In this document: positions 1 to 64,000 of the stretch, one piece after another
How the letters are laid out: each line of letters opens with the position of its first letter
Numbering within the stretch: position 1 is the stretch's first letter
NCBI RefSeq assembly: GCF_001685415.1
Contig: NZ_CP014989.1
Coordinates: forward strand, 310,001-374,000
Length of the DNA stretch: 64,000 nt
Reading direction: 5' to 3'
Origin: Serinicoccus hydrothermalis
Lineage (GTDB): Bacteria > Actinomycetota > Actinomycetes > Actinomycetales > Dermatophilaceae
Notes under the pieces: model-generated
Seen by the model: only the letters and a program-made list of their open reading frames with translations
Databases searched by the model: none
What the model was told of the DNA's origin: nothing
Translations under genes and position numbers: made by a program

Positions 1-306
1 GGCTCGCACCACAGCAAGTCCTCCGTCGTCTGCGACGCGCTCCTCGTCGACCAGATCTCCCGGTCCGACACCTACCCCTACGTCGACGTCCGCGAGGACG
101 ACGTCCAGATGGGCCACGAGGCGACCGTCTCCAAGGTGTCCGAGGACCAGATGTTCTACCTCATGTCCCGAGGCATGTCCGAGACCGAGGCCATGGCCAT
201 GATCGTGCGCGGCTTCGTCGAGCCGATCGCGCGCGAGCTGCCCATGGAGTACGCCCTCGAGCTCAACCGCCTCATCGAGCTGCAGATGGAAGGAGCCGTC
301 GGCTGA
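1..306 (+). CDS. sufB: Fe-S cluster assembly protein SufB, C-terminal part
   Basis: This is the last ~101 residues of SufB, the scaffold subunit of the cytoplasmic SufBCD complex that builds Fe-S clusters; the rest lies before the window. Visible are VVCDALL, SDTYPYVDVRE, GHEATVSKVSEDQMFYLMSR and the ending ELNRLIELQMEG typical of SufB. By family comparison the Cys in VVCDALL and the Glu in GHEA probably match E. coli SufB Cys405 and Glu434, which matter for cluster assembly. The stop TGA shares its last base with the sufD start, so the two are translationally coupled. The call is secure; only the N-terminus is missing. Confidence 0.95.
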   Translation, partial: GSHHSKSSVVCDALLVDQISRSDTYPYVDVREDDVQMGHEATVSKVSEDQMFYLMSRGMSETEAMAMIVRGFVEPIARELPMEYALELNRLIELQMEGAVG

Positions 307-1529
307 TGTCTCTTCTTGTCGACGACAAGACTCATCAGGACCCCCAGGGCCAGATCGGCGGGGACCACCGCATACCGGACCAGTCCCGTGCCGCGCGCAC
401 CCGGTCCTTCGACGTGGACGCCTTCGGCATCCCCACCGGGCGCGAGGAGGAGTGGCGCTTCACCCCGGTCGACCGGCTGGGCGGTGTCTTCAGCGACGCC
501 GCCACCGACGACCGTGACGGCGACCCCGCCGCGGACTTCGCGGTCCGGGCGCCGGAGGGCGTGAGCACCTCCACCCTGGCCCCGGGCCAGGCCCCGCGCG
601 GCACCGTGCTGGTCCCCGAGGACCGCGGCGCGGCCGTGGCCTCCGCCAACACCGCCGAGGCGCTGCACGTCAAGATCGCCGCAGAGGCCGAGCTGAGCGA
701 GCCCGCCCGGGTAGACATCGCCGGGAAGGGCGCCGGGCGCCGCAGCAACGCGCACGTCGTCCTCGAGGCCGGCGCGCACAGCAAGGCGCTGGTCATCCTC
801 GACCACACCGGCGCGGCGGACCACACCGGCAACCTCGAGGTCCTCGTCGGCGACGGCGCGAACCTCACGGTGGTCTCGCTGCAGCGCTGGGACGACGAGG
901 CGCTGCACCTCGCCCAGCACGAGGCGCTCGTGGGCCGCGACGCGACCTACAAGCACATCGCGGTCTCCATCGGCGGCGGCATCGTGCGGATGAACTCCAA
1001 CGTCCGGTATGCCGGGCCCGGCGGCGACGCGACGCTGCTCGGCGTCTACTTCTCCGACGCCGGCCAGCACCTCGAGCACCGCTCCTTCGTCGACCACAAC
1101 GCGCCCCGGTGCACCTCGCAGGTGACCTACAAGGGCGCGCTGCAGGGCGAGACGGCGCGGACCGTCTGGGTGGGCGACGTGCTCATCCGGGCCGAGGCCG
1201 AGGGCATCGACACCTACGAGCTCAACCGCAACCTCGTGCTCACCGACGGTGCGCGCGCGGACTCGGTCCCCAACCTGGAGATCGAGACCGGCGACATCGA
1301 GGGTGCGGGGCACGCCAGCTCCACCGGCCGGTTCGACGACGAGCAGCTGTTCTACCTCATGTCCCGCGGCATCACCGAGGACCAGGCCCGTCGTCTCGTC
1401 GTGCGTGGCTTCTTCGCGGACATCATCGCCAAGATCGGTGTCCCGGAGGTCGTGGACACCCTCATGGAGGCGATCGAGGAGGAGCTCTCCCTGACCATGG
1501 GCGCCCAGCCCGCGCGGGACGACGCATGA
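306..1529 (+). CDS. sufD: Fe-S cluster assembly protein SufD
   Basis: SufD (407 aa) is the structural partner of SufB in the SufBC2D cluster-assembly complex. A long variable N-terminal segment includes GREEEWRFTPVDRL, followed by the beta-helix core (LILDHTG-like LVILDHTGAADH, SIGGGIVRMNSNVRYAG). The C-terminal helix contains GRFDDEQLFYLMSRGITEDQARRL, paralogous to the SufB end just upstream. ATG overlaps the sufB stop by one base, and the stop overlaps the ATG of the next gene (ATGA), so this is one operon. No truncation is seen. Confidence 0.95.
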   Translation: MSLLVDDKTHQDPQGQIGGDHRIPDQSRAARTRSFDVDAFGIPTGREEEWRFTPVDRLGGVFSDAATDDRDGDPAADFAVRAPEGVSTSTLAPGQAPRGTVLVPEDRGAAVASANTAEALHVKIAAEAELSEPARVDIAGKGAGRRSNAHVVLEAGAHSKALVILDHTGAADHTGNLEVLVGDGANLTVVSLQRWDDEALHLAQHEALVGRDATYKHIAVSIGGGIVRMNSNVRYAGPGGDATLLGVYFSDAGQHLEHRSFVDHNAPRCTSQVTYKGALQGETARTVWVGDVLIRAEAEGIDTYELNRNLVLTDGARADSVPNLEIETGDIEGAGHASSTGRFDDEQLFYLMSRGITEDQARRLVVRGFFADIIAKIGVPEVVDTLMEAIEEELSLTMGAQPARDDA

Positions 1530-1852
1530 TGACCACCGTCCGCGTGTGCTCCGTCGACCAGCTGCCGGCCTCGGCCGGTGCGGTCGTCGCGGACATCGAG
1601 GGCCGTCGGGTCGCCATAGCGCGCGACAGCGAGGGAGCCCTCCATGCTTTCGACGACACCTGCAGCCACGCCAACGTCAGCCTCGCCGAGGGCGAGGTCG
1701 AGGGCCGCCTCATCGAGTGCTGGCTGCACGGCTCGCAGTTCGACATGACCACGGGCGAGCCGGTCCAGCTGCCGGCGACCGTCCCGATCGCCGTGCACCA
1801 GCTCGAGGTCGACGACGAGGGCGGCGTCCACGTCACCCTCGCCGGCAGCTGA
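1526..1852 (+). CDS. Rieske-type non-heme ferredoxin of the SUF operon
   Basis: A 108-aa Rieske [2Fe-2S] protein. The ligands are C-x-H in DTCSHANVSL and C-x2-H in ECWLHGSQF, about 18 residues apart. Its place between sufD and sufC is common in actinobacterial SUF operons, where such ferredoxins probably act as electron donor or cluster carrier; the exact role is inferred. ATG at 1526 overlaps the sufD stop; a second ATG directly follows and could also be used. Confidence 0.9.
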   Translation: MMTTVRVCSVDQLPASAGAVVADIEGRRVAIARDSEGALHAFDDTCSHANVSLAEGEVEGRLIECWLHGSQFDMTTGEPVQLPATVPIAVHQLEVDDEGGVHVTLAGS

Positions 1853-1893
1853 CCGGCACACCCCCTTCCCCCATCCTTTCGACAAGGAGAACG

Positions 1894-2655
<762 letters not shown>

Positions 2656-2675
2656 GGGAGCGAGGAACGACGGGT

Positions 2676-4010
2676 ATGACGTCAGGACGGCCGACCGCCG
2701 CACCCCCGAGCGAGGTGGAGATCGCCCGCATCAGGGCGGACTTCCCCCTGCTCGGACGCACGGTGCGCGGCGGCCGTCCGCTCGTCTACCTCGACAGCGG
2801 GGCCACCTCTCAGAAGCCGAGCGTGGTGCTGGACGCCGAGCGCGACTTCTACGAGTCGCACAACGCGGCGGTGCACCGGGGCGCCCACCAGCTCGCCGAG
2901 GAGGCGACCGACGCCTTCGAGGCGGCGCGCGAGACCGTGGCGCGGTTCCTCGGCGCGGACCCCGGTGAGGTCGTCTTCACCAAGAACGGCACCGAGGGTC
3001 TCAACCTGCTCGCCTACGCCTTCTCCAACGCCGCCGCCCCCGGCGCGCTGGACGGCGCGGACGCGGAGTGGGCGCAACGGCTGCGCCTGGGTCCCGGCGA
3101 CGAGGTCGTCGTGACCGAGATGGAGCACCACGCCAACCTCGTGCCCTGGCAGGAGGTCTGCCGCCGCACCGGCGCCACGCTGCGCTGGATCGGGGTCACC
3201 GACGACGGCGAGCTCGACGTCGAGGCTCTCGAGGTCATCACCGAGCGGACCAAGGTCGTGGCCCTGACGCACGTCTCGAACGTGCTCGGCACCCTCAACG
3301 ACCTCGGTCCCGACTCGCCGGTCGTCGCCGCGGCCCGGGCCGTGGGTGCCCTCGTCGTCGTCGACGCCTGCCAGTCGGCGCCGCACCTGGACATCACCGA
3401 CCTCACCGCCGAGGGGTCCGGCATCGACGCCCTGGTCTTCACCGGCCACAAGACGCTTGGCCCGAGCGGCGTGGGCGTGCTCTGGGCGCGGCGCGGCCTG
3501 CTCGAGGCCATGCCACCCTTCCTCACCGGCGGCTCGATGATCGAGGTCGTCCGGATGGAGGGCTCCACGTATGCGGCGCCACCGGCGAGGTTCGAGGCCG
3601 GGGTCCCCATGGCCGCCCAGGCGGTCGGTCTCGCCGCCGGCCTGGACTACCTCACCGAGACGGGCCTGGACCGGGTCCACGCCCACGACCAGCAGCTCAT
3701 GGGGCATACCCTCGACGTGCTCGCGGACCGGCCCTGGGTGCGCGTGCTCGGCCCCGAGCGCACCTCCCGCAGGGTCGGCGCGGTCGCCTTCGTCGTCGAC
3801 GGCGTGCACCCGCACGACGTGGGGCAGGTGCTCGACGACTCGGGCGTCGCCGTGCGGACCGGCCACCACTGCGCGTGGCCCCTGCACCGACGCCTGCGGG
3901 TGCCCGCCTCGACCCGCGCGAGCTTCGGCATCTACACCACCCTGGAGGAGGTCGACGCCTTCGCCGAGGCGCTCGACCGGGTGCCGGAGATCTTCGGGAT
4001 GACCGGGTGA
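2676..4010 (+). CDS. sufS: Cysteine desulfurase SufS
   Basis: SufS (444 aa) is a PLP-dependent group II cysteine desulfurase that takes sulfur from cysteine as a persulfide and passes it to SufU. The PLP lysine is about K259 in TGHKTLGPSG; the catalytic cysteine is about C399 in RTGHHCAWPL. EMEHHANLVPWQ and DACQSAPH are also diagnostic. The N-terminus is about 20 residues longer than the fold needs, so a later start cannot be excluded. It lies 20 nt after sufC and 16 nt before sufU. Confidence 0.95.
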   Translation: MTSGRPTAAPPSEVEIARIRADFPLLGRTVRGGRPLVYLDSGATSQKPSVVLDAERDFYESHNAAVHRGAHQLAEEATDAFEAARETVARFLGADPGEVVFTKNGTEGLNLLAYAFSNAAAPGALDGADAEWAQRLRLGPGDEVVVTEMEHHANLVPWQEVCRRTGATLRWIGVTDDGELDVEALEVITERTKVVALTHVSNVLGTLNDLGPDSPVVAAARAVGALVVVDACQSAPHLDITDLTAEGSGIDALVFTGHKTLGPSGVGVLWARRGLLEAMPPFLTGGSMIEVVRMEGSTYAAPPARFEAGVPMAAQAVGLAAGLDYLTETGLDRVHAHDQQLMGHTLDVLADRPWVRVLGPERTSRRVGAVAFVVDGVHPHDVGQVLDDSGVAVRTGHHCAWPLHRRLRVPASTRASFGIYTTLEEVDAFAEALDRVPEIFGMTG

Positions 4011-4026
4011 AGGAGACGACGCGCTG

Positions 4027-4521
4027 ATGGACCTGTACGGCGAGCTCATCCTCGACCACGCCAAGCGCCCGCAGCACGCCGGGCTGCGCGAGCCCTTCGA
4101 CGTCGAGGTCAACCATGTCAACCCGACCTGCGGCGACGAGATCAGCCTGCGGGTGCACCTCGAGACGGTGACCGGGGGAGCGGACGACGGGCGGCTGCTG
4201 CTGCGCGACGTGTCCTACGACGCACTCGGCTGCTCCATCTCGGTGGCCTCCGCCTCGGTGCTCGCCGAGGAGTCGCTGGGGCGCCCGGTCGAGGAGACGC
4301 TCACGACCTACCGCCACCTGCACACCATGCTCACGAGCAAGGGGCAGGACCAGGGCGACCCCGAGCAGATCGGGGACGCCGTGGCCTTCGCCGGGGTCGC
4401 GAAGTACCCCGCCAGGGTGAAGTGCGCGCTGCTGCCCTGGACCGCCTATCTCGACGCCCTCGCCCGGGCCGGCGCGGACATCTCCGCGGCCAGCGACCGC
4501 GGCGACGGCGCCGCCACCTGA
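4027..4521 (+). CDS. sufU: Zinc-dependent sulfurtransferase SufU
   Basis: SufU (164 aa) accepts the persulfide sulfur from SufS in Gram-positive SUF systems. The conserved zinc/thiol residues are visible: C35 and D37 in NPTCGDE, C69 in GCSISVASAS and C133 in VKCALLPW. The region from about 95 to 125 carries the insertion (HTMLTSKG) that distinguishes SufU from IscU. Start ATG 4027 follows GAAGGAGA. It lies directly after its partner sufS. Confidence 0.93.
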   Translation: MDLYGELILDHAKRPQHAGLREPFDVEVNHVNPTCGDEISLRVHLETVTGGADDGRLLLRDVSYDALGCSISVASASVLAEESLGRPVEETLTTYRHLHTMLTSKGQDQGDPEQIGDAVAFAGVAKYPARVKCALLPWTAYLDALARAGADISAASDRGDGAAT

Positions 4522-4546
4522 CCGCACCGACTACCCTGGAGGGATC

Positions 4547-4870
4547 ATGACGACCACCACCCCGCCCAACGTCGCCGATGTCGAAGAGGCCCTGCGCGAC
4601 GTCGTGGACCCCGAGCTCGGCATCAACGTCGTCGACCTCGGCCTCGTCTACGGCGTGACCGTCGACGCCGCCAGCCACGCGGTCATCGACATGACGCTCA
4701 CCTCGGCGGCCTGCCCGCTCACCGACGTCATCGAGGACCAGGTCGCGCAGAGCCTGGAGGGTCTGGTGGCCAGCCACCGGATCAACTGGGTCTGGATGCC
4801 GCCGTGGGGCCCGGACAAGATCACCGAGGACGGCCGCGAGCAGCTGCGCGCCCTCGGCTTCAACGTCTGA
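4547..4870 (+). CDS. sufT: DUF59 metal-sulfur cluster assembly factor (SufT-like)
   Basis: A 107-aa MIP18/DUF59 domain protein. It shows DPELGINVVDLGLVYGV and TSAACPLTDVIEDQV, whose Cys is the conserved residue of SufT and PaaD-type factors. SufT proteins help Fe-S maturation and close actinobacterial SUF operons, as here. It starts at ATG 4547 with GGAGGG just upstream. A TACCCT hexamer 9 nt before the start may give an internal promoter. Confidence 0.88.
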   Translation: MTTTTPPNVADVEEALRDVVDPELGINVVDLGLVYGVTVDAASHAVIDMTLTSAACPLTDVIEDQVAQSLEGLVASHRINWVWMPPWGPDKITEDGREQLRALGFNV

Positions 4871-4883
4871 CCCCGCACCAGCC

Positions 4884-5642
4884 ATGAGCCCGGCCCACCT
4901 GGTCGAGGTCGCCCCCGAGCGCCTCGACGGGTGGGTCGCGCGGTTCACCGCCTCGCACGGGGAGGTCACCACGTCGGTCGCACGCAGCGACCGAGCGGGT
5001 GCCTCCCCGTCGTCGTCCCTCCACCTGTCCGCCGCTGACGGTTCCTGGGCGCACCTCACCGGCTGGCGCGAGGCCGACCTAGGGGTGGGGCTTTCGGCCC
5101 TCACCGCCCCGCCGCCGCTGCTCGTGATGCTCGTGCGTCGAGGTGGGTATGCCGTCGCCCTGGTCTCCGCGGACGGCGACCTCGTCGCGCACAAGGTCGG
5201 GACACGGCACGTGCAGTCGCGCACCGCGGCCGGCGGCTGGAGCCAGCAGCGCTACGCCCGTCGCCGTGGTCACCAGGCCGACGCCCTCGTCGAGGCCGTC
5301 GTCGGCCACGCCGCCCGCCTACTCGCCCCGCCCGCCCCGTCTCCCCCCGATTCCTCCGACCGGCCGCACGGTTTGCGTCGACCGGCCGCACGGTTCGCGT
5401 CGACCGACCGCACGGTCTGCGCCGCCGATCTCGGAGGTGTGGTGCTGGGTGGCGACCGGTCGCTCGCGGCCGAGGTGATGTCCGGCCTGCTCGACGGCCC
5501 GGCCCTCCCGGGGGACGTCCGGTCCGCCCTGTCCGGGTTGCCGCGCCGCGAGCTCTGGGACCTGCCCGACCCGCGCCGCGCAGTGCTCGACGACGCCGTC
5601 CGGCGGGGCCGTGCGGTGCAGGTCGAGGTCCACAACGCCTGA
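4884..5642 (+). CDS. acVLRF1-family peptidyl-tRNA hydrolase-like protein with repeat insertion
   Basis: A 252-aa protein with the VLRF1 fold (Vms1/eRF1-like release domain). The motif GGWSQQRYARRR at residues ~117-128 carries the Gln pair known from Vms1-type enzymes, which cleave peptidyl-tRNA on stalled ribosomes. In actinobacteria the role is inferred. The C-terminal half resumes with LGGVVLGGDRSLAAEV. Between the two halves, residues 159-180 are encoded by three 22-bp tandem repeats (5358-5423) that start on a codon boundary and keep the frame. ATG at 4884 lies 13 nt after the SufT-like stop. Confidence 0.85.
   Translation: MSPAHLVEVAPERLDGWVARFTASHGEVTTSVARSDRAGASPSSSLHLSAADGSWAHLTGWREADLGVGLSALTAPPPLLVMLVRRGGYAVALVSADGDLVAHKVGTRHVQSRTAAGGWSQQRYARRRGHQADALVEAVVGHAARLLAPPAPSPPDSSDRPHGLRRPAARFASTDRTVCAADLGGVVLGGDRSLAAEVMSGLLDGPALPGDVRSALSGLPRRELWDLPDPRRAVLDDAVRRGRAVQVEVHNA
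5358..5423. repeat. Three 22-bp tandem repeats inside the VLRF1 gene
   Basis: Units start at 5358, 5380 and 5402 and read GACCGGCCGCACGGTTYG plus four more bases, with 2-5 differences between them. They are the reverse complement of the repeats at 47602-47705. Three units of 22 bp make 66 bp, so the reading frame is kept and 22 residues (DRPHGLRRPAARFASTDRTV plus CA) are added to the protein. Confidence 0.9.
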
Positions 5643-5648
5643 CACGCA

Positions 5649-5686
5649 CCGGACGTCCGGTCTGGCGAACCAGACCGGACGTCCGG
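5649..5686. terminator. Bidirectional hairpin between convergent genes
   Basis: A perfect 17-bp stem with a CGAA tetraloop (arms 5649-5665 and 5670-5686). It lies between the convergent ends of the VLRF1 gene and the symporter gene. It has no U-tract, as is usual for high-GC actinobacterial terminators. Confidence 0.8.
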
Positions 5687-5717
5687 CGGGAGCCGGAGCC
5701 GTCAGGCGCCGGAGGGG

Positions 5718-7061
5718 TCAGGCGGGGGAGGGGGCCGCCTCGCGCTCGTCCTCGCGCTCCTCCTGCGACCAGGGCAGGCCACGACGGTCGCCGTTGTAGG
5801 CCTCCTCGTCGAGGATGCCCTCACGCTTGGCCACGATCGTCGTCACGAGCGCCTGGCCGGTGACGTTGGTGGCGGTGCGGCCCATGTCGAGGATCGGGTC
5901 GACGGCCAGCAGCAGACCCACGCCCTCCAGCGGCAGCCCGAGGGTGGACAGGGTCAGCGTGAGCATGACGGTCGCCCCGGTCACGCCGGCGGTGGCCGCC
6001 GAGCCGAGCACCGACACCATGGCGATGAGCAGGTAGTCGGTGACCCCCAGCTGCATACCGAAGAACTCGGCGACGAAGATCGCGGCGATCGCGGGGTAGA
6101 CCGCGGCGCAGCCGTCCATCTTCGTCGTGGCGCCCAGCGGCACCGCGAAGGAGGAGTATGCCCGGGGCACGCCGAGGTTGCGCTCGGTCACCGCCTGGGT
6201 GACGGGCAGCGTGCCGATCGAGGAGCGGGACACGAAGCCGAGCTGCATGGCCGGCCACGCGCCGGTGAAGAACTGCTTGACCGACAGCCCGTGCAGGCGC
6301 AGCAGGACCGGGTAGAGCACGCCCACGACGAGCAGCAGACCCAGGTAGATCGCGACGGTGAACCGGCCCAGGGACCCGATGGTCTCCCAGCCGTAGGACA
6401 CGATCGCGTTGCCCAGCAGCCCGACGGTGGCGACCGGCGCAAGCAGGATGACCCACCACAGCACCTTCTGGACCACGGCCAGAGCCGAGCGGGTGAAAGA
6501 GAGGAACGGGTCCGCGTCCTTGCCCACCTTGACCACGGCGATGCCGACGGCGATCGCGAGGACGAGGATCTGCAGGACGTTGAAGTTGAGGCTCACGCCG
6601 TCGTCCCCCTCACGGGCGTAGATGCCGAGGGAGTTGGCGGGGATGAGGCCGGTGAGGAAGTCCAGCCAGCCACCGGTGCTGGAGGGCGCCGCGGCATCGG
6701 CCTGGGTGACCCCGGCACCGCGGGCCGGGTCGACCAGCCAGCCGACGACCATACCGATCGAGACCGAGACGAGCGCGGTGATGGCGAACCACAGCAGCGT
6801 CTGCCAGGCCAGGCGCGCGGCGTTGGTGACCTCGCGCAGGTTGGCGATCGAGGAGACGATCGCGAGGAAGACCAGCGGCGGCACGATGGTCCGCAGCAGG
6901 GTGACGAAGGAGGAGCCGACGATCGACAGCGTCTCGGACAGCCAGGTGGGGTTGTCGGCGCTGGCGCCGGTCGAGCGGGCGACGAGGCCGAGGACGACTC
7001 CGAGCACCAGGCCGATGATGACCTGGGTGCCGAAGGAGACCCGGCGAAGTCTGGACAGCAC
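5718..7061 (-). CDS. Dicarboxylate/amino acid:cation symporter (DAACS family)
   Basis: A 447-aa integral membrane carrier of the glutamate/C4-dicarboxylate symporter family. Hydrophobic segments run throughout; the re-entrant loop motif SRSSIGTLPVTQ (~280-290) and the substrate/cation site VPLGATTKMDGCA are typical. Substrate could be glutamate, aspartate or C4-dicarboxylates. GTG 7061 (VLSRLRRVSFG) is chosen because GGAAGG lies 8 nt before it and the first transmembrane helix begins soon after; an upstream ATG at 7163 would add about 34 charged residues. It ends at a shared hairpin with the VLRF1 gene. Confidence 0.9.
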   Translation of the reverse strand: MLSRLRRVSFGTQVIIGLVLGVVLGLVARSTGASADNPTWLSETLSIVGSSFVTLLRTIVPPLVFLAIVSSIANLREVTNAARLAWQTLLWFAITALVSVSIGMVVGWLVDPARGAGVTQADAAAPSSTGGWLDFLTGLIPANSLGIYAREGDDGVSLNFNVLQILVLAIAVGIAVVKVGKDADPFLSFTRSALAVVQKVLWWVILLAPVATVGLLGNAIVSYGWETIGSLGRFTVAIYLGLLLVVGVLYPVLLRLHGLSVKQFFTGAWPAMQLGFVSRSSIGTLPVTQAVTERNLGVPRAYSSFAVPLGATTKMDGCAAVYPAIAAIFVAEFFGMQLGVTDYLLIAMVSVLGSAATAGVTGATVMLTLTLSTLGLPLEGVGLLLAVDPILDMGRTATNVTGQALVTTIVAKREGILDEEAYNGDRRGLPWSQEEREDEREAAPSPA

Positions 7062-7210
7062 GAGGGGAACCTTCCGTTGCAGGGATGGGACGACCGTCGC
7101 GACCGTGCGGCGGAGGCGGGGCCGACCCGAGGTATACCCTCGCGCCGGCGACCCTTTTCCCAACAGGAGGTTATGTCCGCGCTATTCCGGCGCCGCGGCT
7201 GTGACCTCGC

Positions 7211-8098
7211 TCACCCCTGGTAGTCGTCCACGCTCGCGACGTTGAGCGTGTCGCACTGGTTGGGATCGGCGGACTCGTAGCCCCGCATGAACCAGCCCAT
7301 CCGCTGCTCGGAGCTGCCGTGGCTCCAGGTGTGCGGCGTGACCTGGCCCTGCATCTGCTCCTGGATCGAGTCGTCGCCCACCGCCGAGGCGGCCGACAGC
7401 GCGGACTCGATGTCCTCCCGGCTCAGCTCCTCGAGCAGCAGCTGGCCCTGCTCGTCCTGGGTCCGCGAGGCGTTGCCGGCCCACGCGCCGGCGAAGCAGT
7501 CCGCCTGCAGCTCGACCCGGACGGCGCCCGACTCCGGACCCCGGGGGTCCTGCTGGGAGTACTGCAGCGCTCCGGTGTAGTTCTGGATGTGGTGGCCGTA
7601 CTCGTGCGCGAGGACATACATCTGGCTGAAGTTGCCGCCGTCCGCCCCGAGCTGGCCCTGGAGCTGGTTGAAGAAGGTCGTGTCGAGGTAGATCCGGCGG
7701 TCCAGCGGGCAGTAGAACGGCCCGACGTCGCTGGTGGCGTTGCCGCACTGGGTCTGCACCGAGCCGGAGAAGAGGATGGCGCTCGTGGGCTCGGCATCCG
7801 GGAGCACCGCGGTCCAGTAGTCCTCCAACGAGACCATCGTCGCCTGCATCCGGCAGTCGACGGACCTGTTGGCGTCCGCGCCGGTCTGGCAGTCGGCGAG
7901 GTCGACGTTCTCCGCCTGGGGGGCCTGCTCCTGCCCGCCGCCGAGGACCTGGCCCGGGTCGCCGCCGAAGAGCATCACGACGAGAGCCAGGACGAGCGCC
8001 CCGAGGCCACCCCCGACCGCGAGGCCGCCCCGGCCACCACCGCCCCCGCCGCGGCTGGCGCGCCCGCTACCGATGTTGGCGTTCTCCCTGAAGGTCAT
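7211..8098 (-). CDS. Neutral zinc metallopeptidase, YpfJ family
   Basis: A 295-aa protein with a Gly-rich cytoplasmic N-terminus ([12 protein letters not shown]), one membrane helix at ~30-50 (LGALVLALVVMLF) and an extracellular domain. The zinc motif is HEYGHHIQ, with a downstream ELQADCFAGAW that supplies the third ligand. YpfJ-type proteins are putative metallopeptidases with unknown substrate. Start ATG 8098 (MTFRENANIGSGR, the family's usual start) follows GAGAGG; an earlier ATG at 8119 is possible. Confidence 0.9.
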   Translation of the reverse strand: MTFRENANIGSGRASRGGGGGGRGGLAVGGGLGALVLALVVMLFGGDPGQVLGGGQEQAPQAENVDLADCQTGADANRSVDCRMQATMVSLEDYWTAVLPDAEPTSAILFSGSVQTQCGNATSDVGPFYCPLDRRIYLDTTFFNQLQGQLGADGGNFSQMYVLAHEYGHHIQNYTGALQYSQQDPRGPESGAVRVELQADCFAGAWAGNASRTQDEQGQLLLEELSREDIESALSAASAVGDDSIQEQMQGQVTPHTWSHGSSEQRMGWFMRGYESADPNQCDTLNVASVDDYQG

Positions 8099-8216
8099 CG
8101 GCGCTGCCTCTCGGTCCACGTGCGTGCAGGTCGGGCGACCGGCACCTAGCGCGTAGACTAGTCACGCGGCCCTGATGGTGCAGCAGATCCCGTCGGGCGA
8201 GCCGCGCCCCATCCCC

Positions 8217-8237
8217 GCAGCACGCGTGCCGTGCTGC
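8217..8237. promoter_or_regulatory. Small hairpin in the leader of the ABC-F gene
   Basis: An 8-bp perfect stem GCAGCACG/CGTGCTGC with a 5-nt loop lies 27 nt before the GTG start at 8264, just ahead of the AAGGAG ribosome site. ABC-F genes are often attenuated, so a leader structure is plausible, but no leader peptide or alternative fold could be shown. Confidence 0.35.
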
Positions 8238-8263
8238 CCGTCAGCCCGTGAAGGAGTGCCCCC

Positions 8264-9862
<1,599 letters not shown>

Positions 9863-9883
9863 GGGCGGGGCAGGAGAGCAAGG

Positions 9884-11743
9884 ATGACCGTCGGTCTGCG
9901 CGGAGGCACCTTCCGGAGCTTCGCCAAGGACCAGTCCGTCAAGAACCACAAGATCGGCCGGGAGACGGCACACCGGGTCGCGGGCTACGGCCGCCCCTTC
10001 CTGGGACGGATCGTGGTCTACCTGCTGCTCACGGTCCTCGCCGGTGGCCTGGTCACCGCTGTCCCCCTGCTCCTGGGACGCATCATCGACCAGGGCGTCG
10101 ACGTGGGGGACCGCGGCGTCGTCGTCCGGCTGTCGCTGCTGGTCGCCGGGCTGGCGGTGCTCGAGGCGGTCGTCACGGTCGTCATCCGCTGGTTCGGCTC
10201 CCGCATCGGCGAGGGGCTCATCTACAACCTGCGCCGCGAGGTCTTCAGCCACGTGCTCCGGCAGCCGATCGCCTTTTTCACCCGAGCCCAGACCGGCGCG
10301 CTGGTCTCCCGGCTCAACAACGACGTCATCGGGGCGCAGACGGCCTTCACCTCGATCCTGTCCGGCTTCGTCTCCAGCCTGGTCCAGCTCGTGCTCATCC
10401 TCGTGGCGCTCTTCTCCATGAGCTGGCAGATCACCCTGCTCGCGCTGCTGCTGGTCCCCATCTTCATCCTCCCGGCGCGCTTCATGGGTGCCCGCCTGTC
10501 CGCGCTCACCCGGCAGCAGATGACGCTCAACGCCGACATGCAGGCGCGGATGACCGAGCGCTTCAACGTCGGTGGCGCGCTGCTGGTGCGCCTCTTCGGG
10601 CGCCCCCGGACCGAGGACGAGGAGTATGCCGAGCGCGCCGCCGGGGTCCGCGACGCCGGGGTCTCGATCTCGGTCAACCGGGTCTTCTTCACCGCCGCCC
10701 TTGGGCTCGTCGCCGCGCTGGCGACGGCCCTCGTCTACGGTCTCGGCGGCCTCATGGTCATCGGGGGCACGCTGACGACCGGCACGCTCGTCGCCATGTC
10801 CACGCTGCTCACCCGGATGTATGCCCCACTCACCTCGCTCTCGAACGTGCGGGTGGACATCATGACCGCCCTGGTGAGCTTCGAGCGGATCTTCGAGGTG
10901 CTGGACCTGCGTCCCCTGGTCCGCGAGGCCGACGACCCCGACCGGATCCCCGCCGGCCCGGTGGGCCTCGAGCTGTCCGGTGTCGCCTTCTCCTACCCGG
11001 AGGCGGACGAGGTCTCGATCGCCTCGCTGGAGCAGCGGCCCGAGGCCGAGCGGACCGACGGCCACTCCGTGCTGCGCGGGGTCGACGTCGACATCCCACC
11101 GGGGTCCATGGTGGCGCTCGTCGGTCCCTCCGGCGCCGGCAAGACGACCCTCACCACCCTGGTGACCCGTCTCTACGACCCCAGCGCGGGCACGGTGCGC
11201 ATCGGCGGCAAGGACCTGCGCGACGTCTCCTTCGACTCGCTGCGCGACACCGTCGGCGTGGTCACGCAGGAGGCGCACATGTTCAACGACACGGTGCGCG
11301 CCAACCTGCTCTACGCCCGCCCGGAGGCCACCGAGACCCAGATCTGGCACGCCCTGGAGGGCGCCCGCATCGCCGAGCTCGTGCGCCGGCTGCCGGACGG
11401 CCTGGGCACCGTGGTGGGCGACCGCGGGCACCGGCTCTCCGGCGGGGAGAAGCAGCGCCTGGCCATCGCCCGGCTGCTGCTGAAGTCCCCCTCCGTCGTC
11501 GTCCTCGACGAGGCCACCGCCCACCTCGACAGCGAGTCCGAGGCGGCCGTCCAGCGGGCGCTGGACGAGGCGCTGCAGGGCCGGACCTCGGTCGTCGTGG
11601 CGCACCGACTCTCCACGGTCCGCGACGCCGACCTCATCCTCGTGCTGGAGGAGGGCCGGGTGGTCCAGCGCGGCACGCACGAGCAGCTGCTCGCCGACGG
11701 CGGTCTGTATGCCGCCCTCCACCGCACGCAGTTCCGCCGCTGA
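9884..11743 (+). CDS. ABC exporter, fused permease and ATPase
   Basis: A 619-aa type IV ABC half-transporter. An N-terminal six-helix domain (~35-330) includes the coupling region EGLIYNLRREVFSHVLRQPI and FFTRAQTGALVSRLNND. The ATPase domain (~360-619) has GPSGAGKTT, LSGGEKQRLAIA and VVLDEATAHLD, followed by VVAHRLSTVRDADLI. It probably works as a homodimer because no partner is adjacent. Substrate is unknown (lipid or drug in relatives). It lies 21 nt after the ABC-F gene with AGGAGA before ATG 9884, so it is likely co-transcribed. Confidence 0.9.
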   Translation: MTVGLRGGTFRSFAKDQSVKNHKIGRETAHRVAGYGRPFLGRIVVYLLLTVLAGGLVTAVPLLLGRIIDQGVDVGDRGVVVRLSLLVAGLAVLEAVVTVVIRWFGSRIGEGLIYNLRREVFSHVLRQPIAFFTRAQTGALVSRLNNDVIGAQTAFTSILSGFVSSLVQLVLILVALFSMSWQITLLALLLVPIFILPARFMGARLSALTRQQMTLNADMQARMTERFNVGGALLVRLFGRPRTEDEEYAERAAGVRDAGVSISVNRVFFTAALGLVAALATALVYGLGGLMVIGGTLTTGTLVAMSTLLTRMYAPLTSLSNVRVDIMTALVSFERIFEVLDLRPLVREADDPDRIPAGPVGLELSGVAFSYPEADEVSIASLEQRPEAERTDGHSVLRGVDVDIPPGSMVALVGPSGAGKTTLTTLVTRLYDPSAGTVRIGGKDLRDVSFDSLRDTVGVVTQEAHMFNDTVRANLLYARPEATETQIWHALEGARIAELVRRLPDGLGTVVGDRGHRLSGGEKQRLAIARLLLKSPSVVVLDEATAHLDSESEAAVQRALDEALQGRTSVVVAHRLSTVRDADLILVLEEGRVVQRGTHEQLLADGGLYAALHRTQFRR

Positions 11744-11750
11744 GTGCGGG

Positions 11751-13950
<2,200 letters not shown>

Positions 13951-13991
13951 GCCCCCTCGCGCGTCGCGGCCGCCGCGGCAGCACGACGGAC

Positions 13992-13997
13992 TAGAGT
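13992..13997 (+). promoter_or_regulatory. -10 element of fabI
   Basis: TAGAGT ends 7 nt before ATG 14005 and no Shine-Dalgarno sequence is present, which fits a leaderless fabI transcript separate from or added to the fabG message. Confidence 0.6.
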
Positions 13998-14004
13998 TCC
14001 CTGC

Positions 14005-14760
14005 ATGCTCCTCGAGGGAAAGAAGCTCCTGATCACCGGTGTCCTCATGGACTCCTCCATCGCCTTCCACGTGGCCAGGCTGGCCCAGGAGCAGGGCGCC
14101 GAGGTGGTGCTGACCTCCTTCGGGCGGACCATGCGGATCACCCAGGCGATCTCCCGGCGACTGCCTGCGCCGGCGCCGGTCATCGAGCTCGACGTGCAGG
14201 ACACCGGGCACCTGGAGACCCTGGCCGAGCGCGTCGGGGAGCACGTGGACCACCTCGACGGGGTGCTGCACTCGATCGGTTTCGCCCCGCAGGGGGCCTT
14301 CGACTTCCTCGGCGCGGCGTGGGAGGACGTGGCGACCGCGATGCAGGTCAGCGCCTACTCGCTCAAGGCCCTCGCCGTGGCCGCGCTGCCCCGGATGAGC
14401 GCCGGCGGCAGCGTCGTCGGCCTCACCTTCGACGCGCAGTACGCCTGGCCGGTCTACGACTGGATGGGGGTCTCCAAGGCCGCCTTCGAGGCGACGAGCC
14501 GTTACCTCGCCCGCGACCTCGGACCGAAGGGCATCCGCTCCAACCTCGTCTCCGCGGGCCCCATCTCGACGACCGCGGCGAAGTCGATCCCCGAGTTCGG
14601 CCAGTTCGCGCAGTGGAGCGATCACGCTCCGCTGGGCTGGGACATCAAGGACCCGGTGCCGGCCGCCCAGGCCTGCGTCGCGCTGCTGTCCGACTGGTTC
14701 CCCGCCACCACCGGCGAGATCGTGCACGTCGACGGCGGCTTCCACGCCACCGGCTTCTGA
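14005..14760 (+). CDS. fabI: Enoyl-ACP reductase FabI (InhA-like)
   Basis: A 251-aa NADH-dependent enoyl-ACP reductase, the last step of the fatty acid elongation cycle and the relative of the isoniazid target InhA. The start LLEGKKLLITGVLMDSSIAF shows the divergent cofactor loop of FabI. The catalytic Tyr and Lys lie in YDWMGVSKAAFE, and VSAGPISTTAAKSI is characteristic. The gene ends just before a 46-bp palindrome that separates it from convergent glgC. Confidence 0.94.
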   Translation: MLLEGKKLLITGVLMDSSIAFHVARLAQEQGAEVVLTSFGRTMRITQAISRRLPAPAPVIELDVQDTGHLETLAERVGEHVDHLDGVLHSIGFAPQGAFDFLGAAWEDVATAMQVSAYSLKALAVAALPRMSAGGSVVGLTFDAQYAWPVYDWMGVSKAAFEATSRYLARDLGPKGIRSNLVSAGPISTTAAKSIPEFGQFAQWSDHAPLGWDIKDPVPAAQACVALLSDWFPATTGEIVHVDGGFHATGF

Positions 14761-14774
14761 GCGCATACCCCGAA

Positions 14775-14820
14775 TTCGACCTCTGGTTCCGTCGCCATGG
14801 CGACGGAACCAGAGGTCGAA
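14775..14820. terminator. 46-bp perfect palindrome between fabI and glgC
   Basis: Two 23-nt arms (TTCGACCTCTGGTTCCGTCG... and its exact complement) meet at CCATGG with no loop. It lies between two convergent gene ends and probably stops transcription from both sides. The length and perfection are unusual. Confidence 0.75.
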
Positions 14821-14871
14821 CTCGAGGCTGAGGGCGCCGGCGGGGTTCGAAGGGCGGTATGCCCCGAGCCG

Positions 14872-16128
14872 CTAGGGCTCGATGACCGTCCCCTTGCCGA
14901 CGACGACGAGCCCGGAGTCGGTGACGGTGAAGCCCCGCTCCCGGTCGTGGTCGTGGTCCACGCCGATGTGGACGCCGGGGGGCACCTGGACGCCCTTGTC
15001 GATGATCGCCCGGTGGATCTGGCAGGACCGGCCGATCCCGACCTTGTCCATGAGCACCGAGCCGGTGACGTGGCTGAAGCTGTGCGCCATGACCCCGGGG
15101 GAGAGGACCGAGTCGGTGATCGTGGAGCCGGAGATCACGCACCCGGGGGAGACGGCGGAGTTCACCGCGTGCCCGACGCGGTCGCCCGAGCCGTGGACGA
15201 ACTTGGCCGGCGGCTGCGGCCCGTAGTTGGTGTAGATCGGCCACGCGTCGTTGTAGAGGTTGAAGACGGGGTGGACCGACACGAGGTCCATATGCGCGTC
15301 GTAGTAGGAGTCGATGGTCCCGACGTCGCGCCAGTAGCCGCGGTCCCGGTCGGTGGCGCCGGCGATCTCGTTGTCCTTGAAGTCGTAGACCCAGCCGTCC
15401 CCCTGCTCGACGAAGGCCGGCACGATGTCGCCGCCCATGTCGTGCTTGGAGTCCTCCTTGGCCGCGTCCGCCCGGACCGCCTCCTCCAGCGCGTCGGCGG
15501 TGAAGACGTAGTTGCCCATGGAGGCCAGCACCTCCTCCGGCGAGTCCGGCAGGCCGCGCGGGTCGGTCGGCTTCTCCAGGAACTCCCGGATCTGCCGCGG
15601 GTCGTCCTGCTTGACGTCGATGACGCCGAACTGGTCGGCCAGGCTGATCGGCTGCCGGATCGCGGCCACCGTGCAAGCGGCGCCGGTCTCGACGTGCTGC
15701 TCGACCATCTGGGCGAAGTCCATGCGGTAGACGTGGTCCGCCCCGACCACGACGACGATGTCCGGGCGCTCGTCGTGGATGAGGTTGAGGCTCTGGTGGA
15801 TCGCGTCGGCGGATCCGGAGAACCAGCTCTTGCCCAGCCGCTGCTGCGCGGGCACGGGCGCCACGTAGTTGCCCAGCAGGGTGGACATGCGCCAGGTCTT
15901 GGTGACGTGGGCGTCCAGGCTGTGGGACTTGTACTGCGTCAGCACGACGACCTTGAGGTAGCCGGAGTTGACGATGTTGGAGAGGGCGAAGTCGATGAGC
16001 CGGTAGATCCCCCCGAACGGGACCGCGGGCTTGGCCCGGTCCGCCGTGAGCGGCATGAGCCGTTTGCCCTCCCCGCCGGCCAAGACGATCGCGAGAACCT
16101 TCCGCCGTGTGCCTCGTTGCGCAGCCAT
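14872..16128 (-). CDS. glgC: Glucose-1-phosphate adenylyltransferase GlgC
   Basis: A 418-aa ADP-glucose pyrophosphorylase that makes ADP-glucose from glucose-1-phosphate and ATP for glycogen/alpha-glucan synthesis. The nucleotide loop is [20 protein letters not shown], followed by [14 protein letters not shown] and the sugar-phosphate site YEGTADA-like [11 protein letters not shown]. The C-terminal third is the left-handed beta-helix ([17 protein letters not shown]). ATG 16128 has TAGGTT 6 nt upstream. It is divergent from glgA, the next enzyme of the pathway. Confidence 0.95.
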
Positions 16129-16134
16129 GGCACC

Positions 16135-16186
16135 AACCTAGACGCAACGTCAACCTCTGGCGAGGGGAGGGTGCAGCGGATACGTT
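16135..16186. promoter_or_regulatory. Divergent glgC-glgA promoter region
   Basis: TAGGTT on the minus strand (16135-16140) is 6 nt before the glgC ATG. TACGTT (16181-16186) is 6 nt before the glgA GTG. Neither start has a ribosome site, which suggests leaderless mRNAs from one 64-bp intergenic region. Confidence 0.6.
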
Positions 16187-16192
16187 GGGCAC

Positions 16193-17440
16193 GTGCGCAT
16201 CGACATCCTCACCCGCGAGTACCCACCCAACGTCTACGGCGGCGCGGGGGTGCACGTCGCGGAGCTGACCCGGGCGCTGCGCTCGCTCGACGCAATGGAG
16301 GTGCAGGTCAGGGCCTTCGACGAGCCAGCCGACGAGCCGGGCACCACGGGGTATGCCGTGCCCGCCGACCTCGCGGACGCCAACGGTGCGCTGCGCACCC
16401 TGGGGGTCGACCTGCTCATGGCGCGCGACGTCGCGGACGGCGGGGCGGACCTGGTCCACAGCCACACGTGGTACGCCAACATGGGCGGCCACCTGGGTGG
16501 GCTGCTGGCGCAGATCCCGCACGTCGTCAGCGCGCACAGCCTGGAGCCGCTGCGGCCGTGGAAGGCCGAGCAGCTCGGAGGCGGGTACGGCGTCTCCTCC
16601 ATGGCGGAGAAGGTGTCCTACGAGGGCGCGGCCGGGATCATCGCGGTCTCGGCCGGCATGCGCCGGGACATCCTCGCGGCCTACCCCTCGGTCGACCCGG
16701 ACAAGGTCCACGTCGTGCACAACGGCATCGACGCCGACCTGTGGCAGCGCGACACGAGCGAGGAGGCGGCGGAGTTCGTGCGCTCCCAGGGCATCGACCC
16801 GCAGGCGCGCAGCGTGGTGTTCCTGGGCCGGATCACCCGGCAGAAGGGGCTGCCCTTCCTGCTCAAGGCGCTGCGGGCGCTGGACGACGACGTGCAGGTG
16901 GTGCTGCTCGCCGGCGCTCCCGACACCGAGGAGATCAAGGCCGAGGTCGTCGCCCTGGTGGACCAGCTGCGCGACGAGCGGGGCGAGGGGGCGGCCCCGG
17001 TGGTCTGGATCGACGACATGCTGCCGCGGGACAAGGTCATCGCGGTCCTGTCGCACGCCACGGTCTTCGTCTGCCCGTCGGTCTACGAGCCGCTGGGCAT
17101 CGTCAACCTCGAGGCCATGGCCTGCGGCGCGGCCGTCGTGGCGACGGCGACCGGCGGCATACCCGAGGTGGTGCTGGACGGGGAGACCGGCTGGCTGGTG
17201 CCCATCGAGCAGGTGCAGGACGGCACCGGCACCCCCGTCGACGAGGACGCCTTCGTCGCCGACCTCGGCCGCGCCCTCGTCGAGGCCTGCTCGGACGGGC
17301 AGGAGGCGCAGCGTCGCGGGGAGGCCGGCCGCGCCCGGGCGGTCGAGCAGTTCTCCTGGACCACCGTGGCCGAGCGGACCGTCGAGGTCTACCGGGCGGT
17401 GCTCGAGGGGCGTGCGCCGGACCTGCCCGAGCTCGGCTGA
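16193..17440 (+). CDS. glgA: GT4 glycogen synthase GlgA/GlgM
   Basis: A 415-aa GT4-family glucosyltransferase. The N-terminus TREYPPNVYGGAGVHV is the acceptor/ADP-glucose loop. VFLGRITRQKG opens the donor domain, and CPSVYEPLGIVNLEAMACG holds the conserved E-x7-E pattern. In actinobacteria this family (GlgM) makes maltose-1-phosphate from ADP-glucose for the GlgE pathway; which product applies here is inferred. GTG 16193 is chosen from TACGTT 6 nt upstream. Ile in GGIPE at 17156 is encoded by the rare codon ATA inside a GGCATACC word. Confidence 0.92.
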   Translation: MRIDILTREYPPNVYGGAGVHVAELTRALRSLDAMEVQVRAFDEPADEPGTTGYAVPADLADANGALRTLGVDLLMARDVADGGADLVHSHTWYANMGGHLGGLLAQIPHVVSAHSLEPLRPWKAEQLGGGYGVSSMAEKVSYEGAAGIIAVSAGMRRDILAAYPSVDPDKVHVVHNGIDADLWQRDTSEEAAEFVRSQGIDPQARSVVFLGRITRQKGLPFLLKALRALDDDVQVVLLAGAPDTEEIKAEVVALVDQLRDERGEGAAPVVWIDDMLPRDKVIAVLSHATVFVCPSVYEPLGIVNLEAMACGAAVVATATGGIPEVVLDGETGWLVPIEQVQDGTGTPVDEDAFVADLGRALVEACSDGQEAQRRGEAGRARAVEQFSWTTVAERTVEVYRAVLEGRAPDLPELG

Positions 17441-17479
17441 GCCTCCCGCTTCAGCGCGCGGGCGGTGTGGCACCGGGCA

Positions 17480-17485
17480 TACCGT
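17480..17485 (+). promoter_or_regulatory. -10 element of the Cys-rich protein gene
   Basis: TACCGT lies 6 nt before ATG 17492 and overlaps a GGCATACC word. No ribosome site is present, so a leaderless start is likely. Confidence 0.5.
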
Positions 17486-17491
17486 CGGGCC

Positions 17492-17878
17492 ATGAGCGAC
17501 ATCCTCAGCACCCACCCCTCGCGCGACACCTTCGACCTGGACGAGCTGCGCGCCGCCATCGAGGCCGCCTCGTCGTGCGCGTCGACCTGCGCGACCTGCG
17601 CCGACGCCTGCCTGCACGGCGAGGACCCGGCCGGCATGGCCCGCTGCATCGACCTGTGCAACCAGTGCGCCTCGATCTGCCGCGCCGCCGCCGACGTCAT
17701 GTCCCGCCCGGGGCCCAACGGCGACAGCTGGGAGGAGGTCGTGCGCGCCTGCATCGCGGTCTGCCGCGAGTGCGCCGACCAGTGCGCCAGCCACGACATG
17801 GACCACTGCGCGGCGTGCGCGCAGGCCTGCCGGGACTGCGCGCAGGCCTGCGAGACGCTGCTCGCCGTCGCCGACTGA
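17492..17878 (+). CDS. Four-helix-bundle Cys-rich protein (copper-storage/DUF326-like)
   Basis: A 128-aa cytoplasmic protein with 17 cysteines in helical clusters: SCASTCATCADACL, CIDLCNQCASICR, CIAVCRECADQC and CAACAQACRDCAQAC. This spacing matches copper storage proteins (Csp) and DUF326, in which a four-helix bundle is lined with Cu(I)-binding thiols. No signal peptide is seen, so it is a cytosolic Csp3-like form. Copper binding is inferred from family knowledge. It stands alone between glgA and a convergent secreted protein gene. Confidence 0.87.
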   Translation: MSDILSTHPSRDTFDLDELRAAIEAASSCASTCATCADACLHGEDPAGMARCIDLCNQCASICRAAADVMSRPGPNGDSWEEVVRACIAVCRECADQCASHDMDHCAACAQACRDCAQACETLLAVAD

Positions 17879-17906
17879 GCCCGGCCACCGCGAGCGGCGA
17901 CCGGGC
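17879..17906. terminator. Imperfect hairpin between convergent genes
   Basis: GCCCGGCCACCGC and GCGGCGACCGGGC form a 13-bp stem with two mismatches around a GA spacer. The position between two converging genes suggests a bidirectional terminator. Confidence 0.5.
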
Positions 17907-17920
17907 CGGCGGGCCCGGCG

Positions 17921-18760
17921 CTAGATCGCCTGGTCCCGGAAACCGTGCAGGGCGATGCCCTTGAGCAGCTGGTTGACCTTGCCCCGGTCGCGCTGCAGGT
18001 CGCCGGAGACGCCGAGCCGGTTCTTCAGCATGGTCACCTCGCGCTGCGTGTTCGACCCCCACGCCCCGTCGACGGCGATGCCGGAGCCGAGGAAGTTGTT
18101 GCACACCGCCTGCATGAAGACGGTGTCCGAGCGCGAGCCGTGCAGGAGCCGCCGGTTCGGCAGCCCGCCGAAGTCGGCGTGGAAGTGGTTGCGGTGCGCG
18201 GCGTTGTAGTTGCCGTCCAGCACGTAGCGGAAGTGGCTGCGCAGCGTCGCCTCGACGGCGAAGTAGCGCCGCCGGCGGGTGCGGTTGCCCGAGGCGTGGT
18301 CCCCGTCGAACATGTTGGAGGTCCGGCCCCCGGCCCAGCGGACGATGCTGAGGTCCATCGCGGTGCCCGCGCCGTGCTGCCCGGACTTGTTGACGTAGAA
18401 GCCGGCCGAGCCGATGGAGCGCACCGCCCCGTGCCCCGCCTGGGCCGACCAGTTCGACAGCGTCCTCATCCAGGCCTGCAGCCGGTCGTAGAAGCCCGCC
18501 GTGCAGCTCCAGTTGCGTAGCGGCGAGGTCTGCTTGCCGTAGTAGACCTCGACGCCGTTGATCCTCTGGAAGGTCTGGAGGGCCAGGGCCTGCGCCGTCT
18601 GCCGGCTGGGCGCGTGCCCCGGGGGCGGCGCCAGGACCTCCTCCGGCGCCGCGTGCGCCAGGCCCGCCGGCGCCAGCAGGCTCGCACCGGCGACCCCGGC
18701 GGCGCCGAGGAGCGTGCGGCGGCTGGGCGAACGCAGGTCGTGCTCGACGTGGTGTCCCAT
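17921..18760 (-). CDS. Tat-exported extensin-like / peptidase-fold protein
   Basis: A 279-aa protein with a twin-arginine signal (SPSRRTLLGAAGVAGASLL, cleavage near AHAAP). Its core resembles the extensin-like C-terminal and VanY/DD-peptidase fold: QHGAGTAMDLS and NHFHADFGG give the H-x6-D and H-x-D metal pattern. The tail (AVDGAWGSNTQREVTMLKNRL) looks like half of a peptidoglycan-binding domain. A cell-wall role is likely; activity is not proven. ATG 18760 follows GGGAGGGA. The gene converges on the Cys-rich protein gene. Confidence 0.8.
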   Translation of the reverse strand: MGHHVEHDLRSPSRRTLLGAAGVAGASLLAPAGLAHAAPEEVLAPPPGHAPSRQTAQALALQTFQRINGVEVYYGKQTSPLRNWSCTAGFYDRLQAWMRTLSNWSAQAGHGAVRSIGSAGFYVNKSGQHGAGTAMDLSIVRWAGGRTSNMFDGDHASGNRTRRRRYFAVEATLRSHFRYVLDGNYNAAHRNHFHADFGGLPNRRLLHGSRSDTVFMQAVCNNFLGSGIAVDGAWGSNTQREVTMLKNRLGVSGDLQRDRGKVNQLLKGIALHGFRDQAI

Positions 18761-18878
18761 GTCGTGGGTTCCCTCCCGTTGGTGACTGTGACGTACCTCA
18801 CGTTAGGGAGGAAACAGACTCCTGGGCAAAGGGAGCGTCAGCATCTGGCAAAGTCTTCGCCAAGCCGCCCGCGCCGGG

Positions 18879-19643
18879 TCAGCGCCAGCCGGCCAGGTGC
18901 AGCACGGCGTTGTTGGTGGCGTCGGCGAGCGAGGTGCTGGCCAGGGCGTGCAGCTGCCGCAGGGTCTGCCCGCGGGCGCTGGTCGTCGCCAGGTCGACCG
19001 ACTCCAGCCCGGGGTCGAGACCGGCCTCGGTGAGGCGCAGGACGGTCGCGGCGAGCCCGATGAGCCGCTCCGCGCGTCCCGGCAGGCCGGGGGGCAGACC
19101 CCAGCGGTCCGCGTCCGCCACCGCGCGCAGCCGGTCCAGCGCACGGTCCGCCGAGGCGCCGAAGGGGGCACCCCCTGCCGCGGCGAGGTCCTCGGTGAGG
19201 GCGGCGAGCTCGGTGCGCAGGGAGAGCTCGACCTGCCCCAGGTCCAGCGCCTCCACGCGGTGCGTCGGATAGGGGTCGGCGCCGTAGATCTCGAAGCGTG
19301 CCGCCCAGCCCTGGTCGCCCTCCGGGCCGAACTGCTCGAACTCCGGCACGAGGGCGCCGCCGAGGCCGGGGATGAAGACGCACTCCCGGGCCGCGCCGGC
19401 CGCCGCGTGCAGGTCCCCGGTGGCCCGGGGCATACCGGACAGGTCCCCGGGGCGCGGCAGGGCGACGAGCAGTGCACGCTCGCCCAGGCTCTGCCACATC
19501 GCCAGCGGGGCCTCGAGACCCTCGACGTGGTCCAGGTCGGGGAGGGCGCGCGGGGCCACCCCGGAGACGTCGATCCGCCCGGCGAAGGCGGCGGTCGCCC
19601 AGAGCGCGACGCGCACGCTGGCGGGGAGCTCGTGGTCGGGCAT
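18879..19643 (-). CDS. Conserved actinobacterial protein of unknown function
   Basis: A 254-aa soluble protein without a recognised domain. It is rich in Leu and Ala, with ECVFIPGLGGALVPEFEQFGP in the middle and a helical C-terminus (LIGLAATVLRLTEAGLDPGLE). It has no signal peptide and no membrane helix. ATG 19643 has TACGAT 7 nt upstream on the minus strand, so it is probably leaderless. It is divergent from an ABC ATPase gene 44 bp away, and the two may share regulation. No function is proposed. Confidence 0.75.
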   Translation of the reverse strand: MPDHELPASVRVALWATAAFAGRIDVSGVAPRALPDLDHVEGLEAPLAMWQSLGERALLVALPRPGDLSGMPRATGDLHAAAGAARECVFIPGLGGALVPEFEQFGPEGDQGWAARFEIYGADPYPTHRVEALDLGQVELSLRTELAALTEDLAAAGGAPFGASADRALDRLRAVADADRWGLPPGLPGRAERLIGLAATVLRLTEAGLDPGLESVDLATTSARGQTLRQLHALASTSLADATNNAVLHLAGWR

Positions 19644-19650
19644 GGGGGCG

Positions 19651-19679
19651 ATCGTAGGCGCCGGTGCGCCGACTAGAGT
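19651..19679. promoter_or_regulatory. Divergent leaderless promoter pair
   Basis: TACGAT (minus strand, 19651-19656) is 7 nt from the start at 19643. TAGAGT (plus strand, 19674-19679) is 8 nt from ATG 19688. The whole intergenic space is 44 bp. Confidence 0.6.
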
Positions 19680-19687
19680 GGGCGGCC

Positions 19688-20517
<830 letters not shown>

Positions 20518-20521
<4 letters not shown>

Positions 20522-21282
20522 GCGCCCTCGAGGTCGTCGCGATCATCCTCGCGGGGCTGGCGGCGGGGACCATCAACACCATCGTCGGATCCGGCACGCT
20601 GGTCACCTTCCCGACGCTGCTGCTCTTCGGCTACCCGCCGGTGTCCGCCAACGTGTCCAACTCGCTCGGCCTGGTGCCCGGCGGGCTGACCGGGACGTGG
20701 GGGTACCGTCACGAGCTGCGCTCGCTCGGGCCGATGTTGCGGCGGCTGGGGCCGGCGAGCCTGCTCGGCTCGGTCATCGGTGCGCTGCTGCTCCTGTGGC
20801 TGCCCCCGGCCGCCTTCGAGACGATCGTGCCCGTCCTCATCCTCATCGCGCTGCTCCTCGTGGTCTTCGGGCCACGGCTGCAGCGCTGGGCCGCCCGGCA
20901 GCACGCCGACCGGATCACCCCGGGCCGCTGGGTGGCGCTCATCGTGGGCATCCTGCTCGCGGGCGTCTACGGCGGCTACTTCGGCGCGGCCCAGGGAGTC
21001 CTGCTCCTGGGCATCATGAGCATCCTGCTGCCGCTCGGGCTGCAGCAGATCAACGGGATCAAGAACGTCCTCGCCACCATCGCCAACCTCGTGGCGGCGC
21101 TCGTCTTCCTCGTCGTGGCGCCCGAGCTCGTCGACTGGGTCGTGGTGCTGCTCATCAGCATCGGCTCGCTGCTGGGCGGGCTCATCGGTGCGCGGGTGGG
21201 GCGTCGTATGCCCCCCAACGTGCTGCGGGCCGTCATCGTCGTCATCGGCACCGTAGCCATCGTCAACCTGCTGGTCACGTGA
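20518..21282 (+). CDS. TauE/SafE family anion permease
   Basis: A 254-aa membrane protein with about eight helices and the internal duplication of the TauE/SafE family (AGTINTIVGSGTLVTFPTLL and VYGGYFGAAQGVLLLGIM). Relatives export sulfite, sulfonates or related organic anions. GTG 20518 overlaps the ABC ATPase stop (GTGA) and its own stop overlaps the methylase GTG the same way, giving a coupled three-gene run. The substrate is unknown. Confidence 0.88.
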
Positions 21283-22133
21283 GCCGTGCTCCCGACCGGC
21301 CGCCGGTCCCGGACGGCGTGACCTGGGTCGAGGACCCGCGCGACCCCCGGGTGCGCGACTACTTCCGGCTCACCGACGTGGCGCTGCGCCGCGTCCTGGA
21401 GCCGGCCGAGGGCCTCTACCTCGCCGAGTCCGACAAGGTCATCCGACGGGCGCTCGCGGCGGGCCACCGGATGCGCTCTCTGCTGCTCACCCCGCGCTGG
21501 GCCGCCGAGCTGACCGAGCTCGTCGGGCCCGCCCTGGCGGCGGGCACACCGGTGTATGTCGGGACCGCCTCTGTCATCGAGGAGATGACCGGCTTCCACC
21601 TGCACCGCGGGGCGATCGCCGCCATGCACCGGCCCGAGCTCCCCGACGTCGCGCAGGTGGTGGACGGCGCGCGACGGGTCGCCGTGCTGGAGGACGTCGT
21701 CGACCACACCAACGTCGGGGCGGCCTTCCGCTCGGCGGCGGCGCTGGGTGTCGACGCCGTGCTCGTCACCCCGCGCTGCGCCGACCCGCTCTACCGCCGC
21801 GCGGTGCGGGTGTCGATGGGCACGGTCTTCCAGGTGCCGTGGACCCGGATCGACCCGTGGCCCGGTGGGGTGGAGTCGCTGCGCGGGCTGGGCTTCACCG
21901 TCGCCGCCCTGGCGCTCGCCGACGACGCGGTGAGCCTGGAGGACCTCGAGGCGGACCCGCCGGACCGCCTGGCGCTCGTGCTCGGCACCGAGGGCGACGG
22001 CCTGTCGCCGCGCACCGTGGAGAGCGCCGATGTCACCGTGCGGATCCCGATGGGCGGGGGAGTCGACAGCCTCAACGTCGCCGCCGCCAGCGCCGTGGCC
22101 TTCTGGGCTTTGCGGGAGCGAGGAACTCGTTGA
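21279..22133 (+). CDS. TrmH/SpoU family RNA 2'-O-methyltransferase
   Basis: A 284-aa SPOUT methyltransferase. An N-terminal L7Ae-like substrate domain (~15-110, LYLAESDKVIRRAL) is followed by the knotted catalytic domain with EDVVDHTNVGAAFRSAAALG (motif 1), LVLGTEGDGLS (motif 2) and VRIPMGGGVDSLNVAAASAV (motif 3). It uses SAM to methylate ribose in tRNA or rRNA; the target is not determinable. GTG 21279 overlaps the TauE stop. Confidence 0.9.
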   Translation: MSRAPDRPPVPDGVTWVEDPRDPRVRDYFRLTDVALRRVLEPAEGLYLAESDKVIRRALAAGHRMRSLLLTPRWAAELTELVGPALAAGTPVYVGTASVIEEMTGFHLHRGAIAAMHRPELPDVAQVVDGARRVAVLEDVVDHTNVGAAFRSAAALGVDAVLVTPRCADPLYRRAVRVSMGTVFQVPWTRIDPWPGGVESLRGLGFTVAALALADDAVSLEDLEADPPDRLALVLGTEGDGLSPRTVESADVTVRIPMGGGVDSLNVAAASAVAFWALRERGTR

Positions 22134-22876
22134 CGCGTCTGGTCGGCAGCTTCGCCGAGGGTGGTGACGACTACGAGCGCCTGCGGCCCTCGTACCCGGA
22201 CGCCGCGGTGGACCTGCTGGCTCCCGGGCGCGGGGCGGATGTCGTGGACGTGGGCGCGGGCACGGGCAAGCTGACCCGTCTGCTCATGGCTCGCGGTCAC
22301 CGGGTGCGGGCGGTCGAGCCGTCGGGAGCCATGCGGGAGACGCTGCGCCGGGCGCTGCCCGGGGTGGAGGTGCTCCCGGGCACCGGCGAGGCGACCGGCT
22401 TGCCGCAGGGCTCCGCCGACCTCGTGACGTATGCCCAGTCCTGGCACTGGACCGACCCTGAGCGCGCGGGAGTCGAGGCGGCGCGGCTGCTCCGCCCCGG
22501 CGGCGTGCTGGCGACGGTGTGGAACATGTTCGACGACACCGTCCCCTGGATGGTCGACGTCGAACGCGCCATGCACAGCAGTGAACGGGCCTGGCAGCCC
22601 GGGCCGGACGGGGGCGTGGCCGCACGCGGCGAACCGGGCGGAACGTTCGGCCCGCGCAGGCGCGACCTGGTGCGGTGGACCGACACGGTGGCCCTGGACG
22701 ACCTGCGACTCGTCGTGCGGACCCGCTCCTACTACTTGGAAGGCACCGTGGCCGAGCGCCGGGACATCGACCACGAGGTGGAGCAGGCGCTGGCCCGGCA
22801 CTTCCGGGACGCCCCGGGTGGGCAGAGCGTCGAGGTGCCCTACGTCACCACGGTGGACCGCTACGCCCGCGGCTGA
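22130..22876 (+). CDS. Class I SAM-dependent methyltransferase
   Basis: A 248-aa methyltransferase. Motif I is VVDVGAGTGKLTRLL, the acidic loop is RAVEPSGAMRE, and the later strands hold DLVTYAQSWHWTD and LRPGGVLATVWN. The sequence resembles UbiE/Methyltransf_11 enzymes acting on small molecules; the substrate is unknown. TTG 22130 is chosen because GGGAGCGAGGAA lies just upstream and the TTG overlaps the previous stop. Its last 16 bp overlap the convergent transporter gene. Confidence 0.82.
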   Translation: MTRLVGSFAEGGDDYERLRPSYPDAAVDLLAPGRGADVVDVGAGTGKLTRLLMARGHRVRAVEPSGAMRETLRRALPGVEVLPGTGEATGLPQGSADLVTYAQSWHWTDPERAGVEAARLLRPGGVLATVWNMFDDTVPWMVDVERAMHSSERAWQPGPDGGVAARGEPGGTFGPRRRDLVRWTDTVALDDLRLVVRTRSYYLEGTVAERRDIDHEVEQALARHFRDAPGGQSVEVPYVTTVDRYARG

Positions 22877-23844
22877 GCGGCAGCACGGGCGTCACGGCGA
22901 CGGAACCAGCCGGCGAGCGTGGCCCCGGACAGGTTGTGCCAGACCGAGAAGACCGCTCCGGGGAGGGCGGCGACTGGGGTGAAGAAGGTGGCGGCCAGGC
23001 CCGAGGCGAGGCCGGAGTTCTGCATACCGACCTCGATCGCCATCGTGCGGGCCGAGCGCTCACCCACCCCGGTCACCCGGCCGATGCCGTAGCCGATGCC
23101 CAGACCGAGCAGGTTGTGCAGGATCACCGCCGCGGTGACCAGCAGACCGGCTTCCACGAGCCGGTCCGCCGACAACGAGACGACGATCGCCACGACGACG
23201 CAGATCACCAGGACGGAGAACCACGGCATGGCCGGGAGCACCCGACGCACCAGCCTCGGCAGGAGCAGACGGACCAGCAGACCCAGGACGACCGGTACGA
23301 GGACGATGACGACGATCGTGCGGGCCATGCCCCAGCCGTCAACCGGTAGCCGCTCCCCGACGAGCCACAGCGTCAGCAGCGGGGTCAGCACGGGGGCCAG
23401 CAGCGTCGACACCGAGGTCATCGTCACCGAGAGCGCCGTGTCGGCCCGCGCGAGGTAGGCCACCACGTTGCTTGCCGTGCCACCCGGGACGCAGCCGACG
23501 AGGATCACGCCGGCGGCGATCTCGTCCGGGAGACGCAGCACCGTGACGACGAGCAGGCCGACGAGGGGCATGACGACGTACTGCGCGCCCACGCCGAGGA
23601 GCACCGGCAGCGGCCGGCGCAGCACCAGCGCGAAGTCCGGCAACGTGAGGGTCAGCCCCATCCCGAACATGATGACCCCGAGCAGCGGGGTGATGAGCCC
23701 GGCGCCGCCCGAGATCGGCCCGGCGAAGACATACCCGAGGATGCCGGCCACCAGGACGAGGACCGGGAACAGGGTGACCGCGCGGTAGGCGCTGCGGTCC
23801 TCCGCCTGGGAGGCCGAGGGCGGTGTGCTGTCGAGGATGCTCAC
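22861..23844 (-). CDS. Bile acid:sodium symporter (BASS) family transporter
   Basis: A 327-aa membrane protein with about nine to ten helices. FGMGLTLTLPDFA, GCVPGGTASNVVAYLARAD and EVGMQNSGLASGLA are the conserved sodium and substrate motifs of the BASS family. Bacterial members carry pantoate, ketoacids or similar organic anions; the substrate here is open. GTG 23844 (VSILDSTPPSAS) is the most likely start; upstream codons encode a Pro/Arg-rich stretch unlike a real N-terminus. Its 3' end overlaps the methyltransferase by 16 bp. Confidence 0.87.
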   Translation of the reverse strand: MSILDSTPPSASQAEDRSAYRAVTLFPVLVLVAGILGYVFAGPISGGAGLITPLLGVIMFGMGLTLTLPDFALVLRRPLPVLLGVGAQYVVMPLVGLLVVTVLRLPDEIAAGVILVGCVPGGTASNVVAYLARADTALSVTMTSVSTLLAPVLTPLLTLWLVGERLPVDGWGMARTIVVIVLVPVVLGLLVRLLLPRLVRRVLPAMPWFSVLVICVVVAIVVSLSADRLVEAGLLVTAAVILHNLLGLGIGYGIGRVTGVGERSARTMAIEVGMQNSGLASGLAATFFTPVAALPGAVFSVWHNLSGATLAGWFRRRDARAAAQPRA

Positions 23845-23914
23845 GGCCACAGACTGGCGCAGATCGACCGACGGCGCGCGAGGCGCGCGGCGGACCCGCC
23901 GGATGTTCCGTGCG

Positions 23915-24469
23915 TCAGGCGGGGATCTCCAGGGCCAGTCCCTCGACCACCTGGGCACCGGGCAGCTGCGCCGCCATGGCACCGGGCAGGCGCAGCTTGC
24001 TGCGGCGGACGCCGGAGCCGATGACGATCTGGGAGCGGTCGAGCACGCGGCTGTCCACGAGGACGGGCCAGTCCTGCGGCAGGCCGACCGGGGTGATGCC
24101 GCCGTACTCCATCCCGGTGCGCTCCACGGCGTCGTCCATGCTCATGAACGAGCACTTGCGCACGTCGAGTGCCTTGCGGATGGTCTTGTTGACGTCGGCG
24201 CGGGTATGCCCGAGCACGAGCGCGGCGCACACCCGCTCCTCGCCGGCGCGCGCCCCGGCGACGACGATGCAGTTGGCCATGTCCTCCATGGCCCACCCGG
24301 TCGCCTCCACCAGCACCGCCGTGTCCGCCTGGTCGGGGTCGATCTCGGCGACCTCGACGGCGTCGACATCGGTGCCGGCGGGGTCGCTCCGCAGACCCTC
24401 GAGCGCCGCCCGCACCGGCTCCGCGAGCAGGTCGGGCCGGTCGAGGGCAGGGGTCCAGGTGAGGGTCAC
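23915..24469 (-). CDS. YbaK/EbsC family aminoacyl-tRNA deacylase-like protein
   Basis: A 184-aa YbaK/ProX-type domain. CIVVAGARAGEERVCAALVLGHTRADVNK and MEYGGITPVGLPQDWPVLVDSRV match the family, including the GGxxP-type substrate loop. Relatives remove mischarged amino acids from tRNA(Pro) or tRNA(Cys). GTG 24469 overlaps the PEBP gene stop as GTGA, so the two are coupled. Confidence 0.86.
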   Translation of the reverse strand: MTLTWTPALDRPDLLAEPVRAALEGLRSDPAGTDVDAVEVAEIDPDQADTAVLVEATGWAMEDMANCIVVAGARAGEERVCAALVLGHTRADVNKTIRKALDVRKCSFMSMDDAVERTGMEYGGITPVGLPQDWPVLVDSRVLDRSQIVIGSGVRRSKLRLPGAMAAQLPGAQVVEGLALEIPA

Positions 24470-24996
24470 AGCTGGTAGGTGCCGGTGATCGAGCCGCGGG
24501 CCAGCACGTTGCCGAGGGTCATGAACTGGGCCTTCGCGACCGAGCTGGAGGCGTCCAGGCCGGTGTCGTCGGTGTCCAGCGCCCACACGGTGAACACGTA
24601 GCGGTGCGGCACGTCGCCCTCCGGCGGCGCGCAGCCGCCCCAGTCCTTGGTGCCGAAGTCGTTGGCCAGGGTGAAGGCGCCCTCGCCGTGCTGGTTGCCG
24701 TACTCGCCGGCACCGGCGGCCAGGCTGGTGACGTCGGCGGGCATGCCGATGATGGCCCAGTGGGAGAAGCCGCCCACCACGGGCGCGTCCGGGTCGTGGC
24801 AGACCATGAGGTAGGACTTCGTGCCCTCGGGTGCGCCGGACCAGGACAGCTGGGGCGAGGTGTTGCCGTGGCCGTACCCGGCGCTGTCCGGCAGCGCCTC
24901 GCCGTCGGCGAAGTCCTCGCTGGTCACCTCCAGCGATGCCGGCGCGGCCGGCAGGGTGTCGATCGGGTGCGGGGCAAGGGTGCGGTCGAGATCCAT
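24466..24996 (-). CDS. YbhB/YbcL family PEBP-like protein
   Basis: A 176-aa phosphatidylethanolamine-binding-protein fold. SPQLSWSGAPEGTKSYLMVCHDPDAPVVGGFSHW is the ligand-site signature, and later GGCAPPEGDVPHRYVFTVWA occurs. There is no signal peptide. The biological role of bacterial PEBP proteins is unclear. ATG 24996 has TAGGTT 6 nt upstream on the minus strand (leaderless type). Confidence 0.88.
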   Translation of the reverse strand: MDLDRTLAPHPIDTLPAAPASLEVTSEDFADGEALPDSAGYGHGNTSPQLSWSGAPEGTKSYLMVCHDPDAPVVGGFSHWAIIGMPADVTSLAAGAGEYGNQHGEGAFTLANDFGTKDWGGCAPPEGDVPHRYVFTVWALDTDDTGLDASSSVAKAQFMTLGNVLARGSITGTYQL

Positions 24997-25002
24997 GGCC
25001 CG

Positions 25003-25066
25003 AACCTAACGCGAGCGGCCCGGGCGGTGCATGTCGTCCCGGCATGTCGGTGCCCCGTGACACAGT
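25003..25066. promoter_or_regulatory. Divergent promoter region of PEBP gene and dinB
   Basis: TAGGTT (minus strand, 25003-25008) is 6 nt before the PEBP ATG. CACAGT (25061-25066) is 7 nt before the dinB ATG and could be its -10. No SOS-box-like palindrome (GAAC-N4-GTTC) was found in this 77-bp space. Confidence 0.45.
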
Positions 25067-25073
25067 GGACGGT

Positions 25074-26483
25074 ATGCCGCAGGACCCGCGTCGGTGCATC
25101 ATGCACCTCGACCTCGACGCGTTCTTCGCGGCGGTGGAGCAGCGCGACAAGCCGTCGCTTCGGGGGCGGCCGGTCATCGTCGGCGGCCTGGGCGGTCGGG
25201 GGGTGGTCGCGACCGCCTCCTACGAGGCCCGGCGCTTCGGTGCGCGCTCCGCGATGCCCACCATCGAGGCACGGCGGCGCTGCCCGGCGGGGACGGCCTT
25301 CCTGGCCGGCCGTTACGCGGCATACCGGGCCAGCTCGGAGGTCGTCATGGAGATCCTGCGCGGCTGCTCCCCGCTGGTGGAGCAGGTGTCGGTCGACGAG
25401 GCCTACGTCGACCTGGGCCGGCCGGCCGGATCGCTGGGCTGGGAGGACGACGTCGAGGCCTGGTGCCGGGAGCTGCTCGGGCGGATCACGGAGGCGACCG
25501 GTGGGCTGACCGCGTCCGTGGGCCTGGCGACCACCAAGATGATGGCCAAGCTCGCCAGCGAGATGGACAAGCCGGCCGGGGTGACGCTGGTGCGGCCGGG
25601 GGAGGAGCTGGAGGTCCTGCACGCGCTGTCGGTGCGCGCCATCCCCGGGATCGGTCCGGCGACCGCCTCGCGCCTGCACGGCTTCGGGGTGGACACGGTG
25701 GCCGACCTCGCCCGCATGTCCGAGCCCGACCTCGTCTCGATCTTCGGGACGGCGCACGGTGCGGCCCTGCACCGGCTGGCGCGGGCCGAGGACGAGCGGG
25801 CGGTGGTCGTGGAGCGGGAGGCCAAGTCGATCTCGGTGGAGGAGACCTTCGAGAACGACGTGTCCGACCGGGCCGCGCTGGAGTCGGAGCTGAGGCGCAT
25901 GTCGCGCGGGCTGGCGGGGCGGCTGGAGCGGACCGGCGTCTTCGCGCGGACCATCACGGTCAAGGCGCGGCAGCACGACTTCACGACGCAGACCCGGTCG
26001 GGCACCCTGCCCTTCGCGACCGGTGACGCGGCGATCATCCTGCGCGAGGGCCGACGGCTGCTCCGCTCGGTCGACGTGACCTCCGGCCTGCGGCTGCTGG
26101 GGCTCGGCGTCGCCGGGCTCACCGCCCACGCGCAGGAGGAGCTGGCGCTGGAGACGGCATACCCGCTGCTGGGGGACGCGGCGCTGCCGGACGCGGTGGG
26201 CGCGCTGGAGGAGGACGCGGACGGGACGACGGTGGTCGACGACGGCGATGAGGCAGAGGTGCCGCGGGCCGTGGCGGGACGGATGCTGCCGGGCTGGCGC
26301 ACGGGGCAGGACGTGCGACACGACGAGCACGGCGCGGGCTGGGTGTGGGGGAGCGGGCGGGGTGTCGTGACGGTCCGTTTCGAGGGTCCGCGGACAGTCC
26401 CGGGCCCCGTGCGGAGCTTTGCCGAGGGCGACCCGGCGCTGCACCAGGCCGAACCCCCGGACTGGCGTGATCCACCCCCGTGA
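25074..26483 (+). CDS. dinB: DNA polymerase IV (Y-family, DinB)
   Basis: A 469-aa translesion polymerase. The metal-binding residues lie in MHLDLDAFFAAVEQ and SVDEAYVDL; SYEARRFGARSAMP is the finger motif; SVGLATTKMMAKLAS and AIPGIGPATASRL (HhH) follow, then the little-finger domain to ~360. About 100 extra residues follow, with an acidic stretch (LEEDADGTTVVDDGDEAEV) and an SH3-like piece (GWRTGQDVRHDEHGAGWVWG). The extension lacks an obvious beta-clamp motif. ATG 25074 lies inside a GGTATGCC word. Confidence 0.93.
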   Translation: MPQDPRRCIMHLDLDAFFAAVEQRDKPSLRGRPVIVGGLGGRGVVATASYEARRFGARSAMPTIEARRRCPAGTAFLAGRYAAYRASSEVVMEILRGCSPLVEQVSVDEAYVDLGRPAGSLGWEDDVEAWCRELLGRITEATGGLTASVGLATTKMMAKLASEMDKPAGVTLVRPGEELEVLHALSVRAIPGIGPATASRLHGFGVDTVADLARMSEPDLVSIFGTAHGAALHRLARAEDERAVVVEREAKSISVEETFENDVSDRAALESELRRMSRGLAGRLERTGVFARTITVKARQHDFTTQTRSGTLPFATGDAAIILREGRRLLRSVDVTSGLRLLGLGVAGLTAHAQEELALETAYPLLGDAALPDAVGALEEDADGTTVVDDGDEAEVPRAVAGRMLPGWRTGQDVRHDEHGAGWVWGSGRGVVTVRFEGPRTVPGPVRSFAEGDPALHQAEPPDWRDPPP

Positions 26484-26540
26484 GCGTGCTAGCCTTGACG
26501 GTCGTTGCGCACTCCCCACGGGTGCCGCAGCGGCACACCT

Positions 26541-26624
26541 GTCCGGGTGGCGGAATGGCAGACGCGCTAGCTTGAGGTGCTAGTGCCCTTAACGGGCGTG
26601 GGGGTTCAAGTCCCCCTCCGGACA
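26541..26624 (+). tRNA. tRNA-Leu (anticodon GAG)
   Basis: The acceptor stem pairs GTCCGGG with TCCGGAC (one G-T pair) and the discriminator is A26624. The D-arm GGCGGAATGGCAGAC, the anticodon arm CTAGC-TTGAGGT-GCTAG with GAG, a long variable arm (TGCCCTTAACGGGCG) and the T-arm GGGGGTTCAAGTCCCCC are all present. The long variable arm confirms a class II tRNA. CCA is not encoded. Confidence 0.96.
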
Positions 26625-26646
26625 CGTCGTCCAGCAACGGACGCCG

Positions 26647-26678
26647 AAGGCCCCCTGACCCACGGTCCGGGGGCCTTT
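26647..26678 (+). terminator. Intrinsic terminator after tRNA-Leu
   Basis: A 14-bp stem AAGGCCCCCTGACC / GGTCCGGGGGCCTT with one mismatch and a CAC loop, followed by TTTCCC. It ends the tRNA transcript and may also serve the convergent VOC gene. Confidence 0.85.
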
Positions 26679-26686
26679 CCCGTGCC

Positions 26687-27394
26687 TCAGCCCGCGGCCT
26701 GCACCAGCGTGAGCAGGTTGCCGTCGGGGTCCTCGACCGAGGCGAAGCCGGCCACGGCGGTGCCCTCGCGCACCTCGAGCTCCACACCCGCGGCGGCCAG
26801 GTCCGCAGCGGTCCGGCGCAGGTCGGTGACCGTGATCGTGACCAGACCCCCTCCCGCGCGCCGCTCGTCGAGGGTCACCTGCAGCGACCCCGACCGGTCG
26901 TGCCACTCCGCGAGGCCCGGCATGGGGCGGGCGTCAGGCTCCCTCCCGAGGACGGCTCGGTAGAACTCCGCGGCCCGGTCCAGGTCGGACACGGGAAGGC
27001 AGGCGACCACGTCGGTCACGGCGGCGGAGGCCTGGTCCCGCTCGAGCAGGATGACGGTGTTGCCCTCGGAGTCGTCGAAGGTGAACATCGGCGGCATACC
27101 CTCCAGCCGCAGCACCTCCTCGTGCAGGTGCACCCCGGCCTCGCGGAGCTCACGGTGGGCCAGGTCGGCGTCGTCGATCCAGTAGCGCACGCCCAGGGGG
27201 AGGCCACCCTCACGGGTGAGCAGCGCGACCCCGACGGCGGAGCCGGGAGGTGCGACCTCGACCATCCGCACCCCCGGGAACGGCTCGGTGTCCGTGCGCA
27301 CCTCGCAGCCGAGGACGTCGCGGTAGAAGGCGAGCGCGCGGTCCAGGTCCTCGACGACGACGGTCACGCTGGAGATGTCCCGTGTGATGTCCAT
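26687..27394 (-). CDS. Two-domain VOC (glyoxalase-fold) protein
   Basis: A 235-aa protein with two vicinal-oxygen-chelate domains. The first (~5-125) shows VVVEDLDRALAFYRDVLGCEV and FTFDDSEGNTVILLER; the second (~130-235) shows CLPVSDLDRAAEFYRAVLGRE and DPDGNLLTLVQ. The Glu metal ligand position is kept at the end of the first domain. Such proteins include dioxygenases, antibiotic-binding proteins and lyases; no specific function can be set. ATG 27394; the upstream region is shared with the DUF559 gene and holds the first 32-bp palindrome. Confidence 0.82.
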   Translation of the reverse strand: MDITRDISSVTVVVEDLDRALAFYRDVLGCEVRTDTEPFPGVRMVEVAPPGSAVGVALLTREGGLPLGVRYWIDDADLAHRELREAGVHLHEEVLRLEGMPPMFTFDDSEGNTVILLERDQASAAVTDVVACLPVSDLDRAAEFYRAVLGREPDARPMPGLAEWHDRSGSLQVTLDERRAGGGLVTITVTDLRRTAADLAAAGVELEVREGTAVAGFASVEDPDGNLLTLVQAAG

Positions 27395-27473
27395 GGCGGT
27401 GGGACCGCCGCCGGCGGTCGGACTCATCGCGGCGCGTCGCGCGGGTCCTGGCCGACGACGCACCGGCCGCGAA

Positions 27474-27505
27474 CGGCTCAGGTGCGCACGTGCGTACCTG
27501 AGCCG
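27474..27505. repeat. 32-bp palindrome, copy 1
   Basis: CGGCTCAGGTGCGCAC / GTGCGTACCTGAGCCG, 16+16 nt with one mismatch and no loop, preceded by GAA. It is nearly identical to copy 2 at 28565 and lies between two divergent gene starts, so here it is not at a gene end. Confidence 0.85.
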
Positions 27506-27598
27506 CTCGGGACGGGAGCGTCGCCGGAAGATCCGGTACCCCGGGCGGGTTGTGGAAAACTTCTGCGCCGTGGTGACCGCCTCGGGCACGGTGAGGGT

Positions 27599-28537
27599 AT
27601 GCGCGAAGCCCCGCCTCGGCCGGACCTCACCCGACCCTTCCTCAGGCAGGAGGGGTTGCGGGCGGGCATGTCCAAGCACACGCTCGACGGCCCGGAGTTC
27701 CGACGTCTCCTCGGGAGCGTCCGGGTGCTGGCGGAGGTGACCGTCACCGCTCACCTCCTCGCGCGGGCGGCTCTGCTGGTCGCGCCGGATGCGGTGGTCA
27801 GCCATCACTCCGCGGCTCGGCTCTACGGCGCCGTGGTCCCCGACTCTCCCCGCGTGCACCTCACGATCGGTCGCGCCCAGGATCGGCGGCGCAGGCAGGG
27901 GCTGCAGTGGCACGTCGACGCCGCGGCGACCAGCTGCCTCTACCGCGGGATCCGGGTCACGACCGCTGCGCAGACCTTCCTCGACCTCGCGCACGACCTC
28001 ACCCTCGTGGACCTCGTCGTCCTGGGTGACTCGCTCGTGCACCGCGGGCACGCCAGTCCGAATGCGCTGGTCGAGGCGGCGGAGAGCCGCGGCATACCCC
28101 TCGCGCGTCGGGCGGCAGCGCTGGTCCGTCGCGGTGCGGAGTCGCCGATGGAGACCAAGGTCCGGCTGCTGCTCGTGCTGGCCGGCTTCCCCGAGCCCAG
28201 GATGCAGGTCGCCTTCGTGGACCGTGGGGGTCAGACCCGCTACCGGCTGGACCTCGCCTATCCCGAGCTCAAGGTGGCGATCGAGTACGACGGGCGGCAC
28301 CACGCCGCAGACCCCGCACAGTGGGGGCACGACATCTCGCGCCGCGAGTGGCTCGACGACCAGGGATGGCGGCTCGTGGTGCTGCGCAGCCCGGACGTCC
28401 ACGCCACCCCGTGGGCGACCGTACGGCGCATCGCGGGCATCCTCGCGGCGCACGGCTACGACAAGCCGCTGCCGCCCGTGCCCCCGGCGGCCTTCGCCGA
28501 GCACTTCCCGGAGCAGCCGTGGCGCTCGAGTACCTGA
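27599..28537 (+). CDS. DUF559 (Vsr-like) nuclease-domain protein with AbiEi-like N-terminus
   Basis: A 312-aa protein. The N-terminal ~180 residues resemble the AbiEi/type IV antitoxin-like region common in actinobacteria (VSHHSAARLYGAVVPD, LHLTIG-like VHLTIGRAQDRRR). The C-terminal ~110 residues form a Vsr-fold DUF559 domain with RLDLAYPELKVAIEYDGRHH, where D, E and D fit a PD-(D/E)XK-like site, then RREWLDDQGWRLVVLRS. Nuclease activity is inferred. ATG 27599 follows GTGAGGGT. Two copies of a 32-bp palindrome flank the gene, giving a cassette-like look. Confidence 0.82.
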   Translation: MREAPPRPDLTRPFLRQEGLRAGMSKHTLDGPEFRRLLGSVRVLAEVTVTAHLLARAALLVAPDAVVSHHSAARLYGAVVPDSPRVHLTIGRAQDRRRRQGLQWHVDAAATSCLYRGIRVTTAAQTFLDLAHDLTLVDLVVLGDSLVHRGHASPNALVEAAESRGIPLARRAAALVRRGAESPMETKVRLLLVLAGFPEPRMQVAFVDRGGQTRYRLDLAYPELKVAIEYDGRHHAADPAQWGHDISRREWLDDQGWRLVVLRSPDVHATPWATVRRIAGILAAHGYDKPLPPVPPAAFAEHFPEQPWRSST

Positions 28538-28564
28538 CCGTCCCGGCGACACACCAGACGCGAA

Positions 28565-28596
28565 CGGCTCAGGTACGCACGTGCGTACCTGAGCCG
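28565..28596. terminator. 32-bp perfect palindrome, copy 2, between convergent genes
   Basis: CGGCTCAGGTACGCAC / GTGCGTACCTGAGCCG is perfect over 16+16 nt, centred on CACGTG. It lies between the ends of the DUF559 and pentapeptide genes and probably ends both transcripts. It is the same element as copy 1 at 27474. Confidence 0.75.
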
Positions 28597-28642
28597 CTCC
28601 GCGCGGGCGCGTCGGGGGGACGGAAGGCCGCGGCGGCACCCC

Positions 28643-29242
28643 TCAGGTCTCGACGACGGCGCCGAGCGACTCGGCGAGGGCCAGCGCGCCGGCCAGGTCG
28701 AGGCGGGCGCCCCGGATCGAGACGTCGGAGAGGTCGGCGCCGACCAGGCTCGTCTCCCGCAGGTCCGCCCCGTCGAGCCGGGCCGAGCGCAGCACCGCGC
28801 CGGCGAGGTCGCTGCCGCGCAGCGAGGCCTTGCGCAGGTCGGCCTCGGTCAGGTCGGCCTCGGTGAGCCGCAGGCCGGCCAGGTCCTGGTCGCGCAGGTC
28901 GGCACCGCGCAGCGACACGCCCCACCAGGAGCCGCCGGTCACCGTGATCGGTCGCAGGTCGCACCCCGTGAAGCTCGACCCGTCGAGCCGGCACCCCTCG
29001 AGGGTCGCGTCGAAGAAGGAGGTGTCGGTGAAAGTGCACGCCACGAAGGCGCTCTGCCGGTGCACCGAGGCGTTGAGCCGGCACCGGTCGAAGGTGCAGT
29101 CCGTGAAGCGGGCGCCGGACGTCACCGCCTCGGTGAGGTCGACCTCGCGCAGGACGCAGTCGCGCCACGAGCCGCCGGTGAGCTCGCGGGCATACCAGTC
29201 CTCGTCGAGGATCGTGACCCCCGCAACCTCCTCGCCGCTCAC
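28643..29242 (-). CDS. Pentapeptide repeat protein
   Basis: A 199-aa protein whose residues ~40-185 consist of A(D/N)LxX-type pentapeptides (GADLRDQDLAGLRLTEADLTEADLR...), which fold as a right-handed quadrilateral helix. Some relatives mimic DNA and protect gyrase from quinolones; most are uncharacterised, and this one cannot be assigned. GTG 29242 overlaps the upstream stop as GTGA, making it the last gene of a GntR - PNPOx-like - pentapeptide operon. Confidence 0.85.
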   Translation of the reverse strand: MSGEEVAGVTILDEDWYARELTGGSWRDCVLREVDLTEAVTSGARFTDCTFDRCRLNASVHRQSAFVACTFTDTSFFDATLEGCRLDGSSFTGCDLRPITVTGGSWWGVSLRGADLRDQDLAGLRLTEADLTEADLRKASLRGSDLAGAVLRSARLDGADLRETSLVGADLSDVSIRGARLDLAGALALAESLGAVVET

Positions 29243-29607
29243 GACAGCGGCTGGCAGTCGTTGCCGCAGTCCGTCGCCGACGGCGGCGAGTCCGGCCGGG
29301 GGCGGCGGTGGAGCACGGCGTGGCTCGGCTCGACGTGCAGCTCGTCGCCGACCAGGGCCGCCTCGCCGTCGACGATGAGGGTGTAGCCGTCGACCTGCGC
29401 CGGCGGCAGCAGCAACGTGACCTGGGGCCGCGCGGGCACGGTGCGCAGCGCGGTGCGACCAGGACGGTCGACGACGAGGACGTCCGCGCGCATGGTCACC
29501 TCGACCTCGCCCACGTGCGGCCGGTCCTCGCCCGACAGCAGGAGGTATGCCGTGGGGTGCCGCCCCAGCGCCTCGCCCAGCTCCTCCAGGTCCACCACGA
29601 TGCTCAT
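29239..29607 (-). CDS. Small PNPOx-like (split-barrel) protein
   Basis: A 122-aa protein with the beta-barrel pattern of pyridoxamine-phosphate-oxidase-like proteins (RPHVGEVEVTMRADVLVV, ARPQVTLLLPP, GYTLIVDGEAAL). It ends in a Cys-containing tail (ATDCGNDCQPLS). Flavin or F420 binding is possible but unproven. ATG 29607 is chosen; a GTG at 29622, directly after the GntR stop, is an alternative. Its stop overlaps the pentapeptide start. Confidence 0.68.
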   Translation of the reverse strand: MSIVVDLEELGEALGRHPTAYLLLSGEDRPHVGEVEVTMRADVLVVDRPGRTALRTVPARPQVTLLLPPAQVDGYTLIVDGEAALVGDELHVEPSHAVLHRRPRPDSPPSATDCGNDCQPLS

Positions 29608-29622
29608 GGGGACATCCTGCAC

Positions 29623-30360
29623 CTAGCGTCCGACGGTGAAGCCGTCGGCGTCGAAGGAGAGGGTCAGGGCGTAGCGGTCGGCCCGCACCGTGGTCCGTCG
29701 GCACTCGACGGGCGACCCCTGCAGGGTCCCGGTGCGCTCGATGACCAGGCCGGCGGCCGGTGGGTCCACCTCGAGCAGCTCGGCGAGCTCGTCGTCGAGG
29801 ACGGCGGCGGCGATCCGCTCGTACCCGCCGTCAGGGCGGGCGACGCCGTGCCGCTCCAGCTCCTCGTAGAGCGCGGTCCGGGTGAAGTCCGTGCCGACGA
29901 GGTCGCCGGCCAGCGACGCCGGCATCCAGACGCAGTCGTGGGCCAGGGGCACGTCGTCGGCGAGGCGCAGCCGCTGCAGCCCGAAGAGGTCGGTCTGCGG
30001 CGGCAGGCCGAGGGCCTGCGCGGCGCGGACCTCGCGGGTCACACCGCAGGAGAGCACCCGGCTCGTCTGCCGCATCCCGCGCGCCTCCACCTCGGCGAAC
30101 ATCGAGTAGAGCCCGCCCAGCGGCTGCTCGATGGTGGTCGCCAGCACCTCGCTGCGCCGGCCCCGGCCCGAGCGCACCAGGCCGGCGGCGCGGATCCGGC
30201 GCAGCGCCTCGCGGACGGTATGCCGGGAGACGGCATACTCCTCGCGCAGCTCTCCCTCGGCCGGGAACCCCCGGGTGAACTCGCCCGCCTCCAGGCGCCG
30301 CAGCAGGTCCGCGTGCAGCTGTGCCCAGAGCGGCTGTGCGCTGGTCCGGTCGAGTCTCAC
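29623..30360 (-). CDS. GntR family transcriptional regulator (HutC/UTRA type)
   Basis: A 245-aa regulator. A winged helix at ~10-75 (LRRLEAGEFTRGFPAEGELREEYAVSRHTVREALRRI) is followed by a UTRA effector domain (~90-240) with RVLSCGVTREVRAAQALGLP and ESPVECRRTTVRADRYAL-like LQGSPVECRRTTVRADRYA. The effector and targets are unknown. It may control its own operon, or the sulfide genes 40 bp upstream. GTG 30360 has TACCCT 7 nt upstream, so a leaderless start fits. Confidence 0.9.
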   Translation of the reverse strand: MRLDRTSAQPLWAQLHADLLRRLEAGEFTRGFPAEGELREEYAVSRHTVREALRRIRAAGLVRSGRGRRSEVLATTIEQPLGGLYSMFAEVEARGMRQTSRVLSCGVTREVRAAQALGLPPQTDLFGLQRLRLADDVPLAHDCVWMPASLAGDLVGTDFTRTALYEELERHGVARPDGGYERIAAAVLDDELAELLEVDPPAAGLVIERTGTLQGSPVECRRTTVRADRYALTLSFDADGFTVGR

Positions 30361-30367
30361 TCCATCC

Positions 30368-30373
30368 AGGGTA
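30368..30373 (-). promoter_or_regulatory. -10 element of the GntR gene
   Basis: TACCCT on the minus strand ends 7 nt before GTG 30360, within the 38-bp gap to the TauE gene, suggesting that the regulator has its own leaderless transcript. Confidence 0.5.
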
Positions 30374-30398
30374 GCCACGGGAGGTTCACGAGGAGAGG

Positions 30399-31163
30399 TC
30401 ACCGTGCCAGGGCCGGGACGACGACCTCCTGCAGGATGATGAACGCCGCCATGACCAGCACGAACCACCCGAACATCGTGCGCAGCCGGTCGGGCCTGAT
30501 GCGGCCGGCGAGCGGGCCGCCGACCAGGGCGCCGACCACGGCCGCGGCCGTCACCAGACCGGCCGTGGTCCAGTCGATGTGGACCGAGGCGAGGTATCCG
30601 CCCAGGCCCGCAGCGGACTTCATGGCGATGACGACGAGCGAGGTCCCCACGGCCACCGGCATCGGCAGGCCGCCCAGGAGGGCCAGCGCCGGCACGACGA
30701 GGAAGCCGCCGCCCGCGCCGACCAGGCCGGTCACCAGCCCGACCACCAGCCCCTCCAGGACGACCTGGGGCACGGGGAGGTGGTCGTGCACCTTGCGCGG
30801 GTCCACCTCGCGGCGTCCCCGCAGCATGGCGAAGGCCGTGGCGAGCATCATGGCCGCGAAGCCGACGAGCAGCCAGTGGCCCGGCACGTAGGCGGCGAGC
30901 CGGCCACCGGCATACGCCCCCGCCATCCCCGCCACGCCGAAGACGAGCCCGGTCCGCCACTGGACCCGCCCGGCCCGGGCGTGCGAGACCGCACCCACGG
31001 CGCTGGTCACGCCGACGACGAGCAGCGAGGTGGCGATCGCCTCCTTCGTCTCCATCCCGGCGACGTAGACGAGCAGCGGCACCATGAGGATCGAGCCGCC
31101 GCCGCCGAGCAGGCCGAGGGTGACCCCGACGAGCGCGGCGAGGAGAAGGACGAGGACGAGCAC
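30399..31163 (-). CDS. TauE/SafE family permease of the sulfur locus
   Basis: A 254-aa membrane protein with about eight helices and the family repeats GLLGGGGSILMVPLLVYVAG and GLVGAGGGFLVVPALALLGG. Placed 2 nt behind a rhodanese gene and next to sulfide-oxidation genes, it probably exports sulfite or thiosulfate formed during sulfide detoxification; this is inference from context. GTG 31163 was chosen as the first start after the rhodanese stop. Confidence 0.88.
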   Translation of the reverse strand: MLVLVLLLAALVGVTLGLLGGGGSILMVPLLVYVAGMETKEAIATSLLVVGVTSAVGAVSHARAGRVQWRTGLVFGVAGMAGAYAGGRLAAYVPGHWLLVGFAAMMLATAFAMLRGRREVDPRKVHDHLPVPQVVLEGLVVGLVTGLVGAGGGFLVVPALALLGGLPMPVAVGTSLVVIAMKSAAGLGGYLASVHIDWTTAGLVTAAAVVGALVGGPLAGRIRPDRLRTMFGWFVLVMAAFIILQEVVVPALAR

Positions 31164-31165
31164 GG

Positions 31166-31750
31166 TCAGCGTCCGGTCAGCTGGGCGACGAGCTGGGCCG
31201 GGTCGGTCCCCTTGACCTGGTTGTAGGGCAGCTTGGAGAGCAGCATCCCCATCGCGCAGGTGTTGCTCAGCGCGGCGAAGGTGAGGCCGGCGCCGATACC
31301 GCCGGCGACCCACTTAGCCCTCGGGACGACGGTGCTGGTGAGGATGCTGGAGAGGACGATGCCGCCGGCGACGAGCCGGACCTGGCGCTCCAGCTCCCAG
31401 CGCTGGGCGCCGCGGACGACCCGCTGGCCCGAGCTCTCCCAGGCGCCCATCCCGCCGCGCAGGACGTGGAGGTTGTCGCTGCCGGCGGCGCTGAGGGTGA
31501 CGTCGGCCTGCTCCGCCCGGGCGCCGGACCGGCAGACGAGCACGACGTCGGTGTCCAGGTGCCGGGCGATGTCGGCGCGGTGCTCCTTGAGCGTGTCCAG
31601 CGGCACGTTGTAGGAGCCCTCGATGTGGGCCGACTCGAACTCGGCGGGGGTGCGGACGTCCAGGACGAGCAGGTCGGCTCCGGCGGCGCGGCGCTCGGCG
31701 AGCCACTGGGCGTCGACGGTCGTGCTCGTGCTGGCGGGGGTGTTGCTCAC
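31166..31750 (-). CDS. Rhodanese domain protein with C-terminal DUF2892 membrane segment
   Basis: A 194-aa protein. A rhodanese domain (~10-115) has the active-site loop VCRSGARAEQA with catalytic Cys. A C-terminal membrane-associated part (~125-190) has LVAGGIVLSSILTSTVVPRA and FAALSNTCAMGMLLSKLPYN, as in DUF2892 rhodanese fusions. It moves sulfane sulfur, probably between SQR and the persulfide dioxygenase. GTG 31750 follows GAGGAGCG. It is divergent from the dioxygenase-like gene. Confidence 0.88.
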   Translation of the reverse strand: MSNTPASTSTTVDAQWLAERRAAGADLLVLDVRTPAEFESAHIEGSYNVPLDTLKEHRADIARHLDTDVVLVCRSGARAEQADVTLSAAGSDNLHVLRGGMGAWESSGQRVVRGAQRWELERQVRLVAGGIVLSSILTSTVVPRAKWVAGGIGAGLTFAALSNTCAMGMLLSKLPYNQVKGTDPAQLVAQLTGR

Positions 31751-31812
31751 GTTCGCTCCTCGAGTGGTGGGGAAGATGTGCAGGGGTGGTGCTGTTGCAC
31801 CTGGCAGCAATA

Positions 31813-31827
31813 GTACGTACATTTAGG
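31813..31827. promoter_or_regulatory. Operator-like AT-rich site upstream of sulfide genes
   Basis: GTACGTACATTTAGG lies between the divergent rhodanese and dioxygenase genes. A closely similar site (GTACGGACATTTATGG) lies at 34566 upstream of the SQR gene. GTACGTAC is palindromic. Shared control by a sulfide or persulfide sensor is inferred. Confidence 0.5.
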
Positions 31828-31862
31828 TACGCCGCCAAACCGAAGGAGAGAGAGCACCCCTC

Positions 31863-33215
31863 ATGGACGTCACCGTCATCGACACCTCCGCCCTGGGCGA
31901 CCGGTCCTACCTCGTGCACGACGGCGAGGTGGCCCTGGTCGTGGACCCGCAACGCGACATCGACCGCGTCACCGCAGCCGCAGCGCAGGCCGGGGTGCGG
32001 ATCACCCACGTCGCGGAGACGCACATCCACAACGACTACGTCACCGGCGGGCTCGAGCTCGCCCGGGCGACGGGAGCGGCATACCTCGTCAACGCCGCCG
32101 ACCCGGTGCAGTTCGACCGCACCCCGATCAGCGACGGCGAGAGCGTGGCCGTCGGCGGGCTGCAGGTGCAGGCGGTCGCCACGCCGGGTCACACCGAGAC
32201 CCACCTGTCCTACGTCGTCACCCACGAGGGCGAGCAGGCGGTCTTCTCCGGCGGCAGCCTGCTCTTCGGCTCGGTCGGGCGCACCGACCTCGTCGCGCCA
32301 GCCAAGACGACCGAGCTCACGCACGCGCAGTATGCCTCCGTGCGGCGGCTCGTGGGGGAGTCCCAGGACGACGCCGCGCTCTACCCCACCCACGGCTTCG
32401 GTTCGTTCTGCTCCAGCGGGCCGGCGACGGGTGCCGAGAGCTCGACGATCGCCGAGCAGCGGGAGCACAACCACGCCCTGACTGACCAGGACGAGGCCCA
32501 CTTCGTCGAGCAGCTCATCGCCAACCTCACGGCCTACCCGACCTACTACGCGCATATGGGTCCGGCCAACCTCAAGGGACCGCAGCCGGTCGACCTGGCC
32601 GTCCCCGAGCCGCTGGACGCCGAGGAGCTGACCCGGCGCCTGGAGCAGGGGGAGTGGGTCGTCGACCTGCGCGAGCGCGTGGCCTTCGCCGATGGCCACC
32701 TCTCGGGCGCGGTGAGCTTCGAGTACGGCAACGGGGCCAGCTTCACCACCTTCCTGGGCTGGGTGCTGCCGTGGAACGACCGCATCACGCTGGCCGGTAG
32801 CCGGGAGCAGGTCGAGGCCGCCATCCGCGACCTGTCCCGCATCGGCATCGACTCCCCGGACGCCGCGCTCGGCACCGACCCCGCGCAGCTCGCCCCGGAC
32901 GCCGCCACCGCGTCCTACCCCCGGGTCGGCTGGGAGCAGATGCTCCAGGAGCGCGGCGCGGACGAGGCCGTGCTCGACGTGCGCCGGACCGACGAGTTCG
33001 CCGCCTCGCACGTCGAGGGCGCGGTCAACGTGCCGCTGCACGAGCTGCTGACCCGCATGGACGAGGTGCCGACCGGCACCGTCTGGGTGCACTGCGGCTC
33101 GGGCTACCGCGCCGGCGTGGCCGCCAGCCTCATCCAGCGTGCCGGTGGCTCGCCGGTCCACGTGGACGCGGGTTTCGGGGATGCCGAGGCCGCGGGCGTG
33201 CCCCTCGCGAGCTGA
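31863..33215 (+). CDS. Persulfide dioxygenase-like MBL-fold protein with two rhodanese domains
   Basis: A 450-aa protein. The N-terminal metallo-beta-lactamase fold (~1-235) is ETHE1-like, with THIHNDYVTG (the usual HxHxDH reads HIHNDY, so the last His is Tyr), TPGHTETHLSY and PTHGFGSFC. The first rhodanese domain (~255-335) lacks an active-site Cys (VVDLRERVAF ... WNDRITLAG). The second (~365-445) has VHCGSGYRAGVAA. Such proteins oxidise glutathione or mycothiol persulfide to sulfite. Start ATG 31863 follows GAAGGAGAG. Confidence 0.88.
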   Translation: MDVTVIDTSALGDRSYLVHDGEVALVVDPQRDIDRVTAAAAQAGVRITHVAETHIHNDYVTGGLELARATGAAYLVNAADPVQFDRTPISDGESVAVGGLQVQAVATPGHTETHLSYVVTHEGEQAVFSGGSLLFGSVGRTDLVAPAKTTELTHAQYASVRRLVGESQDDAALYPTHGFGSFCSSGPATGAESSTIAEQREHNHALTDQDEAHFVEQLIANLTAYPTYYAHMGPANLKGPQPVDLAVPEPLDAEELTRRLEQGEWVVDLRERVAFADGHLSGAVSFEYGNGASFTTFLGWVLPWNDRITLAGSREQVEAAIRDLSRIGIDSPDAALGTDPAQLAPDAATASYPRVGWEQMLQERGADEAVLDVRRTDEFAASHVEGAVNVPLHELLTRMDEVPTGTVWVHCGSGYRAGVAASLIQRAGGSPVHVDAGFGDAEAAGVPLAS

Positions 33216-33228
33216 GGTCCAGAAGACG

Positions 33229-33273
33229 CCGAGAGGCTGCTCCGTCTGCAGGGGAGACGGGGCAGCCTCTCGG
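33229..33273. terminator. Long hairpin between convergent sulfur genes
   Basis: A 19-bp stem CCGAGAGGCTGCTCCGTCT / AGACGGGGCAGCCTCTCGG with one mismatch and a 7-nt loop, extended by AGACG/CGTCT. It lies between the dioxygenase-like gene and the SQR gene and should end both. Confidence 0.85.
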
Positions 33274-33293
33274 CCGTCTGGGGGGATCTGCGG

Positions 33294-34502
33294 TCAGGCC
33301 ACGCCCTTGAGCATGCCGTTCCAGTACATCGCGGGCAGGCCGTACTTCTTGAGGTACCACATGTCGCGCCGCGGCCTCGTGGCATCGATGATCGGGAAGG
33401 TCGGGGCCGGCTCCATCGAGTAGTCGAACTCGGCCAGCAGCATGGTGCGGCGCGAGGTGGTCAGCGGGCACGAGGCATACCCGTCGTAGGAGGCGGTCGG
33501 CTGGCCGCCCAGCATTCGCGCGTGCAGGTTCTCCACCAGGACCGGAGCCTGCTTGCGGATGGCCGCACCCGTCTTGGAGTTCGGCGTGGAGCCGGCGTCG
33601 CCCAGCGCGAAGACGTCCGGGTATGCCGTGTGCTGCATCGTGTGCTTGTCCACGCTGACGTAGCCGTCCGGGTTGTCCGCCGCGGCCAGCGGGGAGGCCT
33701 TCACCCAGTCGGGCGCCGACTGGGGCGGCACCAGGTGCATCACGTCGTAGGGCAGCGTCCGGTCCGTCCCCTCGCCCGAGAGGTCGGTGACCGTGGCCGT
33801 GCGGGCCGCGGAGTCGACCACGGTGACCTCGGACTGGAGGTGGACCGTGATGCCGTAGTCGCGGGCCACCTTCTCCAGCGCCTGCGCGAAGACCGGCACG
33901 CCGAACATCCCCGGGGTGGGGAGGACGAGGTGCACCTCGATCTGGTCCAGGACGCCCTGCTGGCGCCAGTAGTCGCAGGCGAGGTAGGCGATCTTCTGCG
34001 GCGCTCCCGCGCACTTGATCGGGCCGGAGGGCATACCGAAGACCGCTGAGCCCGAGCGCGTGGTCCGGATGAAGTCCCAGGTCTTCGGGGCCAGGTCGTA
34101 GCGGTAGTTGCTGGAGACGCCGTCCTGGCCCAGGGTCTCGGTGAGTCCGTCGATCCGGTCCCAGTCGAGCTGGATGCCCGGCGCCATGACGAGGTACTCG
34201 TAGCCGTGGCGCGCGCCGTCGTTTAGGGTCACGACCTTGCTCTCCGGGTCGACGCCGACGGCGCTCGCCCGGACCCAGACGACCCCCTCGGGGATGAGAC
34301 CCGCCTCGGCCCGCCGGGTCTGGGCGGCCGTGGCGCAGCCACCGCCGACCAGGGTCCACAGGGGCTGGTAGTCGTGCGTCTCGGACGGCTCGATCACCGC
34401 GATGCCCTGGACACCCTTGCGCCGCAGGCGTGCCGCGACACTGATGCCGGCCGTGCCTCCTCCCACGATGAGGACGTGGTGGTGCGTGGCGGGCTGGTCC
34501 AT
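33294..34502 (-). CDS. sqr: Sulfide:quinone oxidoreductase-like FAD protein
   Basis: A 402-aa flavoprotein. An N-terminal FAD loop (VLIVGGGTAGISVAARLRR), then PIKCAGAPQKIAYLACDYW and SYDGYASCPLTTSRRTMLL carry the cysteines expected in SQR/SQOR, and DVFALGDAGSTPNSKTGAAIRKQAP is the second FAD motif. The C-terminal helices may bind the membrane. It oxidises sulfide to a persulfide with quinone as acceptor (family knowledge). ATG 34502 follows GGAGAG. It converges on the persulfide-dioxygenase-like gene, which would use its product. Confidence 0.88.
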   Translation of the reverse strand: MDQPATHHHVLIVGGGTAGISVAARLRRKGVQGIAVIEPSETHDYQPLWTLVGGGCATAAQTRRAEAGLIPEGVVWVRASAVGVDPESKVVTLNDGARHGYEYLVMAPGIQLDWDRIDGLTETLGQDGVSSNYRYDLAPKTWDFIRTTRSGSAVFGMPSGPIKCAGAPQKIAYLACDYWRQQGVLDQIEVHLVLPTPGMFGVPVFAQALEKVARDYGITVHLQSEVTVVDSAARTATVTDLSGEGTDRTLPYDVMHLVPPQSAPDWVKASPLAAADNPDGYVSVDKHTMQHTAYPDVFALGDAGSTPNSKTGAAIRKQAPVLVENLHARMLGGQPTASYDGYASCPLTTSRRTMLLAEFDYSMEPAPTFPIIDATRPRRDMWYLKKYGLPAMYWNGMLKGVA

Positions 34503-34561
34503 GGGCTCTCCTCGGTCGGGGGGGCGAGCACTCGGCGTCGTCGCCCGCGGCTCACGCTACC

Positions 34562-34581
34562 TGATGTACGGACATTTATGG
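34562..34581. promoter_or_regulatory. Operator-like site upstream of SQR
   Basis: TGATGTACGGACATTTATGG lies 60 bp upstream of the SQR start. It shares GTACG-K-ACATTTA with the site at 31813 in front of the other sulfide genes. On the minus strand TAGCGT just downstream could be the SQR -10. Confidence 0.5.
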
Positions 34582-34648
34582 AGGGGTCGTCGATCTCGTG
34601 TCGCGCCGTGGGCTGCGACCCGTGCCGGGCGGCGTGCGGCAGGCACGG

Positions 34649-34654
34649 CACACT
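34649..34654 (+). promoter_or_regulatory. Possible -10 of the nucleotidyltransferase gene
   Basis: CACACT ends 7 nt before ATG 34662, the same spacing as the TANNNT elements elsewhere in this window; the first base differs from consensus. Confidence 0.35.
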
Positions 34655-34661
34655 GGTCGCC

Positions 34662-35267
34662 ATGTCCGCGCCGTCCGCCCGCACCACCGGCCTGCTCCTC
34701 GCCGCGGGGGCGGGGCGCCGCTACGGCGGGCCCAAGGCGCTGGCCAGAAGCGACGGCGAGGCGTGGGTGGTGCGCTCGGCCCGCGCGCTCCTCGACGGCG
34801 GCTGCGGCGACGTGCTCGTGGTGACCGGCGCCGAGGCGGACGGGGTCGAGCGGGTGCTCGCCGATGCGGAGGGTATGCAGCGGGTCGCGACGACGTTCTG
34901 CGGCACGTGGGAGCAGGGGATGGGGGAGTCGCTGCGTGCGGGCCTGACCTCGCTGGTCTCCCGCGGGCGCACCGTGCCACTGCTCGCCGTCGTGCACCTC
35001 GTGGACCTGCCCGATGTCGGCGCCGAGGTGGTCGCCCGGCTCCTCGACGAGGGCGGGGCACGCCCGTCGACGCTGGCGCGGGCGGCATACCGGGGCACGC
35101 CCGGCCACCCCGTGTCGATCGGGCAGGAGCACTGGCAGCAGGTGCTCGGCGGGGCGAGTGGCGACGCGGGAGCGCGGGCCTACCTGCGGCGCGCCCGGCC
35201 CGCGCTGGTCGAGTGCGGCGACCTGGCGAGCGGGCGCGACGTCGACGAGCAGCAGGGAGGGATCTGA
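34662..35267 (+). CDS. MobA/MocA-like nucleotidyltransferase
   Basis: A 201-aa NTP-transferase. GLLLAAGAGRRYGGPKAL is the nucleotide loop of the MobA/MocA family, and AVVHLVDLPDVGAEVV with GHPVSIGQEHW are the metal and product sites. MocA adds CMP to molybdopterin to make the cytosine dinucleotide cofactor used by xanthine- and CO-dehydrogenase-type enzymes, which fits the CoxL and XdhC genes 6-7 kb downstream. MCD specificity is inferred from context. Confidence 0.83.
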   Translation: MSAPSARTTGLLLAAGAGRRYGGPKALARSDGEAWVVRSARALLDGGCGDVLVVTGAEADGVERVLADAEGMQRVATTFCGTWEQGMGESLRAGLTSLVSRGRTVPLLAVVHLVDLPDVGAEVVARLLDEGGARPSTLARAAYRGTPGHPVSIGQEHWQQVLGGASGDAGARAYLRRARPALVECGDLASGRDVDEQQGGI

Positions 35268-35284
35268 TCCGGCGACGGCCGAGC

Positions 35285-35635
35285 TCAGGGCACCTCGTCC
35301 CGGGTCAGGACCGTGACCACCTGTGCGTGCCTCAGCAGGAAGGCGCCCTCGTCGAGTTTCTTGCGCCGCATTCAGCTCGTCAGCTCGGCGTTGCACTTGC
35401 TCGCGTTGCACGACCGACAGGCCGGGACGACGTTGCCCAGCGTGTAACGACCACCTCGTCAGACAGGCAGCATCGTGTCCTTCTGCAGCGGGCCGTCGGG
35501 GGTCCCGCAGTAGGCGCACCCGCCCCAGGCATCCTTGAGGGCGGACCACTGCTCGCCGCTCAGGTCATGCTCCACCCGCGCCATCCGGACGGCCCGGCGT
35601 CGGGCATACCTGGCGTTTCGGCTGCGACTGCGCAC
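35285..35635 (-). pseudogene. HNH endonuclease pseudogene with two in-frame TGA codons
   Basis: Reading from GTG 35635 gives RSRSRNARYARRR, WGGCAYCGTPDGPLQKDTMLPV, stop, RGGRYTLGNVVPACRSCNASK, stop, MRRKKLDEGAFLLRHAQVV. This is a complete actinobacterial HNH nuclease with its two CxxC pairs. In-frame TGA codons stand at 35459-35461 (where Ser is expected) and 35372-35374 (where Trp is expected); no frameshift is needed. The pattern implies recent inactivation by point mutation. It lies between the MobA-like and GntR genes. Confidence 0.8.
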
Positions 35636-35687
35636 ACGAGCAGGCTAGGTGCGGCTGCCGGACACCTGGGGAAGACGCGCGGTCAGA

Positions 35688-36035
35688 TCACCAGCTCCGG
35701 CGGAGCAGCCCGATCGCCTGGGACAGGTCGAGACCGGCCGCGCGGGCGGAGCGGGCGAAGTCCTCGGCGGCGCCGCGGCTGGGCAGGGCCGGGGCCAGCT
35801 CGTCCCGTACCAGGGTGCCGCCGCGACCTCGCGTCTCGACGTGGCCCTCTTCCTCGAGCTGGCGGTAGGCCTTCGCCACCGTGTTGGGGGCGATCCCCAG
35901 GTCACCGGCGAGCTGGCGGACCGGGGGCAGCTTCTCGCCCGTGACGAGATCGCCCGCCCGCACGCCCGCGACCACCTGGTCGACGATCTGCTCGAAGACG
36001 GGGGCGCCCGAGTCGGGGTCGATCCGGATCAGCAT
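35688..36035 (-). CDS. GntR family regulator, YtrA type
   Basis: A 115-aa short GntR regulator. It has a winged helix at ~8-75 (VFEQIVDQVVAGVRAGDLVTGEKLPPVRQLAGDLGIAPNTV) and a short tail without an effector domain, as in the YtrA subgroup, which often controls adjacent transporters. Here no ABC genes follow, so the target is unknown. ATG 36035 (MLIRIDPDSG) matches the family's usual beginning; a TTG at 36092 would add 19 residues. Confidence 0.8.
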   Translation of the reverse strand: MLIRIDPDSGAPVFEQIVDQVVAGVRAGDLVTGEKLPPVRQLAGDLGIAPNTVAKAYRQLEEEGHVETRGRGGTLVRDELAPALPSRGAAEDFARSARAAGLDLSQAIGLLRRSW

Positions 36036-36161
36036 GCGTGGACCGGCCAGACCGAGGCCGGGCCCCTCTGCGTCGCGCTGCTCACGGGCCAACTATGACA
36101 CCCGAGGGCCGACAAGTGCCCCGCCGTGGACAACCCGCAGCGCGTCGGCGATGCTGGCGCC

Positions 36162-37058
36162 ATGCAGCCCGACCCCCTGACCAGCCCGGACACGCTGAGC
36201 GACGCGCTGGCGGAGACGGCATACCTCGCGGACGACGGGCTCGCCACGGTCACCTGGCTGGCGCACACGCTGCAGCGGCCGTTGCTGCTGGAGGGGGAGC
36301 CGGGGACCGGCAAGACGGCGCTGGCCGAGGCGATGGCCGATCTCGTCGACGTGCCGCTCATCCGGCTGCAGTGCTACGAGGGGATCGAGGCGAGCCAGGC
36401 GCTCTACGACTGGGACTTCCCGCGGCAGATCCTGCACCTGCGTGCCGTCGAGGCGCTCGCGCAGAAGGCGACGGCGGGGCAGCGGGTGGAGGAGCTCGAG
36501 GCCGAGCTCTTCGACGAGCGCTTCCTCCAGGCCCGCCCGGTCCTGCAGGCGCTGCGGGCGGCGCCCTGCGTGCTGCTCGTGGACGAGATCGACCGTGCCG
36601 ACGACGAGTTCGAGGCCTTCCTGCTCGAGGTGCTCTCGACGTGGTCGGTGAGCATCCCCGAGCTGGGCGTCGTCGCCGCCGAGACGCCCCCCTTCGTCGT
36701 GCTCACCTCCAACCGGACCCGGGAGCTGCACGACGCGCTCAAGCGCCGCTGTCTCTACCACTGGATCGAGCACCCCGGGCTGGAGCGCGAGCTGGCGATC
36801 GTGCGCGCCCGGCTCCCCGAGGTGGAGGAGACCCTGGCACGCGAGGTGGTGACCCTCGTCCAGCAGCTCCGGGACGACGAGACCCTGGTCAAGCCCCCTG
36901 GGGTCGCCGAGACGCTGGACTGGGCGCGCGCGCTGACCGCGCTCGGACAGAGCCGGCTGGACCCCGAGGTCGCTGCCACGACGATGGGTGCCGCCGTGAA
37001 GTACCGCGAGGACGCAGAGCGGGTGCGCGTCGCGCTCGACCGGATGCTCACCCGCTGA
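36162..37058 (+). CDS. MoxR-type AAA+ ATPase (CoxD-like)
   Basis: A 298-aa AAA+ protein. Walker A is LLEGEPGTGKTALAEAMA, Walker B is CVLLVDEIDRADDEFEAFLLE, sensor 1 is VVLTSNRTRELHDALKRRC. The tight pairing with a VWA protein 10 nt downstream is the CoxD-CoxE arrangement of CO dehydrogenase loci, where CoxD helps mature the Cu/Mo site. For a form II enzyme the role is less clear. ATG 36162 is favoured (GATGCT 6 nt upstream); GTG 36126 is an alternative. Confidence 0.88.
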   Translation: MQPDPLTSPDTLSDALAETAYLADDGLATVTWLAHTLQRPLLLEGEPGTGKTALAEAMADLVDVPLIRLQCYEGIEASQALYDWDFPRQILHLRAVEALAQKATAGQRVEELEAELFDERFLQARPVLQALRAAPCVLLVDEIDRADDEFEAFLLEVLSTWSVSIPELGVVAAETPPFVVLTSNRTRELHDALKRRCLYHWIEHPGLERELAIVRARLPEVEETLAREVVTLVQQLRDDETLVKPPGVAETLDWARALTALGQSRLDPEVAATTMGAAVKYREDAERVRVALDRMLTR

Positions 37059-37068
37059 GGGGTATGCC

Positions 37069-38199
37069 GTGACCGAGCCAGCGGAGCCCTCACCTTCGTG
37101 GGGCATCGGGCAGACCCTAGGCGGCTTCGCCCGCGCCTGCCGCGCGGCCGGCCTGCCCGTGACGGCGGACCGGGAGCGGACCTTCCTGCGCGCCTGCGCC
37201 GCCACGGGTCTGGGCGACCGGCGGGGGGTCTACTGGGCCGGGCGGGCGACGCTCACCGCCTCCCCGGCGGACCTCGCCGCCTACGACCAGGTCTTCACCG
37301 GCTGGTTCGGCGGGCGCCCGATGCACGCCGTCAGCCACGACGAGCCCCCGGCGCCCACGACCGTGCAGGCTTCGTTGGAGGAGCCGGCCGGGGGCGAGGG
37401 CCCGGGCGAGCAGGAGCAGCAGGTGGTCCGGGCCGCCGCCTCCGCGCAGGAGGTGCTGCGGCACCGCGACGTCGCCGGTCTGGCGCCGGCCGACCGGGCC
37501 GCGCTGCGCCGGCAGTTCGCCACGCTGCGGCCGCGCCCGCCCACCCGGCCGGCGCGACGGCATACCCGGGCGCGACGGGGCGAGGTGGACGGCCGGGCGA
37601 CGGTGCGCGCGCACCTGCGCAACCTCGGCGAGCCGACGCGGATCCGGTGGCGTGACAAGGCGATGCGCCGTCGCCGGGTCGTGCTGCTCGTGGACGTGTC
37701 GGGGTCGATGAGCTCCTACGCCGACGCGCTGCTGCGGCTGGCGCACACCGTCGTGCAGTCCAGCCCGGCCACGACCGAGGTCTTCACCGTCGGCACCCGG
37801 CTGACCCACGTGACCCGGGCGCTGCGCGAGCGGGACCCGGACCGCGCCCTGCTCGCGGCGGGGGAGACGGTGCCGGACTGGTCCGGCGGCACACGGCTGG
37901 GGGAGGCGGTCGACGTCTTCCTGCGTCGCTGGGGACGCCGGGGCATGGCCCGCGGCGCGGTCGTGGTGGTGCTCAGCGACGGGTGGGAGCGTCAGGCGCC
38001 GGAGGCGCTCGGCGAGCAGATGCGGCGGCTGCGCGCGCTGGCGCACCGGGTGATCTGGGTCAACCCGCACCGCGGCAAGGCCGGGTATGCCCCGGTCCAG
38101 GCCGGGATCGTCGCGGCCCTGCCGCACGTCGACGAGTTCGTCGCGGGGCACTCCCTGGCCGCCTTCGAGGAGCTGCTGGACGTGATCGCGGAGGCCTGA
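37069..38199 (+). CDS. VWA domain protein (CoxE-like)
   Basis: A 376-aa protein. The N-terminal ~170 residues are the CoxE-type helical region (RTFLRACAATGL, YDQVFTGWFGG) and a basic linker (RPARRHTRARRGE). A von Willebrand A domain (~195-370) has the metal-site loop LLVDVSGSMSSYADALLRLA and VVVVLSDGWER. It probably works with the MoxR ATPase in cofactor or metal insertion. GTG 37069 lies 10 nt after the ATPase stop, next to a GGTATGCC word. Confidence 0.88.
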   Translation: MTEPAEPSPSWGIGQTLGGFARACRAAGLPVTADRERTFLRACAATGLGDRRGVYWAGRATLTASPADLAAYDQVFTGWFGGRPMHAVSHDEPPAPTTVQASLEEPAGGEGPGEQEQQVVRAAASAQEVLRHRDVAGLAPADRAALRRQFATLRPRPPTRPARRHTRARRGEVDGRATVRAHLRNLGEPTRIRWRDKAMRRRRVVLLVDVSGSMSSYADALLRLAHTVVQSSPATTEVFTVGTRLTHVTRALRERDPDRALLAAGETVPDWSGGTRLGEAVDVFLRRWGRRGMARGAVVVVLSDGWERQAPEALGEQMRRLRALAHRVIWVNPHRGKAGYAPVQAGIVAALPHVDEFVAGHSLAAFEELLDVIAEA

Positions 38200-38206
38200 G
38201 ACTCGC

Positions 38207-38740
38207 TCAGAGGACGAACACCAGGACGAGGACCAGCGCAAGCAGACCCCCGGCGGCTCCGATGGCTCCCACGATGAGCCCAACCTTCGTCCAGGTGTCC
38301 ATCTGCCGCCGCAGGCCCAGCTCGCGGGCGGGACCGGTGATGAGGCGACGCCCGTCCTCGGTGTTGTAGGTGTAGTCGACGACCTTCTCCAGCCCACCGT
38401 CGGGCATGAAGGCCCACTCCTTGCGGAAGCCCACGGACTTGACGGTGCCGCGCGTGCGGCTCGCCTGGAAGCTCAGGACCGCCTGCGGGGTCCCGTCGAC
38501 GCCCGCCTGCCACTCCAGCCCGTAGACGTCGTCGCTGATGGTGTAGCTGTTGCTCGGCTCGTCGACCGCGACGTGATGGACGATGACCTCGCGCACCTGC
38601 GCCTGGTGCAGCATGGCCACCCAGCGGGCATCGACGACGTTGCGCCGGACGTCGAACCCCTCCTCGGTGCGCAGGACCTCGTAGCCGCTGCCCTCGGCTG
38701 CCCAGCCCACCCGCTCGTAGAACGTCTCTGTGATCCCCAT
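38207..38740 (-). CDS. Hypothetical protein with C-terminal membrane anchor
   Basis: A 177-aa protein of no known family. Residues 1-150 look soluble (YEVLRTEEGFDVRRNVVDARWVA, EVIVHHVAVDEPSNSYTISDDVYG) and alternate beta-strands. A single helix closes it (VGLIVGAIGAAGGLLALVLVLVFVL), suggesting a tail-anchored or lipocalin-like membrane protein. ATG 38740 has TAGGAT 8 nt upstream. It converges on the CoxE-like gene with a 7-nt gap. Confidence 0.72.
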   Translation of the reverse strand: MGITETFYERVGWAAEGSGYEVLRTEEGFDVRRNVVDARWVAMLHQAQVREVIVHHVAVDEPSNSYTISDDVYGLEWQAGVDGTPQAVLSFQASRTRGTVKSVGFRKEWAFMPDGGLEKVVDYTYNTEDGRRLITGPARELGLRRQMDTWTKVGLIVGAIGAAGGLLALVLVLVFVL

Positions 38741-38748
38741 ACCCAGGG

Positions 38749-38754
38749 ATCCTA
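38749..38754 (-). promoter_or_regulatory. -10 element of the tail-anchored protein gene
   Basis: TAGGAT on the minus strand ends 8 nt before ATG 38740; no ribosome site is visible. Confidence 0.5.
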
Positions 38755-38879
38755 GCCACCGCGCCGCGCTGGAGCGGGACTTCGCGACACAGCCGGGCGC
38801 TGCCCGCTCTCACCCGTCGGCGGGTACCTCGCTGCTCGATCAGGACCGCAGGCGCGCGATGCTTCACTCGAGCCCAGGG

Positions 38880-39349
38880 TGCTGCTGCAGGGTGCCCCTT
38901 GCCGTGCCCCACCTCGTGGGCGATGACGGCCTCGAGGTCCTCCTCGCTCAGCACCTCGAGCGCGTGGTGGGTGACGAAGACGTAGCGCAGCTGCGGCAGC
39001 ACCCCGCTGATGGCGGCGTTGACCACCTTGCCGCCGCGGGACCGGGGTGGTGACCTGCACCCGCAACGTGTCCGGACCGGAGTTGCCGACGACATCGACG
39101 TCGACGGCCTCCAGCCGGTTCGACTCCGCGAACTCGCGGACCCGGTCCTCCGTCTCCTCATGCGTCACGTCCTCGGGGGGCACGACGGTCACCTGGTCCC
39201 GGGCTCCCGGCTCGTCGCGCAGGATCACCTCGCCGGGCACGTAGTCGGTCCTGGGTGGCGTGGGCCGGCCCGGCGGGCTGGGCCACCAGGAGGGCCCGGG
39301 CCAGCACGACGGCCCGAAGAACGGTGGTCGGCAGGGGGGTGGTGGTCAT
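38880..39349 (-). pseudogene. Decayed secreted/M48 peptidase-like gene
   Basis: Three consecutive minus-strand frames carry pieces of one protein. First is a signal-peptide-like start MTTTPLPTTVLRAVVLARAL (from 39349). Then comes VPGEVILRDEPGARDQVTVV to VQVTTPV, after a shift near 39240. Last is GGKVVNAAISGVLPQLRYVF ... SEEDLEAVIAHEVGHGKG, after a shift near 39045. HEVGH is the zinc motif of M48 peptidases. The downstream half is missing. The 38757-38880 and 39350-39540 flanks show no intact gene, so this is a decaying stretch. Confidence 0.65.
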
Positions 39350-39456
39350 GGAGGGCGCCGCCCCGCACGGCGGTGTGACGGCAAACCGGAGAGATATCAG
39401 GTCCGCCCGCGACGTCGCGCCCAACACGGCTCGCCGGCTCGGTAGCGGCCATCACA

Positions 39457-39496
39457 GTCCCGTGGGAGTCGGCACCCCTCGCGACACCCACGGGAC
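39457..39496. other. Inverted repeat in the non-coding stretch
   Basis: GTCCCGTGGG (39457-39466) and CCCACGGGAC (39487-39496) form a 10-bp perfect stem around a 20-nt loop. It lies 50 bp upstream of the -10 element at 39548. It may be a leftover terminator of a lost gene or an operator. Confidence 0.4.
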
Positions 39497-39547
39497 CAGG
39501 ATGCCGGGGTGCGGCTTGTCACGGTCGCTGACCGCGGCCCCATGCCC

Positions 39548-39553
39548 TACCGT
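39548..39553 (+). promoter_or_regulatory. -10 element of the uORF and DUF6328 gene
   Basis: TACCGT ends 7 nt before ATG 39561, which opens a 12-codon upstream reading frame rather than the DUF6328 gene itself. Confidence 0.5.
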
Positions 39554-39560
39554 CCTGGAC

Positions 39561-39599
39561 ATGCAGGACGTCCACGGCAGCCGGTCCGTTCCGGGATGA
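39561..39599 (+). CDS. Possible leaderless 12-codon upstream ORF
   Basis: The frame MQDVHGSRSVPG starts 7 nt after TACCGT. Its TGA (39597-39599) overlaps the DUF6328 ATG (39596) as ATGA. The DUF6328 start has no ribosome site, so translation of this short peptide could deliver ribosomes to it. The existence of the peptide is inferred from position and spacing only. Confidence 0.4.
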   Translation: MQDVHGSRSVPG

Positions 39600-40102
39600 G
39601 CACGTCTCACCCCGACGCGGGGGACGACAGGGGACTCGGTCGCACGGAGACGACGGAAGAGCGGATGGACCGCAACTTCCTCGACCTCCTCCAGGAGCTG
39701 CGCGTGTTGCAGACCGGCACCCAGATCCTGGCCGGCTTCCTGCTGACGCTGCCGTTCCAGGCGCGGTTCACCGACCTGGAGGCCTACCAGCGCGGCCTCT
39801 TCCTGCTCGCCGTGGCCCTGGCCGTGGCCACCACGGCCGTGCTGGTCGCCCCGGTCAGCGCGCACCGGGTGCTCTTCCGGCACCACCTCAAGGAGCAGCT
39901 GGTCGTCGTGTCGCACCGGCTGACGCGGGTCGGTCTCGTGCTGCTCGGTCTCACCATGGCGACGGTGCTCTGTCTCATCGTCAGCGTCGTGCTCGACGAC
40001 ACCGCCGGCGTGGTGGCCGCGGTCGTGGCCGTCGTCGTGTTCGGCGGGGTCTGGGGCGCGGTGCCCTACGCCGTGCGGAGGGCCGCGGAGCGCGGCGCGT
40101 AG
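39596..40102 (+). CDS. DUF6328 family membrane protein
   Basis: A 168-aa protein with the family core RNFLDLLQELRVLQTGTQIL and GFLLTLPFQARF, then four hydrophobic segments (LFLLAVALAVATTAVLVAP; VGLVLLGLTMATVLCLIVSVVL; VVAAVVAVVVFGGVWGAV). Residues 1-25 are polar and acidic. The function is unknown. The start at ATG 39596 overlaps the stop of a putative 12-codon ORF. Confidence 0.8.
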   Translation: MSTSHPDAGDDRGLGRTETTEERMDRNFLDLLQELRVLQTGTQILAGFLLTLPFQARFTDLEAYQRGLFLLAVALAVATTAVLVAPVSAHRVLFRHHLKEQLVVVSHRLTRVGLVLLGLTMATVLCLIVSVVLDDTAGVVAAVVAVVVFGGVWGAVPYAVRRAAERGA

Positions 40103-40122
40103 TCCCTGTGGACCCCGCGTGG

Positions 40123-40128
40123 CACGAT
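40123..40128 (+). promoter_or_regulatory. Possible -10 of the XdhC gene
   Basis: CACGAT ends 7 nt before ATG 40136 with no ribosome site; it has the spacing of the leaderless promoters in this window but C at the first position. Confidence 0.4.
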
Positions 40129-40135
40129 CAGACCC

Positions 40136-41287
40136 ATGCGCGATGTCGTGGGCCGGCTGGAGTCGTGGTGGGAGGGCGGCGAGAGCGTCGCCTTGGCCAC
40201 CGTCGTGGGCACCTGGAAGTCGGCACCCCGCCAGCCGGGGGCCTCGATGCTGGTCGGTGCGCAGGGAGAGGCCGTGGGCTCGGTCTCCGGGGGCTGTGTC
40301 GAGGGGGCGGTCTACGAGCTGGGGGAGCAGGTCATCGCCACCGGGACGCCGGTGCTGCAGCGCTACGGCGTCTCCGACGACGAGGCGATGGGGGTGGGGC
40401 TCACCTGCGGCGGCATCCTCGACGTCTACGTCGAGCGGGTGTCCCGCGCCGACTTCCCCGAGCTCGGTGAGGTCGCGGCCGACATCGCGCAGGGCCGGCC
40501 GGTGGCGGTCGCCACGGTGGTCGCGCACCCGGACCCGGCCCATCTCGGGCGCCGTCTCGTCGTCCGCCCCGAGGGGGGCGTCACGACCGGCAGCCTGGGG
40601 AGCGGCCGCGCCGACGACGCCGTCACCGACGACGCCCGGGGCATGCTCGCGCAGGGCCGCACGGCGACGCTGGAGTACGGCCCCGACGGCGAGCGTCGCG
40701 GCGAGGGTATGCGCGTCTTCGTCGCGTCCTACGCGCCGCGACCGCGCATGCTCGTCTTCGGCGCGATCGACTTCGCGGCGGCCGTGGCGCGCATGGGTGC
40801 CTTCCTCGGCTACCGCGTCACCGTATGCGACGCCCGACCGGTCTTCGCCACCGCCTCGCGCTTCCCCGAGGCCGACGAGGTCGTGGTCTCCTGGCCGCAC
40901 CGGTATGTGCAGGAGCAGGTCGCCGCCGGCGCGCTCGACGAGCGGACGGTGGCCTGCGTCCTCACGCACGACCCGAAGTTCGACGTCCCGCTGCTGGAGG
41001 TGCTGCTGGGGGAGGGGGCGCCCGACCTCGCCTACGTGGGCGCCATGGGCTCGCGCCGCACCCACGAGGACCGACTGGCCCGGCTGCGCGAGGCCGGCGT
41101 CACCGACGAGCAGCTGGCCCGGCTGCGCAGCCCGATCGGCCTCGACCTGGGTGCCCGCACGCCCGAGGAGACGGCCGTGAGCATCGCCTCGGAGATCATC
41201 GCCCTGCGTTGGGGCGGCCGCGGGGAGCCGCTGCGCGAGACCGAGGGCGAGATCCACCGGCATACCGCCTCGGACCTGCGCATTTAG
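40136..41287 (+). CDS. XdhC/CoxI family molybdenum hydroxylase maturation protein
   Basis: A 383-aa protein. The N-terminal XdhC_CoxI domain (~10-80) has SAPRQPGASMLVGAQGEAVGSVSGGCVE, and the C-terminal Rossmann domain (~195-350) has MLVFGAIDFAAAVARMGAFLGYRVTVCDARPVF and YVGAMGSRRTHEDR. XdhC-type proteins hold and sulfurate the molybdenum cofactor before insertion into xanthine- or CO-dehydrogenase-type enzymes, encoded just downstream. ATG 40136 lies in a CACGAT-based promoter. The stop TAG is part of a TAGGGT hexamer. Confidence 0.92.
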   Translation: MRDVVGRLESWWEGGESVALATVVGTWKSAPRQPGASMLVGAQGEAVGSVSGGCVEGAVYELGEQVIATGTPVLQRYGVSDDEAMGVGLTCGGILDVYVERVSRADFPELGEVAADIAQGRPVAVATVVAHPDPAHLGRRLVVRPEGGVTTGSLGSGRADDAVTDDARGMLAQGRTATLEYGPDGERRGEGMRVFVASYAPRPRMLVFGAIDFAAAVARMGAFLGYRVTVCDARPVFATASRFPEADEVVVSWPHRYVQEQVAAGALDERTVACVLTHDPKFDVPLLEVLLGEGAPDLAYVGAMGSRRTHEDRLARLREAGVTDEQLARLRSPIGLDLGARTPEETAVSIASEIIALRWGGRGEPLRETEGEIHRHTASDLRI

Positions 41288-41298
41288 GGTTGCCAACC

Positions 41299-41316
41299 AT
41301 GCCCGAATACGGGTGA
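41299..41316 (+). other. Possible 5-codon leaderless ORF in the cox leader
   Basis: TAGGGT (41285-41290, using the XdhC stop codon) is followed after 8 nt by ATG and the frame MPEYG before TGA. The cox structural genes begin 92 nt later with their own GGAGGG site. Whether it is translated is unknown. Confidence 0.25.
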
Positions 41317-41408
41317 GGCACGCTGTCCGCTCATCTGTTGCAGGGCGTCCTGCGCCACGGCAGGATCGACAGGGACAGTGACGTCCCGACCGCCCGATGG
41401 AGGGCTGC

Positions 41409-41891
41409 ATGAAGATCACCGTGAAAGTCGACGGCACCACCTACACCGACGACGTGGAACCGCGCACCCTGCTCGTCTTCTACCTGCGCGAGACCCTGGG
41501 CAAGACCGGCACCGTGGTGGGCTGCGACACCAGCAACTGCGGGGCCTGCACCGTCCTCATGGACGGCCGCAGCGTGAAGTCCTGCAACGTCCTGGCGGTC
41601 CAGGCGGACGGCCACGAGGTCACGACCATCGAGGGCCTGGCCGAGGGCGAGTCGCTCACCCCCGTGCAGGAAGCCTTCCGTGACTGCCACGCGCTGCAGT
41701 GCGGCTACTGCACGCCCGGCATGATCATGCAGGCGACCGACCTGCTCAGCAGCAACCCGAGCCCCACCGAGGCGGAGGTCCGCACCGGCATGGAGGGCAA
41801 CCTGTGCCGGTGCACCGGCTACCACAACATCGTCAAGGCGGTCCTGCAGGCCTCGGGTCAGGGCAGCACCACCGGAGGTGAGCAGTCATGA
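41409..41891 (+). CDS. coxS: Small [2Fe-2S] subunit of form II CODH-type molybdenum hydroxylase
   Basis: A 160-aa iron-sulfur subunit. The N-terminal plant-type [2Fe-2S] domain has [22 protein letters not shown]; the C-terminal domain has [12 protein letters not shown] and [14 protein letters not shown]. It passes electrons from the Mo site to FAD. ATG 41409 follows GGAGGG; ATG 41397 just upstream is less likely. It is the first of the S-L-M operon, the order typical of form II enzymes, and overlaps coxL as ATGA. Confidence 0.93.
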
Positions 41892-44407
41892 CCGCGGTCG
41901 ACGACAGGCCCCAGGCCGAAGCCGCGCACGAGGTCGGCAGGGACCGGCGGCGCAAGGAGGACCAGCGGCTCATCACCGGCCGCACGAAGTGGACCGACAA
42001 CCTCCAGCTGCAGGGGATGCTGCACCTGGCCATGGTCCGCAGCCCGGTCGCGCACGCGCGGATCACCGGCATCGACACCAGCGCCGCGCAGGAGGCGCAG
42101 GGCGTCATCGCGGTGCTCACCGGCGAGGACGTCAAGGACCTGCAGGGCAGCCTGCCCTGCGCCTGGCCCATCACCGAGGACCAGAAGGCCCCGGACCACC
42201 CCGCGATCGCCGTCGACCGGGTCGCCTTCTCCGGCGAGGTCGTGGCTGTCGTGGCCGCCCGCTCCGCCGCGGCGGCCCGCGACGCCGCCGAGCTGGTGGA
42301 CGTCGACTATGAGGACCTGCCCGCGGCGCTGGAGCTCAAGGCGGCCGCCGCGGACGAGACGCTGGCCCACCCCGACCTCGGGACCAACCTCTCGGCCACC
42401 TGGGTCTTCGACTCCGCCGAGGCCGGCACCGGCAGCAGCGTCGAGGACGCCATCCGGGACGCCGAGGTCGTCGTCGAGCGCGAGTTCCGCCAGCAACGGC
42501 TCATCCCGTCCTTCATGGAGCCGCGCTCCACGGTCGTCGACCCGACCGGCGAGCAGTTCGTCATGTGGTCCGCGACCCAGGTCCCGCACATCCTGCGGCT
42601 CATGCTCGCGATGACCCTGGGTGTCGACGAGAGCAAGGTGCGCGTCATCGCCCCCGACGTCGGCGGCGGCTTCGGCGGCAAGCTCCAGGTCACCCCCGAG
42701 GAGATCATCACCTTCCTCATGGCCCGCAAGACCGGCAGGCCCTGCAAGTGGACCGAGACCCGCAGCGAGAGCCTGCTGGCGGCCCACCACGGGCGCGACC
42801 AGTGGCAGAAGCTCACCCTCGCGGCCAAGAAGGACGGCACCGTCCTCGGGCTCAAGGTCGAGCTCCTCGCCGACATGGGGGCATACCTCGGTCTGGTCAC
42901 CCCGGGCGTGCCGATCCTCGGCGCCTTCATGTTCAACAGCATCTACAAGTTCCCGGCCTACCACTTCTCCTGCACCAACGTCTTCACCAACAAGACGTGG
43001 ACCGACGCCTACCGCGGCGCCGGGCGGCCCGAGGCCACCTTCGCGATCGAGCGGATCATGGACGAGCTCGCGCTGGAGCTGGGGCGGGACCCGATGGAGG
43101 TGCGCGAGCAGAACTGGATCACGCACGAGGAGTTCCCCTTCACCACGGTCTGCGGGCTGGAGTACGACTCGGGCAACTACGAGGCCGCCACCGAGCGCGC
43201 CAAGGAGCTCTTCGGGTATGACGAGCTGCGGGCCGAGCAGCAGCGTCGCCGGGACAGCGGTGACCGGGTGCAGCTCGGGCTCGGCATCTCGACCTTCACC
43301 GAGATGTGCGGGCTCGCGCCCTCGCGGGTGCTGGGCTCGCTCAACTACGGCGCCGGCGGCTGGGAGCACGCCTCCGTGCGCATGCTGCCGACGGGCAAGG
43401 TCGAGGTCATCACCGGGTCCTCCGCCCACGGCCAGGGCCACGAGACGGCGTGGAGCCAGATCGTGGCCGACCAGCTCGGCGTGCCCTTCGAGGACGTCGA
43501 GGTGCTGCACGGCGACACCCAGATCAGCCACAAGGGCCTGGACACCTACGGCTCCCGCTCCCTCGTCGTCGGCGGTCAGGCGGTCATCAACGCCGCCAAG
43601 AAGGTGATCGAGAAGGCGAAGCCGCTCGCGGCATACCAGCTCGAGGCCAACGTGGACGACCTGGAGTTCAGCGACGGGAAGTTCACCGTCAAGGGCGCCG
43701 GGTCCGACCAGGAGGGCATCGGGCTCGCCGGCCTGGCGCTCGCCGTCTTCGCCGCGCACGACCTGCCCGAGGGCATGGAGCCGAGCCTGGACGCGGACGC
43801 GACCTTCGACCCGGTCAACTTCTCCTTCCCGCACGGCACGCACCTGTGCGCGATGGAGGTCGACACCGAGACCGGCGCCACCAAGATGCGGTCTTACGTC
43901 TGCGTCGACGACATCGGCAACGTCGTCAACCCGCTCATCGTCGAGGGGCAGGTGCACGGCGGGCTGGTGCAGGGCATCGCCCAGGCGCTGTGGGAGGAGG
44001 CGGTGTACGACGAGCAGGGCACCCTGGTCTCCGGCTCGTTCGTCGACTACACCCTGCCGACGACGGCCGACACCATCAACTTCGTCACCGACCGGACCAC
44101 CTCGCCGGCGACGTCGAACGACCTCGGGGTGAAGGGCGTGGGCGAGGCCGGCTGCATCGCCTCGACGCCCGCCGTCGTCAACGCCGTGCTCGACGCGATC
44201 CGGCAGTACGGCGTCAAGGACATCCTCATGCCGTGCACCCCGGAGCGGGTGTGGCGGGCCATCCAGGACGGCCAGGCCGGGGCGGACACCCCGACCGCAG
44301 AGGACGCCGCGGGCCACTTCGCCCAGGGCGAGCCCAACCAGGACCCGCCCGGACCCGCCGGGGTCACGGGCACGACCACGACGACGCAGGAAGGCGGTCA
44401 GGCATGA
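41888..44407 (+). CDS. coxL: Molybdopterin-binding large subunit, form II CODH type
   Basis: An 839-aa xanthine dehydrogenase family large subunit. The active-site loop reads [16 protein letters not shown], the form II CoxL signature, not the Cys-containing AYRCSFR of true form I CO dehydrogenase. [30 protein letters not shown] and [15 protein letters not shown] bind the cofactor, with the base Glu in VGEAG. The substrate of form II enzymes is uncertain (CO, aldehydes or N-heterocycles). The C-terminal ~35 residues are Pro/Thr-rich. Confidence 0.92.
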
Positions 44408-45258
44408 TCCCCCCCGAGTTCGACTACGCCGCACCCGCGACGGTGGAGGAGGCGCTGGCCCTGCTCGCCGAGCACGGCGACGAGGCCAAGGTCATGTCCG
44501 GCGGCCAGTCGCTGCTGCCGGTGCTCCGCATGCGCCTCAACGCACCGGGCATCGTCGTGGACATCTCCCGGATCGAGGAGATCAAGGGCATCACCGACAC
44601 CGGTGACGCGATCCGGATCGGGGCGGGGGCGACATACCAGGACGTCCTCGACTCCGACCTGATCAGCGAGCACCTCGCGCTGCTCCACACCGCGCTCACC
44701 GAGGTCGCGGACGCCCAGATCCGGCATCGCGGCACGGTATGCGGGGCGCTCGTCCACGCCGACCCGGCCGGCGACGTCGGGGCGCCGGTCCTGGCGCTGG
44801 AGGGCCGCATGGTCATCCAGGGGCAGGACGGCGAGCGCACGGTCGAGGCCTCCGACTTCTTCGTCGACCTCTTCGAGACCGCGGTCGGCGAGGACGAGCT
44901 GCTCGTCGCGGTCGAGATCCCCAAACACACCGGCTGGGGCGCGCACTACGAGAAGTTCGTGCGGGTCTCCCACCAGTGGGCGATCATCGGTATCGCGGCG
45001 GCGGTGCGCGTCGAGGGTGGCACCATCGCCGAGGCGCGGGTGGGCCTGACCAACATGGGCGCCACCCCGCTGCGGGCCACCGCGGTGGAGGAGGCGCTCG
45101 TGGGCAAGGAGGCGACCGAGGAGGCCGTCGCCGAGGCGTGCGCCCAGGTGGGCGAGGGCACCGACCCTCCCTCGGACCTCAATGGCCAGGCCGACTACCG
45201 CAAGCACGTCGCCGGGGTGCTCACCCGCCGCGCCGTGCTGGCAGCTGCCGGGGCGTGA
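44404..45258 (+). CDS. coxM: FAD-binding medium subunit of the molybdenum hydroxylase
   Basis: A 284-aa flavoprotein with KVMSGGQSLLPVLRMRL (FAD pyrophosphate site) and RHRGTVCGALVHADPAGD (the second FAD site; most CoxM have TxGG here, and GTVCGALV is similar). The C-terminal CODH domain follows (~175-280). It transfers electrons from the Fe-S clusters to quinone or another acceptor. ATG 44404 overlaps the coxL stop as ATGA. Confidence 0.92.
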   Translation: MIPPEFDYAAPATVEEALALLAEHGDEAKVMSGGQSLLPVLRMRLNAPGIVVDISRIEEIKGITDTGDAIRIGAGATYQDVLDSDLISEHLALLHTALTEVADAQIRHRGTVCGALVHADPAGDVGAPVLALEGRMVIQGQDGERTVEASDFFVDLFETAVGEDELLVAVEIPKHTGWGAHYEKFVRVSHQWAIIGIAAAVRVEGGTIAEARVGLTNMGATPLRATAVEEALVGKEATEEAVAEACAQVGEGTDPPSDLNGQADYRKHVAGVLTRRAVLAAAGA

Positions 45259-45262
45259 CGCG

Positions 45263-45712
45263 ATGGCGATGGAGCTGCACCACACCTTCACCGTCGACGC
45301 ACCACCGGAGCAGACCTGGGCGCTGCTGACCGACCTGGAGCAGGTCGGCGGGTGCTTCCCGGGCGCGACGGTGACCTCGGCGACCGAGGAGGAGTTCACC
45401 GGCAACGTCAAGGTCAAGCTGGGTCCGATCGGCGTGACCTACCAGGGCGAGGGCAAGTTCCTCGAGCGGGACGACGAGGCCCTTAAGGCGGTGATCGAAG
45501 GTCTCGGCAAGGGGCTGCGCGGGTTGGGCAATGCCTCGGCGACGGTGACGCTCCAGCTCGAGCCCGAGGGATCCGGCACCAAGGCCGACGTCACGACGTC
45601 GATGAACATCACCGGCAAGCCGGCGCAGTTCGGCCGGGGCGTCATGCAGAGCGTCTCGGACAAGCTGCTCGGGCAGTTCGTCGAGTGCATCGAGGGCAAG
45701 CTCACGTCGTGA
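45263..45712 (+). CDS. coxG: CoxG/SRPBCC family protein
   Basis: A 149-aa START/SRPBCC-fold protein. The beginning is MELHHTFTVDAPPEQTWALLTDLEQV, followed by FTGNVKVKLGPIGVTYQGEG and GRGVMQSVSDKLLGQFVECI, matching CoxG. CoxG helps recruit CO dehydrogenase to the membrane in known systems. The usual long C-terminal tail with a membrane helix is absent. It lies 4 nt after coxM. Two ATGs (45263 and 45269) are both possible. Confidence 0.87.
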   Translation: MAMELHHTFTVDAPPEQTWALLTDLEQVGGCFPGATVTSATEEEFTGNVKVKLGPIGVTYQGEGKFLERDDEALKAVIEGLGKGLRGLGNASATVTLQLEPEGSGTKADVTTSMNITGKPAQFGRGVMQSVSDKLLGQFVECIEGKLTS

Positions 45713-45719
45713 GGCGACC

Positions 45720-46034
45720 ATGAGCGAAGGACCGGGGTCCGAGCCGGTGCGTGCCGACGGCATGCACCGGCTCGGCGCGCCTGCCAGTGGCCAGGACGCG
45801 TGGCAGCGGGCACGCTCCACGTGCTCGGCGTGCGGGACCGTCGGCCTGCTCGACGAGGGCTTCCTCGACGACACCGGGGAGGGTGCTCGCGGATATGTCC
45901 GCTGGGTCGCCGGGGCCCGTGACACCGGCTTCTTCGGCGGCCTGGGCTCGCTCGGCGCCCAGCGCTTCTTGGTCCGGGCCTTCCGGTGCCGTGAGTGCCG
46001 GCACCTCGAGCTCTTCGCCGAGGACCAGGAGTAG
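45720..46034 (+). CDS. Hypothetical zinc-ribbon-like protein
   Basis: A 104-aa protein with STCSACGTVGLLDEG and FRCRECRHLELFAED, a C-x2-C ... C-x2-C pair about 54 residues apart, suggesting one zinc site. The region between them has GYVRWVAGARDTGFFGGLG. Its start, 7 nt after coxG, suggests it is the last gene of the cox operon. No known family is recognised. Confidence 0.72.
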   Translation: MSEGPGSEPVRADGMHRLGAPASGQDAWQRARSTCSACGTVGLLDEGFLDDTGEGARGYVRWVAGARDTGFFGGLGSLGAQRFLVRAFRCRECRHLELFAEDQE

Positions 46035-46054
46035 GACCAGCCGCTCACCGCGCT

Positions 46055-46206
46055 CTCCCCACCCCGGTGAGGACGGGTGCGGCTGGACCGATCCTCCCCG
46101 GCATACCTCCCCACCCCGGTGAGGACAGGTGCGGTTGCACCGATCCTCCCCGGCATACCGCTGCACCCTGGCGAGGTCGGGTGCGGCTGCACCGATCCTC
46201 CCCGGG
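46055..46206. repeat. Three 52-bp tandem repeats between genes
   Basis: Units begin at 46055, 46107 and 46159 with an exact period of 52. Each holds ACCCCGGTGAGGAC-type sequence, GGTGCGGCTG, then ACCGATCCTCCCC and the word GGCATACC. In the third unit the word is inverted to GGTATGCC. The array fills most of the 205-bp gap between the zinc-ribbon gene and the M20 peptidase gene and stops 20 bp before the peptidase -10. Confidence 0.88.
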
Positions 46207-46226
46207 TATGCCTGGCCGTGGCTGGC

Positions 46227-46232
46227 TAGGGT
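46227..46232 (+). promoter_or_regulatory. -10 element of the M20 peptidase gene
   Basis: TAGGGT ends 7 nt before ATG 46240; no ribosome site is present. The 52-bp repeats end just upstream. Confidence 0.6.
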
Positions 46233-46239
46233 GGACGGC

Positions 46240-47592
46240 ATGACGACGACGCCCGAGGACCTCAGCCCGTCCAGCACCGCCGAGGAGGAGGCGGTCCGGA
46301 TCTGCAAGGAGCTCATCCGGATCGACACCAGCAACTACGGCGACGGCAGCGGCCCGGGGGAGCGAGCCGCTGCGGAGTATGTCGTCGAGCTGCTCCGCGA
46401 GGTCGGTCTCGAGCCGGAGGTGACGGCCCCGGCGGACCACCCCGAGCGCACCAGCGTGGTCGTGCGGACCCCGGGCCGGGACAGCTCGCGCCCCGGCCTC
46501 GTGCTCCACGGCCACCTGGACGTCGTGCCCGCCGAGGCGAAGGACTGGACGGTCGACCCGTTCTCCGCGGAGGAGAAGGACGGCATGATCTGGGGCCGCG
46601 GCGCGGTCGACATGAAGGACATGGACGCCATGCTCCTGGCCACGCTGCGCCAGCTCGTCCGGTCGGGGGAGAAGCCGCCGCGGGACATCGTCTGGGCCTT
46701 CTTCGCCGACGAGGAGGCCGGGGGCACCCAGGGCGCCGGCCACGTCGTCGCCGAGCACCCGGAGTGGTTCGAGGGCTGCACCGAGGCCATCAGCGAGGTC
46801 GGCGGCTTCTCCATCACGCTTCCGGACCACGCGACCGGGGCGCCGACGCGGGCATACCTGCTGCAGACGGCGGAGAAGGGCATCGCCTGGCTCCGCCTCC
46901 ACGCCAGCGGCCGCGCCGGCCACGGCTCGGTCCCCAACTCGGAGAACGCCATCGTGCGGCTCGCCGAGGCCATCGCCCGGATCGACGCGCACCCGTGGCC
47001 CCGGACCTACATCGCCTCCGTGCGCGAGCTCTTCGACGGCGTGGAGCGGGTCACCGGCGAGTCCTGGAGCGAGGAGAAGGTCGAGGACGTCCTGGCCCGG
47101 CTCGGCGGCGCGCGGCGCTTCGTCGAGGGCACCCTGCAGGACACCTCGAACTTTTCGATGCTCGACTCCGGCTACAAGATGAACGTCATCCCGCAGAGTG
47201 CGTCGGCCTCGCTCGACTGCCGTTTCCTGCCCGGACATGAGGACGAGCTGCTGGACACCATTCGAGAGCTCGCGGGGGAGCACGTCGAGGTCGAGATCGA
47301 GCACAAGGACGTCGCGCTCGAGGCACCGAGCAGCGGTGAGCTCGTCGACTCCATGAAGCGCGCTCTGCTCAAGGAGGACCCGGGCGCCCACGTCCTGCCC
47401 TACTGCCTGTCCGGAGGCACGGACAACAAGCACCTCTCCCGGCTCGGGATCACCGGTTATGGCTTCGCCCCGCTGCGACTGCCGGAGGACCTGGACTTCG
47501 TCGGCATGTTCCACGGGGTGGACGAGCGGGTGCCGGTCGACGCCATCCGCTTCGGCACGCGCGTGCTCGGCCAGCTCATCGCTGACTGCTAG
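46240..47592 (+). CDS. M20 family dimetal carboxypeptidase/deacylase
   Basis: A 450-aa zinc hydrolase. LVLHGHLDVVPA (first His, Asp base), GRGAVDMKDMDAM (bridging Asp) and FADEEAGGTQGAGH (catalytic Glu pair) give the M20 catalytic centre. A dimerisation domain follows (~190-310), and the last His ligand is in MFHGVDERVP. Relatives cleave dipeptides or N-acyl amino acids; the substrate is unknown. The product is cytoplasmic with no signal. Confidence 0.9.
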   Translation: MTTTPEDLSPSSTAEEEAVRICKELIRIDTSNYGDGSGPGERAAAEYVVELLREVGLEPEVTAPADHPERTSVVVRTPGRDSSRPGLVLHGHLDVVPAEAKDWTVDPFSAEEKDGMIWGRGAVDMKDMDAMLLATLRQLVRSGEKPPRDIVWAFFADEEAGGTQGAGHVVAEHPEWFEGCTEAISEVGGFSITLPDHATGAPTRAYLLQTAEKGIAWLRLHASGRAGHGSVPNSENAIVRLAEAIARIDAHPWPRTYIASVRELFDGVERVTGESWSEEKVEDVLARLGGARRFVEGTLQDTSNFSMLDSGYKMNVIPQSASASLDCRFLPGHEDELLDTIRELAGEHVEVEIEHKDVALEAPSSGELVDSMKRALLKEDPGAHVLPYCLSGGTDNKHLSRLGITGYGFAPLRLPEDLDFVGMFHGVDERVPVDAIRFGTRVLGQLIADC

Positions 47593-47601
47593 AGGTATGC
47601 C

Positions 47602-47705
47602 GCGCGGCCGGTCCGCGCACACCGTGCGGCCGGTCGACGCAAACTGTGCGGCCGGTCGACACACACTGTGCGGCCGGCCGACGCACACCGCGCGGCCGGT
47701 CGCGG
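47602..47705. repeat. 22-bp tandem repeats, four and a half copies
   Basis: Units start at 47602, 47624, 47646, 47668 and 47690 (partial) with the core GTGCGGCCGGTCGACGCA plus CAY. Their reverse complement is the repeat that lies inside the VLRF1 gene at 5358-5423. Here the array is intergenic, between the convergent M20 and DUF5703 genes, where it could also act as a terminator. Confidence 0.9.
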
Positions 47706-47711
47706 AGGTGG

Positions 47712-47897
47712 CTAGGCGGTGCGCCGCACCCGGATGATCTTGCGGCGCAACAGGACGCGGCGCACCCCGCCGAGGTAGACGCGGACCCGGGCCAGCTCCC
47801 AGGCGCCGTACTCCGCGTGCTCGGTGAGCGCCTGCCGCACCTCACCGCGGCCCTGGTCGCGGTGGAAGGTGAGCTCCCGGTACTCGTACTCCACCAT
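47712..47897 (-). CDS. DUF5703 family small protein
   Basis: A 61-aa basic protein (MVEYEYRELTFHRDQGRGEV ... HAEYGAWELARVRVYLGGVRRVLLRRKIIRV) matching DUF5703, a small conserved actinobacterial family of unknown function. ATG 47897 has TATGCT 8 nt upstream on the minus strand. Confidence 0.82.
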   Translation of the reverse strand: MVEYEYRELTFHRDQGRGEVRQALTEHAEYGAWELARVRVYLGGVRRVLLRRKIIRVRRTA

Positions 47898-47905
47898 GGC
47901 CGACC

Positions 47906-47971
47906 AGCATAGGCACCGCCGCGACCGGCGCGCGAAACAACCCGCCGCGCGACCTCGATTCGCGCTACGGT
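47906..47971. promoter_or_regulatory. Divergent leaderless promoters (DUF5703 and acidic protein)
   Basis: TATGCT (minus, 47906-47911) is 8 nt from the DUF5703 ATG. TACGGT (plus, 47966-47971) is 6 nt from ATG 47978. Confidence 0.55.
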
Positions 47972-47977
47972 CACACC

Positions 47978-48313
47978 ATGACCGCTGACCCGCGCGCCGC
48001 CCTGTCCGCCCTCGTCGCCGCCCTCGAGACCCACCTGGAGACCGCCGCCGTGAGCCGCGGCGAGGACGACCCGGCGGTCGTCGAGGCCTACGAGCGCATC
48101 GCCGAGGCCTTCACGGCCTACGACGACGCCCTCATGGACGCCTACGGCGAGGTGACCCCGCTGGAGGTCTACGACGACGACCTCGCGGGCGACGACGACG
48201 ACGACGAGGACGATGACGACGAGTTCGACGAGCCGGGGGAGGACGAGGAGGACGACGACTACTCCGGCTTGGACGACGAGGACTACGACGTCGACGACTC
48301 CTCGCGGGCCTGA
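47978..48313 (+). CDS. Small acidic protein, often named primosomal protein
   Basis: A 111-aa protein. Residues 1-65 are helical (ALSALVAALETHLETAAVSRG, YERIAEAFTAYDDALMDAYGE). Residues 66-111 are almost all Asp and Glu, with runs of up to five Asp. Similar actinobacterial proteins are labelled primosomal protein without evidence. The tail could mimic nucleic acid; this is a guess. The LLM oxidoreductase GTG follows 3 nt after the stop. Confidence 0.75.
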   Translation: MTADPRAALSALVAALETHLETAAVSRGEDDPAVVEAYERIAEAFTAYDDALMDAYGEVTPLEVYDDDLAGDDDDDEDDDDEFDEPGEDEEDDDYSGLDDEDYDVDDSSRA

Positions 48314-48316
48314 GCA

Positions 48317-49393
48317 GTGCGCCTGGGACTGAGCTGCGGGTTCTGGGGGCAGGGACGGGACGAGGACAACCTCGCGCTCGTCCAGCGCGCCGACGAGCTG
48401 GGAGTCGACGTCGCGTGGGTCGCGGAGGTCTACGGCCCGGACGCGGTGACGATCCTGTCCTACCTCGCCGCGCGGACGGAGCGGATCGGGCTAGGTGCCG
48501 GGGTCATGCAGATCCCGGCGCGGACGCCGGCCGCCACGGCCATGGCCGCGGTCAGCCTCGACAGCCTCAGCGGCGGCCGCTTCCGTCTCGGGCTCGGGGT
48601 GAGCGGACCGCAGGTCTCCGAGGGATGGCACGGCGTCCGCTTCGCCAAGCCGCTCGCGCGCACCCGGGAGTATGTCGACATCGTCCGGTCCGCCCTCGCG
48701 CACCAGACGGTCAGCTACGACGGGGAGTTCTTCACCCTGCCGCTGCCGGACGGGCCGGGCAAGGCGCTGCGGCTGACGCACCTGCACCGGCCCCGGGTCC
48801 CGATCTACCTCGCCGCGGTGGGCCCGAAGAACCTCGAGCTGGCCGGCGAGATCGCTGAGGGATGGCTGGGCGTCTTCGTCGCCCCGGACTTCTTCGCCGA
48901 GCAGCGCGAGCACCTCGAGGCGGGCCTGCGCCGACGCGCCGAGCCGCTCCCGGACGGCGTCCCCTTCGAGACCGACGCCACCGTGGCGCTCGCCGTCGGC
49001 GACGACCTGGAGGCCTGCGCCCGGACCGTCAGCCCCTACCCGGCGCTCTACGTCGGGGGTATGGGCAGCCGCGAGCACAACTTCTACAACCAGCTCGCCT
49101 GCCGCATGGGCTACGAGCGCGAGGCCACGCGGGTCCAGGAGCTCTATCTCGAACGCAGGTGGGGCGAGGCCGCCGCGGCGCTGCCGCCGCAGTTCGTCGA
49201 CGACACCAGCCTGCTCGGCGACGTCGACCGGATCACCGAGCGGATGCGCCGCTACCAGGACGCCGGGATCACCACCCTCACCGTCGCGCCGTGGGGCAAG
49301 GACCTGGACGCCCGTCTGCAGGGGCTCGAGGCCGCCGTCGAGGCGCACGCACGATTGGGGTCCGGCGCCGCCGTCACCGGGGGTGGGTCCTGA
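48317..49393 (+). CDS. F420-dependent LLM-class oxidoreductase
   Basis: A 358-aa TIM-barrel protein of the luciferase-like family. LALVQRADELGVDVAWVAEVYG, ARTERIGLGAGVMQIPARTPAATAM and RFRLGLGVSGPQV are typical of F420-dependent members similar to mycobacterial Rv3093c. F420 rather than FMN use is inferred. GTG 48317 lies 3 nt after the acidic protein gene, and its stop overlaps the next ATG, so the genes are coupled. Confidence 0.88.
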   Translation: MRLGLSCGFWGQGRDEDNLALVQRADELGVDVAWVAEVYGPDAVTILSYLAARTERIGLGAGVMQIPARTPAATAMAAVSLDSLSGGRFRLGLGVSGPQVSEGWHGVRFAKPLARTREYVDIVRSALAHQTVSYDGEFFTLPLPDGPGKALRLTHLHRPRVPIYLAAVGPKNLELAGEIAEGWLGVFVAPDFFAEQREHLEAGLRRRAEPLPDGVPFETDATVALAVGDDLEACARTVSPYPALYVGGMGSREHNFYNQLACRMGYEREATRVQELYLERRWGEAAAALPPQFVDDTSLLGDVDRITERMRRYQDAGITTLTVAPWGKDLDARLQGLEAAVEAHARLGSGAAVTGGGS

Positions 49394-50160
49394 TGGCGAT
49401 CTGCGTGCTGGTGCGCCACGGGCGCACCCAGGCCAACGCCGACGGCGTCCTCGCGGGGTGGAGCCCCGGGCTGGGCCTGGACGAGACCGGCGCCGAGCAG
49501 GCCCGGCGCGTCGGGGCCCGTCTCGCGGCGACCCCGCTCGCCGCCGTCGTCGCGAGCCCGCTCCAGCGCTGCCAGGAGACCGCGGCCGCGGTGCTCGCCG
49601 CGCAGCCCGCCGACCACCCCGTGACCAGGCATACCGAGGAGGGGCTGGGGGAGGCGCGCTACGGCGCGTGGACCGGCAGGCCGCTCAAGGAACTCGCCGA
49701 CGAACCCCTGTGGCGCGCGGTGCAGGACGAACCCTCCAGCGTCACCTTCCCGGCGGACGACGACTTCGCGCACGAGTCCATGGCGGACATGTCCGCACGG
49801 GCGGTCGAGGCCATCCGCAGCTGGGACGAGCGCATCGAGGCCGAGCACGGCCCCGGCGCGGTCTGGGCCGCGGTCAGCCACGGCGACGTCATCAAGGCGA
49901 TCCTCGCCGACGCGCTCGCCACCCGGCTCGACGACTTCCAGCGGATCGTCGTCGACCCCGCCTCGATCAGCCTCGTGCACCGGACCCCCGGCCGCCCGTT
50001 CGTGCTCCGCACCAACGACACCGGCAGCGACCCGGTGGACCTCACCGCCCTGGTGACCCGGGTCGCCCAGCAGGGAGCCTCCGGCGACGCCGAGGTCGGC
50101 GGCGGGGCCGGACAGTCCGCGGGTGGTGCCGAGGGCCGCCCCGACGACCGGACGACGTAG
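49393..50160 (+). CDS. Histidine phosphatase family protein
   Basis: A 255-aa phosphoglycerate-mutase-like phosphatase. The catalytic loop is CVLVRHGRTQANADGVLAG; SPLQRCQETA and WAAVSHGDVIKAIL hold the other active-site residues. It belongs to the mycothiol-region group typified by MSMEG_4193. The last ~35 residues are Gly-rich and disordered. ATG 49393 shares one base with the previous stop. Confidence 0.87.
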   Translation: MAICVLVRHGRTQANADGVLAGWSPGLGLDETGAEQARRVGARLAATPLAAVVASPLQRCQETAAAVLAAQPADHPVTRHTEEGLGEARYGAWTGRPLKELADEPLWRAVQDEPSSVTFPADDDFAHESMADMSARAVEAIRSWDERIEAEHGPGAVWAAVSHGDVIKAILADALATRLDDFQRIVVDPASISLVHRTPGRPFVLRTNDTGSDPVDLTALVTRVAQQGASGDAEVGGGAGQSAGGAEGRPDDRTT

Positions 50161-50163
50161 GCT
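50158..50163 (+). promoter_or_regulatory. -10 element of the DUF3090 gene
   Basis: TAGGCT, made partly of the phosphatase stop codon, ends 7 nt before ATG 50171. No ribosome site is visible. Confidence 0.55.
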
Positions 50164-50170
50164 GGCCCGC

Positions 50171-50731
50171 ATGGCTGAGCACGTCTTCGACCCGCCGGAG
50201 CGGTGCGTCGCAGGCAGCGTCGGACCGCCGGGGGGCCGCACCTTCTTCCTCCAGGCCAGCGACGGCCAGCGCGTCATGACCGTGTCGCTGGAGAAGGAGC
50301 AGGTGCGTCTGCTCGGGGAGTCCCTCGTCGAGATGCTCGACGACGTCGCGGGTGCCGACGGCAGCGAGCAGGCGGCGGAGGCCTATGTCGACAACGCGCC
50401 GCTGGACACCCCGATCGAGGACGACTTCCGGGTGCAGCGGCTCTCCGTCGCGTGGGAGGCCGGGCAGCGTCGGGTGGTCCTCGAGGCCTACGACCGGCCC
50501 AGCGAGGAGGACGTCGCCGAGCTGGTGAGCGAGGGGGAGCCGACCGACTTCCCGTGGGCGGGTCTGCCGCCGCAGTCGCTCAAGGTCGTCCTGGAGCCCG
50601 GTCGGGCCCGGGCCTTCGCGCAGCGGTGCACCTCCTCCATCGAGGGCGGCCGTCCCTCGTGCCCCTTCTGCGGCCAGCCGCTCGACCCCGGCGGCCACAT
50701 CTGCCCCCGCGCCAACGGCTACCGCCGCTGA
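50171..50731 (+). CDS. DUF3090 family protein
   Basis: A 186-aa protein found in most actinobacteria next to mshC. The start VFDPPERCVAGSVGPPGGRT, the middle FRVQRLSVAWE and the C-terminal zinc ribbon CPFCGQPLDPGGHICPRANG are typical. The function is unknown; conserved pairing with the SCO1664-type kinase-fold protein suggests joint action. Leaderless start from TAGGCT. Confidence 0.9.
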   Translation: MAEHVFDPPERCVAGSVGPPGGRTFFLQASDGQRVMTVSLEKEQVRLLGESLVEMLDDVAGADGSEQAAEAYVDNAPLDTPIEDDFRVQRLSVAWEAGQRRVVLEAYDRPSEEDVAELVSEGEPTDFPWAGLPPQSLKVVLEPGRARAFAQRCTSSIEGGRPSCPFCGQPLDPGGHICPRANGYRR

Positions 50732-50732
50732 C

Positions 50733-51551
50733 GTGCAGGAGGACGCGGCCCTGGAGCTGCTGCAGGCCTGCACCCTCGAGCCGCTCGGGGTCCTGACCCA
50801 GGCCTCCAACCTCACCCTCCTCGTCGACCTCACGCGCGACGGGGAACCCACCGGGCACCGCGGCGTCTACAAGCCGGCCCGCGGCGAGCGTCCGCTGCAC
50901 GACTTCCCGCCGGGCTCGCTGGCGGCGCGGGAGGTCGCGGCGTATGCCGTCTCCCGGGCCGGCGGCTTCGACCTCGTGCCGCCGACCGTACTGCGCGACG
51001 GCCCGCTCGGCCCGGGGTCGGTGCAGTGGTGGGTCGAGCAGGAGCCGGAGCGGCTCGCCGACCCCTCGGCCGGGCTGGTGGACGTGGTAACCCCGGAGGA
51101 TCTGGAGCCCGGCTGGCGGGCGGTCGTCCAGGCCGAGGACGAGCACGGGGCGCCCGTCGTCGTGGCGCACGCCGACGACCCCGCCCTGCGCACGATGGCC
51201 ACCCTCGACGTCCTGCTCAACAACGCCGACCGCAAGGCCGCCCACCTGACCCTCGACACGCAGGGCCGGCTGCGCGGCTTCGACCACGGTGTCTCGCTGC
51301 ACGAGGAGGACAAGCTGCGCACCGTGCTCTGGGGCTTCGCCGGCGAGGGGATGAGCGAGCAGGACGCGGGCCGGGTGGCCGCCCTCGCCGAGCTGCTGGG
51401 CGGGGACGGCGGGACCGTGGAGCAGCTCGGCACCCTGCTGTCGGCCGAGGAGATCTCCGCCCTCCGGGCCCGCACCGAGAAGCTCCTGGCCGCGGGCATA
51501 CTCCCGATGCCGCCGGCGGGGCGCTACCCGCTGCCGTGGCCGCTATGGTGA
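50733..51551 (+). CDS. SCO1664 family (PI3/4-kinase-like fold) protein
   Basis: A 272-aa protein distantly related to phosphatidylinositol kinases. GVYKPARGERPLHDFPPGSLAAREVAAY is the ATP lysine region, and DVLLNNADRKAAHLTL with GFDHGVSLHEEDKL holds the catalytic N and D residues. The substrate is unknown. GTG 50733 lies 1 nt after the DUF3090 stop. Confidence 0.86.
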   Translation: MQEDAALELLQACTLEPLGVLTQASNLTLLVDLTRDGEPTGHRGVYKPARGERPLHDFPPGSLAAREVAAYAVSRAGGFDLVPPTVLRDGPLGPGSVQWWVEQEPERLADPSAGLVDVVTPEDLEPGWRAVVQAEDEHGAPVVVAHADDPALRTMATLDVLLNNADRKAAHLTLDTQGRLRGFDHGVSLHEEDKLRTVLWGFAGEGMSEQDAGRVAALAELLGGDGGTVEQLGTLLSAEEISALRARTEKLLAAGILPMPPAGRYPLPWPLW

Positions 51552-51586
51552 GCACGGGCGATTGGGGCGGCGTCGGGGGCGAGGGT

Positions 51587-51592
51587 TAGGCT
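51587..51592 (+). promoter_or_regulatory. -10 element of mshC
   Basis: TAGGCT ends 7 nt before GTG 51600; this spacing supports GTG rather than the following ATG 51603 as first codon of a leaderless message. Confidence 0.6.
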
Positions 51593-51599
51593 CCCCGAC

Positions 51600-52877
51600 G
51601 TGATGACCTGGTCGACCACCGACATCCCGCGTCTCCCGATCGACCACGACGGTACGCCGGTCCGCGTGCACGACACCGCCAGCGGCGACCTGGTGCCCGT
51701 GGGGGGCCAGGACGGCACCGCCCGGCTCTACGTCTGCGGGATCACGCCCTACGACGCCACCCACCTCGGTCACGCCGCCACCTACGTCACCTTCGACGTG
51801 CTGCAGCGCGCGTGGCGGGACGCCGGCCTCGCCGTCACCTACGTCCAGAACGTCACCGACGTCGACGAGCCGCTGCTGGAGCGCGCCGAGCGCGACGGCC
51901 TGGACTGGCGCGAGCTGGCCTCCCGCGAGATCTCGCTCTTCTTCGAGGACATGGAGGCGCTGCGCGTCCTGCCGCCGGACCACTACATCGGCGCCGTCGA
52001 GGGCATCCCCGACGACGTCAGCGCGGTGGAGCGCCTGCTGGAGGACGGCACGGCATACCTCCTGCCGGTGCCCGAGGGCGAGCAGGTCGCCGAAGGCGCC
52101 AGCGGGCAGGACGTCTACCTCGACCTGTCCACCCAGCCCAGCTTCGGTGCGGTCTCGGGATGGACCCGGGAGCAGATGATGGAGGTCTTCGCCGACCGTG
52201 GCGGCGACCCCGGCCGCGCCGGCAAGCGGGACCCGCTGGACCCGCTGCTCTGGCGCTCCGGCCGCGAGGGCGAGCCGCACTGGGACGGTGGCTCGCTGGG
52301 GCAGGGGCGCCCGGGCTGGCACATCGAGTGCTCCACCATCGCCCAGCGCTACCTCGGCCCGGGCTTCGACGTGCAGGGCGGCGGGACCGACCTGGTCTTC
52401 CCGCACCACGAGATGAGCGCGGTCCAGGCGGCCGCCCTGTGCGGCGACGACTGCTTCGCCCGTGCCTACGTGCACCAGGCCATGGTCGGGCTCGACGGCG
52501 AGAAGATGAGCAAGAGCAAGGGCAACCTCGTGCTCGTGTCCAAGCTCCGGGCCGCCGGGGTGGACCCCATGGTCATCCGGCTGGCCCTGCTGTCCCAGCA
52601 CTACCGCTCCGAGTGGCAGTGGACCGACCAGATCCTGCGCGAGGCGGACGACCGGCTGGAGCTGTGGCGCCGCGCGAGCGACATGGCGGCCAACGAGAGC
52701 GTCACCGACCTCGGTCGCGACACCGTCCGCCGCCTGCGCGAGCGGCTGGCCGACGACCTGGACACCCCTGGTGCGCTGGACGCCGTCGACGACTGGGCGA
52801 CCACGGTCGCGGCGGGGGAGCCGGCCTCAGGCCTGGTGCCCCAGGCGGTCGACGCTCTCCTCGGGGTGCAGCTCTGA
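51600..52877 (+). CDS. mshC: Cysteine:GlcN-Ins ligase MshC
   Basis: A 425-aa class I synthetase-like enzyme that joins cysteine to glucosaminyl-inositol in mycothiol synthesis. [18 protein letters not shown] holds a zinc Cys and the HIGH-type motif, [14 protein letters not shown] the second zinc region, and [12 protein letters not shown] the KMSKS loop. It differs from CysRS by the shorter C-terminus. Its 3' end overlaps the convergent HAD gene by 51 bp. Its presence shows the host makes mycothiol. Confidence 0.95.
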
Positions 52878-53558
52878 GCCCAGCCGCGGGATGACCCGCG
52901 CCAGGTCGGCCGGGGACAGACCCTCGAGCGTCGGGACCTGCATCGCGCCGGGCAGGGCGGGCACGGCGACGGTGTGCGGCACGACGAGGGTCGGCACCCC
53001 CGCAGCCGTCGACGCGGCGGCCCCGGTGGGGGAGTCCTCGACGGCGACCGCTGCGCGCGGCTCCACGCCCAGCCGCCGCGCCGCCTCGAGGTATGCCTCG
53101 GGGTGCGGCTTGCCGCGGCTCACCTGGTCACCGGTGACGACGGCGTCGAAGGTCCCGGCCGGCAGGCTCGCCACGAGCACGTCCGCGAGCTCGGTCCACG
53201 ACATCGTGACCAGCGCGCACGGTATGCCAGCCTCGCGGACCGCGCGGAGGAGCTCGACCGCCCCGGGACGCCAGGGGACGTGCGCCCGGGTGCGCGCCAC
53301 GACACCGGTGAGCAGGCGGCGCACCACCTGCTCCGGCTCGCCCCGGACCGGCGTGCGGTCGAGGATCATCCGGGCCGAGGTGAGCAGGTCCTGACCGACC
53401 AGGTCGTGCGCGTCCGCGTCCGTCCAGGTGCCGCCGGCCTCCTCCACGAGGAGGTACTCCTCGGCGATCCAGGAGGGCTCGGTGTCCACGATCGTGCCGT
53501 CCATGTCCCACAGGACGGCGGCGGGCAGGAGGGGTGGCTCGGGGTGCTGGCGCGTCAC
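52827..53558 (-). CDS. HAD family hydrolase
   Basis: A 243-aa HAD phosphatase. Motif I is [17 protein letters not shown], motif II is [12 protein letters not shown], motif III is GKPHPEAYL and motif IV is [12 protein letters not shown]. It resembles beta-phosphoglucomutase-like enzymes; the substrate is unknown. GTG 53558 has TAGCGT 6 nt upstream on the minus strand. Its C-terminal 17 codons lie opposite the end of mshC. Confidence 0.88.
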
Positions 53559-53564
53559 CCCTCC

Positions 53565-53588
53565 ACGCTAGAGCAGAGCGTCTAGGGT
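53565..53588. promoter_or_regulatory. Divergent -10 pair for HAD and PAC2 genes
   Basis: TAGCGT (minus, 53565-53570) is 6 nt from the HAD GTG. TAGGGT (plus, 53583-53588) is 7 nt from a GTG at 53596 that opens a 7-codon frame ahead of the PAC2 gene. Confidence 0.6.
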
Positions 53589-53595
53589 GGACGCG

Positions 53596-53619
53596 GTGCG
53601 GTGCCGAGCAGGAAGGTGA
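53596..53619 (+). other. Possible 7-codon leaderless ORF before the PAC2 gene
   Basis: GTG 53596, 7 nt after TAGGGT, opens MRCRAGR and a TGA at 53617, five bases before the PAC2 GTG. The same stretch contains the PAC2 ribosome site GGAAGGTGA, so it may simply be the start of a 28-nt leader. Confidence 0.3.
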
Positions 53620-53623
53620 GTCA

Positions 53624-54481
53624 GTGATCGAGCTGCAGGACACGGGCGAGCTGCGCGACCCGATCGTCATCGCGGCCTTCGAGGGCTGGAACGACGCGGG
53701 CGAGTGCGCCTCCAGCGTCGTGGAGCATCTCGCCGAGGTGTGGGAGGCCGAGGTGGTGGCGGCGATCGACCCGGAGGAGTTCTACGACTTCCAGGTCAAC
53801 CGGCCCCAGGTGCTCACCGTCGACGGGCAGCGCATGATCCGCTGGCCCACCACCCGGGTCATGCTCGCCCGCAACACCCCGCTCGGGCGCGACGTCCTGC
53901 TCGTCCTGGGCATCGAGCCCTCGGTGCGGTGGCGGACCTTCGCCAGCGACCTGCTGGCCTACCTGCTGTCCCAGGACGTGCAGATGCTCATCGTGCTCGG
54001 CGGGCTGCTGGCCGACGTGCCGCACACCCGCCCCATCCCGGTGAGCGTGAGCTCGGAGGACGAGGAACTCCTGGCCGGCAGCGAGGAGATCGAGCGCAGC
54101 ACCTACGAGGGGCCGACCGGCATCGTCGGCATCCTGTCCGACGAGGCCAGGCAGCAGGACGTCCCGACCCTGTCCTGCTGGGCGGCCGTCCCGCACTACG
54201 CCGGTGGGCCCCCCTCGCCGAAGGCCTCGCTGGCGCTCATCGGCCAGCTGGAGGAGCTGCTCGACTGCGTCATCGACGACACCGCGATCACCGAGTCCGC
54301 GCGTGCCTGGGAGCGCGGTGTGGACGACCTCGCCGCCACCGACGAGGAGGTGGCCGACTACGTCCGCCAGCTCGAGGAGGCCCAGGACACGGCCGACCTC
54401 CCGGAGGCCTCGGGCGACGCGATCGCCAAGGAGTTCGAGCGCTACCTGAGGCGTCGCGACGACGGCTCACCCCGCGGCTGA
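53624..54481 (+). CDS. PAC2 family protein (proteasome assembly chaperone-like)
   Basis: A 285-aa protein of the PAC2 family: VIAAFEGWNDAGECASSVVEHL, FYDFQVNRPQVLTVDGQRMI and GGLLADVPHTRPIPV are the conserved blocks. Archaeal and eukaryotic relatives assist proteasome assembly; the bacterial role is unproven, but the gene is common in this actinobacterial neighbourhood. GTG 53624 follows GGAAGGTGA. The end overlaps the convergent RecB-like gene by 15 bp. Confidence 0.87.
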   Translation: MIELQDTGELRDPIVIAAFEGWNDAGECASSVVEHLAEVWEAEVVAAIDPEEFYDFQVNRPQVLTVDGQRMIRWPTTRVMLARNTPLGRDVLLVLGIEPSVRWRTFASDLLAYLLSQDVQMLIVLGGLLADVPHTRPIPVSVSSEDEELLAGSEEIERSTYEGPTGIVGILSDEARQQDVPTLSCWAAVPHYAGGPPSPKASLALIGQLEELLDCVIDDTAITESARAWERGVDDLAATDEEVADYVRQLEEAQDTADLPEASGDAIAKEFERYLRRRDDGSPRG

Positions 54482-55315
54482 GCGCTCCACGCGACCGGCC
54501 GACCGGGGGTCCAGCGCCAGCATCGTGGCACCCTCGGGCAGCGGGGGAGGCGTGCCGCCCCACGCCGGGCACACCTCCCGGAAGGAGCACCAGGTGCAGG
54601 CCCGCCCGCGCCGCGGGCGCCAGTCGCCGGTGACGGCGACCTGCTCGATGGCCGCCCACAGCGCCCGGATCTTGCGCTCGGTGGCGCGCAGCTCGGCCTC
54701 GGTCGGGTCGATCCACAGCACCGTCCGGTCACCGAGGTAGACCAGCTGCAGCCGGCGGGGGAGCACTCCGCGGCTGCGCCACAGCGCGAGCGCGTAGAAC
54801 TTCAGCTGGAAGAGCGCCCGTCCCTCGAAGGTCTCCGACGGGGCGCGGCCGGTCTTGTAGTCGACCACCCGCAGCGCCCCGTCGGGCGCCTCGTCCAGGC
54901 GGTCGACATACCCGCGGATCACCAGCCCGTCGAGGTCGGCCTCGACGTAGAGCTCGCGCTCGGCCGGCTCGAGGCGGGTCGGGTCCTCCAGCTCGAACCA
55001 GCGGGACAAGAGCCCGTCGGCCGCCCCGCTGGTGTCGGAGGCAGCGAGCTCGGCCAGCGCGGGCTCCTCGACGAGCATGCGCTCCCACTCCGCGGGGACG
55101 AGGGCGCTGGCCCGCTCCAGCGTCCGCTCTGCGGCGGGACTCTCGAAGATCCGGTCCAGGACCGCGTGCACGAGAGTCCCTCGGGCGGCGGCGGCGCTCG
55201 GCGGCTCGGGCAGCCGGTCGACGACCCGGAAGCGGTAGAGCATCGGGCACTGCATGAAGTCGCCGGCGCGGGAGGGGGACAGAGCCCGGGTGCGGTGCTC
55301 GGTGCCCGGTTCCAC
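54467..55315 (-). CDS. RecB-like PD-(D/E)XK exonuclease with Fe-S cysteines
   Basis: A 282-aa nuclease of the RecB/Cas4-like group. RGTLVHAVLDRIFES carries the His, IRGYVDRLDEAPDGALRVVDYKTGRAPS holds the catalytic D...D-x-K, and Cys in MQCPMLYRF plus CTWCSFREVCPAW form the four-Cys cluster site. It probably processes single-stranded DNA ends. GTG 55315 is chosen because TAGAGT lies 7 nt upstream; the more distal GTG 55324 overlaps that hexamer. Confidence 0.87.
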   Translation of the reverse strand: MEPGTEHRTRALSPSRAGDFMQCPMLYRFRVVDRLPEPPSAAAARGTLVHAVLDRIFESPAAERTLERASALVPAEWERMLVEEPALAELAASDTSGAADGLLSRWFELEDPTRLEPAERELYVEADLDGLVIRGYVDRLDEAPDGALRVVDYKTGRAPSETFEGRALFQLKFYALALWRSRGVLPRRLQLVYLGDRTVLWIDPTEAELRATERKIRALWAAIEQVAVTGDWRPRRGRACTWCSFREVCPAWGGTPPPLPEGATMLALDPRSAGRVERSAAG

Positions 55316-55322
55316 GCGCCGC

Positions 55323-55332
55323 ACTCTACGCT
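55323..55332. promoter_or_regulatory. Overlapping divergent -10 elements
   Basis: TAGAGT on the minus strand (55323-55328) and TACGCT on the plus strand (55327-55332) share two bases. They serve start codons only 23 bp apart (RecB-like gene and M50 protease). Confidence 0.6.
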
Positions 55333-55338
55333 TTCGGG

Positions 55339-56436
55339 ATGGAGCGACAGCCCGGGTGGCGCATCGGCACCCTGTCCGGAATCCCCATCTACCTCGGGGG
55401 CAGCTGGGTCCTGGTCGCGGTCGTCCTGGTCGCCCTCTTCGGCCCCACCGTGCAGCAGGTGCTGCCCGGGCTGGGCGGGTGGAGCTATGCCGTCGCCTTC
55501 CTCTTCGTACTCCTGCTGCTGGTCTCGGTGCTCGTGCACGAGGCGGCGCACGCGCTGGTGGCGCAGCGGGTCGGCTTCGGGGTCTCCCGGATCGTGGCGG
55601 ACTTCTGGGGCGGGCACACCGCGCACGACGGCGCCGGCGGCACCCCGGGCCGCAGCGCGGCGGTGGCGGTCGTCGGGCCGCTCGCCAACGGGGCGCTGGC
55701 CCTGCTCGGCTGGTGGTCGTGGACGCTCGTGGACGGGACCGGGGTGCCGCTGCTGCTCGCGTATGCCTTCACCTGGGCCAACTCCTTCGTGGCCGTCTTC
55801 AACCTCATCCCGGGCCTCCCGCTGGACGGTGGCTTCCTGCTCGAGGCGCTGGTCTGGAAGGTCTCGGGCAACCGCCACGTCGGCACGACGGTGGCGGGCT
55901 GGGCCGGGCGGGTGGTGGTGGTCGTCGTCGCCGTCGCCCTGCTCCTCCCGCCGCTGCTGTCGGGCGAGCGCGTGCCGCTGACGCGGTTCTTCTGGGTCGC
56001 CCTCGTCGGGCTCTTCCTCTGGCAGGGGGCCACCCAAGCGATCCGGACGGGCCGTCAGGGGCTGGCGACCTCCCGCCGCCGGCTCGGCGACGCGGCGCTG
56101 CCGGCGGGGGTCGTGCAGGCGGGTGCCCCGCTGCACACCGTCCCCTGGTCCGAGCACCCGGTATGGGTGGTGCTCGACCCGGACGGGAGCCCGGACGGCC
56201 TCGTCGACCCCCCGGCCCTCCAGCGCGTGCCGCGCGCGCATTGGCCGGGCACGCCGGCCTCGGCGGTGGCGGTGCGGCTGCCGCAGGGATGGGCGGTGCG
56301 GATGGATCCGTCGGCCGGCCTCGACGGGGTCATCGAGGTCATGCGCCGCTCCGGCTCGGGGGTGGTCGCGCTGCTGGACGAGGACGGCCGGCCCTGGGGC
56401 GTGGTGAGCACCCACGAGCTCAGCGAGAGCCGCTCG

Positions 56437-56439
<3 letters not shown>
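55339..56439 (+). CDS. Site-2 protease family (M50) membrane protein
   Basis: A 366-aa intramembrane metalloprotease. The zinc motif VHEAAHALVAQ lies in an early helix, and FNLIPGLPLDGGFLLEALVW gives the third ligand. About six helices fill residues 20-235, followed by a ~130-residue cytoplasmic part like a degenerate CBS pair (VIEVMRRSGSGVVALLDEDGRPWGVVS). Relatives cleave anti-sigma factors or other membrane proteins. ATG 55339 has TACGCT 6 nt upstream. Confidence 0.89.
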
Positions 56440-59105
<2,666 letters not shown>

Positions 59106-59155
59106 GCAGGCAGGTCGTCGCGGGAGCCGCGGGAAGGTGTGTCACGGCCCGGGCG

Positions 59156-59161
59156 TAGGGT
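59156..59161 (+). promoter_or_regulatory. -10 element of the MFS fusion gene
   Basis: TAGGGT ends 7 nt before ATG 59169 with no ribosome site. Confidence 0.6.
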
Positions 59162-59168
59162 CGGGGGC

Positions 59169-61190
59169 ATGGTGGTGGCTGCGGAGACGAAGACCCCCTC
59201 CGACGCCGCCCCCGCCACCCCCACGACGGCGATCATCGCCGTGCTCGCGCTGTGCGGCACCCTCGTCTCGCTGCAGCAGACGCTGGTGCTGCCGCTGCTC
59301 CCGGACTTCCCCGAGATCCTGGGCACGACCAGCGACAACGCGTCCTGGCTGGTCACCGTCACCCTGCTCACGGCGGCCGTCGGGACCCCCATCGTGTCCC
59401 GCCTCGCCGACATGTTCGGCAAGCGGCTCATGCTCATCGTGTGCATGTGGGCGGTCATCGCCGGCTCGGTCGTCTCGGCGCTGAGCGCCGAGCTGTGGCT
59501 CGTCGTCCTCGGGCGCGGGCTGAGCGGCCTCGGCGCCTGCCTCGTGCCGGTCGGCATCAGCATCATGCGCGACCACCTGCCCTCGGACCGGGTCGGCTCC
59601 GGCGTGGCGCTGATGTCGGCGACCCTCGGCATCGGCGGCGCGATCGGTATGCCGCTGGCCGGCGTGATCTACGAGAACCTCGACTGGCACGCGCTCTTCT
59701 ACGTCTCCGGCGGCTTCGCGGTGATCATGCTCGTCGCGGTCCACCTCGTCGTGCCGGAGTCGACGGTGAAGACCCGCGGCCGGTTCGACTTCGCCGGGGC
59801 GCTCATGCTGTCGGTGGCGCTGACCTGCTTCCTGCTGGCGGTGAGCAAGGCCGGCACCTGGGGCTGGGGCTCGCCGATCACGCTCAGCCTGCTCGCCGGT
59901 GCCGGGCTCGTGCTGGCCGCGTGGGTGCCGTGGGAGCTGCGCACCGGGCAGCCGCTGGTCGACATCCGCACGTCGACCCGGCGCACGGTGCTGCTCACCA
60001 ACGCCGCGTCGGTGCTCATCGGCTTCGCGATGTTCGCCAACTTCCTCACCTCCGCGCAGCAGGTGCAGATGCCGCCCGACACCGGCTACGGCTTCGGGCT
60101 GTCGGTGGTCTCGACCGGCCTGGTCATGCTGCCCTCCGGGCTGCTCATGGTGGCGATGTCGCCGGTCTCGGCGAGCCTCATCACCCGGTTCGGGCCGCGG
60201 GCGGTGCTCATCGCCGGCGCGGTGACTATCGCCCTGGGCTTCATCGGCCGGTCGCTGCTGCACGGCAGCGTGCTCGAGGTGGTCATCACCTCCAGCGTGG
60301 CCTCGCTCGGCACGGCCCTGGCCTTCGCGGCGATGCCCACGCTCATCATGCGGGCGGTGCCCATCACCGAGACCGCCTCGGCCAACGGGCTCAACACGCT
60401 GCTGCGCTCGCTCGGCACCTCCTCGGCCTCGGCGCTCGTCGCGGCGGTCTTCGCGGCCTCGATGGTCACGACCGCCAGCGGTGAGCTGGCGCCGCGCTTC
60501 GAGGCATACCAGCTGGTCTTCTGGGCGGGTGCCGCGGCCGCGCTCGGGGGTGCGCTCATCGCGACCTTCATCCGCCGGCCGCAGCGCGCCCACGCCGGCG
60601 TCGAGGGCGACCCGCAGGAGCCGGTGGGGGAGCGCACCGAGGTCAAGCTGGGCGGTGAGCTGCCCGAGCTGCTCGTCCGCGGGCGCGTCGTCGGCCCGCA
60701 GGGACGCCCGCTGCGCCAGGCGGTCACCACCGTGCTGCGCCCCGACGGGCGGCACATCGACTGGGGCCGCACCGACAACGAGGGCCGCTACACCCTGGCG
60801 CTGCCCGAGCCGGGTCCCTACCTGCTCGTCGTCTCCGCCGACGGCTGGGCGCCGCAGTCCGCGCTGGTCGAGCTGTCCGTCGGCCACGAGGAGAACGTCA
60901 CGATGGCCAAGCGGCTGCTGCTCTCCGGCCTCGTGACCGACGAGGGCCGGCCGATGCCCGGGGTGCTCATCTCGCTCATCAAGCACTCCGGCGAGTTCGT
61001 GGGCACGGCCCACAGCGACGAGGACGGGCACTACGAGATCGGCCTGCCCCCGCCGGGTCGCTACGTCCTCACCGCGGTCGACCACGAGGGCGGCCGGACC
61101 CGGTCGCGCGCGCTCACCGTGCTCGCCACCTCCACGACGCTCGACCTCGACATCGTCACCGGGGTGCCGCGCCCGCGCGTGGACGCCTGA
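59169..61190 (+). CDS. MFS transporter fused to carboxypeptidase-regulatory-like domains
   Basis: A 673-aa protein. Residues ~20-475 are a DHA2-like drug transporter (SRLADMFGKRLMLIVCMWA between helices 2 and 3, GRGLSGLGACLVPVGISI, RFDFAGALMLSVALTCFLLA). Residues ~500-670 hold two CarboxypepD_reg beta-sandwich repeats: RGRVVGPQGRPLRQAVTTVL ... TDNEGRYTLALPEPGPYLL and SGLVTDEGRPMPGVLISLI ... SDEDGHYEIGLPPPGRYVL. These repeats lie on the cytoplasmic side if the topology is standard. The substrate is unknown. Confidence 0.88.
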   Translation: MVVAAETKTPSDAAPATPTTAIIAVLALCGTLVSLQQTLVLPLLPDFPEILGTTSDNASWLVTVTLLTAAVGTPIVSRLADMFGKRLMLIVCMWAVIAGSVVSALSAELWLVVLGRGLSGLGACLVPVGISIMRDHLPSDRVGSGVALMSATLGIGGAIGMPLAGVIYENLDWHALFYVSGGFAVIMLVAVHLVVPESTVKTRGRFDFAGALMLSVALTCFLLAVSKAGTWGWGSPITLSLLAGAGLVLAAWVPWELRTGQPLVDIRTSTRRTVLLTNAASVLIGFAMFANFLTSAQQVQMPPDTGYGFGLSVVSTGLVMLPSGLLMVAMSPVSASLITRFGPRAVLIAGAVTIALGFIGRSLLHGSVLEVVITSSVASLGTALAFAAMPTLIMRAVPITETASANGLNTLLRSLGTSSASALVAAVFAASMVTTASGELAPRFEAYQLVFWAGAAAALGGALIATFIRRPQRAHAGVEGDPQEPVGERTEVKLGGELPELLVRGRVVGPQGRPLRQAVTTVLRPDGRHIDWGRTDNEGRYTLALPEPGPYLLVVSADGWAPQSALVELSVGHEENVTMAKRLLLSGLVTDEGRPMPGVLISLIKHSGEFVGTAHSDEDGHYEIGLPPPGRYVLTAVDHEGGRTRSRALTVLATSTTLDLDIVTGVPRPRVDA

Positions 61191-61191
61191 G

Positions 61192-62232
61192 TCAGCCCGG
61201 CGCCAGGAGGTCGGCGCCCGGCAGGTCCGCGACCGCCGCAACGCCGGCCAGCCGCATCGCCTCGACGAGCTCGGCGGTCCAGGTCTGCTGCCAGCTGCGC
61301 ACCCCGTCCTCGCCGTCGACGAGGCCGAGCACCGGCGCACGTCCGGCGAGCACGAGGTCGGCACCGCAGGCGAGCGCCACGAGCACGTCCAGGCCGGTGC
61401 GGACGCCGCCGTCGACGTAGACCTCGGTCCCCGGTCCCACCGCGGCCCGGACCTCCGGAAGGGCGGTCGCCGTGGGGACCACGCGGTCCAGCTGGCGACC
61501 GCCGTGGTTGGAGACCCACACGGCGTCGGCGCCCGCGTCCCGGGAGCGCACGGCCTCGTCACCGCGCAGGACACCCTTGACGACGACCGGCAGACCGGTG
61601 GCCTCACGCAGCCATCCGAGATCCTCGGGTGAGAGGTCGGTGGCCTTCTCCGCACCGGGGGTCCGCTGCCCGTCGGGCGGGAAGTTCACCCGCAGCAGGG
61701 CCGGGTCCGTGGCCTCCCAGACGCTGGCACCGGCATACCTCTTGGTGCTGACGACCGGGGTGTCCACCGTGAGGACCACCGCGCCGGCCCCCGCCTCGAC
61801 CGCGCGCTCGAGCAACGGCAGCGAGAGGTCGCGGTCCTGGGTGAGGTAGGCCTGGACCCACCAGCGGACCCCGGTGGCGCCGATGTCGGCTAAGGTGGAG
61901 CCGGCGTTGCTGGACACCACGAGCAGCTGGCCGGCGGCCGCGCAGGCCCGCGCCATCGCGACCTCGCCCTCGGGGTGGACGGCACGCTGCAGGGTCGTGG
62001 GGGCCACGGCGAAGGGCAGGGCCAGCTCCTCGCCCAGCGCTCGGGTGCGCAGGTCGACGGTGGTCACGTCGTGCAGCACCCGGGGCCGCAGCCGCACCCC
62101 GGCCCAGGCCTCCGCCGCCTCGGCGGCGGCCCGGCCGTCCCCGGCACCGGTGAGGAGGTACTCCAGCACCGGCGCGGGAAGCACCTCCCGGGCGCGGGCC
62201 AGGGCCTCGTCGTAGCGGTAGGTCGCGCTCAC
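61192..62232 (-). CDS. FMN-dependent alpha-hydroxy-acid oxidising protein
   Basis: A 346-aa TIM-barrel flavoprotein of the lactate/glycolate oxidase family. LPFAVAPTTLQRAVHPEGEVAMARA, WWVQAYLTQDR and LPVVVKGVLRGDEAVR (FMN lysine) are present, and the catalytic His and Arg lie in AVWVSNHGGRQLD. DGGVRTGLDVLVALACGADLVLAGR binds the phosphate. The substrate is not determinable. GTG 62232 has TAGCGT 7 nt upstream. Confidence 0.88.
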   Translation of the reverse strand: MSATYRYDEALARAREVLPAPVLEYLLTGAGDGRAAAEAAEAWAGVRLRPRVLHDVTTVDLRTRALGEELALPFAVAPTTLQRAVHPEGEVAMARACAAAGQLLVVSSNAGSTLADIGATGVRWWVQAYLTQDRDLSLPLLERAVEAGAGAVVLTVDTPVVSTKRYAGASVWEATDPALLRVNFPPDGQRTPGAEKATDLSPEDLGWLREATGLPVVVKGVLRGDEAVRSRDAGADAVWVSNHGGRQLDRVVPTATALPEVRAAVGPGTEVYVDGGVRTGLDVLVALACGADLVLAGRAPVLGLVDGEDGVRSWQQTWTAELVEAMRLAGVAAVADLPGADLLAPG

Positions 62233-62239
62233 CCGGGGC

Positions 62240-62274
62240 ACGCTACCGGGGGCGGGGCGGGCTCGTGACAGGAT
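62240..62274. promoter_or_regulatory. Divergent promoters of the hydroxyacid oxidase and dop
   Basis: TAGCGT (minus, 62240-62245) is 7 nt from GTG 62232. CAGGAT (plus, 62269-62274) is 7 nt from ATG 62282. Confidence 0.5.
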
Positions 62275-62281
62275 CGGCGCC

Positions 62282-63835
62282 ATGGGAGTGCGCCGGGTCA
62301 TGGGCATCGAGACCGAGCTGGGGATCACCAGCACCCAGCTGGACCCGGCCGGGCGCCCGGTGACCCCGATGGTGCTCTCCGGCCAGGTGGTCCGGGCGTA
62401 TGCCGCGGGCGCGGCCCCGGGAGCGGCGCTCCCCTCCGGCGCGGGGTGGGACTACGCCGACGAGACGCCGCTGCGGGACGCCCGCGGCTTCGAGATGGCG
62501 CGGGCGCTGGCCGACCGCTCCCAGCTCACCGATGTCGAGGACCCGACGATCGCGACCTCGGTGCTGTCCAACGGCGCCCGCTTCTACGTCGACCACGCGC
62601 ACCCGGAGTACTCCTCGCCCGAGGTCACCGGGCCGCTCGCGGCCGTGCGCTACGACCGTGCGGGGGAGGAGGTCGCCTGGGGCGCGGTGCGGACCCTGGC
62701 CGAGGAGGAACTGGAGGTGCGGCTCTACAAGAACAACGTCGACGGTAAAGGCGCGTCCTACGGCACCCACGAGAACTACCTGGTGCCCCGCGCGGTGCCC
62801 TTCGACCGGCTGGCCCGGCTGCTCATCCCCTTCCTCGTCGCCCGGCCGGTCATCGCCGGTGCCGGGCGGGTGGGGATCGGTCAGGCGAGCGAACGCCCGG
62901 GCTTCCAGCTCTCGCAGCGCGCGGACTACCTGGAGGCCGAGGTCGGGCTGGAGACGACGCTGCGCCGCCCCATCGTCAACACCCGGGACGAGCCGCACGC
63001 GACCCCGCACCTGCACCGTCGGCTGCACGTCATCGTCGGCGACGCCACGATGGCCGACGTCACCACCTACCTCGCGCTGGGGTCCCTGTCGGCCGTGCTG
63101 CGGGTCGTCGAGACGCACCCCGAGCTGCTGGAAGGTATGCCGCTCGCCCACCCGGTCGCCGCCGCGCAGGCGATCAGCCACGACCCGTCGCTGCAGGTCA
63201 CGGTGCCGCTGGCGGACGGCCGCGAGATGACCGGCCTGGACCTGGTCGAAGCGCACCTGGAGGCCGCCGAGCGGGCCGCGGCCTCGGGCCACGAGCCCTG
63301 GACCGGCCCGGAGGACTCCGAGACCGAGGGGGTGCTGCGGCGCTGGCGAGACGTCCTCGACACGCTGCGCCGCGACCCCTCGCAGGCCGCCGGGCAGGTC
63401 GAGTGGGTGGCCAAGCACCAGCTGCTGGAGCGCTTCCGCGACCGCGCCGGCGCGGGCTGGGACGACCCGCGGATCGCGGCCATGGACATCCAGTGGCACG
63501 ACCTCGACCCCGGGCGGGGCCTGGCCCGCAAGCTGCGCGCCGCCGGCCAGCTGGAGCGGCTGGTCACACCGGAGGAGGTCGCCGCCGCCGTCACGGAGCC
63601 CCCACCGGACACACGGGCGTGGTTCCGCGGCGAGGCGGTGCGGCGCTACGGCGCGGCCGGGGGAGTCCGTGCCGCGTCGTGGGACTCGGTGGTGCTCGTC
63701 GACGACCGGGGCGGCCTGCGCCGGGTGCGCATGGACGAGCCGACCAGCGGCAGCCGGGCGGCGGTCGCGGGGCTGCTGGACCGGCATACCTCCGCGGCGA
63801 GCCTGCTCTCCGAGCTCGCCAGCGAAGACGTCTGA
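62282..63835 (+). CDS. dop: Deamidase/depupylase Dop
   Basis: A 517-aa glutamine-synthetase-like enzyme that deamidates Pup and removes it from proteins. VMGIETELGIT holds the nucleotide/metal Glu. FYVDHAHPEYSSPEV carries the Asp and His-Glu of the active site, and LYKNNVDGKGASYGTHENYLV is the other conserved block. The ~40-residue Dop loop near residues 40-80 (AAGAAPGAALPSGAGWDYADE) separates it from the ligase PafA. It precedes pup in the usual actinobacterial order. Confidence 0.94.
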   Translation: MGVRRVMGIETELGITSTQLDPAGRPVTPMVLSGQVVRAYAAGAAPGAALPSGAGWDYADETPLRDARGFEMARALADRSQLTDVEDPTIATSVLSNGARFYVDHAHPEYSSPEVTGPLAAVRYDRAGEEVAWGAVRTLAEEELEVRLYKNNVDGKGASYGTHENYLVPRAVPFDRLARLLIPFLVARPVIAGAGRVGIGQASERPGFQLSQRADYLEAEVGLETTLRRPIVNTRDEPHATPHLHRRLHVIVGDATMADVTTYLALGSLSAVLRVVETHPELLEGMPLAHPVAAAQAISHDPSLQVTVPLADGREMTGLDLVEAHLEAAERAAASGHEPWTGPEDSETEGVLRRWRDVLDTLRRDPSQAAGQVEWVAKHQLLERFRDRAGAGWDDPRIAAMDIQWHDLDPGRGLARKLRAAGQLERLVTPEEVAAAVTEPPPDTRAWFRGEAVRRYGAAGGVRAASWDSVVLVDDRGGLRRVRMDEPTSGSRAAVAGLLDRHTSAASLLSELASEDV

Positions 63836-63875
63836 CCCGGGCGGCTCCCCGTGCCGGCGACACACGCGTCGGGAA

Positions 63876-63907
63876 CGGCCCACGCGTTCACGTGAGCGCT
63901 ATGGCCG
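63876..63907. terminator. 32-bp imperfect palindrome after dop
   Basis: CGGCCCACGCGTTCAC / GTGAGCGCTATGGCCG pairs over 12 of 16 positions and is centred on CACGTG, with GAA before it. It has the same size and framework as the palindromes at 27474 and 28565. It probably ends dop transcription. Confidence 0.6.
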
Positions 63908-63969
63908 ATCGGAAGGGGAGTGTCGGCGGGGCGGCGACGTGACCAGGGGCGTGCGTGGGAGGTCTGACC

Positions 63970-63975
63970 TAGGAT
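63970..63975 (+). promoter_or_regulatory. -10 element of pup
   Basis: TAGGAT ends 6 nt before ATG 63982, in the leaderless arrangement seen for many genes here. Confidence 0.55.
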
Positions 63976-63981
63976 CGGGGT

Positions 63982-64000
63982 ATGTCGCAGCAGCACTTCG
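63982..64000 (+). CDS. pup: Start of a gene in the pup position (partial)
   Basis: Only MSQQHF is inside the window. The position directly after dop and the start MSQ... fit prokaryotic ubiquitin-like protein Pup, a ~65-aa disordered tag ending in GGE or GGQ. The identification rests on gene order, since the diagnostic C-terminus lies outside. Confidence 0.6.

Follow-up and report, generated by a model that had tools for sequence, protein, structure and literature searches.

A strand-wise spaced, genome-wide DNA word in Serinicoccus hydrothermalis and its relatives, a candidate self-DNA word of the uptake-sequence type

To our knowledge, self-DNA words that are spread over the genome and have been shown to act in uptake are described from two Gram-negative families only. 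The USS of the Pasteurellaceae carry flanking A+T tracts, their variants are family-restricted, and their density and enrichment are similar to those of the word described here. The DUS of Neisseria is present in about 1,900 copies in genomes of 2.2 to 2.3 Mb (PMC3630211), and the cyanobacterial HIP1 (GCGATCGC) is a palindrome that has been linked to orphan methylases (PMC4390886). We analyzed the 8-mer GGTATGCC, whose over-representation had been described in an earlier note on the window, a 64,000-nt stretch of the S. hydrothermalis genome. Nothing on this word in actinobacteria was found among the literature matches listed; subscription papers were mostly outside reach, and an earlier publication is possible.

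Abundance of the word and codon-controlled counts

The window contains 49 copies of GGTATGCC against 0.82 expected, which places it at rank 1 among the window's 8-mers relative to an order-2 Markov expectation (Table 1). The earlier count of about 75 GTATGC cores (36 plus, 39 minus) is exact, and the effect is stronger than was stated, with 7.3 cores in dinucleotide shuffles; 49 of the 75 extend to the full 8-mer, in line with the remark that the core is mostly extended. The consensus is the core GTATGCC followed mostly by G or C. The full 3.6-Mb genome contains 2,180 copies of GGTATGCC (1,065 plus, 1,115 minus; ∼0.6 per kb) and 11 of the reversed-word control (4 and 7). The word is not palindromic, its other strand reading GGCATACC, and A+T tracts flanking it were looked for and none was seen. 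Each of the three 52-bp repeats at 46055-46210 ends in GGTATGCC, with copy 3 inverted.

Table 1 Matches to the word counted in the window: full GGTATGCC (n = 49) and the remaining GTATGC cores, outside full GGTATGCC (n = 26)
Feature	Position	Strand
GGTATGCC	1006..1013	+
GGTATGCC	3703..3710	-
GGTATGCC	5146..5153	+
GGTATGCC	8655..8662	+
GGTATGCC	12801..12808	+
GGTATGCC	13005..13012	-
GGTATGCC	14856..14863	+
GGTATGCC	16350..16357	+
GGTATGCC	17156..17163	-
GGTATGCC	17476..17483	-
GGTATGCC	19429..19436	-
GGTATGCC	24203..24210	+
GGTATGCC	25071..25078	+
GGTATGCC	25319..25326	-
GGTATGCC	26156..26163	-
GGTATGCC	27093..27100	-
GGTATGCC	28091..28098	-
GGTATGCC	29189..29196	-
GGTATGCC	29544..29551	+
GGTATGCC, inverted GTATGCC 14 bp away	30217..30224	+
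GGTATGCC	32078..32085	-
GGTATGCC	33474..33481	-
GGTATGCC	33620..33627	+
GGTATGCC	34030..34037	-
GGTATGCC	35084..35091	-
GGTATGCC	35603..35610	-
GGTATGCC	36218..36225	-
GGTATGCC	37061..37068	+
GGTATGCC	37559..37566	-
GGTATGCC	38084..38091	+
GGTATGCC	41259..41266	-
GGTATGCC	42880..42887	-
GGTATGCC	43630..43637	-
GGTATGCC, end of 52-bp repeat copy 1	46100..46107	-
GGTATGCC, end of 52-bp repeat copy 2	46152..46159	-
GGTATGCC, end of 52-bp repeat copy 3 (inverted)	46205..46212	+
GGTATGCC	46851..46858	-
GGTATGCC	47594..47601	+
GGTATGCC	49628..49635	-
GGTATGCC	52052..52059	-
GGTATGCC	53090..53097	+
GGTATGCC	53221..53228	+
GGTATGCC	57227..57234	-
GGTATGCC	58934..58941	-
GGTATGCC	59646..59653	+
GGTATGCC	60503..60510	-
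GGTATGCC	61732..61739	-
GGTATGCC	63134..63141	+
GGTATGCC	63783..63790	-
GTATGC core	370..375	-
GTATGC core	3569..3574	+
GTATGC core	6053..6058	-
GTATGC core	6156..6161	+
GTATGC core	10624..10629	+
GTATGC core	10819..10824	+
GTATGC core	11707..11712	+
GTATGC core	11914..11919	-
GTATGC core	13894..13899	-
GTATGC core	14763..14768	-
GTATGC core	21206..21211	+
GTATGC core	22429..22434	+
GTATGC core	23022..23027	-
GTATGC core	27597..27602	+
GTATGC core of inverted GTATGCC	30233..30238	-
GTATGC core	30910..30915	-
GTATGC core	32330..32335	+
GTATGC core	34873..34878	+
GTATGC core	40707..40712	+
GTATGC core	40823..40828	+
GTATGC core	44737..44742	+
GTATGC core	50942..50947	+
GTATGC core	51496..51501	-
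GTATGC core	55761..55766	+
GTATGC core	58745..58750	+
GTATGC core	62398..62403	+

Shuffling synonymous codons gene by gene (464 kb, 431 called genes), used in place of the codon-pair shuffle that the earlier note had proposed, gave 18.2 ± 4.0 copies of GGTATGCC against 226 observed; the resulting z of 51 is far from zero, and the over-representation amounts to one to two orders of magnitude on both strands (2,180 versus 11 copies; z = 51). Among the 280 copies in this 464-kb sample, 46 lie between genes, where length alone predicts 34, and another 8 do so in part. Five of the six reading frames are common and one is rare. The word does lie in several frames, between genes, and in the repeats, as had been described. 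The forcing of rare codons is also borne out: GTATGCC contains 169 of the 282 TAT codons (60%) and 41 of the 60 ATA codons (68%) in the 431 called genes. The density of coding words shows a modest dip only across GC3 quintiles (0.66, 0.88, 1.11, 0.88, and 0.74 per kb in ascending order of GC3). In S. hydrothermalis, GTATGCC is more often sense than antisense (251:165), and GGTATGCC is near equal (114:112). Maintenance of the word at the DNA level is strongly supported, because of the z score after codon control, the dominance of the word in rare codons, and its presence genome-wide and in relatives. A mutation or codon bias could account for the near-words GGTATGTC and GGTATACC, which resemble C-to-T decay products, but most core mismatches of the word are not enriched, the reversed word is at background, and neither the shuffle nor the rare codons agree with it.

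Spacing and strand arrangement

Within the window, the cores do recur evenly and without large gaps, as reported earlier: the widest interval between GTATGC copies is 2,622 bp, and they are distributed more regularly than a uniform model predicts (P about 0.005). This does not extend to the wider sample, in which intervals reach 8.8 kb and the spacing as a whole is close to random. The regularity that persists is specific to the strand. Use of the two strands is near even by contig half (GTATGCC in the 464-kb sample, origin not located: 110 plus/114 minus and 95/99) and in single stretches, and no chromosomal strand bias was seen along sampled stretches or contig halves, which disfavors the suggested segregation signal and, likewise, one for replication.

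Same-strand neighbors are depleted below about 700 bp and opposite-strand neighbors are not (pooled 164:375, p = 5e-20). Same-strand pairs at 10 to 600 bp number 56 against 125 expected in S. hydrothermalis, 13 against 49 in G141, 14 against 31 in G164, 42 against 66 for the variant word of G178, and 14 against 37 in 17 other genomes together. Opposite-strand pairs are at or above expectation in those genomes, and convergent and divergent pairs are alike (200:175, p = 0.22). Since the effect is present both within and between genes and tracks the DNA strand, a gene- or transcript-level cause was rejected; a sense/antisense imbalance remains, in that same-strand pairs within one gene comprise 26 sense and 2 antisense in S. 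hydrothermalis and 3 sense and 11 antisense in G178. Strand-specific exclusion and the one-base variants in related lineages are both left unexplained by a plain mutational process, another proposal of the earlier note. Mutation or codon bias is in practice refuted by the count after codon control together with the strand-wise exclusion, and we give it next to no chance.

Close pairs of GTATGCC (within 60 bp) are inverted in 14 of 15 cases. A reading as DUS-like terminators was dropped because at 10 to 100 bp inverted pairs are near expectation (27 versus 19) while tandem pairs are missing (2 versus 19). By the same counting, neither the Neisseria DUS (99:121) nor the Pasteurellaceae USS (34:26) shows strand-specific exclusion, and the word is therefore not an ordinary DUS. 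An orientation-blind uptake sequence of the Neisseria or Haemophilus type would agree with the enrichment size, the variants, and the even strand use, but not with this exclusion or with inverted close pairs that are not clearly enriched as terminators, and we regard it as improbable.

Distribution, variants, and turnover in relatives

At least 300 copies of GGTATGCC are present in 104 of 186 family genomes, while the count does not exceed 136 in any of 362 genomes sampled from the order's other families; high counts are confined to one family within the sampled order. The comparison with genome and relatives that the earlier note had proposed was thus positive in both (2,180 copies; 104 of 186 genomes). 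The one-base variant GGATGCCG(G) reaches 2,027 copies, in genomes at three places of a quick tree, which corresponds to at least three changes, possibly including losses. The variant GGATGCCGG is present in 2,027 copies in G178, 1,068 and 1,040 in g9, and 1,227 and 1,003 in two g15 genomes with low GGTATGCC; two other g15 genomes carry both words. The weaker words CGATGCGG in G113, GTACGCCG and GTACGACG in G120, and GTACGGCG and GTACGACG in G114 are enriched but not claimed as true variants, because same-strand exclusion is absent for them. It is also absent for GGATGCCG in 28 kb of G064/G065. GTACGCC at aligned sites was rejected as evidence of a variant, since genomes lacking a clear word often have it too (51/343), and GTATGGCG, seen 5 times in 20 kb of G037, was superseded by GTATGCCG in 60 kb. 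Two further words were observed: GTATGACG in 60 kb of G063 and 20 kb of G167 only, and CGAAGGGGG in g27/g36, which is unrelated in sequence.

In comEC regions of word-rich relatives, word sites are retained at 0.48 against 0.23 for the control, in counts taken over genome pairs in which a single site is counted many times. The sister genomes G070 and G178 share 0 of 11 sites, with 1 of 11 converted in place, same-word relatives keep 6 of 14 and 2 of 8, and in several single comparisons near relatives retain word sites no better than the control. Word sites turn over fast between relatives. A protein-binding site for nucleoid organization, or a regulatory site, is consistent with a word found genome-wide, in genes and between them, but such turnover, and an exclusion that is tied to the DNA strand and not to coverage or to the sense of genes, make it very improbable. 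Of the 31 genus genomes, 2 had an identified HK97 capsid (PF05065), too few for a prophage-depletion test.

Candidate readers and comparison with known systems

Collectively, the counts suggest that GGTATGCC may be a genome-wide self-DNA word of the uptake-sequence type, read strand by strand, a tentative assignment to which we give somewhat under an even chance. Strand-specific reading would probably take place on single-stranded DNA, in the course of transformation or of recombination. For the broader proposition, a class of words read on single-stranded DNA and carried in related spellings by more than 100 actinobacterial species, as either a Gram-positive uptake word or an AdnAB Chi-type signal, the balance tips slightly in favor. 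DNA uptake fits the enrichment size and the variants better than the functions listed in the earlier note, whose interpretation is supported in part: DNA-level maintenance stands, its segregation signal and plain mutational process are disfavored, and for its methylase the one class searched (PF07669) has no match in the genome.

Under the uptake reading, a route of Tad/Flp pilus, ComEA, and ComEC would import DNA as one strand in these single-membrane bacteria, and a putative factor located at the channel or close behind it would favor word-bearing strands. Import and recombination of word-bearing alleles would become more frequent, and the word would spread. A second same-strand copy within about 700 bases would add little, an opposite-strand copy would serve the opposite strand independently, and a one-base change in the preference of the reading factor could let a genome drift to a variant such as GGATGCCG. 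Weighing against this reading are the sense excess of GTATGCC, the single site converted in place between G070 and G178, the near relatives that retain sites no better than the control, and the weaker words and G064/G065 sites that show no exclusion. The comEA and comEC genes are adjacent in the genome, and ComEC is present in 180 of 186 family genomes, although it is equally common in word-poor genomes and its presence is non-discriminating. Three T2SSE ATPase loci were found, and two of them have a further Tad-type gene, T2SSF in one case and TadE in the other. At a threshold of E 1e-50, the PilT of type IVa pili is found in 3 of the 186 genomes, which disfavors type IVa-pilus uptake; a ComP-like receptor is therefore not expected. 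Transformation of Micrococcus luteus requires comEC and Flp pili (PMC4322843), and among the literature matches listed none reports competence for these genera.

Two other readers would also act strand by strand. An enzyme could modify the word on one strand only, with repair or surveillance using the nearest mark per strand; this would give each strand its own independent set of sites with diminishing returns, as observed, but type IIG/BREX-like methylases of the Eco57I type (PF07669) are disfavored as word readers, with no match in the genome that carries 2,180 copies and a scattered presence in the family (117/186), and we consider such a mark quite unlikely. The repair or recombination word of the earlier note persists as a Chi-like signal, the main rival, possible though on the unlikely side, in which AdnAB, the helicase-nuclease that resects breaks in actinobacteria, would read the word on one strand and in one direction and change activity there; the next same-strand copy would count only after some distance, and opposite-strand copies would serve the other break end. 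Such a one-directional reader predicts same-strand exclusion with convergent equal to divergent pairs, as counted. AdnA and AdnB are recognized by domains in the S. hydrothermalis genome, and tblastn matched them in all 24 of the 24 loci fetched, from word-rich and variant genomes, so that their presence does not discriminate. Known Chi, however, is leading-strand polarized and in E. coli has a density of about 1 per 5 kb (PMC8022716), and no AdnA/AdnB alignment column separates GTATGCC from GGATGCCG genomes (four variant genomes, quick tree). E. coli Chi itself has 11 same-strand pairs against 13.3 expected (rank 26 of 95 8-mers), with low power at 142 sites. RecC is patchy and slightly commoner in word-poor genomes (36/57, versus 47/104 word-rich; p = 0.03), and RecBCD-Chi is disfavored by this lack of a positive link.

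If true, an actinobacterial self-DNA word would offer a direct handle on DNA choice for uptake or recombination and could be used for designing transformable DNA in organisms with few genetic tools. The question of Chi for AdnAB, whose response is called unknown in PMC4824097, would become testable.

As in the Neisseriaceae DUS, a short non-palindromic word is present in thousands of copies, with shared-core variants among related genera (PMC3630211), and its enrichment is of DUS size (2,180 copies here, about 1,900 DUS; PMC3630211). It differs from the DUS in its actinobacterial host, in T2SSE and Tad-type genes instead of PilT (3/186), in a same-strand exclusion that the DUS lack, and in inverted pairs that are not clearly enriched. 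The USS likewise lack the exclusion, and the word lacks their A+T tracts. Chi resembles it as a 7- to 8-bp, non-palindromic, over-represented word whose directional reading would explain exclusion, but the word has even strands, 0.6 copies per kb, and no positive RecC link, and E. coli Chi is without clear exclusion (low power). HIP1 is similarly an octamer spread through genomes with an unsettled function; unlike that palindrome, GGTATGCC is non-palindromic and forms two independent strand sets.

Abundance and form of the word

The earlier note had counted 75 copies of the core GTATGC in the window (36 plus and 39 minus), a count that was borne out and that compares with 7.3 in dinucleotide shuffles. 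The full 8-letter word, GGTATGCC, or GGCATACC as read on the other strand, is the top 8-mer of the window, with 49 copies versus 0.82 in the shuffles. The window covers 310001-374000 of a single-contig genome of 3,597,394 bases, and this genome carries 1,065 plus-strand and 1,115 minus-strand copies of GGTATGCC versus 4 and 7 copies of the reversed control (the letters of the word read backwards). Codon choice was controlled in 431 genes, called with a codon model for the present analysis rather than taken from a published annotation; these contain 226 copies of GGTATGCC, while shuffling synonymous codons within each gene gives an expectation of 18.2 ± 4.0. Because 41 of the 60 ATA codons and 169 of the 282 TAT codons in these genes fall inside GTATGCC, most use of both codons is explained by the word rather than by the protein.

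The form of the word was examined in a 464-kb sample, comprising the window and 20 further stretches of the same genome. Positions 2 to 7 are strict. G dominates position 1 (280 copies, those of GGTATGCC), and A, C, and T at this position (29, 58, and 51 copies) all exceed expectation. The base directly after the word is G in 62% and C in 27% of cases, and the remaining flank preferences are weak. The majority of core mismatches show no enrichment; those enriched are GGTATGTC (22 copies versus 4.6 expected) and GGTATACC (12 versus 2.6), which are plausible C-to-T decay products of the word. Local repeats noted alongside are listed with the AdnAB genes in the table.

Positions of local repeats and of the AdnAB genes (L-numbers are fetched stretches)
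Feature	Stretch	Positions	Description
Three 52-bp repeats	Window	46055-46210	Word at the end of each, inverted in the third copy; intergenic in the present gene calls
Tandem array	L015	11959-12096	GTATGC present, GTATGCC absent; array spacings 22 bp and 30 bp (L015 and L022)
Tandem array	L022	8416-8481	As for L015
Clustered AGTAGGTGC repeats	L040 (genome G184)	18439-19651	24- and 59-bp spacing; local array, no genome-wide word
adnA and adnB, neighbors	L448	5735-12219	Actinobacterial break-resecting helicase-nuclease

Phylogenetic range, variant spellings, and site turnover

Judged by the SufD protein, the genome has its nearest named relatives in Serinicoccus (91%) and Ornithinimicrobium (74 to 76%), within a family that we take to be Dermatophilaceae. 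Across 31 genomes of the same genus (g1), the word is present in 38 to 2,180 copies per genome. The lowest value is that of a single genome, G009, the other 30 having 285 to 2,180, and a recent loss of the word or another variant is possible there. Among the 186 genomes (53 genera) of the family, 104 carry at least 300 copies, 25 carry 60 to 299, and 57 carry fewer than 60; one genus, g33, mixes word-rich and word-poor genomes (11, 1,694, and 347 copies). An order sample of 396 genomes comprised 34 within the family and 362 outside it, and the latter have at most 136 copies each, near to a few-fold their reversed controls as read from the count table.

Alternative over-represented words were sought in ten word-poor genomes and then in a wider set. 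The clearest was GGATGCCG, a single base off GTATGCCG. Whole-genome counts of GGATGCCGG reach 2,027 in G178, 1,068 and 1,040 in genus g9, and 1,227, 1,003, 705, and 656 in genus g15, versus 49 to 351 in the remaining family genomes and up to about 125 for reversed controls. The two intermediate g15 genomes (705 and 656) carry GGTATGCC as well (523 and 508 copies), and G063 and G167 have GTATGACG beside GTATGCCG. A quick tree of AdnAB puts the users of GGATGCCG at three places, a distribution suggesting at least three changes, whether gains or losses, and G178, a GGATGCCG user, is sister to G070, a GTATGCC user. The sister pairs G114/G115 and G064/G066 likewise have differing words. Separately, genomes of genera g27 and g36 (L030, L031, L034, L035, L160-L163, L190, and L191) show an over-represented CGAAGGGGG, unrelated in sequence to GTATGCC; pairs of GAAGGGGG at these loci (90 sites) are 5 opposite-strand and 1 same-strand below 60 bp, and 9 and 2 at 60 to 600 bp.

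In aligned comEC regions, the pairwise fraction of identical word sites is 0.48 among word-rich genomes (control, 0.23) and 0.00 to 0.04 within word-poor groups (control, 0.19 to 0.24), the control being 7-mers with three A/T and the genome pairs being non-independent. Small single comparisons of near relatives lie near or below the control, with 4 of 7 sites kept in Serinicoccus (L050), 2 of 7 in L052, and 0 of 5 in L051. G070 shares 0 of 11 sites with G178 and 6 of 14 with G172 (both 81% identical), and 2 of 8 with G071 (78%). As the words lie on disfavored codons, fast decay is expected once maintenance stops.

Strand use and same-strand exclusion

Strand use of GTATGCC is even, with 110 plus and 114 minus copies in the contig's first half and 95 and 99 in its second (464-kb sample, origin not located), and it is near even within single stretches too. 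Relative to genes, GGTATGCC is also even (114:112), GTATGCC in the own genome leans to the sense strand (251:165), and the G178 word leans to the antisense strand (78 sense, 98 antisense). Four features suggest a self-DNA word of the uptake type: the size of the enrichment, the even strand use, the restriction to one family within the order, and the one-base variants.

Overall gaps between copies are spread nearly at random in the sample when strands are not separated. Separating them reveals a shortage of same-strand pairs: in a 544-kb sample of the own genome, GTATGCC pairs at 10 to 100, 100 to 200, 200 to 300, 300 to 400, 400 to 600, and 600 to 800 bp number 2, 7, 9, 11, 27, and 36 on the same strand and 27, 21, 23, 23, 51, and 56 on opposite strands, versus 19, 21, 21, 21, 42, and 42 expected for each strand class. 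At 10 to 600 bp, observed and expected same-strand pairs are 13 and 49 in G141, 14 and 31 in G164, 14 and 37 in 17 further genomes, and 42 and 66 for the variant word of G178; opposite-strand values are 55 and 49, 37 and 30, 56 and 36, and 66 and 66, respectively. Against similarly abundant 7-mers, the exclusion ranks 2 of 646 in the own genome (the one ahead of it overlaps the word), 1 of 480 in G141, and 8 of 577 in G164; the G178 word ranks 2 of 179 among 8-mers, again behind an overlapping word. Pooled pairs at 60 to 600 bp are 375 opposite and 164 same (P = 5e-20, a rough value as related genomes share some sites). Taken by themselves, G064/G065 lack the exclusion (22 same, 23 opposite at 60 to 600 bp). 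In the pooled set it is present both inside and between genes, with no distinction between convergent and divergent arrangements (200:175). Where both copies of a same-strand pair lie in a single gene less than 600 bp apart, 26 pairs are in sense and 2 in antisense orientation in the own genome, versus 3 and 11 in G178.

The strand-by-strand exclusion implies that copies on the two strands cannot replace each other and that a second same-strand copy within about 700 bases contributes little.

Candidate machinery and comparison with known words

Import of a single strand through ComEC would produce such strand-wise exclusion if the word were read on the imported strand. ComEC was found in 180 of the 186 family genomes. 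In the own genome comEA (HHH_3 and SLBB domains) adjoins comEC, and both were found by tblastn in all 40 genomes from which the region around comEC was retrieved. Three T2SSE ATPase loci lie above the cutoff in the own genome, the first with T2SSF and DUF4244 genes alongside, the second with T2SSE alone confirmed, and the third with a TadE gene; PilT was found in 3 of the 186 family genomes. A Chi-like role, in which a one-directional break-processing enzyme such as AdnAB reads the word, would likewise yield strand-wise exclusion. PDDEXK_1 matches were found in 40 of 40 genomes searched, and RecC in 89 of 186; by word class, the latter are 47 of the 104 word-rich genomes, 6 of the 25 with intermediate counts, and 36 of the 57 poor in the word. 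A mark placed on one strand of the word would also have this effect; PF07669 was matched in 117 of the 186 family genomes, with no match in the own genome. We rank a putative uptake function first for the enrichment size and even strand use, and Chi with AdnAB second for its directional logic. The HK97-type capsid (PF05065) was found in only 2 of the 31 g1 genomes, which suggests few prophages of this type in the genus.

The 12-letter Neisseria DNA uptake sequence (DUS) starts with ATGCCG, which it has in common with GTATGCCG, most likely by coincidence. DUS and Pasteurellaceae uptake signal sequence (USS) loci were chosen by short-distance inverted pairs, hence only pairs beyond 60 bp were counted. 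At 60 to 600 bp, Neisseria-type DUS gave 121 opposite and 99 same-strand pairs (at least 656 distinct sites in at least 120 IMG/VR loci), and Pasteurellaceae-type USS gave 26 and 34 (366 sites, 108 loci). Chi in 650 kb of Escherichia coli K-12 gave 11 same-strand pairs versus 13.3 expected and 4 opposite versus 7.3 at 10 to 600 bp (142 sites, a weak test). Clear exclusion is thus absent from DUS, USS, and, within the limits of that weak test, E. coli Chi, and same-strand exclusion therefore distinguishes the present word among the words tested.
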